25,731 nt of DNA from a virus. The first letter of the stretch is position 1. Every line of letters starts with the position of its first letter. The stretch is taken from positions 1 through 25,731 of IMG/VR virus record IMGVR_UViG_3300028840_000856; one strand, given 5' to 3'. The translations under genes were made by a program, and so were the position numbers. The notes beneath the pieces were generated by a model that saw only the letters and a list, made by a program, of their open reading frames with translations, did no database searches and was not told where the DNA came from. Shown piece by piece: positions 1 to 25,731 of the stretch.

Positions 1-317
1 ATGTCCACAAGGAACTTTGTCCACTCAATCAGTTCTTCCTTGCGGGCCATGAATTCAGCCTTGCTACCTAGATACGGCGCGTTCATTGTGTAGTTGAACC
101 TGATTCCGTAACTCAGGAGTAGCGCCACATGGTTGGCAAGGTTGCTGTTTGTTATGTCTGGCAGTCTGAAATCCGGTCGTGCAGCCAGCCATGCGTGTGC
201 CTTGTCACTACCGTAAACCTCTGTGATCCGGTCTTCAGCGGTGCCGTGTTCCCGATTGATTTGGTCAAGCACTTCGGGCATGTGCTTATCGAAATTGTAG
301 CCAACGTTTAACTTCAA
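1..317 (-). CDS. Peptidase U32-like protein (partial, C-terminus beyond left edge)
   Basis: The reading frame is open from a TTG at 317 to the window edge, giving about 105 residues. AGGAG lies 8 nt before the TTG; the first in-frame ATG is 12 codons later with no comparable site, so TTG is preferred. The visible N-terminus contains ARPDFRLPDI (about residues 47-56) and FNYTMNAPYLG (about 75-85). These resemble the first conserved blocks I recall in U32 peptidase-like ('collagenase-like') proteins, several of which act in tRNA or rRNA hydroxylation rather than proteolysis. The Cys and other catalytic-region residues would lie off the window, so activity cannot be judged. It is the last leftward gene seen, 31 nt after the preceding gene. 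The family call is from memory; the role in the phage is unknown. Confidence 0.55.
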   Translation of the reverse strand, partial: MKLNVGYNFDKHMPEVLDQINREHGTAEDRITEVYGSDKAHAWLAARPDFRLPDITNSNLANHVALLLSYGIRFNYTMNAPYLGSKAEFMARKEELIEWTKFLVD

Positions 318-348
318 TGTAGTATCTCCTGTTATTGGGTGTTACCAG

Positions 349-852
349 TTATCGAATATCGCCAGTCCCGATTTTCCTAACACTGCTTTGGAATATATCT
401 GGCAACCTCGCTATGTGCTTGTCAGCATTCCCCAAAAGTATGTAGTACGCTTGAGTATGGGAGCAGCCAAATAACATACCCAAAGTTGTACGTTTCATGT
501 TGGGGTCAGCAGTATAAGCCAATCTCATAGCAAGGGAGTTATATCCGTTTGTTTTGAAGGGTCTTTCATAAATGACAGGTTCACAAGCCGGGTGCGTTCT
601 CTCCATAACTTGTTCTATCATTTGAGAACCGTTGTTAAGTCCTAACATTTGTTGAACTTCCAGTGAATCGCAATTTGGGTTACTATCCTGATAGTCCATA
701 ATCAAGCGGGCTGTTTCGGGCGGCATGGGTTCATTCATGCGCAGTGGGTCTTCAAATTCTTCAATAGTAGGGTGAAATCGTTTTGCTACTTCCATGACAG
801 CTTCAAAATCAACATTGTTGTGTACTTCAATAGTAATGCGGCATGTATTCAT
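349..852 (-). CDS. Hypothetical protein, possible C-terminal HTH-like segment
   Basis: 167 residues starting at the second of two nearby ATGs (852). The first ATG (858) is only 1 nt from the AGGAG, whereas 852 has a 7-nt spacing. I do not recognise a family. The N-terminus looks like a short beta strand-helix unit (TCRITIEVHNN, then an acidic helix). Around residues 120-140 the stretch TTLGMLFGCSHTQAYYILLG has the hydrophobic spacing of a helix-turn-helix, but this is a weak suggestion. The gene sits downstream of a strong hairpin terminator (874-908), so its expression depends on read-through or on a promoter I could not see. The U32-like gene follows. Confidence 0.7.
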   Translation of the reverse strand: MNTCRITIEVHNNVDFEAVMEVAKRFHPTIEEFEDPLRMNEPMPPETARLIMDYQDSNPNCDSLEVQQMLGLNNGSQMIEQVMERTHPACEPVIYERPFKTNGYNSLAMRLAYTADPNMKRTTLGMLFGCSHTQAYYILLGNADKHIARLPDIFQSSVRKIGTGDIR

Positions 853-873
853 CGTCATTCTCCTGATAAAGTG

Positions 874-908
874 AAAAAGCCCCTACACTTGTAGGTGCAG
901 GGGCTTTT
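874..908 (-). terminator. Rho-independent terminator after the DUF2815 gene
   Basis: The arms AAAAGCCCCT and AGGGGCTTTT pair perfectly, extended by CAC/GTG after one mismatch, around the loop TTGTAG. On the minus strand the hairpin is followed by TTTTT and it lies 27 nt past the stop of the ssDNA-binding gene. A-rich on one side and T-rich on the other, it could work in both directions. Confidence 0.85.
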
Positions 909-934
909 CGGTTGCGGTTAGACTAGCCTGTCAG

Positions 935-1648
935 TCAGAGATCGAAATCCAGATCATCGTCGTCATCGTCGGCGGGCTTGCGGCGGCGACGGCGTGACCG
1001 GGGCGGCTCGTCATCGTCGTCAAGACCTAACGGGTCATCGTCACCCATGTCAAGGTCATCGTCCATGCCTACGTCTGCGTCCTCATCAATCAGGTCAGCC
1101 AGTTCGTCTTCAGCGTCCACCATGCCGTCCAACCGTTCGTCATCCTTACACTTGATAACGTTGTTGAGGAAGAAGGCGACACCCTTTGAACCGCTGTTGT
1201 CGAATCCAGCAGCAGAGACAGAGCAGTGAACCCAAACACCAGAATAGAAATGGTCGTTGATATCGTCCGGGTCAGTCAACTTGGTGCCGTTCTTCAGCAG
1301 TACACCGGGCCGGAACTTTGCCAGCGTGTTGGTGTTGAAAAACAGCATTCCATCGTATTCCTTGCCGTCACGGTCTTCCGCTTCCGGGTCACGGATAGGA
1401 AGCTTGAACTGTGGAGACTTCAACAACTTGCGGGCCTTTTCGCGGGTGAACTTTTTCGCTGCACCGGCAATAATAGCCTTTTTCAGTACTTCCAGTGTCT
1501 TCCTGTCTTTCTTGGGTAACAGGATTTGGGCGCGGTAGTATTTTTCGTCCTTTTCCTCATCATACACTGGTTCTGCGAGATGAAGGTAGGACAGTCGAAC
1601 AGGGCCGATTACAACCCGTGTAGGACTCGGTTTGTTTTCTGTTGCCAT
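935..1648 (-). CDS. ssDNA-binding protein, DUF2815 family
   Basis: 237 residues with AGGAG 12 nt before the ATG. The first ~165 residues match the DUF2815 pattern as I know it: an N-terminal RVVIGPVRLSYLHLAEP block, a YYRAQILLPK strand and the central FRPGVLL and SGVWVHCSVSAAGFDNSG segments. These proteins have an OB-fold, bind ssDNA and stand beside DUF2800 nucleases in phage replication modules. From about residue 167 the chain is mostly Asp/Glu, interrupted by an RSRRRRRK patch (about 218-225), and ends DDDDDDLDFDL. Such acidic tails recruit partner proteins in SSB and T7 gp2.5. The gene has its own promoter (1701-1729) and is closed by the terminator at 874-908, consistent with high expression. 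Confidence 0.85.
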   Translation of the reverse strand: MATENKPSPTRVVIGPVRLSYLHLAEPVYDEEKDEKYYRAQILLPKKDRKTLEVLKKAIIAGAAKKFTREKARKLLKSPQFKLPIRDPEAEDRDGKEYDGMLFFNTNTLAKFRPGVLLKNGTKLTDPDDINDHFYSGVWVHCSVSAAGFDNSGSKGVAFFLNNVIKCKDDERLDGMVDAEDELADLIDEDADVGMDDDLDMGDDDPLGLDDDDEPPRSRRRRRKPADDDDDDLDFDL

Positions 1649-1671
1649 TGTTTATATCACTCCTGTGTTGC

Positions 1672-1696
1672 GTTAACGTTAACTGCCAGTTGGCAG
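1672..1696. promoter_or_regulatory. Two adjoining palindromes in the DUF2815 leader
   Basis: GTTAACGTTAAC (1672-1683) is a perfect 12-bp palindrome. It abuts CTGCCAGTTGGCAG (1683-1696), which as minus-strand RNA folds into a CTGCC/GGCAG stem with a 4-nt loop. They lie between the -10 box and the ribosome-binding site. They may be a 5' mRNA hairpin, an operator, or both. Confidence 0.5.
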
Positions 1697-1700
1697 GGTT

Positions 1701-1729
1701 AGGATACCAGATTGCCGGGGCAATGTCAA
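1701..1729 (-). promoter_or_regulatory. Sigma70-like promoter of the DUF2815 gene
   Basis: Minus strand: TTGACA (1729-1724), 17-nt spacer, TATCCT (1706-1701). The -35 box is perfect and the -10 matches 4 of 6. The predicted start near 1694 falls at the palindrome of 1683-1696, giving a possible 5' stem-loop. Confidence 0.65.
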
Positions 1730-1730
1730 C

Positions 1731-1979
1731 CTACTGCTGAGTAGGCGGCTGGACACCGGGGTGCCCTTGCTCTTCGATTATATCAGCCAGTTCGCGCAAA
1801 GCGACTGATAAAGTGTGGGGTTCAGCGTTCGTTACATAGGAAATTTTCGGTTTTTCCTCCATGGAGAACGCCACAATAGTAAACGCCATGGGTACGTCCT
1901 GATCCTTTTCCAGTTGCGCGTCAAGCCCTTCAGCGTGACGTTGCAACAGACTATACAGTAAGGTTTCTTTCGGGTTCAT
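1731..1979 (-). CDS. Hypothetical small protein
   Basis: 82 residues from the ATG at 1979, which has GGAG 8 nt upstream inside the end of the preceding DUF2800 gene. An in-frame GTG at 1988 lacks such a site. No family is recognised. The protein looks compact: an N-terminal amphipathic helix (KETLLYSLLQRHAEGLDAQL), a strand FTIVAFSM, then a helix ALRELADIIEEQ and a Pro/Gln-rich end. It lies 3 nt from the DUF2800 stop, so translation is probably coupled, and it sits between the nuclease and the ssDNA-binding protein. This arrangement suggests, but does not show, a part in replication or recombination. Confidence 0.75.
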   Translation of the reverse strand: MNPKETLLYSLLQRHAEGLDAQLEKDQDVPMAFTIVAFSMEEKPKISYVTNAEPHTLSVALRELADIIEEQGHPGVQPPTQQ

Positions 1980-1981
1980 AG

Positions 1982-3199
1982 TTACCACTCCAGTAAGTCA
2001 TCGTCATCATCGTTGTCAATAAGGTGCGCGAATTCTGCTTCAATAGCAGGTCGCACAGGTGCGCCGGGGGCACTAAGCTTGACAAAGTTAGTACCGTTTT
2101 CCGGGGTTTCCACATTGTTGTTGAGGAAAGTTTGAATAGCGTCTACTGATATAGCCTTACCTCTCAGAATAGTCTCTACCTGAGAAGGGGTTTTCAGTGC
2201 TGGTGCAGTGTTGTAGTCAGCCGGGTGTAGGCCAAGTTTGTTGAGTGCCTTTTTTACGTCCTGTTCTGCTTGGCAGTAGCGCCGGTTGGCCCGTTTCCTC
2301 ACCAGCTTGTAACCGGGCAGTATGTCACCCTGTTCAGCCTTAGCGTGTTCCTTGGCCTTGACCGCATGAATCAGGTCAATGATCTGGTCACCGTGGTCAA
2401 TCAGTAGTTTGGATTGTGCCCGTGTCAGTACCTCGGTGTCCGGCAACCGTATAGGTACCTCTTCCTCTAGATTGTCCGGCTCTATCACACCGTCAAACTC
2501 TATCATAGCAGCGTCGAGTACATAGTCATACGCTTCTTTGCAGTGAGACTTGCCGGGGCAATACTGGCACTGGTGTTCACCGGGAATACGGGGCGCGGTT
2601 GGGTCTTGACTAGCCAAAATCTTTGGTATTAGAGTTTCCTTGCCCCACTCAACCAGTTCTTTGGCTGTGTAGGTTTCGCTCCTGATTGGCCCGTCAATAT
2701 GGTCAACAGCAGACTGCCCTATGGTTATCTTAACCTTGCGAATTTTGTGCTTCCTGTGATAGGCCAGCAGTGCGCAAAGGGCATAAGTCATAAGCTGGGG
2801 GTTGTCAGACACTTCTACTACAGTGCCTTTGCCAGTCTTCAGGTCAACGATTTCCAGCAGCCCGTTGCGTTCTACTATAGAGATAAAGTCCATGGTACCA
2901 CCAACTTCATCACCGTCTATACCGTGTTGTTCAAGGGGTTTCCACCCCTCCAGAGATAGGTTTTTCTCCGGGTGCCAGACATCAGACTTAGGTATCAGCC
3001 GCTGGCAATATTGAACATAATCTACAATAGCAGCAAGAAGTTGTTCGTCAAACATATGACCACATGTACCACGTCTGGCCCAAACACTGTCACCGCTTTC
3101 CCGTTCGGGTGGTGGCAGTGACTCAATCAAGTTCAGGGAACCCGGACACTCGAAAAGCCGGTACATACTACTTGGGGCAAAGCGTCTGTGTTCACTCAT
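1982..3199 (-). CDS. DUF2800 family PD-(D/E)XK nuclease (Cas4/RecB-like)
   Basis: 405 residues. The nuclease core is readable: H48, then GGTMDF with D104, then EIVDLKTGKG with D119 and K121 as the PD-(D/E)XK pair, and Q135 in the following helix. C18 together with C211, C214 and C220 is the cysteine set that holds a 4Fe-4S cluster in Cas4/AddB-type exonucleases. DUF2800 proteins are predicted DNA exonucleases that work with the DUF2815 ssDNA-binding protein, two genes downstream here. The C-terminus is NDDDDDLLEW, an acidic-aromatic tail echoed at the start of the protein at 15962. The ATG at 3199 overlaps the upstream stop by 8 nt, implying translational coupling. The nuclease call is strong; the actual DNA substrate is not shown. 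Confidence 0.87.
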   Translation of the reverse strand: MSEHRRFAPSSMYRLFECPGSLNLIESLPPPERESGDSVWARRGTCGHMFDEQLLAAIVDYVQYCQRLIPKSDVWHPEKNLSLEGWKPLEQHGIDGDEVGGTMDFISIVERNGLLEIVDLKTGKGTVVEVSDNPQLMTYALCALLAYHRKHKIRKVKITIGQSAVDHIDGPIRSETYTAKELVEWGKETLIPKILASQDPTAPRIPGEHQCQYCPGKSHCKEAYDYVLDAAMIEFDGVIEPDNLEEEVPIRLPDTEVLTRAQSKLLIDHGDQIIDLIHAVKAKEHAKAEQGDILPGYKLVRKRANRRYCQAEQDVKKALNKLGLHPADYNTAPALKTPSQVETILRGKAISVDAIQTFLNNNVETPENGTNFVKLSAPGAPVRPAIEAEFAHLIDNDDDDDLLEW

Positions 3200-3395
3200 G
3201 ATCTTTTCTCAACTGGCGGCGCGACACCCAAACATTATCACACCCAACGGGGTATTGTGGGTGGTTGGATGTTGTTAATTGTACCTGCACCCCATCGTTT
3301 GAGTCAGATACGTTGACGATAATTCCCTTCACTGGGATAGCAAAACGGTATCTATCATATACTACCACACGTTGTTTGATTTTAGGGTTTTTCAT
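3192..3395 (-). CDS. Hypothetical small beta-rich protein
   Basis: 67 residues with AGGAG 10 nt before the ATG, and a 4-nt ATGA overlap with the upstream Lar-like gene. The sequence alternates charged and beta-branched residues (RVVVYDRY, KGIIVNVSD, VQVQLTT, DNVWVSRRQL), which suggests a small SH3/KOW-like barrel. No catalytic motif is visible. It is translationally coupled on both sides and so belongs to the leftward replication operon. Small barrel proteins of this type often modify a partner or bind nucleic acid, but that is only inference. Confidence 0.75.
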   Translation of the reverse strand: MKNPKIKQRVVVYDRYRFAIPVKGIIVNVSDSNDGVQVQLTTSNHPQYPVGCDNVWVSRRQLRKDHE

Positions 3396-3583
3396 ATCTC
3401 TAACTCCTGCCGGGTGTTCCAGTTGGTGAGCGCTTGCCGTATGTTGTTAGACGGTTTGCCTTCGTATCCGCACCCCAACGGTTCCATACAACGTACCACA
3501 TAGCCGTCAATGATATCCACGTCTATCTGTAGGTTGCTGGTATCCTTACATTCGGGACACTTTCTAGTCTTTTGGTGTTTCAT
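3392..3583 (-). CDS. Lar-like zinc-ribbon protein
   Basis: 63 residues from the ATG at 3583, which is preceded by ACTGGAGAACC. Longer in-frame extensions overlap the upstream gene and lack such a site. The protein has C9-P-E-C12 and C32...C38, followed by A...NWNTR near the end. This is the layout of the Lar/restriction-alleviation family: two zinc knuckles, a strand GYVVRC and a terminal helix with WN. Rac-prophage Lar relieves EcoKI restriction by modulating the host enzyme, but most phage members are untested. The stop overlaps the next ATG by 4 nt. Confidence 0.65.
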   Translation of the reverse strand: MKHQKTRKCPECKDTSNLQIDVDIIDGYVVRCMEPLGCGYEGKPSNNIRQALTNWNTRQELEI

Positions 3584-3608
3584 GGTTCTCCAGTTCAGTT
3601 GTAGTGAA

Positions 3609-3989
3609 TCAGTGATTATAACCGGGGCGGTTGGCCTTTTCCTCTTCGTACTTGGTTCGTTCTTCAGCCTTGTCGCGGGCATGGAGCAGACGGTTGACAA
3701 TGGTGAACATGTTTACGGAATGCGTCACCATCGCACCGGCCACTTCATCATACAGTTCAAAGTCGCAGAACTGTCCAACACAACGAACACGGGCAGAGTC
3801 ACCTACAAGTATAGAGTGGTAGTTGTAAGCATCCCCTTCCCTGTCGTGCACAACCTGACAGGGAAAGCCGTATTTCACCAGCACCTTGTGTATCAGGTTC
3901 GCCATGAAAATACTCTGAGACTGCCATTGTAGTGCGTTACACTCGTCACGGTTCAAAATCTTGACTTCGGGTTTGGTGTCATTCACCAT
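3609..3989 (-). CDS. Hypothetical protein
   Basis: 126 residues from the ATG at 3989, which has AGGAG 7 nt upstream. That site lies within the last codons of the upstream gene, and the two overlap by 11 nt. I recognise no family. The middle holds a strand-rich block (FPCQVVHDREGDAYNYHSILVGDSARVRCVG would span about 40-70; key residues C43, C70 and C75), and the C-terminus is a charged helix rich in Arg/Lys/Glu. It may be paralogous in style to the next upstream protein, which also has a helix-strand start with a 'LIHKVLVKYGFP' or 'VNHILTKAGLP' segment. That shared segment suggests an old duplication. Confidence 0.75.
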   Translation of the reverse strand: MVNDTKPEVKILNRDECNALQWQSQSIFMANLIHKVLVKYGFPCQVVHDREGDAYNYHSILVGDSARVRCVGQFCDFELYDEVAGAMVTHSVNMFTIVNRLLHARDKAEERTKYEEEKANRPGYNH

Positions 3990-4428
3990 CGTTGTTCTCC
4001 TGATCGAATACTTCATAGGGTGCTTCATCGAAGCGGGTTGACCCTATCATAGTAGCAACAGCGAACATAGCGGCAACATGGGCAGGTGCCTTCTGTACTA
4101 CAATAGTAGAACTTTGGACGTTCGCTATGCAGTCATCAGGTATGTTGTCCACGTTTTCAGCCAGCCGGTAGGCCAGATTGTCTATCAGGTTAGGGTTGAA
4201 AAACAGGTTCTTGAGATTGGGTGGCGCTATAGTGATATCGGCGCGGCCAGTCGTGTAGTCGTGGGTGAACCGGAACAGGACACCCCGGAAAGTGAATTCT
4301 CCAAATTCACCATTAGGAGTGACCTTTGCCTCTACCAGAGCAGGTAAACCGGCCTTTGTGAGAATGTGGTTGACCCCTGCACAGTAGCGCAAGAGCCGGT
4401 TAAAGGAATGTGTCTCCACCCCCTTCAT
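3979..4428 (-). CDS. Hypothetical protein, possibly paralogous to its downstream neighbour
   Basis: 149 residues from the ATG at 4428, which forms a 4-nt ATGA overlap with the preceding gene. An upstream TTG at 4443 is in frame, but the overlap geometry favours ATG. The N-terminus (LLRYCAGVNHILTKAGLPALVEAKV) resembles the same region of the next gene (MANLIHKVLVKYGFPCQVVHD): a helix ending in a GxP turn before a strand. The rest is a beta segment (FTFRGVLFRFTHDY, ADITIAP) and a helical C-terminal half with a hydrophobic Ala/Met-rich stretch. No function is proposed. It is part of the coupled leftward operon. Confidence 0.75.
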   Translation of the reverse strand: MKGVETHSFNRLLRYCAGVNHILTKAGLPALVEAKVTPNGEFGEFTFRGVLFRFTHDYTTGRADITIAPPNLKNLFFNPNLIDNLAYRLAENVDNIPDDCIANVQSSTIVVQKAPAHVAAMFAVATMIGSTRFDEAPYEVFDQENNDGE

Positions 4429-4739
4429 GACTTTTCCGTCCAAATTCTATGCTCAGGGACTACAGTCATAGAGAAATGGGCAACCGTGTCTTTCTTGAAC
4501 AAGTCACCCCGGACTTCATCACCGGGTTTGGCCCCTTCAGGAATAGGCTTGACTTCGTGCGGTTGAAGACGGTACTGGTCAAGGGAAGGATGACGGCCAC
4601 TGGCGGGGTTGTGACAATCAACGTGGTGGGTACCGTGTTCGGTTACTGAAACGATAGTGCCAACGTGCCAAAGGTGTTGTAGAGGGAAAGTGGCTGCTAC
4701 GCACAAATCCCCCGGCTTGAATTCATGTTTGTCTGTCAT
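4425..4739 (-). CDS. Hypothetical small protein, SH3-like barrel suspected
   Basis: 104 residues with AGGAG 7 nt before the ATG. The N-terminus (FKPGDLCVAATFPLQHLWHVGTIVSV) has the 'PGD...G.I..V' pattern common in small SH3/KOW-like barrels, and PEGAKPGDEV repeats the PGD theme near residue 70. It is rich in His (nine residues). No family was recognised. It follows the terminator hairpin of 4757-4783 by 18 nt and starts the chain of overlapping genes that runs to the nuclease, so it is either reached by read-through or has a promoter that I did not find. Confidence 0.75.
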   Translation of the reverse strand: MTDKHEFKPGDLCVAATFPLQHLWHVGTIVSVTEHGTHHVDCHNPASGRHPSLDQYRLQPHEVKPIPEGAKPGDEVRGDLFKKDTVAHFSMTVVPEHRIWTEKS

Positions 4740-4756
4740 TATAGTCTCCTGAAAAC

Positions 4757-4783
4757 ACTACCCCGGCATTACACCGGGGTAGT
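4757..4783 (-). terminator. Hairpin terminator after the two-repeat acidic protein gene
   Basis: Arms ACTACCCCGG and CCGGGGTAGT pair over 10 bp around a 7-nt loop. On the minus strand the stem is followed by GTTTTC, a short T tract. It lies 24 nt past the stop of the gene at 4808-5362 and probably limits read-through into the operon to its left. Confidence 0.75.
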
Positions 4784-4807
4784 TTACTACAGTACCTGGA
4801 TTGTGGC

Positions 4808-5362
4808 TTACTTGGTGACAGCCTTGTAGATTTTGGCCCGCTGCTCAGCAGTCGCACCCTTGAGACCGCGAACGCTGTTCAAGCCGTTGGCCTTCAGAAT
4901 GTTGGTTGCTTTGTCGCGGCCATTGGCCTTTGCGTACTTCTGGACAGCTACCTTGACTTCCTCGGCGTCAACATCGGTGTCAAGGTCATCGTCATCGTCC
5001 ATGCCAAGGTCATCGTCATCACCAAGGTCATCATCATCGTCACCGCCAAGGTCATCGTCTTCTTCCAGCAGGTTCTTGGCAGCAGCGTAGATACCCGGCC
5101 ACTCGTCTTCTTCCAGAGTTGCCAGATTCTTGGCCCCATGGGTCTTCAGCAGGTCTTTCAGGGTTTCGGTACCCATCTCTTCACGCAGTTCAGTCAGAAC
5201 GTCTTTCAGTTCTTTCTTGGACGGTGTGTGCAGTTTCGTTGCCTTTGCCGTGGTGCCAGAAGGTACGCCACCTTCCAGAATAGTCTGTGCTGCTTCCAGT
5301 TCTTCAGCAGTGTCGAAAGTCAGCGCAAACAGCGCGGTTGCTACAATAGTGTTCTTGCTCAT
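4808..5362 (-). CDS. Acidic protein with two helical repeats joined by an Asp-rich linker
   Basis: 184 residues from the ATG at 5362 with AGGAGA 9 nt upstream; the in-frame TTG at 5389 precedes the Shine-Dalgarno and is rejected. Two related ~45-residue helical units are visible: residues 51-99 (ELKDVLTELREEMG...LLKTHGAKNLATL) and 135-183 (EVKVAVQKYAKANG...ILKANGLNSVRGL). Both follow the pattern helix, Gly, helix, xxGxxxL, acidic turn, helix. Residues 100-133 are almost only Asp, Gly and Leu, repeating DDDLG. I have seen such units at the ends of phage recombination and DNA-associated proteins, but the function is not established. A strong promoter (5416-5443) and a terminator isolate the gene, suggesting abundant protein. 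Confidence 0.8.
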   Translation of the reverse strand: MSKNTIVATALFALTFDTAEELEAAQTILEGGVPSGTTAKATKLHTPSKKELKDVLTELREEMGTETLKDLLKTHGAKNLATLEEDEWPGIYAAAKNLLEEDDDLGGDDDDDLGDDDDLGMDDDDDLDTDVDAEEVKVAVQKYAKANGRDKATNILKANGLNSVRGLKGATAEQRAKIYKAVTK

Positions 5363-5415
5363 CGGTAAAATTCTCCTGTTAAGTTTCAAGTTCTGGCTTG
5401 TTGCCAGCCGTCAAG

Positions 5416-5443
5416 ATTATAACGCCCCTTTTTTGTTTGTCAA
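5416..5443 (-). promoter_or_regulatory. Strong sigma70-like promoter with 5' stem-loop
   Basis: Minus strand TTGACA (5443-5438), 16-nt spacer, TATAAT (5421-5416): both boxes are perfect. The TTGA of the -35 box is the stop-codon end of the upstream gene. The predicted start near 5409 is followed at once by CTGGC-loop-GCCAG (5407-5393). Confidence 0.85.
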
Positions 5444-5673
5444 CCCCCTTCAAGTTGCTGAAGAACAACGGGAATGTCATGTCCATGCTCTTCATAAGTC
5501 GCTATAAGATAGTTTGCAGCGGTCTGAAGGTGCGTCAGGGACATGTCTAACTCGTCTTCCGCATCACCGAAACTGTCGGGTGGGTCTCCTTCATAGAAGC
5601 TGTCAAGAGCCAGTAAACCGTATTTCAGGGCAGCGGCGTATTCGTGGACTCGGTGAACTTTATTCACAGGCAT
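5440..5673 (-). CDS. Hypothetical small helical protein, first gene of the leftward arm
   Basis: 77 residues; the ATG is preceded by CACTGGAGAATACC, the same Shine-Dalgarno type used across the genome. It is predicted to be helical (VHEYAAALKYGLLALDSFYEG, then MSLTHLQTAANYLIATYEEHG) with an acidic middle. No family was recognised. It is the promoter-proximal gene of the leftward arm, about 115 nt downstream of the promoter at 5789-5817, so it is probably an early gene. Its stop codon forms part of the -35 box for the next gene. Confidence 0.75.
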   Translation of the reverse strand: MPVNKVHRVHEYAAALKYGLLALDSFYEGDPPDSFGDAEDELDMSLTHLQTAANYLIATYEEHGHDIPVVLQQLEGG

Positions 5674-5788
5674 GGTATTCTCCAGTGCTGGTTAAAGGGT
5701 GTCACTAACCGGGAATTCTATTTGCGTCTGTACGCGAAGCCCCACGGTAGTACGTTCAATGGCTCAAACCCGGCCAGTGACAGGCAAG

Positions 5789-5817
5789 GTTATACGTGAA
5801 AATGGAGTTGGTGTCTA
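5789..5817 (-). promoter_or_regulatory. Leftward early promoter
   Basis: Minus strand TAGACA (5817-5812), 17-nt spacer, TATAAC (5794-5789); each box matches the sigma70 consensus at 5 of 6. It points at the gene starting at 5673. Unlike the other promoters, no clear stem-loop follows its start. Confidence 0.7.
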
Positions 5818-5874
5818 CTGGGATAGTAGAACCGGATTGCAGGCAAAGGTGAGTTTAAGCAGGCATTGTCGAAG

Positions 5875-5903
5875 TTGACAAGGGTGCTAGGTTGTGCTAG
5901 GAT
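5875..5903 (+). promoter_or_regulatory. Rightward early promoter for the primase-helicase operon
   Basis: TTGACA (5875-5880), 17-nt spacer, TAGGAT (5898-5903). The -35 box is perfect and the -10 matches 4 of 6. The predicted start near 5910 coincides with the first bases of a perfect 10-bp hairpin. Confidence 0.75.
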
Positions 5904-5932
5904 AAAAACCTGACCCCTCGGAAGGGGTCAGG
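5904..5932 (-). terminator. Leftward terminator that doubles as the rightward 5' hairpin
   Basis: Arms CCTGACCCCT and AGGGGTCAGG form a perfect 10-bp stem around CGGA (plus strand). On the minus strand the stem runs directly into TTTTT (5908-5904), a textbook terminator. On the plus strand the same stem begins at the predicted start of the rightward transcript. It would block leftward transcription from the right arm and may shield the rightward mRNA. Confidence 0.75.
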
Positions 5933-5974
5933 GTACAACGGGCAACAAATCATCAGGAGATTTGGAGAACACGG

Positions 5975-6088
5975 TTGCAGGGCACACTCGGCGGCACTGG
6001 AGAACCATCGGCAGGTCGCGATAATCCTAGAGGGAACCACCCTCCGAATCCACCGGAATGGCCCCTTAACCGTGAAAGGAAAGGTTAG
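5975..6088 (+). CDS. Possible 37-residue leader peptide (doubtful)
   Basis: A TTG at 5975 has GGAG 7 nt upstream and opens a 37-codon frame ending in TAG at 6088. The product is rich in Pro, Gly, Asn and Arg (for example NHPPNPPEWP) with no hydrophobic core. It lies in the leader of the primase-helicase transcript and could be a leader peptide or simply chance. Support is only the start-site geometry. Confidence 0.22.
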   Translation: MQGTLGGTGEPSAGRDNPRGNHPPNPPEWPLNRERKG

Positions 6089-6096
6089 CAGAAAAC

Positions 6097-6117
6097 AAAG
6101 GGCTTGTCAAGCGCTTT
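6097..6117. promoter_or_regulatory. 21-bp dyad, possible operator
   Basis: AAAG-G-GCTTG-T-CAAGC-G-CTTT is symmetric about base 6107, with nine matched pairs per half apart from one G/G position. The central loop of one base is too short for a good RNA hairpin, so a protein-binding operator is more natural. It lies 59 nt before the primase-helicase start. Confidence 0.35.
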
Positions 6118-6175
6118 ACGGCGGTTGGCTTTTTGATAACAAACATCAGGTTACAAAGGCACTGGAAAACACACT

Positions 6176-8878
6176 ATGGAAGAGCACAGAGATTTCGTCA
6201 CAGTAATAAAAGGTTTGGATGGGGGCGCGTCACCCTTCGCCAAGAAATTCAGGGATGGAGAGAAGTTGCCACCCAAATACCCTACATGGCATGTTGGACA
6301 GGAAGTAGGGGTAGACAATTTGGAAGATTTGTACGGACTGATTGAGCGCTTGAGGAATAGGCGCAACTGTTGCATTATCAGGAACCGGCTGGATATCCAA
6401 AAACAGGATAGTGACCTAGCGCGGCGGCAGCGTAGCGGCGGCTGGAAGTTCAGGCGTAAACGGGGCAACTTCAAGGATGACGGCCACCATTGGGTGATGT
6501 TCGATTTCGACAGTGCTGAAATACTAGAGCCGGACAGTTGGAAGAAGACACCACAGGCTACAGCGGTAGAGGTTATTCAGGAATACCTACCAGAAGAGTT
6601 TCAGCGGGCTGGCTTCATTTGGGCCTACACTGGTAGTCACGGACTCGGTAAGCCGGGGGTGTGTCTACACTTGGTGTTCTGGATGGAGACAAAGGCCAGT
6701 AACTTTGATTGGGGGAACTGGATTGACCAGCAGGATGATCTAGATTTAGATGTCTTCGACAAGGCGCTATTCAGGCCAGCACAGGTACATATCGTTGCTG
6801 ACCCGGAACTGGTCAGGACACCAGACCCCTTTCGGGACACTGTTAGAGTAGGTTGGTGTGACGGGCCGGAAGTGCCGTTTAATCTGGACTATTCGCGAAT
6901 AGAGCCACCGAAACCGACACGCCAGTTGACGGTTTCAGATGACCACATGTTTTCGGTTCTCGAACAGTATCAACCCCTTCCTTTGCAAGCCACCTTCAAC
7001 GAATTTGTGCCCCTTCACGATATCCTAGACTATTTTGGATATGAGCAGAAAGAGCCGCGCAAGTATTTGGCACCAGCGTCTACTACAGACAGTCCGGGTG
7101 TCTGGATTGAAGAAGACAAGATATTCTCACACCACGACAATGACCCACTGAGTACAGGCCGGTACCTGACAGGCTACCAAGCGTTTTGCTTACTCTATAC
7201 TCATAGGTTGGAAGTCATGCGCGGCGGTAACAGCCTGTTTGGTGACACTGAAGCGCTGGACTCTATGCTGGATGACGTTGAGGAAGTTGACCCGGAAGCA
7301 GCACTACAGGAAGCGGATCAGCAGCAACTTGAGGATTTGGAAAAGAACCCGGATGACCTTGCGAAACAGGCCGCTTGCAAGTTGCTTCTACACTACGCTT
7401 TACACTACATCAACCAGTACTATTTCACCATTGACGTTGAGGGTAGTCTACTGGTGTACAGCATGGTGAAGTTGGAAGACGGGAACAGTAAGCAACTGGT
7501 AGGTTATACCCGTGACAAGATGAAGGCAGAGTTTTCCAAGTGGGCCTTCAAGCGGGGTGAATTCCAGATGTCACAAGCCGGGTGGGTGTACTCGGAACGG
7601 AATATAGACCTACTGGAAGAGTGGTTAGCTTGGGATTACAGGCGCAAACACCGGGGAATAGGTCTGTACTTCAACGAGCCACCGCCAAAGATGCTTGACT
7701 TGTGGGAAGGTTTTGCAGTGCCACCTAAAGAGGGTGAGTGGAACTTACTCTATAGGCATATCCACGAAGTTATTTGTGGGGGTGATGGAACTAAATTTGA
7801 TTACCTCATGGATATGCTGGCCGCTTGGGTGCAACGTCCTGAAGAGCGTTTTGGTGTTGCCCCTGTCCTGATAGGTTCACAGGGCACCGGCAAGAACATG
7901 TTTGCTAATGCCGTGGCGCGGCTGTTCAAGAAGAACAACAGAATGATAGCGTTCGACCGGGAAAGCCTATTCCTACAGTTCAATGCGCATTTGGCTAACA
8001 TTGTGCTATTTGTCGCGGATGAATTTTCACTACGGGCGGGCAAGAGTGCGGATGACGCCAACAAGCTGAAGGGCTTCATCACTGGCGATACCATGCGACT
8101 AGAGATAAAGGGCGGGGCGTTGATGCCCAATGTCGCGAATAGGATGCACTTCATTATCATCACGAACGACAGAAAGCCTATGCCTCTAGACAAAGAGGAA
8201 AGACGGTATTTCATTCTGAACGTCAGCACTTGCCGGGTAGGTGACAGGGAGTATTTCGAGCGTCTCAAGGAACACATAGACAGTGACGAAGTCATAGCAG
8301 CCTTTTTACATAGTCTCATGGAACGGCGCGTAAACTTCTCGGCACAGTATCAGGCCATGAAGACCGAAACTTTCTATGACGTGGTTGAGTATTCTGATGA
8401 CCCCTTCACGGAATGGCTGGTCAGTATGGTGGAAGAGGAAACACCGTTGCCGGGGCTGGAAGTGGCACACGCCCATGACCAAGGATTTGACTATGAAGAG
8501 TTGCCCGATTTTGGGGAATGGGTGCCAACAGGTCTACTTTACCTTTCGTATACGAAATTCTGTGATGACCTCAAGCGCTTCAAGTTCTCGAAACGGGATA
8601 TAGGGAAGCGTCTGAAGAACTTGGGCTTTGAACAGAGCCGGTCACGCCAGCACAGCAACGTCATGTACCGGGGTGCCAAGAAACACCACTATGGATACTT
8701 GATGCCTGACTTGCGCGGGCTAAAGAAGATGTTTGCCAAGGTAGTGGATAAGGAAATTGACGGGCGGGAGAGCCTTGAGGAATTTATAAGGGAACTGAAT
8801 GAGAGGGCAAGAAACAAGGAACTTGACGGTTTTGGGCCTTTAAAGGTAGTTTATGACGCTGACGAGCAGGTGGGGTGA
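6176..8878 (+). CDS. Primase-helicase: AEP-like primase fused to DUF5906/D5-type SF3 helicase
   Basis: 900 residues. The N-terminal third has archaeo-eukaryotic primase-polymerase signatures: VMFDFDS with D110 and D112 as likely metal ligands, then TGSHGLGKPGVCLHLVF with H165, then QVHIVADPEL near 202-211. The C-terminal half is a DUF5906-like AAA+ superfamily 3 helicase: Walker A GSQGTGKN (567-574, K573), Walker B VLFVADEF (D615, E616) and a sensor-1-like FIIITNDRKPM (about 659-669). Residues ~355-390 are acidic and may form a linker. It would unwind and prime the phage origin. It is the first large rightward gene, behind the promoter at 5875. Its ribosome site is weak (GGAAAA 8 nt upstream). 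The TGA overlaps the next ATG. Confidence 0.88.
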   Translation: MEEHRDFVTVIKGLDGGASPFAKKFRDGEKLPPKYPTWHVGQEVGVDNLEDLYGLIERLRNRRNCCIIRNRLDIQKQDSDLARRQRSGGWKFRRKRGNFKDDGHHWVMFDFDSAEILEPDSWKKTPQATAVEVIQEYLPEEFQRAGFIWAYTGSHGLGKPGVCLHLVFWMETKASNFDWGNWIDQQDDLDLDVFDKALFRPAQVHIVADPELVRTPDPFRDTVRVGWCDGPEVPFNLDYSRIEPPKPTRQLTVSDDHMFSVLEQYQPLPLQATFNEFVPLHDILDYFGYEQKEPRKYLAPASTTDSPGVWIEEDKIFSHHDNDPLSTGRYLTGYQAFCLLYTHRLEVMRGGNSLFGDTEALDSMLDDVEEVDPEAALQEADQQQLEDLEKNPDDLAKQAACKLLLHYALHYINQYYFTIDVEGSLLVYSMVKLEDGNSKQLVGYTRDKMKAEFSKWAFKRGEFQMSQAGWVYSERNIDLLEEWLAWDYRRKHRGIGLYFNEPPPKMLDLWEGFAVPPKEGEWNLLYRHIHEVICGGDGTKFDYLMDMLAAWVQRPEERFGVAPVLIGSQGTGKNMFANAVARLFKKNNRMIAFDRESLFLQFNAHLANIVLFVADEFSLRAGKSADDANKLKGFITGDTMRLEIKGGALMPNVANRMHFIIITNDRKPMPLDKEERRYFILNVSTCRVGDREYFERLKEHIDSDEVIAAFLHSLMERRVNFSAQYQAMKTETFYDVVEYSDDPFTEWLVSMVEEETPLPGLEVAHAHDQGFDYEELPDFGEWVPTGLLYLSYTKFCDDLKRFKFSKRDIGKRLKNLGFEQSRSRQHSNVMYRGAKKHHYGYLMPDLRGLKKMFAKVVDKEIDGRESLEEFIRELNERARNKELDGFGPLKVVYDADEQVG

Positions 8879-9111
8879 TGGCTAAGAACAACATCAAAAT
8901 ATTCCCTAACCCACGGGTTAGTGTTGATGGGATTTTAGAGGCAGCACGAAATTGGGATATGCAAGAAGTATTGATTATCGGGTGGAACAAAAATGGTGAG
9001 TTTACCATAGGGGGAAGTAACGGAGAATTGAAGAGTATTTCATGGTTGTTAAAGAATGGGGAAAGTTGGCTTTCAGATGAAATAATAGCCGCTATGGAGG
9101 GAGAGGGGTGA
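8878..9111 (+). CDS. Hypothetical small protein coupled to the primase-helicase
   Basis: 77 residues from the ATG at 8878, one base of which is shared with the upstream TGA; AGGTGGGG lies just upstream. The GTG at 8875 is a weaker alternative. The sequence reads as strand-helix-strand-strand (NIKIFPNP, VDGILEAARNWDMQEVLIIGWNKNGEFTIGGSNG) and then a short helix. This 'IIGWNKNGEFTI..S' form resembles small proteins often found in phage replication operons. No function is known. Coupling implies production with the helicase. Confidence 0.75.
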   Translation: MAKNNIKIFPNPRVSVDGILEAARNWDMQEVLIIGWNKNGEFTIGGSNGELKSISWLLKNGESWLSDEIIAAMEGEG

Positions 9112-9266
9112 TTTTGAAAAACCCCGAAAAAAGCAGGGTAATGTTTCATTTTGCAACGGGATTTTCGATGTATCGACTGAGCGCACAGAAAGAAGAAGTC
9201 TTGACCCGGAACGGGTTATGTCAGGAAAATCTACATGGAACAGGGCAAGAGGGGGTAACTCTCTGA
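9108..9266 (+). CDS. Possible small protein (52 aa)
   Basis: An open frame of 53 codons begins at a GTG (9108) that overlaps the preceding stop as GTGA; an in-frame TTG at 9114 has GAGAGGGG 5 nt upstream and is an alternative. The product has a Lys/Arg-rich start, a central FATGFSMYRLSAQ segment and a Gly-rich end. No family and no strong compositional signal. The only support is the overlap, the Shine-Dalgarno and the lack of a better candidate in this stretch. Confidence 0.38.
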   Translation: MILKNPEKSRVMFHFATGFSMYRLSAQKEEVLTRNGLCQENLHGTGQEGVTL

Positions 9267-9436
9267 AACACATACCCTTTGTTAATTTAAGTTCTACTTA
9301 GTTCTAGGTTCTAGGTTAAGGTTTCAGAGTATAGAAAGGTATGATATAAAATGTGATATAAATATCAGAGGAATATAGTGCTACGTGGCTGGCACGGCAC
9401 GTAGCACGCGAGATGTCCAACCAAGAGGTGATGAAG
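9267..9436. other. AT-rich gap with short repeats and a perfect hairpin
   Basis: The stretch contains repeats of TTCTAGG/TTCTACT near 9291-9315 and two GATATAAA words (near 9344-9360). It ends with GTGCTACGTG (9378-9387) and CACGTAGCAC (9398-9407), perfect 10-bp arms around a 10-nt loop, 29 nt before the next start codon. There is no T tract after it, so it is more likely a leader structure or operator than a terminator. Confidence 0.6.
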
Positions 9437-9865
9437 ATGAACGAAGAGCGCGAAAGAGAACTGAGAGAAAGAGAAGAACGGCTGACAGAACTTGTCCGGC
9501 AATTTGGTGTTAGTTGTCAACAGGCGGCTCAGGCCATGCAGAAGTTTGGTGAGTTGGTAGCCAAGATGAATTTGGAGCCAGAGCCAGAGCAGGAAGAAGA
9601 CACCGGGCCAAAGACGTTGTTTGGTGGTCGGCCTGACAGGACGATACCAGCGGGTGCCAAGTTTGGAGAGCAGAAAGACCAAGTTATTCAATTTCCAAAG
9701 GGCATGACAGAGAATATGGCAATACAGCACATTGCTGAGTCACGGTGCCCATTCTGCTTACAGTCAGGGCTTGACCGTGACCTCATGAGCGAAAAGTACT
9801 ATTGTACTTCCTGTCAGGCTGTCTTTGGCCCTGCTGGAGAAGGGGCGCGTTATGGGAAAGCGTGA
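9437..9865 (+). CDS. Coiled-coil and zinc-ribbon protein
   Basis: 142 residues from the ATG at 9437, which has AGAGGTG 6 nt upstream. An upstream in-frame ATG at 9413 has no good ribosome site. Residues 1-45 form a strongly charged coiled coil (ERERELREREERL). A Glu/Pro linker (46-56) follows. C104-P-F-C107 and C123-T-S-C126 form a zinc ribbon. Such zinc ribbons in phage proteins often bind DNA, RNA polymerase or a replication partner. No family name can be given. It overlaps the next gene by 14 nt. Confidence 0.75.
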   Translation: MNEERERELREREERLTELVRQFGVSCQQAAQAMQKFGELVAKMNLEPEPEQEEDTGPKTLFGGRPDRTIPAGAKFGEQKDQVIQFPKGMTENMAIQHIAESRCPFCLQSGLDRDLMSEKYYCTSCQAVFGPAGEGARYGKA

Positions 9866-10142
9866 TGAACTGAACCCGGCTCACCCTGTCACACAAGCTA
9901 TGTCAGACCAGTGGCATACTCTGTGTGCGCTTCTCCTTAACAGGATAGCACCGGACACACTTGAGACTGTCCTGACTAAGGAAGAGATAGAGCAACTTAG
10001 CACTACACCGGCAGGGCCATCCCCTGTCCTGACGGTGTATGAAAGAGAAGACGGCTTGCACTTGAAACTGGTCAGTAGAGCCGAAGGGGAAGCAATAGCA
10101 CAGGCCGAACACAAACAGCTTACGGGTGGCAAAAACCACTGA
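9852..10142 (+). CDS. Hypothetical small protein
   Basis: 96 residues from the ATG at 9852, with GGAGAAGGGG 6-15 nt upstream. The N-terminal part (TQAMSDQWHTLCALLLNRIAPDTLETVLTKEEIEQL) is helical. The C-terminal part (PVLTVYEREDGLHLKLVSRAEGEAIAQAE) is strand then helix. I recognise it only as resembling small phage proteins with a 'D.WHKL.ALLM.K' start, of unknown role, that occur in replication modules. It overlaps the zinc-ribbon gene and is therefore co-translated. Confidence 0.72.
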   Translation: MGKRDELNPAHPVTQAMSDQWHTLCALLLNRIAPDTLETVLTKEEIEQLSTTPAGPSPVLTVYEREDGLHLKLVSRAEGEAIAQAEHKQLTGGKNH

Positions 10143-10154
10143 ATCTGTTATAAT
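10126..10154 (+). promoter_or_regulatory. Extended -10 promoter before the phosphatase gene
   Basis: GTGGCA (10126-10131, 4 of 6), 17-nt spacer, perfect TATAAT (10149-10154) preceded by TG at 10146-10147, i.e. an extended -10 element. It points at the gene beginning at 10181. The predicted leader is short, about 20 nt. Confidence 0.7.
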
Positions 10155-10180
10155 AGCAGTGTTTAACTCAGGAGATGAAT

Positions 10181-10669
10181 ATGGCAAAGACTAATCTGAT
10201 AGTAGACTTGGACGGCACACTAGCGCTGGATGACCACCGAAGACCTATGATAGAGTCACACGGTTGGGGCGCGTACTTTGATTTGTGCCACAATGACGAA
10301 CTGAACCAGCCGGTACTCATGATTATTGAACGGTTCTGGATGACACACAATGTCCACATCTTTACGGGCCGCGCTGACTCTACAAGGGCAGCAACAGAAG
10401 AGTGGTTGCAGGCGCACTTTGTGCCACACTCCAGCCTTGAGATGCGTCCAAGTGCAGGAGTAGACATGAACAGCGGTTCACAGGCCGCACTCGGTTGTGA
10501 CAAGAACTGGAAAGGCGCACTACTAGAGAAGCATGACCTCACCCCTGACAACGTGGAATTCGTGTTGGATGACAGGGATGACATGGTTGCATGGTGGCGT
10601 GACCGGGGCTTTACGTGCTTTCAAGTTAGAGCGCAAGGCCAGATGTATCACACTGACCGGGAAGAGTAG
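10181..10669 (+). CDS. Stand-alone PNK-type 3'-phosphatase (HAD superfamily)
   Basis: 162 residues from the ATG at 10181 (AGGAG, 6-nt spacing); the ATG at 10175 touches the AGGAG and is unlikely. HAD motif I is D9-L-D11-G-T, motif II FTGR (61-64), then Lys 108/111, and motif IV LDDRDDMVAWWR (129-140), followed by GFTCFQV. This end closely follows the phosphatase domain of T4 polynucleotide kinase, which removes 3'-phosphates and so prepares nicks or cleaved tRNA for ligation. The kinase half (a P-loop) is absent; the length matches the phosphatase domain alone. It has its own promoter and is followed by the hairpin and repeats of 10670-10917. A ligase partner is not in the window. Confidence 0.85.
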   Translation: MAKTNLIVDLDGTLALDDHRRPMIESHGWGAYFDLCHNDELNQPVLMIIERFWMTHNVHIFTGRADSTRAATEEWLQAHFVPHSSLEMRPSAGVDMNSGSQAALGCDKNWKGALLEKHDLTPDNVEFVLDDRDDMVAWWRDRGFTCFQVRAQGQMYHTDREE

Positions 10670-10681
10670 GTACGTACTGTT

Positions 10682-10716
10682 GTACAGTCATACACTGCTA
10701 GGGTGTATGGCTGTAC
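10682..10716 (+). terminator. Long stem-loop after the phosphatase gene
   Basis: GTACAGTCATACAC and GTGTATGGCTGTAC pair over 14 bp with one G-T wobble, around loop TGCTAGG. There is no T tract after it, so it may end transcription inefficiently, protect the 3' end, or belong to the adjoining repeat region. Confidence 0.45.
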
Positions 10717-10743
10717 TATACTACGCTGTATGTACCTACAGGC

Positions 10744-10907
10744 AAAAATCCCTATGAAATCAGGTAGTACATTACTACAGTTTCTGGACAGTACGTACCT
10801 ACTGTCAAAAATCCCTATGAAATCAGATAGTACATTACTACAGCGGGTGAGTAGTATGTACGTATTGGTTAAAAATCCCTATGAAATCAGGTAGTACATT
10901 ACTACAG
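10744..10907. repeat. Three 37-bp direct repeats (iteron-like), 63/64-bp period
   Basis: The 37-bp unit begins AAAAATCCCTATGAAATCAG and ends TACATTACTACAG. Copies lie at 10744-10780, 10807-10843 and 10871-10907. The first and third are identical, the second has one G-to-A change. Each contains a GTAGTA-CAT-TACTAC dyad (weakened in copy 2), and the first two preceding spacers carry a TAxGTACCTA core inside their own inverted repeat. A 63-bp period is six helical turns, so the sites face the same side of the DNA, as expected for an origin or a regulatory array. Confidence 0.8.
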
Positions 10908-10917
10908 GAGAACAGCA

Positions 10918-11127
10918 ATGGCGGCAAGCAGGAAAGGTGAAATGGTCACTCACACTTCAGCAGTAGGTGAGATGTTGTGTGACAGGTGCGATAGTATTGT
11001 ACGACCTTCTATGTTAGAGGGTAGGTGGTGGTGTGACGGGTGCGACTCTGACCCTACAGTACAGACCTTGACCTCACACGTACACAAAGGGGCTAAAGTA
11101 ACAGTGACCAAGAGGAAACGGAAATGA
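10918..11127 (+). CDS. Small zinc-ribbon protein
   Basis: 69 residues; the ATG has AGGAG 8 nt upstream, where the last 37-bp repeat ends, so the repeat array is this gene's leader. C21-D-R-C24 and C39-D-G-C42 form a zinc ribbon. The C-terminus is a basic tail (KRKRK). The combination suggests nucleic-acid binding, and its place directly after the iteron-like array makes it a candidate binder of those repeats, but that is inference. It has a 4-nt ATGA overlap with the next gene. Confidence 0.75.
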   Translation: MAASRKGEMVTHTSAVGEMLCDRCDSIVRPSMLEGRWWCDGCDSDPTVQTLTSHVHKGAKVTVTKRKRK

Positions 11128-11474
11128 CAGTGAACAGACGCACATTCTTAAAGTTTCTCGGGTTAACAGGGCCGGGGGCGCTAACTATAGTCAGGTCGAA
11201 TCCACTAAAAGCTGAAGTAGGGGTGGACAGAAAACAAGAGCAATACAGAACAGGAAACAGGGAAGAGATAGCAGGAAAGACACAAAACTGGATGAAGGCC
11301 AAAGTCTTCAACGCCGATACAGGCGAAGAACTGAAACACGTAGTAGAGGCCAACGAAAAGACCGGGCGGGTAGTGAAGTTCGCACTTGACAAAGATGGAA
11401 ACATCAGGCATACTCGCGATGACATCCTACATGAAACTGTTTATATGAGGGTGCGAATAGAAAGACCCACTTAA
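11124..11474 (+). CDS. Exported-looking protein with a twin-arginine signal
   Basis: 116 residues. The N-terminus NRRTFLKFLGLTGPGALTIV carries the Tat motif RRxFLK followed by a moderately hydrophobic, Gly-containing stretch and a Lys, the usual layout of a Tat signal. The mature part (about residue 30 on) is hydrophilic, with a strand-rich core (KAKVFNADTGEELKHVVEANEKTG would span it; key features are the two NADTG/NEKTG turns). I know no such phage family. Tat export carries folded proteins into the periplasm. The start overlaps the preceding stop (ATGA), which makes this ATG firm. The signal could also be coincidental in a cytoplasmic protein. Confidence 0.65.
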   Translation: MTVNRRTFLKFLGLTGPGALTIVRSNPLKAEVGVDRKQEQYRTGNREEIAGKTQNWMKAKVFNADTGEELKHVVEANEKTGRVVKFALDKDGNIRHTRDDILHETVYMRVRIERPT

Positions 11475-11492
11475 CCGAACTGGAGAACTGGC

Positions 11493-11984
11493 ATGACAAC
11501 AAAAACTATGACTGTAGTGGAAGAGGTCTTCCGCTGGTTAGAATCTAACCCTGAAGTGCGGGTGTTCTGTACGAAGAAAATACACGAAAACTTACCATGG
11601 TTGGACAGCAACCGCATTTCATCGGCTCTGTCTCTATTCTGTAAGGAAACCCGGTTGAGGCTCATTGGCGTGACTGGCGCTAACAAGGCCAACGTGTACG
11701 AACGTACTGACCTGTTCGACTCACCCCGCAAGTTTGCCGGGGGCAGGAAGTACGCACCCCGCAACATCAAGCCGGGGTGTAAGGTGCCTGTCAACGAAGA
11801 CCGCGAAAAACTACCACTGCTGGACGAAGACGGCAACCCGGTACCAGAACCGGAAACTGAACCCACCATAACCAACAGGGAGAGACTACTACAGAAGTTG
11901 GAAGAGCTAACCGAACGCCAGTTGCAACTAGCTACAGAGATAGAAGGGTTGCAGCGTTTTGTAAGGGACGAAATCATACTATAG
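11493..11984 (+). CDS. Probable winged-helix protein with C-terminal coiled coil
   Basis: 163 residues behind the shared leader CCGAACTGGAGAACTGGC. Residues 6-70 read as a winged helix: a VVEEVFRWLESN helix, TKKIHENLP, then NRISSALSLFCKETRLRLIGVTG as recognition helix and wing. Residues ~90-130 are a Pro/Glu-rich linker (including PEPETEPTI). The last 35 residues (RERLLQKLEELTERQLQLATEIEGL) form a coiled coil, probably for dimerisation. A transcription regulator or DNA-binding accessory protein is likely; no specific family or target is known. Confidence 0.7.
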   Translation: MTTKTMTVVEEVFRWLESNPEVRVFCTKKIHENLPWLDSNRISSALSLFCKETRLRLIGVTGANKANVYERTDLFDSPRKFAGGRKYAPRNIKPGCKVPVNEDREKLPLLDEDGNPVPEPETEPTITNRERLLQKLEELTERQLQLATEIEGLQRFVRDEIIL

Positions 11985-11997
11985 GAGTAGTGCGAAA

Positions 11998-12177
11998 ATG
12001 TTGAGAAAAAAGCGCTTGAACAAGAACACCCCCATCCTGACCAGAGAGCAGATGGAAGACTACCATGACTGGGTGGATGAACCAATGATGAAACCAACGG
12101 CCAAACAAGCCATACTCGGTGTTGCTATATCTGTAGTGTTCTTGTTCCTGTTGGCACTTTTCACACTACGATTGTAG
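11998..12177 (+). CDS. Small single-pass membrane protein (59 aa)
   Basis: 59 residues starting MLRKKRLNKNTP. The start has AGGAG 10 nt upstream and lies 13 nt after the preceding stop. Residues 38-58 (AILGVAISVVFLFLLALFTL) form one clear membrane helix, with a basic N-terminus that predicts the N-in orientation and almost no periplasmic tail. It could be a holin-like, superinfection-exclusion or host-envelope-targeting protein. A typical holin has two or more segments and sits beside an endolysin, which is not in the window, so no role is assigned. Confidence 0.7.
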   Translation: MLRKKRLNKNTPILTREQMEDYHDWVDEPMMKPTAKQAILGVAISVVFLFLLALFTLRL

Positions 12178-12394
12178 TGCGAAAAAATCTTTCACGGTTT
12201 AGTGTAAGTGCCTGTTCTGCTACGGAAAGAAAATTCAATTTTTCTTTTCGTAGCGGTTCAGGCACTTATGCGTTGGGATAGTGTAAGCCACTGTTCGTGT
12301 ACGAAAAGAAAAAACTTGACATTTACGCCAAGGTGCGTAGAATATTCCCCATGGTCGAGTGACCTGACAACCTAAACCGAACTGGAGAACTGAC
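12178..12394 (+). promoter_or_regulatory. Intergenic regulatory segment with inverted repeats and promoter
   Basis: This gap holds three related arms: AAGTGCCTG...GCTACGGAAAGAAAA (12206-12233), its complement TTTTCTTTTCGTAGC...CAGGCACTT (12240-12267), and a second complement TACGAAAAGAAAA (12300-12312). The middle arm can pair with either neighbour. The promoter at 12316 follows, then the leader of the next gene. Confidence 0.65.
12316..12343 (+). promoter_or_regulatory. Sigma70-like promoter with short 5' stem-loop
   Basis: TTGACA (12316-12321), 16-nt spacer, TAGAAT (12338-12343, 5 of 6). GGTC-GAGT-GACC (12353-12364) can form a small hairpin just after the predicted start, at the place where the promoters at 13388 and 14258 have theirs. 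Confidence 0.75.
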
Positions 12395-12865
12395 ATGGCT
12401 TACACAACTTTCGACATCGCAAACGCTTCCTCTTCTTATGACGTTGACGTTTACTGCAAGACCCTCAAGGTAGTCAAGGTGAAGACTGCACGCTGGTTGC
12501 TCTGTGAGAATGACGGCACCGTGGTTTTCTCTGCACGGTCTGAGGGTGAGATTCTGAACCGGGCTGGCAAGTTGGAGATTCGTCGCAGCCGGGGCAACCT
12601 GAATGGCTTCCGCTTTGGCTCTAAGATCGAAGTTGAGACCGTTGTTGCTTACGCTGACCGGGTTTGGGGTGGCATGTACGAACTGACTGCCACACGGTTT
12701 GACGGTCACTACTGGTGGACTAAGGTAGTAGACGCTGAGACCGGCACCGTTTCTGAAGAGGTTCGCGCTGATTACTTCATCAACTACATGCGCATTCCTC
12801 ACAACGTCGAAACTGAACTGGCCGTTGAACTGGCCGCTTCACAGGGCGCTCGTTTCGAGGACTAA
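12395..12865 (+). CDS. Hypothetical protein of the promoter-cassette cluster
   Basis: 156 residues, with ACTGGAGAACTGAC before the ATG. No family was recognised. The chain is strand-rich (DVDVYCKTLKVVKVKTARWLLCENDGTVVFS spans roughly 16-47, with C21 and C37) and rich in aromatic residues (DGHYWWTKVVDAETG). Codons are of the highly expressed type (CTG, GCT, CGT, GAC). It has its own promoter (12316). Together these point to an abundant early protein, possibly acting on a host target, but no function can be read from the sequence. Confidence 0.75.
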   Translation: MAYTTFDIANASSSYDVDVYCKTLKVVKVKTARWLLCENDGTVVFSARSEGEILNRAGKLEIRRSRGNLNGFRFGSKIEVETVVAYADRVWGGMYELTATRFDGHYWWTKVVDAETGTVSEEVRADYFINYMRIPHNVETELAVELAASQGARFED

Positions 12866-12905
12866 CAGGATAGCACCAACGGGCCAAGGATGGCCCCTCA
12901 ACCTA
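12862..12905. repeat. 44-bp direct repeat, copy 1 (with hairpin)
   Basis: Identical to 13108-13151 over 44 bp. It starts at the TAA stop of the preceding gene and contains GGGCC-AAGGAT-GGCCC (12881-12896), a small hairpin. The two copies flank the RMF/CrpP-like gene. Confidence 0.85.
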
Positions 12906-12928
12906 ACAGACTAGACTGGAGAACTGAC

Positions 12929-13111
12929 ATGAGTTTACCAACAAACGGACAACAGCAGATGCTTGACCAGTGGGAAGTTGAAGCTGAAGTCAGGAAAGTA
13001 GCAGACAACGGACAGGCCGCACGACAGGAAGGCAAGAGTCTGGAAGACAACCCCCACATGACCAACTCTTTGCAGTGGGAAGCGTGGCGGGCCGGGTGGC
13101 ACAGAGTCTAA
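12929..13111 (+). CDS. RMF/CrpP-like small protein
   Basis: 60 residues from the ATG at 12929, which has ACTGGAGAACTGAC upstream. An in-frame ATG at 12890 would give a longer product, but it lies in the 44-bp repeat. The C-terminal half (AARQEGKSLEDNP, then SLQWEAWRAGW) follows the pattern A..EG......NP..........WRxGW of the ribosome modulation factor family, which includes CrpP. RMF shuts down ribosomes by promoting 100S dimers. A phage protein of this type might alter host translation, but many members have other or unknown targets. The N-terminal 28 residues are not part of that pattern. The gene is bracketed by perfect 44-bp repeats. Confidence 0.6.
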   Translation: MSLPTNGQQQMLDQWEVEAEVRKVADNGQAARQEGKSLEDNPHMTNSLQWEAWRAGWHRV

Positions 13112-13151
13112 CAGGATAGCACCAACGGGCCAAGGATGGCCCCTCAACCTA
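13108..13151. repeat. 44-bp direct repeat, copy 2 (with hairpin)
   Basis: Identical to 12862-12905. It again begins at the TAA stop of the gene before it and holds the same GGGCC/GGCCC stem (13127-13142). A 246-bp unit could be lost or multiplied by recombination between the copies. Confidence 0.85.
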
Positions 13152-13166
13152 CAGAGGTAGCATGAC

Positions 13167-13358
13167 ATGGCAAGACGCAAATTCAGTAAGAAGGGCTTCA
13201 AAGACGCTATTCCTACAGATGTAGAACTGGAGAGAATTTCCAGACAGGTGCAAAAGCAGGTTACGGACAGTTCTGACCCGATTGTTGACGGGGCCATTAA
13301 CACCGCTGACCAGATTTTGACCGGGGCCAAACGGCTCTTTGGACGCAAGAAACGGTAA
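13167..13358 (+). CDS. Hypothetical small basic protein
   Basis: 63 residues with AGAGG 9 nt before the ATG. Both ends are strongly basic (ARRKFSKKGFK and KRLFGRKKR) around a helical middle (LERISRQVQKQV). This suits binding to nucleic acid or to the acidic membrane surface, but no family is known. Alternative ATG at 13162 gives a short frame and is rejected. It follows the second 44-bp repeat and ends 29 nt before the next promoter. Confidence 0.65.
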   Translation: MARRKFSKKGFKDAIPTDVELERISRQVQKQVTDSSDPIVDGAINTADQILTGAKRLFGRKKR

Positions 13359-13387
13359 CTGACTGTTTGTGTAACGAAAGAAAAAAC

Positions 13388-13416
13388 TTGACAAACGGAA
13401 ACAACTCCCTCATAAT
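13388..13416 (+). promoter_or_regulatory. Cassette promoter (copy A) with 5' stem-loop
   Basis: TTGACA (13388-13393), 17-nt spacer, CATAAT (13411-13416, 5 of 6). The stem CGGTCT-GTTG-AGACCG (13425-13440) begins at or next to the predicted start. From 13408 to 13440 it is identical to the cassette at 14278-14310. Confidence 0.85.
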
Positions 13417-13468
13417 CTCTTCCACGGTCTGTTGAGACCGGACAACCTAACCGAACTGGAGAACTGAC

Positions 13469-14164
13469 ATGAACCAAGCAAACGACAAAATCCTTGACCG
13501 TATCCGCAAACTGCTGGCAATGGCTGGCGACACTTCCAGCCCGAACGAAGCAGCTATAGCAGCAAAGCGGGCGCGGGCGCTGATGGACAAGCACCAAGTT
13601 AGTGACGTTGACCTGACTACCCTTGACGCTTCTGACATGGGCAGCAAGGTCACCAACCTGAAGCAGAAGACCAACAACCTGTTTACCTCTGTCCTGTCAG
13701 TGGCTGTTGCTACTTACAATGACTGTCAGGTGCGCTATGTTCGCAGTGACAGGGGCTTCTTGGAACTGAAATTTGAGGGTATGCTGGTTGACGCTGTTTG
13801 TGCCTACGAACTCTTCAAGTACCTACGTGGTCAGGCTTACCAGCAAGCCGAACGCTACCACACTGGCCGCAAAGACCGTCATGCTTACAGGGTAGGGTTT
13901 GCTTCCGGGGTGGCCGCTCAAGTTCGCGAGATGATGAAAGAGCGTGAAGCTATCAAGATGGAAACCGGCTCACAAACTGGCACTGCTCTGGTAGTGTGTA
14001 AGCAGCAACTGGTCAAGCAACACTTTGCTCCAGTCAACTACGTGAACAGCCAGTCTTCCTACTCTGGTAGTCGTGACGCTTATGGTGAAGGCCACAGGGC
14101 TGGCCGGAAAGCGGGCCTGAACCGTCAGGTTTCTGGCAGCAACCAAGGGAGACTGACAGGCTAG
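13469..14164 (+). CDS. DUF2786 family protein
   Basis: 231 residues behind ACTGGAGAACTGAC. The N-terminus (ILDRIRKLLAMAGDTSSPNEAAIAAKRARALMDKHQVSDVDL, about residues 8-49) is the DUF2786 signature: IxKLLxLA, SPNExEAxxAxxxAxxLxxKHxL. It is common in phages and prophages and has no established function; a DNA or metal-binding role has been supposed. Residues ~65-195 have a second, mixed alpha-beta domain that in related proteins forms a putative nuclease-like or metallo-fold. The end is Gly/Ser/Arg-rich. It is the largest gene of the cassette cluster and has its own promoter and the strong-expression codon pattern. Confidence 0.82.
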   Translation: MNQANDKILDRIRKLLAMAGDTSSPNEAAIAAKRARALMDKHQVSDVDLTTLDASDMGSKVTNLKQKTNNLFTSVLSVAVATYNDCQVRYVRSDRGFLELKFEGMLVDAVCAYELFKYLRGQAYQQAERYHTGRKDRHAYRVGFASGVAAQVREMMKEREAIKMETGSQTGTALVVCKQQLVKQHFAPVNYVNSQSSYSGSRDAYGEGHRAGRKAGLNRQVSGSNQGRLTG

Positions 14165-14172
14165 TCTCCAAA

Positions 14173-14244
14173 TTTTCTTTCCCTAGCAACACAGGGGCTT
14201 ACAGTCGAAAGACCGTAAGCCCCTGTTCGTGTAAGGAAAGAAAA
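14173..14244 (+). terminator. Long two-stage stem-loop with GNRA tip
   Basis: Outer arms TTTTCTTTCC / GGAAAGAAAA (10 bp) and inner arms ACAGGGGCTTAC / GTAAGCCCCTGT (12 bp) enclose GTC-GAAA-GAC, a GNRA-type tip. It follows the stop of 13469-14164 and precedes the next promoter, so it probably closes one cassette; the T tract after the inner stem is interrupted. Confidence 0.7.
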
Positions 14245-14257
14245 ATGCAGAAAAAGC

Positions 14258-14286
14258 TTGACAACGGTAAACTGTTCCCTCATAAT
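14258..14286 (+). promoter_or_regulatory. Cassette promoter (copy B) with 5' stem-loop
   Basis: TTGACA (14258-14263), 17-nt spacer, CATAAT (14281-14286), then the same CGGTCT/AGACCG stem (14295-14310). It drives the genes at 14331 and 14584. Confidence 0.85.
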
Positions 14287-14330
14287 CTCTTCCACGGTCT
14301 GTTGAGACCGCAACCAACTGGAGAACTGAC

Positions 14331-14555
14331 ATGACCAACTCACACTTCAACGCTCTTGCTCTTGCTGCTGAACTGGCCCGTAAAGGTGCCGATATCGCCA
14401 CTCACCTGATGGACGATATCACTTTTGAAGACTACCGTTTCAGTGGTCTGGACAACAGCCCGCTGGCCCTGTCCAAAGCAATCTCTGTCCTGACCGACAT
14501 GGACGCTGCTATCCTAGAGCGTGACCTGAACCAAATCACTGCTGACTACCTGTAA
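14331..14555 (+). CDS. Hypothetical small acidic protein
   Basis: 74 residues after AACCAACTGGAGAACTGAC. Helical and acidic, with LALAAELARKGADIATHLMDDITF, then KAISVLTDMDAAILERDLN. No family was recognised. It shares the style, size and leader of the next gene and could be an early host-directed protein. The codon pattern is that of well-expressed genes. Confidence 0.7.
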   Translation: MTNSHFNALALAAELARKGADIATHLMDDITFEDYRFSGLDNSPLALSKAISVLTDMDAAILERDLNQITADYL

Positions 14556-14583
14556 CACTAACCTACTAGACTGGAGAACCGAC

Positions 14584-14802
14584 ATGAAAACTGAAGACCT
14601 TCTTACCCTGATGGACAAAGCTTCCAAACTGGCCCGCACCATGAGCGACACTGATGAACAGGCTTACGCTGATCTGACTGCTCTGGTAGCGCAAATGGCC
14701 GCTTGCATCGATGACGGCACTATCTCTGAAGAGCAACACGGTTACGAGACGGTGCTGCACTTCGTTCAGGAAACGATTGAGGATTTCCATCTGGAGTGGT
14801 AA
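14584..14802 (+). CDS. Hypothetical small acidic helical protein
   Basis: 72 residues after ACTGGAGAACCGAC. Acidic throughout (LLTLMDKASKLARTMSDTDEQ, then a C-terminal HFVQETIEDFHLEW). The ending HLEW is close to the LLEW tail of the DUF2800 protein and the start of the protein at 15962. It is probably co-transcribed with the gene at 14331. No function known. Confidence 0.7.
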   Translation: MKTEDLLTLMDKASKLARTMSDTDEQAYADLTALVAQMAACIDDGTISEEQHGYETVLHFVQETIEDFHLEW

Positions 14803-14803
14803 A

Positions 14804-14875
14804 TTTTCTTTTCCTACTAACACAGGGACTTACAGCCGGTTTGGTGTAAGTCCCTGTTTGTGTAAGGAAAGAAAA
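14804..14875 (+). terminator. Long stem-loop, second copy of the cassette type
   Basis: Inner arms ACAGGGACTTAC (14822-14833) and GTAAGTCCCTGT (14846-14857) match the copy at 14173 with a compensatory G-C to A-T change at the same pair, and outer arms TTTTCTTTTCC / GGAAAGAAAA pair with one bulge. It lies after the stop at 14802 and before the next promoter. Confidence 0.7.
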
Positions 14876-14888
14876 TTGCAGAAAAAGC

Positions 14889-14917
14889 TTGACAAGCGGA
14901 AACTGTTCCCTCATAAT
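14889..14917 (+). promoter_or_regulatory. Cassette promoter (copy C)
   Basis: TTGACA (14889-14894), 17-nt spacer, CATAAT (14912-14917). The sequence from TTGACA to CTTCCAC is nearly the same as copy B, but the CGGTCT/AGACCG stem is missing. Confidence 0.82.
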
Positions 14918-14956
14918 CTCTTCCACTGTTTCACTGCAACCAACTGGAGAACTGAC

Positions 14957-15148
14957 ATGACCGCACTTCGCAACCACAAGATCAATGCACGCAACACTTA
15001 TAACGCACTGACCGAAGACCTTCAATACATGGCCGGTCAACTTCGCAGCAAAGTTTACAACATAGACAACATGAAAGACGAAGTCAAGCAACTGGAAGAA
15101 ATGAAGGCGCAACTTCAGAAAATGATCGATCTTGCTAACAACAGCTAA
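14957..15148 (+). CDS. Hypothetical coiled-coil protein
   Basis: 63 residues from the ATG at 14957 behind AACCAACTGGAGAACTGAC; longer in-frame extensions reach back through the promoter and are rejected. Nearly the whole chain is predicted helix with heptad Leu/Met/Ile (LQYMAGQLRSKVYNIDNMKDEV, KQLEEMKAQLQKMIDLA), so it probably dimerises. Own promoter (14889). No target known. Confidence 0.7.
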   Translation: MTALRNHKINARNTYNALTEDLQYMAGQLRSKVYNIDNMKDEVKQLEEMKAQLQKMIDLANNS

Positions 15149-15178
15149 CCACTAACCTACTAGCACTGGAGAACTGAC

Positions 15179-15670
15179 ATGAACGAACTGACCGCACACA
15201 TCAAAGCCGAAAACGCCAAAACCGCTGCATGGGTAGCAGAAGACCCTGACAACCGTTGGGCTGGCATGATAGTTGAAGACCCGGCTCACTGGGCTGAATA
15301 CGGAATCACTACTGTAGCAGGTTATGAGCGCCACATGATGATCGAAACCTACGTAGACCTTTACAAGAGCGTTCACGGGATCAAACCCCGTTGGGTCAAC
15401 TTTGACGATATGTCTGACGAAGAGTTGAAGCAGGACTATGACAACCTACTTGTGGCTCTGGACGAAGAGAACGCTAGGCAAGCAGAAGCTGAGAAGCGGG
15501 CCGTCAAGGAATTTGAGGCACTGGTAGAGTCTACCATAGCTTGCGGGGCTGGTGACCGTAAAACTGCACTTCGCTGGATTCGTGACGGTGAAGGGGAACA
15601 GGCCAAATTCGATGACGGTTATTTTGAACACTGCCACGGTCTGCCCTATGGCTACCTGAAGGCCGCTTGA
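15179..15670 (+). CDS. Conserved phage hypothetical protein ('YG.KPRWVNFDDMS' / 'LPYGYL')
   Basis: 163 residues after CACTGGAGAACTGAC. Residues 60-90 carry VHGIKPRWVNFDDMSDEEL and residues 122-160 carry GAGDRKTALRWI...LPYGYL. I know these two blocks from unnamed proteins in many T4-like and siphovirus genomes, where they are annotated hypothetical. The function is unknown. A Glu/Ala-rich helix joins the blocks. Its stop TGA is part of the -35 of the following promoter. It belongs to the cassette transcript from 14889. Confidence 0.75.
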   Translation: MNELTAHIKAENAKTAAWVAEDPDNRWAGMIVEDPAHWAEYGITTVAGYERHMMIETYVDLYKSVHGIKPRWVNFDDMSDEELKQDYDNLLVALDEENARQAEAEKRAVKEFEALVESTIACGAGDRKTALRWIRDGEGEQAKFDDGYFEHCHGLPYGYLKAA

Positions 15671-15708
15671 CACCACCCGGCTACCCTGTTATACTGACAG
15701 GGTAGCCG
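15667..15708 (+). promoter_or_regulatory. Promoter with its -10 box in the loop of a 12-bp palindrome
   Basis: TTGACA (15667-15672), 17-nt spacer, TATACT (15690-15695). CGGCTACCCTGT (15678-15689) and ACAGGGTAGCCG (15697-15708) are perfect arms, and the seven loop bases are TATACTG. The same DNA could serve as a 3' hairpin for the upstream mRNA, or an operator. Confidence 0.75.
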
Positions 15709-15728
15709 CAACCAACTGGAGAACCAAC

Positions 15729-15965
15729 ATGATTGATAGCAAGACACAACACGTTTTGGACTTGGCGCGGCAAGGTATATTCGGCACTCCTGACCGGCGC
15801 AACCGGGGTAGCTCTGGCAAAGACACGTTTTGGCGCTGCTATGACAAATTTCGGGCACCCGCTTACTACCGGGGTACCATGAACTACCCTTATGCCAAAG
15901 CCGGACTCAGGTACCGTAAAGAGTTAGATAAACAGGCACTTACACGGGGCTTGACAAACAAATGA
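15729..15965 (+). CDS. Hypothetical small basic protein
   Basis: 78 residues after AACCAACTGGAGAACC. Basic and rich in Arg, Tyr and Gly (TPDRRNRGSSGKDTFWRCYDKFRAP), with no recognised family. The composition fits nucleic-acid binding. Its own promoter (15667) lies directly upstream. The stop overlaps the next ATG by 4 nt (ATGA), so the next gene may be coupled. Confidence 0.68.
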   Translation: MIDSKTQHVLDLARQGIFGTPDRRNRGSSGKDTFWRCYDKFRAPAYYRGTMNYPYAKAGLRYRKELDKQALTRGLTNK

Positions 15966-15978
15966 CTTCTGATATACT
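15951..15978 (+). promoter_or_regulatory. Promoter-like sequence overlapping a start codon
   Basis: TTGACA (15951-15956), 16-nt spacer, TATACT (15973-15978, 5 of 6). The next gene's ATG (15962) lies between the two boxes, so this promoter could not make a full-length message for it. It may be a chance match or serve genes further on. Confidence 0.4.
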
Positions 15979-16510
15979 CGCATGGTATGATGATGACCTA
16001 CTGGAATGGGGTGACAACTTACTGGAATGGGGTGACGAAACCCCTGTCCAGTCAGGTGCGTTCTACCCACCAACAGAACCCGCAAACCCGTGGGAACTGG
16101 AGCCAGAGGTCAAGCGCATGATAGCAGCAGGGCACAACCCGGTCATGACACGCCCTGACTTTTTCACGCCCCTCAGAGGGGGCAACCGGGCGTCACATGA
16201 CTTCTACTATTTCGCAGAGGCATACGACAGGAAAAAGGACATGAATCTCAGTCACTTAGCACATTCAGCGGTATCTCAGATGCGGGTTAACTCGCAGCAT
16301 CTACCCGTGTTTGACGCGCAAGGTACTGAATTAGAAGGGCTTGTGTCCAGTGCTACCCTTGGCGCGGAATTTGTCAAGCTTATCATCAAGTTACCGGCTG
16401 GTAGTTATCAGAACTTGCGTGACGCTGACGGCTGGCCGTATATCTCTGTCTGGTTCTCTACTGTGACAGGTAAGTCACTGGATGACAAGGTACCTTTCAC
16501 CCTGAACTAG
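15962..16510 (+). CDS. Hypothetical protein with duplicated LLEWGD motif
   Basis: 182 residues; ATG overlaps the previous stop and has only a weak GGGG upstream, so coupling is likely. The N-terminus has DDDLLEWGDNLLEWGDE, the result of a tandem DNA duplication of TACTGGAATGGGGTGAC. The same acidic DDDLLEW occurs at the end of the DUF2800 nuclease. The rest (from about residue 40) is an unknown domain with strand FVKLIIKLPAG and a YISVWFST segment near the end. It ends the small-gene cluster, just before the packaging genes. Confidence 0.72.
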   Translation: MTSDILAWYDDDLLEWGDNLLEWGDETPVQSGAFYPPTEPANPWELEPEVKRMIAAGHNPVMTRPDFFTPLRGGNRASHDFYYFAEAYDRKKDMNLSHLAHSAVSQMRVNSQHLPVFDAQGTELEGLVSSATLGAEFVKLIIKLPAGSYQNLRDADGWPYISVWFSTVTGKSLDDKVPFTLN

Positions 16511-16535
16511 ACAAATCAGAAAAGTTCGCTATAAT
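16508..16535 (+). promoter_or_regulatory. Promoter of the packaging/head operon
   Basis: TAGACA (16508-16513, 5 of 6), 16-nt spacer, TATAAT (16530-16535, perfect). The -35 starts at the stop codon of the upstream gene. A 10-bp stem (16536-16561) follows at once. Confidence 0.75.
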
Positions 16536-16561
16536 GGCCCGTAAATTCCGGTTTGCGGGCC
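16536..16561 (+). promoter_or_regulatory. Stem-loop abutting the terminase small subunit start codon
   Basis: GGCCCGTAAA and TTTGCGGGCC pair over 10 bp (one U-G) around TTCCGG. The stem ends one base before the ATG at 16562 and overlaps the predicted start of transcription. No clear Shine-Dalgarno is seen, so structure may control initiation. Confidence 0.6.
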
Positions 16562-17020
16562 ATGTTTATGTCTACCAGTCACCCCTATGAAAGAGTTTAT
16601 GCACGACAGGCCAAGAAATTGTGTCTGCTCGGTGCTACGATTAAAGAGTTGGCTGACTTCTTTGACGTACCCGAAGCTACCATAGAAGCATGGAAGAAGA
16701 AACACTACAACTTTAGGGAAGCGCTCAGAATAGGGCGCATGGACGCTGATGCCAATGTAGCAAAAGCCCTGTACAAACGGGCTTGCGGCTTCTCGGTACT
16801 AGAGGACAAGGTCTTCTGCAATCAGCTTGGCGAAACCACTATAGTACCAGTGCGAAAACACTTTGCCCCTGATGTGGGCGCGGCCAAATTCTGGCTGAAG
16901 AACCGTAGAGCTACCGACTGGAAAGAGAATCCTGAAGAGGGCAGCGGTGAAGGCACTAAGACTGTAGAATTCAAGGTGATACTGGCTGATGGAACTGTCG
17001 TTAACAGAACCGCAGAGTGA
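16562..17020 (+). CDS. terS: Terminase small subunit
   Basis: 152 residues from the ATG at 16562 (a second ATG at 16568 is possible). Residues ~20-45 (LGATIKELADFFDVPEATIEAWKKKHYNF) form a helix-turn-helix that recognises phage DNA, as is usual in small terminases. The central part (ALYKRACGFSVLEDKVF) and the ending DVGAAKFWLKNRRATDWKEN are the repeated pattern of the family: 'P...A..FWLKNR....W.'. It selects the packaging site and activates the large subunit, whose gene overlaps it by 32 nt. Expression is from 16508. Confidence 0.85.
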   Translation: MFMSTSHPYERVYARQAKKLCLLGATIKELADFFDVPEATIEAWKKKHYNFREALRIGRMDADANVAKALYKRACGFSVLEDKVFCNQLGETTIVPVRKHFAPDVGAAKFWLKNRRATDWKENPEEGSGEGTKTVEFKVILADGTVVNRTAE

Positions 17021-18281
17021 ATTCCATTTACTAGAAGCCAAGTTCCCTCTGTTCGTCGGGGGGTATGGCTCTGGTAAGTCCATGTCCCTGATTGAACAGG
17101 CCATGGGAGACTTGTTCATGTTCAAGGGCGCGAACATCGGCGTGTACTGTCCTACGTATGACTTGATGAAGTTGAACCTGATACCCCGGTTTGAGGAATC
17201 ACTGGGAGAGTTGGGTTTAGCTTACACCTACAATCGCAGTGACTACATGCTTGACGTTCACGGTTATGGCAAGCTGATTTTCCGGTCAATGGACAACCCT
17301 AACAGGATTGTGGCTTACGAAGTGTTCCGGTCACACGTTGACGAAATTGACTTGATTGAGGAAGTCAAAGCGGAAGGGGTCTGGAACAGGATCATTGCCC
17401 GTAACCGACAAAAGATACTCAGGCCGGGGCTGTCCAAAGACCAGTCTCTCCTGAAGGTCAACAAGCCATGGGCCATGAACAAGGTCAAGGCGTACACCAC
17501 ACCAGAAAGTTTTGCCTTCACCTACAAACGCTGGAAAAAATCCCCCGGTGAACACTACAAGTACGTTAAGGCAAGCACTCACAGTAACCCGCACTTGCCC
17601 GCTGACTACATTGACTCTCTTTATGACAGTTATCCAGAGCATCTCATAGACGCTTACATTGAGGGTGAGTGGGTCAACCTGACACAAGGGGCATGTTTCC
17701 CCGGCTTTGACAGAGAGTTAAACAGTTGCACTACGACAATACAAGGCAAGGAACCGTTGATAATCGGTCAGGACTTCAATATCGGCAAACAGGCAACCGT
17801 AATATACGTTCCCCGTGGCAAGGAACTTCACGGTGTTGGTGAAATCTCTAACGCTTTCGACACAGAGCAGACACTAAAGATACTGAAGGCGCGTTATCCT
17901 GACAACCCCAAAATCATGTATCCTGACGCCACAGGTAAGAAGCGCTCTTCTACTAGTGGGTCAGTGTCAGACTTCACCCTTATTCGTGACGCCAAGATAC
18001 GTATCAATGCCCCGTCAGGCAACCCCGGTGTTCGGGAACGGGTTATTTCCACAAATACCAAAATCTGTAACAGCAAGGAAGAACGCCAGTTGTTCTTCAA
18101 TATCGAAGAATGTCCTGAGACTGTAGCAGCAGTTGAGCAAATCACCTTTGACAGCAACGGGCAGATGGACAAGAAACACGAGTTAGACCACTTGGTTGAC
18201 GCTGCAACTTACCCTATAGACCGACTGTACCCAATCAGGCGCAGAAGTGTCTCTGAAATACACACCATTGGAGGATACTAG
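16989..18281 (+). CDS. terL: Terminase large subunit
   Basis: 430 residues. The ATPase has Walker A GGYGSGKS (24-31) and Walker B VDEID with D118 and E119. The nuclease domain shows IIGQDFNIG with D262, YPDATGK with D313, and HLVDAATYP with D404, which fit the three RNase-H-like metal ligands. It translocates DNA into the prohead and cuts it. The overlap with the small subunit and the upstream ribosome site (AAGGTGAT) favour this ATG. The C-terminal end is basic. The portal gene follows directly. Confidence 0.93.
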   Translation: MELSLTEPQSEFHLLEAKFPLFVGGYGSGKSMSLIEQAMGDLFMFKGANIGVYCPTYDLMKLNLIPRFEESLGELGLAYTYNRSDYMLDVHGYGKLIFRSMDNPNRIVAYEVFRSHVDEIDLIEEVKAEGVWNRIIARNRQKILRPGLSKDQSLLKVNKPWAMNKVKAYTTPESFAFTYKRWKKSPGEHYKYVKASTHSNPHLPADYIDSLYDSYPEHLIDAYIEGEWVNLTQGACFPGFDRELNSCTTTIQGKEPLIIGQDFNIGKQATVIYVPRGKELHGVGEISNAFDTEQTLKILKARYPDNPKIMYPDATGKKRSSTSGSVSDFTLIRDAKIRINAPSGNPGVRERVISTNTKICNSKEERQLFFNIEECPETVAAVEQITFDSNGQMDKKHELDHLVDAATYPIDRLYPIRRRSVSEIHTIGGY

Positions 18282-18282
18282 C

Positions 18283-19776
18283 ATGGCAGACAAATCTTCA
18301 GTTAGCACGAAACACCCACAATACGAAGCGAATATTTTTGCTTGGAGACAAGTACGTGACTGTGTTGAAGGTGAGGCACAAGTCAAGCGCCGTGACACGG
18401 TGTACCTACCTATGCCTAGTGGTATGCTGAACGCTAAGAAAGCGCCGTCTGTTCAGAATACAACGTCTTCCTCTTCTGCCCTGACACAGAGAAACAGGGA
18501 GATTGACCAAGACCTGAACCCAAACTATCACAGCAACCCGGCTTTCATGGCGTACAAGACGCGGGCACAGTTGCCTGACATTACCGCTTTCAGTTTGCGG
18601 GGGCTTATCGGCGTGGCGTTGCGCAAAGACGCTACCATTGAACTACCAGACAACCACAACTACCTTGAAGGGATGATTGAAGACCTTTACGGTTTCTCTA
18701 TCTCTGAAGTTCTCCAGACCGGGCGGTTGGGGTACCTTGTCGATATTGCTGAAGACGGCAACTTCAAGATACTACCCTATGAGGCAGAAAGCATTATCAA
18801 CTGGCGGGAAGAGACCAAGAAAGACGTTGAAGGCACCAACACCGCCACTACTATGGTAGTGTTGGAGGAATACGTGCCGAAACCTGATGACCCGTTTGCC
18901 TCTGAACTCACCATGCAGTACCGGGTACTGGAACTGAAAGACGGCGTGTACACTTCTACGTTATACAATGCTGACGGTGACATTATCCCGGTCAAGGTGG
19001 GGGAAGTCCTGATGGAATCCATTACCCCTATGTACAAAGGGAAAACGCTCAACAAGATACCGTTTTTCTTTGCTGGCAGCACCAACACAAACCCGACTCC
19101 CAACGTCATACCGTTGGGTAGTATCAGTTCTGTAGCCATTCAGATATACATGAAGACGGCTGACTTGTCTCAGTCTGAATTCCTGAGTTGCAACCCGACA
19201 CTGGTACTGACAGGGGTGTCAAAAGACGATGCCCCTACCATTGTAGGGTCAACTGTAGCAATATGTCTTCCTGACCCTGAAATGAACGCTTTCTACACCA
19301 CTACTGACACAGCAGCGTTACAACATGTCATGTCTCACATCAAAGACCTCTTTGAACAGGCTGTTGCTTATGGCGCTAACCTGCTAGGTGGAACCGCCAA
19401 GAGCGTGGAGAGTGGTGAGGCACTCCGGTTGCGCCAGTCAGCGGCAAGCGCTACCCTCATTTCCGTAATCAGGAACGTTGAGAAAGCGTTTGACGACCTC
19501 TTAATCACTATTGCAATGTGGAGTGGCGGCAACCCCGAAAATTACAACTTTGACCCTGACAAGGAACTTGTTGACCTCAACCTGACGGCTCAGGAAATCA
19601 CTGCTCTTGTAGCGGCGTGGATGGCACAAGGACTCAGTCAGGAAAGTCTGGTTGATAACTTGCGGCGGGCTGGTTATGTAGTGGAAGGCAGAACAGCCCT
19701 TGACGAAATCGCTGCTATCATAGCAGAAGGGCCACAGGGTACCACTGCTGGAGACGGCGCTACAGGTGACGAATGA
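18283..19776 (+). CDS. Portal protein, DUF4055 type
   Basis: 497 residues from the ATG at 18283 (GGAGG 8 nt upstream, one base after the terminase stop); the longer frame from 18247 overlaps the terminase and is rejected. The order, length and helical stem-like C-terminal half match the DUF4055 portal family; distinctive segments are PSVQNTTSSSSALTQRNREI, GLIGVALRKDATIELP and the GGTAKSVESGEALRLRQSAA block near residue 390. Portals form a 12-fold ring at one vertex for DNA passage. The C-terminal tail is Gly/Thr-rich. Its stop overlaps the next ATG. Confidence 0.9.
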   Translation: MADKSSVSTKHPQYEANIFAWRQVRDCVEGEAQVKRRDTVYLPMPSGMLNAKKAPSVQNTTSSSSALTQRNREIDQDLNPNYHSNPAFMAYKTRAQLPDITAFSLRGLIGVALRKDATIELPDNHNYLEGMIEDLYGFSISEVLQTGRLGYLVDIAEDGNFKILPYEAESIINWREETKKDVEGTNTATTMVVLEEYVPKPDDPFASELTMQYRVLELKDGVYTSTLYNADGDIIPVKVGEVLMESITPMYKGKTLNKIPFFFAGSTNTNPTPNVIPLGSISSVAIQIYMKTADLSQSEFLSCNPTLVLTGVSKDDAPTIVGSTVAICLPDPEMNAFYTTTDTAALQHVMSHIKDLFEQAVAYGANLLGGTAKSVESGEALRLRQSAASATLISVIRNVEKAFDDLLITIAMWSGGNPENYNFDPDKELVDLNLTAQEITALVAAWMAQGLSQESLVDNLRRAGYVVEGRTALDEIAAIIAEGPQGTTAGDGATGDE

Positions 19777-20891
19777 GCGACTCAGTCGAAGACCTGTATG
19801 TCAGGCACCAAGTAGACCTTTCGAGATACGCCAGTAGTTTTGCTGGCACTATGTCTGCTGTCCTGAAACGTGCCCATCAAGACATAGCTAACCGGGTGCT
19901 GACAGAGAAGCAAACACCCTTCCAGCGTCAGCGGGCGTTAGCTATTGCTGGTGACATCCAAGCCATGCTTGAAGCCGGATATGCTCAAACGGTGGGCAAG
20001 ACTGCCACAGAGATGCGGGGGCTTGTTGTCAACGAAGCGGCGTGGAATCAGGAAGCGCTACAGGTGGCTTCTGGAGAAAAAGCTGTCCGGGTGTCTGCTG
20101 GTGCTGTATATGTAGCGGCAACTGCCAAACCCTACGAAGGGGCTACAATGAAGTCATGGTATGACAAGTTGCAGCGTGATGAACAGCGTTTACTGATAAA
20201 CACAGTGCAGACAGGATTTGTCACAGGCCAGACCAACCAGCAAATAGCAAACAGTCTCAAGCCGGTGTTCAGAAGGGCTGAAAACAACGTGTCTACCATA
20301 GCGCGTACTTCTGTACAGCACTATGCCGGGGCTGCTCGACTTGCCACCCTGAACGAAAACAAGAACATAACAGACGGCTACATTTGGGCTTCCACCCTTG
20401 ACGGGCGTGTGACCATGGAGATTTGCGCACCACGAGACGGTCAACACTACACCCTGACAGGTGAACCGATTGACCACCCATATCCTGAACTTGGTGGGCC
20501 GGGTAATGCGCACTGGAACTGTAGGTCTACAGCAGTGCCACGTATCAAGGGGGTTAATCAGGAAAAGGATGACCGGCCAAGTTTTGACTACAATCAGGAA
20601 GCCAACACAAAGGCGCGGTCAACGGTTAGGCGTGACCCTGACACTAACAAGGTAGTGCCAAAGGGTGCCCGTAACCCTGACGCCAAGCGCATGGGTAAGC
20701 CGGTGCAAACTACTGACAAGTTCCCCGGCTGGTTTGAACGTCAGCCAAAGTGGTTCCAGCAAGACTATTTGGGGCCAGAACGTTTCAAGATGTATGATAG
20801 TGGCACACTGTCACTGAAAAGTTTCAGCACCAAGGACGGTAGTCTCTTGACGCTGAATGAACTGAGACAGCGTTTTCCGTCTGTTTCTTAA
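19773..20891 (+). CDS. Minor head protein, SPP1 gp7 / Mu F-like
   Basis: 372 residues with a 4-nt overlap with the portal. The signature is in the middle third: ARTSVQHYAGAARLATLNEN near 177-197, then WASTLDGRVTMEICAPRDGQH near 209-229, and AHWNCRSTAVP near 247-257. The C214/C251-type cysteine plus H-x-N-C-R block is the Phage_Mu_F (PF04233) pattern. These proteins sit inside the head and in some phages are injected or aid DNA ejection. The last 90 residues are a basic region followed by a strand-rich end. Genomic order portal-minor head-scaffold-coat fits. Confidence 0.9.
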   Translation: MSDSVEDLYVRHQVDLSRYASSFAGTMSAVLKRAHQDIANRVLTEKQTPFQRQRALAIAGDIQAMLEAGYAQTVGKTATEMRGLVVNEAAWNQEALQVASGEKAVRVSAGAVYVAATAKPYEGATMKSWYDKLQRDEQRLLINTVQTGFVTGQTNQQIANSLKPVFRRAENNVSTIARTSVQHYAGAARLATLNENKNITDGYIWASTLDGRVTMEICAPRDGQHYTLTGEPIDHPYPELGGPGNAHWNCRSTAVPRIKGVNQEKDDRPSFDYNQEANTKARSTVRRDPDTNKVVPKGARNPDAKRMGKPVQTTDKFPGWFERQPKWFQQDYLGPERFKMYDSGTLSLKSFSTKDGSLLTLNELRQRFPSVS

Positions 20892-20913
20892 ACTGTAGCT
20901 GGAGGTAGCTAAA

Positions 20914-21738
20914 ATGATGTTGAAAAATGCAATTCACAGGGCCATACACGTTCCTACTCCTGTAGTAGGTTTTGGTGAGGGTGACGATGACGTTGCTGCT
21001 AAGATAGCAGCGGCTGTTGAAGAGGCCAACACAGCAGCAGCGGCCAAGTACGAAGCTGATACAGCGGGCCTGAAAGCCAAGGTTGAAGAGGCACTCAAGG
21101 AAAAGAAAACGCTGGCAGGTAAGTTAGCAGCGTTTGATGGTCTTGACCCTGCTGCTATGAAGACCATGATGGCCCGGTTCGAAAATGACGAAGAGGCGCA
21201 ACTGTTGGCTGCTGGTAAGGTAGACGAAGTGGTTGCCAAGCGCATTGAGAAGCGTGAAGCTGACTTCTCCACCCAAACCGCTACCCTACAGGAACAGGTT
21301 GACGGGCTGACCAAGGAAAACGAAGGTTGGAAGAGCAAGTACAACCGGCGCACAGTGGAAACTCAGTTGCGGGCACTGGCAGAAAAGGCCGGGGCGCTTC
21401 CCGGTGCCATTGATGACATTATCCGGCGCGGTCTGGATATGTACACAGTGGCCGAAGATGACAGCCTTGAAGCCCGTGACAAGGATGGCAATCTGCGTAA
21501 AACGGCTGACGGCAAGAGTCTGTTGACTGCTGATGTCTGGATCAACGAACTGAAAGAATCTGAGAATACTTCACACTATTTCCCCGGTTCTCAGGGTGCC
21601 GGGGCCGGTGGGTCAGGTGGTCAGGGCCACAAGCAGTCTGATATTGACGTTGCTATGGACAAGGCGGCTGAAGCTGGTGATATGGCAACTTATCGACGGT
21701 TGCGGGCTGAGAAGAAAAAGGCCGCTTCTGGTAGGTAA
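20914..21738 (+). CDS. Scaffold protein
   Basis: 274 residues with GGAGG 9 nt before the ATG. It is almost entirely charged and helical (Ala, Glu, Lys-rich with heptads in 25-75 and 100-145, such as AKVEEALKEKKTLAGKLA), followed by a Gly-rich loop (SQGAGAGGSGGQG, about 229-241) and a basic end, RLRAEKKKAASGR. This is typical of scaffolding proteins that direct coat assembly. It lies directly before the coat gene; the basic C-terminal helix is the usual coat-binding element. No protease motif is visible. Confidence 0.85.
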   Translation: MMLKNAIHRAIHVPTPVVGFGEGDDDVAAKIAAAVEEANTAAAAKYEADTAGLKAKVEEALKEKKTLAGKLAAFDGLDPAAMKTMMARFENDEEAQLLAAGKVDEVVAKRIEKREADFSTQTATLQEQVDGLTKENEGWKSKYNRRTVETQLRALAEKAGALPGAIDDIIRRGLDMYTVAEDDSLEARDKDGNLRKTADGKSLLTADVWINELKESENTSHYFPGSQGAGAGGSGGQGHKQSDIDVAMDKAAEAGDMATYRRLRAEKKKAASGR

Positions 21739-21758
21739 ATCAGTAACTTACAGAAGAC

Positions 21759-21786
21759 TTGACATTCTCAGAGCGTAAGTTATAAT
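21759..21786 (+). promoter_or_regulatory. Consensus promoter of the major coat protein gene
   Basis: TTGACA (21759-21764), 16-nt spacer, TATAAT (21781-21786): both perfect. It is followed by the hairpin of 21802-21838 near the predicted start at 21793. Confidence 0.88.
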
Positions 21787-21801
21787 CCGATGGTATAGGG
21801 G

Positions 21802-21838
21802 TAGGGTGACTGTCCGGCAGGGCCAGACGGTCACCCTA
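21802..21838 (+). promoter_or_regulatory. 5' stem-loop of the coat mRNA
   Basis: TAGGGTGAC and GTCACCCTA pair over 9 bp; the stem continues with a U-G pair, GTC/GAC, one mismatch and GG/CC, around CAGGG. No T tract follows. It starts about 9 nt after the predicted transcription start. Confidence 0.7.
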
Positions 21839-21967
21839 TCTATCAGGTGACTGGGTCACCGACACGGTTTACTGACTGGGTCAGAACGTGCTGCATTTCA
21901 AGAACTCATTGATTTGCTTCATGTTCTGGTAGCATGAAGCTACCTAACTCATTTTGGAGACCGTGTA

Positions 21968-23119
21968 ATGGCAAATAAACTCGACATCAACCCCTCTCGT
22001 GTTGCCGCTGAAGCCCTGTCTGTCCTGAGCGACGAACTGGTTATCGGCAACCTCATTTACCGCGACAAGCAGCAGGAATTCGCCAAGCAGGACGGTTACG
22101 CTGTTGGCGACACTGTTAACATCAAGCAGCGTCCTGATTACGAAGCCAAGGAATTCACCGCTGGCGGTTCCATCACTGTACAGGACGTTCGTGAAAGCAA
22201 GCGTTCTCTCCAGATCGAAAAGCACTTCGACGTATCTATCCAGTTGGGTGCCCGTGAACTGGCTCTGGACTTCGACGGTTTCACTGAACAGGTCATCAAC
22301 CCGGCTGCTACCCGGCTGGCTGAAAAGGCTGACGCCTATCTTGGTACCAAAATCCTGGAAGCGGCTGGACAGTATAACGCTGCTTCAGTGTTGGGCAGTG
22401 CTGCTGATGTGGCGGCTGCTAACGAAGCAGCTACCCGGCAGCGTATTTCCCGTGTTGGCCGGTTCTGTCTGACTGGTCTGACTCTGGAAACTCGTCTGGT
22501 TGGTGCTGACTGGTTCAATCAGGCTCAGATCGGTGGCGCGGCTGCTGAAAACACTATGGTCACTGGTGCCATGGGCCGTCGTTTCGGGCTGGACTTCTTC
22601 AGTTCTATCAACATGCCGGAAACGGCTCACACGGTTGCAAACCTTGTCGGTCTGACTGACAACACGGTTGCAACTGACAACCTGATCGGTAACACGGCAC
22701 TGGTAGTTGACGGCACCACGACAACTACTATCAATGCTGGTGACCGTATCAAGATCGCTGGCGTTCGCACCCCTCTGATCTGTGCAACTACCACAGCAGC
22801 AACTGTTACCAGCATCCCGCTGGTTGACCCCATCACGGAAATCATCCCTGATAACGCTGCTGTTACCGTGGTTGCTTCCGGTCTGACCTACACAAGCCGG
22901 GGTGTTATCACTGAAGGTACTGCATTCGCCTATGCAGCGCCACCGCTTGACCAGCCGTCAAGTGTTTCCAGTGCTGTTGTCACCATGGACGGTTTCTCCA
23001 TCCGGGTGACACAGGGTTATGACATGGACACAAAGAAAGAGACAATGTCTCTGGACATGTTGATCGGTGCGACTGCTTGGGATCCAAGACTGTCGCTGCT
23101 GCTCACAGACGGCTCGTAA
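21968..23119 (+). CDS. Major coat protein, P22 type
   Basis: 383 residues; GGAGA 7 nt before the ATG. The N-terminal half (DELVIGNLIYRDKQQEFA, GYAVGDTVNIKQRP, SIQLGARELALDFDGFTEQVINPAATRLAEKAD) is typical of the P22 gp5 family. Residues ~230-320 are a Thr/Val-rich beta segment, probably the inserted domain that gives P22-like coats their extra fold. Coat subunits form the HK97-fold shell. Codon choice is the most biased of the window (CTG, GGT, CGT, AAC), as expected for the most abundant virion protein. It has its own consensus promoter and a following terminator. Confidence 0.92.
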   Translation: MANKLDINPSRVAAEALSVLSDELVIGNLIYRDKQQEFAKQDGYAVGDTVNIKQRPDYEAKEFTAGGSITVQDVRESKRSLQIEKHFDVSIQLGARELALDFDGFTEQVINPAATRLAEKADAYLGTKILEAAGQYNAASVLGSAADVAAANEAATRQRISRVGRFCLTGLTLETRLVGADWFNQAQIGGAAAENTMVTGAMGRRFGLDFFSSINMPETAHTVANLVGLTDNTVATDNLIGNTALVVDGTTTTTINAGDRIKIAGVRTPLICATTTAATVTSIPLVDPITEIIPDNAAVTVVASGLTYTSRGVITEGTAFAYAAPPLDQPSSVSSAVVTMDGFSIRVTQGYDMDTKKETMSLDMLIGATAWDPRLSLLLTDGS

Positions 23120-23143
23120 ACCAGTCTCCTCCGGCGTGGTATT

Positions 23144-23183
23144 GGCCGGTCTCGACAGCCCCCTGTCTTGACCGGCCCCTTTT
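23144..23183 (+). terminator. Terminator after the coat gene
   Basis: GGCCGGTC and GACCGGCC (8 bp), with an inner GACAG/CTGTC stem of 5 bp and a CCCC loop, are followed by CCTTTT. It lies 25 nt after the coat stop and would limit transcription of the tail genes or shape their ratio. Confidence 0.8.
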
Positions 23184-23217
23184 AAACTGAAGTATAGACA
23201 ACAGGAGTAACACAACG

Positions 23218-23475
23218 ATGGCAAAGGCAAACGAAGCATTCATCCCTGTACAACGTGTGATGTATTCACCTGACGGCTCACCCTGTCAGTGCGAAGAGTC
23301 ACAGATTGAAGAACTGAAAGCAGCCGGGTTCACGGTCACCAACCCAAATGCCGATATTCTGGATGAACAGAACGTTGGTGAGAAGGGCGCTCTGGCTGAT
23401 GGCAAAGCGGCTCACAGCAAGGCAGTACAGGCCAATATCGAAGCGCAACAGGCCGCTGCTGCTGAAAGCGACTAA
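23218..23475 (+). CDS. Hypothetical small virion-region protein
   Basis: 85 residues with AGGAG 10 nt before the ATG. It has a short strand region (FIPVQRVMYSPDG), a DEQN...GEKG turn and a long Ala/Gln-rich helix at the end (KAAHSKAVQANIEAQQAAAAE). No family is recognised. Genes in this place, between coat and connector, often code for head decoration or connector-accessory proteins. That is inferred from the position alone. Confidence 0.75.
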   Translation: MAKANEAFIPVQRVMYSPDGSPCQCEESQIEELKAAGFTVTNPNADILDEQNVGEKGALADGKAAHSKAVQANIEAQQAAAAESD

Positions 23476-23506
23476 GTAACGACAACCAGCCAACAGGACA
23501 TAAAAC

Positions 23507-23986
23507 ATGGCTATAGTCAAGGGCACAAATTCGTATATTGACGTTGCTGACGCTGACACTTACTGGTCAGACAGAGACAACGCAACTTGGGCCGCTGCTT
23601 CTACAGCAGAGAAAGAAGCGGCTCTATACGAAAGTGCAGCATACCTTGACGGCTCTTACGCTTGGGTGGGGTCTCTTGAGAGTCTCACACAAACGTTGGG
23701 GTGGCCCCGGACTGGCGCAACTGACAATGAAGGTAGGACACTATCTGGCGTTCCAACGAAAGTTGAAGACGCACAATGTGAACTTGCTCTACAGGCTTTG
23801 TCAGGGGCGCTAGTTCCCTCTTTGTCCAAAGATGATGTACGCACCAAGAAAGAGAAGGTTGGCGACATCGAAGTTGAATACTTCGACAATAGCAAAATCG
23901 GGCGCGTCTACGATTATGTGAACTTGTTGTTGACTGGCCTGTACGACAATGGCGCGGTCAATGTCGTTGAACTGGTGAGAGCGTGA
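23507..23986 (+). CDS. Head-tail connector protein, gp6/DnaT-like family
   Basis: 159 residues. The N-terminus (TNSYIDVADADTYWSDRDNATWAAAST, then ESAAYLDGSYAWVG, TQTLGWPRTGA, IP-type turn and CELALQAL) is the pattern of small phage head-tail connectors often labelled 'DnaT-like'. It forms the ring below the portal, to which the tail docks. The ribosome site is modest (ACAGGA upstream of the ATG). Its stop overlaps the next gene, which begins with GTG. Confidence 0.82.
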   Translation: MAIVKGTNSYIDVADADTYWSDRDNATWAAASTAEKEAALYESAAYLDGSYAWVGSLESLTQTLGWPRTGATDNEGRTLSGVPTKVEDAQCELALQALSGALVPSLSKDDVRTKKEKVGDIEVEYFDNSKIGRVYDYVNLLLTGLYDNGAVNVVELVRA

Positions 23987-24354
23987 CACTTGACGCAACC
24001 GCCAGAAGCTTAGCAGACAGACTTATCGACAAATTCGGTAAGACTGTAGTTATTCGTAGAACTACCCGTACAGCTTATGACGGGGCCACTGGTACCGGGG
24101 GTGACGAAAATGCGCCAGTGGATTATACAGTCAAAGTCACTCCACCTACGGAATTCACCCTCAAACGCATTGACGGTACTCTTATAGAAGAGGGTGACGA
24201 AGTTGTGTCAGTTGCGGCACTGAATCTAGCTATAGTTCCTGACAAGGCCATAGATGTAGTGGTACAGGACAGTGAAATCTGGAAAATGCAACAAGTTGGC
24301 CGGTTGTGGAGTGGCGAACTCGTTGCTACTTATATCCTGCACTTGAGGAAATAA
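23983..24354 (+). CDS. Head closure / head-tail joining protein
   Basis: 123 residues from a GTG that overlaps the upstream stop (GTGA), with GGTGAG upstream. The chain is strand-rich: KTVVIRRTTR, YTVKVTPPTEF, ELVATYILHLRK at the end. This fits the small beta-barrel proteins that close the head (HK97 gp7 / SPP1 gp16 class). Order connector, closure, gp10-like, terminator supports the call. The exact family was not identified. Confidence 0.72.
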   Translation: MTLDATARSLADRLIDKFGKTVVIRRTTRTAYDGATGTGGDENAPVDYTVKVTPPTEFTLKRIDGTLIEEGDEVVSVAALNLAIVPDKAIDVVVQDSEIWKMQQVGRLWSGELVATYILHLRK

Positions 24355-24752
24355 TGGGCACCTTTGCATCACAACTCAAGGCATTCGATATCAAGACGCA
24401 GAACAAGATTGCCATGGTTGTACAGCGTACTGGTTTACGTATGCTTGCCAAGGTGGTCACACGTTCCCCGGTAGATACCGGGCGCTTTCGTGGTAACTGG
24501 CAGTTGCAGTTAAACGAAATCCCTCAAGGGGTAGTAGAAACGCTTGACAAAGACGGCGGGCCAACTATCTCAGAAGGTGAAAATGAATTGGCGGGGTTAG
24601 CCTTAGGCGACTCCATTTATATCGTCAACAACTTGCCGTATGCTCAGAAATTGGAAAACGGCCACAGTCAACAGGCACCTACCGGCATGGTGGCTATTAC
24701 TGTAGCAGAGTTTAGCGGCATTGTTGATGAAGCGGCACAGTCTGTGAGATGA
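24354..24752 (+). CDS. HK97 gp10-like tail/neck protein
   Basis: 132 residues from the ATG at 24354, overlapping the previous TAA by one base with GAGG 5 nt upstream. SPVDTGRFRGNW (about residues 39-50) and NNLPYAQKLENGHSQQAPTGMV (about 95-116) are the paired signatures of the HK97 gp10 family, which joins the neck to the tail. The C-terminal helix is short. It lies 4 nt before the next start. Confidence 0.88.
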   Translation: MGTFASQLKAFDIKTQNKIAMVVQRTGLRMLAKVVTRSPVDTGRFRGNWQLQLNEIPQGVVETLDKDGGPTISEGENELAGLALGDSIYIVNNLPYAQKLENGHSQQAPTGMVAITVAEFSGIVDEAAQSVR

Positions 24753-24756
24753 TTTT

Positions 24757-25518
24757 GTGGGGCAATTTGTACATGATCCTGACTTCAATGATCCTAGCGC
24801 TTGGGATATCGCGGGTTTCGGCGCGACTATCTCAGGTGGCCGGTTGCGTTACGTGCTGGCTGGGTCAATACGTTGCGCTCCTGAACCGTCCAAAAGGCCG
24901 GTCATCGGGCAGGACTACAAATACAGTGTCGATATTGCTGAACAAACCAACACTCTTGGTACTCAACAGGTACTTTTTGGCGGGCACACACTATGGGAGA
25001 AGTCTCAAGGGCCGGGTGTCTTTTCTGGTGACCTTGTTGCAATCACTGATGACGAACTTGTGTTTCAGGGATTGGCCGGGGCTACCTACCAAGTCGAAAG
25101 TGTTTCGATTGAGGACATCATGATAGACTACCCTTCAATTCGGCTGGGAATGCGGGCTATCCTGTTAGCGGTGCCGTCTCTCCCTACAGACATTGCCTTT
25201 GAGAACAGGGAGTTTGATCCCCCTGACGCCAAGACTCCTTACATACGGGAAACGCTTTTGCCCGGTGAAGAACGCCACGTTGCCAGCAACTCCATTATGG
25301 CAGTGGGTATTATGCAGTATGACATACTCTGGCCTGCTGGTGACGGCACGGAAGACCCCGAAGCACTGGCAGACGCTATTCGAGACGCTTTCAGGCCGGT
25401 TACTACGATAGACGCACACACTACAGTATATCGTGTTGACCGACTTGGCGGTGTTCCTGACGAAAAGTGGTATCGCATACCCATTCGTCTTACTTACCGT
25501 TCTTATTCTATACAGTGA
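24757..25518 (+). CDS. Tail terminator (DUF4128-like) with an extra N-terminal jelly-roll domain
   Basis: 253 residues from a GTG at 24757, the only in-frame start after a stop at 24745-24747; no strong ribosome site is seen. Residues ~122-253 (MIDYPSIRLGMRAILLAV..., DILWPAGDGTEDPEALADAIRDAF, RIPIRLTYRSY) follow the DUF4128/tail-terminator pattern, a ring that ends tail growth. Residues 1-120 (FNDPSAWDIAGFGATISGGRLRYVL, then strand-rich) look like a carbohydrate-binding-type beta sandwich, unusual for this protein. An in-frame ATG at 25120 with GAGGA 5 nt upstream would make the 132-residue terminator alone, so two products may exist. Confidence 0.82.
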   Translation: MGQFVHDPDFNDPSAWDIAGFGATISGGRLRYVLAGSIRCAPEPSKRPVIGQDYKYSVDIAEQTNTLGTQQVLFGGHTLWEKSQGPGVFSGDLVAITDDELVFQGLAGATYQVESVSIEDIMIDYPSIRLGMRAILLAVPSLPTDIAFENREFDPPDAKTPYIRETLLPGEERHVASNSIMAVGIMQYDILWPAGDGTEDPEALADAIRDAFRPVTTIDAHTTVYRVDRLGGVPDEKWYRIPIRLTYRSYSIQ

Positions 25519-25526
25519 GCATTTCA

Positions 25527-25731
25527 TGGCATTCGTCCCTATAGATAACGGCTCTTTCGCAGATGACCCAAGCGCGGATAACCTGTTTGATGCGTTCAAC
25601 GACACAAACGCCAACTTTGCAGAGTTGTATGCTCAGGTCAACGGCGGCGCTAACGTCTACTCAGTTGGGCCGGGTGGTGTCTACAGTACCATAAACGCTG
25701 CTGCTAATGCGCGGCGGGCGGCTGGTTACAA
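25527..25731 (+). CDS. Probable tail fibre/tailspike, N-terminal part (partial)
   Basis: Open from the ATG at 25527 (GTGAG upstream) to the window end, 68 residues. FVPIDNGSFADDPSADNLFDAFNDTNANFAELY is the type of N-terminal segment often seen on phage fibre and spike proteins, and GPGGVYSTINAAANARRAAGY resembles the start of a right-handed beta-helix (pectate-lyase-like) module that begins with 'TINAAI..A'. The C-terminal receptor-binding part is beyond the window. A tail-tube protein is a less likely alternative. Confidence 0.6.

Follow-up and report, generated by a model that had tools for sequence, protein, structure and literature searches.

T4-like phages reportedly carry composite promoter-terminator motifs called PeSLs (Arbiol 2010; Comeau 2014), and the transcript of T7 gene 10 starts in a stem-loop that precedes a strong ribosome site. 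Stabilizing stem-loops are found at the 5' termini of the ompA and papA mRNAs (Emory, Bouvet and Belasco 1992; Bricker and Belasco 1999; as cited in PMC3997798). RppH and 5'-end-dependent RNase E require single-stranded 5' ends, B. subtilis RppH requires at least two unpaired nucleotides, and bla mRNA is stabilized by an appended 5' hairpin (PMC3997798). Such 5' stem-loops have so far been known as protectors of single model mRNAs.

We analyzed a viral record of 25,731 bp (hereafter the window, meaning this whole stretch), which most likely represents half of a tailed phage genome. As in ompA and papA, a short stem at or near the 5' end, here a predicted one, is followed by a single-stranded ribosome site; unlike in those mRNAs, the arrangement occurs repeatedly within a single phage genome, on several stems of unrelated sequence, and stabilization would follow by analogy. 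The T7 gene 10 leader shares the stem-loop at the transcript start and the strong ribosome site after it, but T7 uses its own polymerase, whereas the promoters here are of the host sigma70 type. Like PeSLs as reportedly described, the elements form a repeated intergenic cassette with a stem-loop and a host-type promoter before small genes; we found five repeated intergenic units that combine a sigma70-type promoter with a covarying upstream hairpin. They differ from PeSLs as so described in that the cassette includes, in addition, a 5' hairpin and a fixed ribosome site, the upstream hairpin has imperfect U-tails, and the phage is not T4-like, encoding a P22-type coat, a DUF4055 portal and a VapE-like primase. 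Each half of the design has a precedent, in ompA/papA-type 5' stems and, reportedly, in T4 PeSL cassettes; the novelty is that phages of two lineages use them repeatedly at the predicted +1 and with stems unrelated to each other.

The window also encodes an Enc34-type ssDNA-binding protein and a DUF2800/PD-(D/E)XK nuclease. Its terminase shares 43-44% identity with those of Guernseyvirinae-type phages, and its structural genes are kin of Guernseyvirinae. No close DNA relatives were found in the phage collection searched, viral contigs scanned with the terminase and exonuclease gave no usable relatives, and Rfam and tRNA scans returned no matches. Searching by pattern for the repeated ribosome site retrieved IMGVR_UViG_3300028840_000981 (G001; 28,926 bp). 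Because the ends of the two records overlap exactly over 43 bp in opposite orientation (window 25689-25731, G001 28884-28926) and the strand of the long genes in G001 matches the window, they most likely make up a single phage genome of about 54.6 kb, one half each. G001 served as an independent test set, outside what the first-pass annotation of the window had covered. A distant relative, IMGVR_UViG_3300026026_000014 (G004), shares with the window phage the genes for terminase, portal, scaffold and coat (37-51% identity); it is AT-rich and carries its own nuclease and ssDNA-binding genes. Scanning bacterial genomes by pattern for the cassette gave matches near chance level, and the host was not found there.

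The first-pass annotation had listed eight promoters with a stem-loop at or close to the predicted start (Table 1). All eight are true consensus matches (scores 10-12 of 12) and an inverted repeat does lie at or near each quoted stem, but placement at the 5' terminus is clean only at 5416, 5875, 13388 and 14258. The 5875 hairpin was rated excellent (p 0.001), and the stems of 13388 and 14258 were good (p about 0.005-0.05 each); since the latter two are identical, they represent one copied element. The position had been described as constant, which did not hold over the eight sites, as 1701, 16508 and 21759 deviate. At 1701, the likeliest +1 (G1694) falls within the 5' arm, with p 0.008 if the whole stem is counted and 0.25 if a start at 6-10 nt is required. 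At 16508, the left arm (16536-16541) occupies the interval from -10 to +1 and, because it precedes +1, lies outside the transcript of that promoter. Four promoters absent from the list (10126, 14889, 15667 and 15951) are equally good and have no stable 5'-terminal stem. A hairpin close to the start site was significant at only 7-8 of the 19 intergenic promoters in both genome halves, not at nearly every promoter as had been proposed. The annotation thus caught a real signal, but it listed a favorable subset and overstated its uniformity; a hairpin near every promoter is a truer description than the same position at every promoter, because several other promoters overlap inverted repeats elsewhere. 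Long inverted repeats that immediately follow a stop codon enclose promoter elements at window 15678-15708 (the -10) and at G001 2549-2573 (the -35); these repeats are perhaps merged terminator-promoters or operators.

Table 1. Promoters, hairpins and related features of the window and of G001 (window coordinates unless stated otherwise; distances are from the -10 element to the start of the stem)
Feature	Position	Strand	Remarks
Promoter TTGACA-17-TATCCT, sigma70-type	1701-1729	-	Ambiguous member
Stem CTGCC-aact-GGCAG	1683-1696	-	Starts 5 nt after -10
Promoter TTGACA-16-TATAAT, consensus	5416-5443	-	Score 12/12
5' hairpin CTGGC-aacaa-GCCAG	5393-5407	-	9 nt after -10; good, p 0.01-0.05
Promoter TTGACA-17-TAGGAT, extended -10	5875-5903	+	
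5' hairpin CCTGACCCCT-cgga-AGGGGTCAGG, 10 bp, loop CGGA	5909-5932	+	-18.7 kcal/mol; 6 nt after -10
Long inverted repeat, 17 bp	12217-12256	+	Upstream of promoter 12316
Promoter TTGACA-16-TAGAAT	12316-12343	+	Score 11/12
Hairpin GGTC-gagt-GACC, only 4 bp	12353-12364	+	Weak, p 0.05-0.26; degenerate GGTC-family member
Promoter TTGACA-17-CATAAT	13388-13416	+	Score 11/12
5' hairpin CGGTCT-gttg-AGACCG	13425-13440	+	9 nt after -10; +2 if +1 is A13424
Upstream hairpin of cassette	14173-14244	+	Inner stem 14192-14225; outer arms U-rich/A-rich
Promoter TTGACA-17-CATAAT	14258-14286	+	Score 11/12
5' hairpin CGGTCT-gttg-AGACCG	14295-14310	+	9 nt after -10; same letters as 13425-13440
Ribosome site ACTGGAGAACTGACATG	14317-14333	+	Repeats at 12381, 12915, 13455, 14943, 15165; five times in G001
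Upstream hairpin, second window copy of cassette	14804-14873	+	Inner stem 14823-14856
Cassette promoter	14889-14917	+	Leader CACTG-ttt-CACTG instead of hairpin; counter-example
Promoter with -10 within 14-bp inverted repeat 15678-15708	15667-15708	+	No 5'-terminal stem; counter-example
Promoter TAGACA-16-TATAAT with inverted repeat 16534-16563	16508-16563	+	Counter-example
Consensus promoter before P22-type coat gene	21759-21786	+	Score 12/12
Large leader hairpin, -32 kcal/mol	21799-21841	+	At least 13 nt after -10, about +7; leader about 175 nt
Second stem in 21759 leader	21916-21940		
Upstream hairpins in G001	864-939, 11636-11709, 12797-12876 (G001)		

The hairpin excess at predicted 5' ends is more than chance. 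Comparison with shuffled leaders, a check that the first-pass annotation had itself proposed, bore out the signal: at the 19 intergenic promoters of the window and G001, hairpin starts 6-10 nt after the -10 exceeded dinucleotide shuffles (Fisher 4.5e-4), and with the GGTC family described below counted once, the window phage alone gave Fisher 0.015-0.024. We then profiled arm starts from -69 to +65 around promoters in 27 windows of 5 nt. An arm started 6-10 nt after the -10, at the predicted +1/+2, in 7 of 19 promoters of the window phage (p up to 0.05; Fisher 2.1e-4) and in 6 of 10 in G004 (Fisher 2.4e-6), where all six stems differ from each other. This was the only clearly enriched of the 27 positions in both phages; the next-best in the window phage, arm starts from -59 to -55 (Fisher 0.02), is the location of the upstream hairpins. 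The promoter lists behind this profile were partly hand-curated, and figures from an automatic promoter filter are safer: 4 of 7 in G004 (Fisher 2.9e-4), against 4 of 36 in random viral contigs and 1 of 11 in other coat-gene relatives (together 5/47, near background). The random contigs were the yield of a search with a short -10 pattern and served only as controls. A metagene of 80 strong promoters from unrelated contigs showed no start-site hairpin excess. Coat-gene leaders of most relatives, G004 excepted, were strongly structured and showed no clear pattern of a promoter plus a 5' stem. Hafnia phage TS33 offered too small a number of promoters for a comparison.

Six 5' stems have GGTC...GACC in common, at promoters 12316, 13388 and 14258 of the window and at 942, 1284 and 11721 of G001; the stem arms are kept and the loop has 4 or 6 nt. 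The stems had been called unrelated, which is correct between some promoters but not for these six, copies of one cassette. Most stems of this family sit in a repeated unit spread over both genome halves, ordered as upstream hairpin, A-rich stretch, TTGACA...CATAAT promoter, 5' hairpin and ribosome site, the ribosome-site string being AACTGGAGAACTGACATG. Such a cassette would give a gene its own insulated transcript. In two cassette copies, CACTG-N3/4-CACTG takes the place of the GGTC hairpin (window 14924-14936, promoter 14889; G001 12923-12936, promoter 12888), with the arms kept and the loop differing.

Strong covariation was found in the upstream hairpin, an element absent from the first-pass annotation. 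Across its five copies, six pairs are changed on both sides, none of 500 shuffles reached the covariation score, and slid structures scored far lower. The copy at 14173-14244 lies immediately 3' of the preceding stop codon, and its 3' arm holds the A-rich stretch upstream of the -35. The tails after the inner stem range from TTTGTGT/TTCGTGT to GTTTTTGT, with short or interrupted U-tracts, so that by its sequence this hairpin may act as a weak terminator and as a 3' stabilizer. We rejected intrinsic termination for the 5' hairpins, which on the sense strand lack a U-tract, the stems being followed by CAACC, GTACAACG or AACTTG.

A second lineage, a family of contigs with Prim-Pol primases, was found among viral contigs through the ribosome-site string AACTGGAGAACTGACATG or a variant of it and not through hairpins; comparison with the window phage revealed no convincing shared genes. 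Most of its distinct promoter-bearing leaders have a hairpin at +1, for example ACGGT/ACCGT, ACGGTT/AACCGT and GGUUGGCG/UGCUGGCC; the hairpins comprise CACGGTTgagaAACCGTG, CACGGTtgaacACCGTG, ACGGTaaaccACCGT, GGTTGGCGtagTGCTGGCC with variants, and AGCTcAGTAattTACTaAGCT. The short leader of L144/L150/L201 does not conform, nor does one copy in L200, a contig in which the unit of promoter, 5' hairpin and ribosome site occurs three times (7350-10132), the 3' arm being lost in the third. In the alignable leaders of this lineage, one pair went from UA to CG, a change on both sides, and several changes keep G-U pairing. Covariation of the 5' hairpin, which the first-pass annotation had suggested looking for, did not exceed that of shuffles in this one alignable set, and an arm-swap test there was weak (p 0.04).

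We give about an even chance to the 5' hairpins being built-in 5'-end protectors that slow decay and prevent outside sequence from pairing with the ribosome site. About half of the strong promoters are predicted to yield mRNAs that begin with a small hairpin. The 5' arm would begin at the predicted +1 or +2 and be followed by 10-25 unstructured nucleotides and the strong ribosome site; from their predicted starts, GGTC-family transcripts would carry one unpaired A and then a stem of 5-6 bp. If these leaders fold in vivo as predicted, neither RppH nor the 5' sensor of RNase E, presumably the enzymes involved, would find enough unpaired nucleotides at the 5' end, and decay would be slower. The annotation had invoked this mechanism, and it agrees with PMC3997798. 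Protection of the 5' end is the most economical reading because RppH and RNase E need single-stranded ends and a hairpin stabilizes bla mRNA, and the position lock combined with different stems in G004 and the second lineage is the outcome expected of selection for 5'-terminal structure. About half of the promoters have no hairpin, including the cassette copies at 14889 and G001 12888 and the third copy in L200, which speaks against protection.

The nearest rival to 5'-end protection, in our view unlikely, is that the hairpins insulate translation, the stem locking the first 15-20 nt away from the ribosome site with any effect on decay being secondary. Translation would then be high and independent of context, and the conserved unstructured stretch and single strong ribosome site ACTGGAGAACTGACATG, with its many repeats, that come after the hairpins are in line with this. 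Insulation needs no exact +1 start, yet the enrichment is confined to 6-10 nt after the -10, and the same ribosome site is also found within operons and behind promoters that have no hairpin. The +1 inverted repeats might instead be DNA sites for repressors or activators, comparable to the lac operator: they overlap promoters, GGTC/GACC recurs in six of them, and sense and antisense stems did not differ in overall stability (Wilcoxon p 0.32). But most stems within a given phage are dissimilar and cannot all answer to a single regulator; the distance between half-sites changes by 2 bp among GGTC-family members, a variation more in keeping with a hairpin than with a dimer operator of fixed spacing; and the stems of G004 and of L142/L147/L208 use G-U pairs, which are mismatches in a DNA palindrome. 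At these promoters, we did not find one palindrome with fixed half-site spacing repeated at several promoters, the arrangement of lac-type operators. As the stems differ between promoters and their spacing varies, operators are quite improbable as a common explanation. Because the 5' hairpins lack significant covariation in the one alignable set and stability is equal overall between sense and antisense, an RNA role is what we infer rather than something proven, and the stems may act at the DNA level instead.

Duplication of a hairpin-bearing promoter-leader cassette, with the rest being chance stems and no genome-wide selection, would account for the six stems that form one family and for the weaker statistics of the window phage once that family is collapsed. 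This explanation, to which we likewise assign a small probability, is already weakened by G004, which has six different stems at the same position, and the second lineage has still others. It is very improbable that the hairpins are recognition tags, bound by a phage or host protein such as an RNA-binding regulator or an antitermination complex and thereby marking phage mRNAs; the 5' arm ACGGT does recur in unrelated phages, but the other stems have no common loop or stem motif and none matched an Rfam family.

A broader proposition, which we regard as unlikely, is that host-polymerase transcripts of some phages carry, promoter by promoter, unrelated +1 hairpins as structural caps, such that these mRNAs outlast those of the host; selection would maintain the caps through nothing but their position and pairing, and two unrelated lineages or more would have evolved or acquired them. 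If this were true, 5'-end-dependent decay would be a general pressure on phage transcripts, the units would provide compact, ready-made expression cassettes, and phage yield would be predicted to depend less on the stems in rppH mutants.

Two further repeats were seen in the window. A 63-nt unit with the core AAAAATCCCTATGAAATCAGGTAGTACATTACTACAG occurs three times in tandem at 10728-10917, before the gene at 10918 and adjoining an inverted repeat at 10682-10716; this is possibly an iteron, origin or operator array. Asp-rich repeats (DDDDLGDDDDLGMDDDDD) are encoded at 4980-5060 (minus strand), in the protein encoded at 4808-5389.
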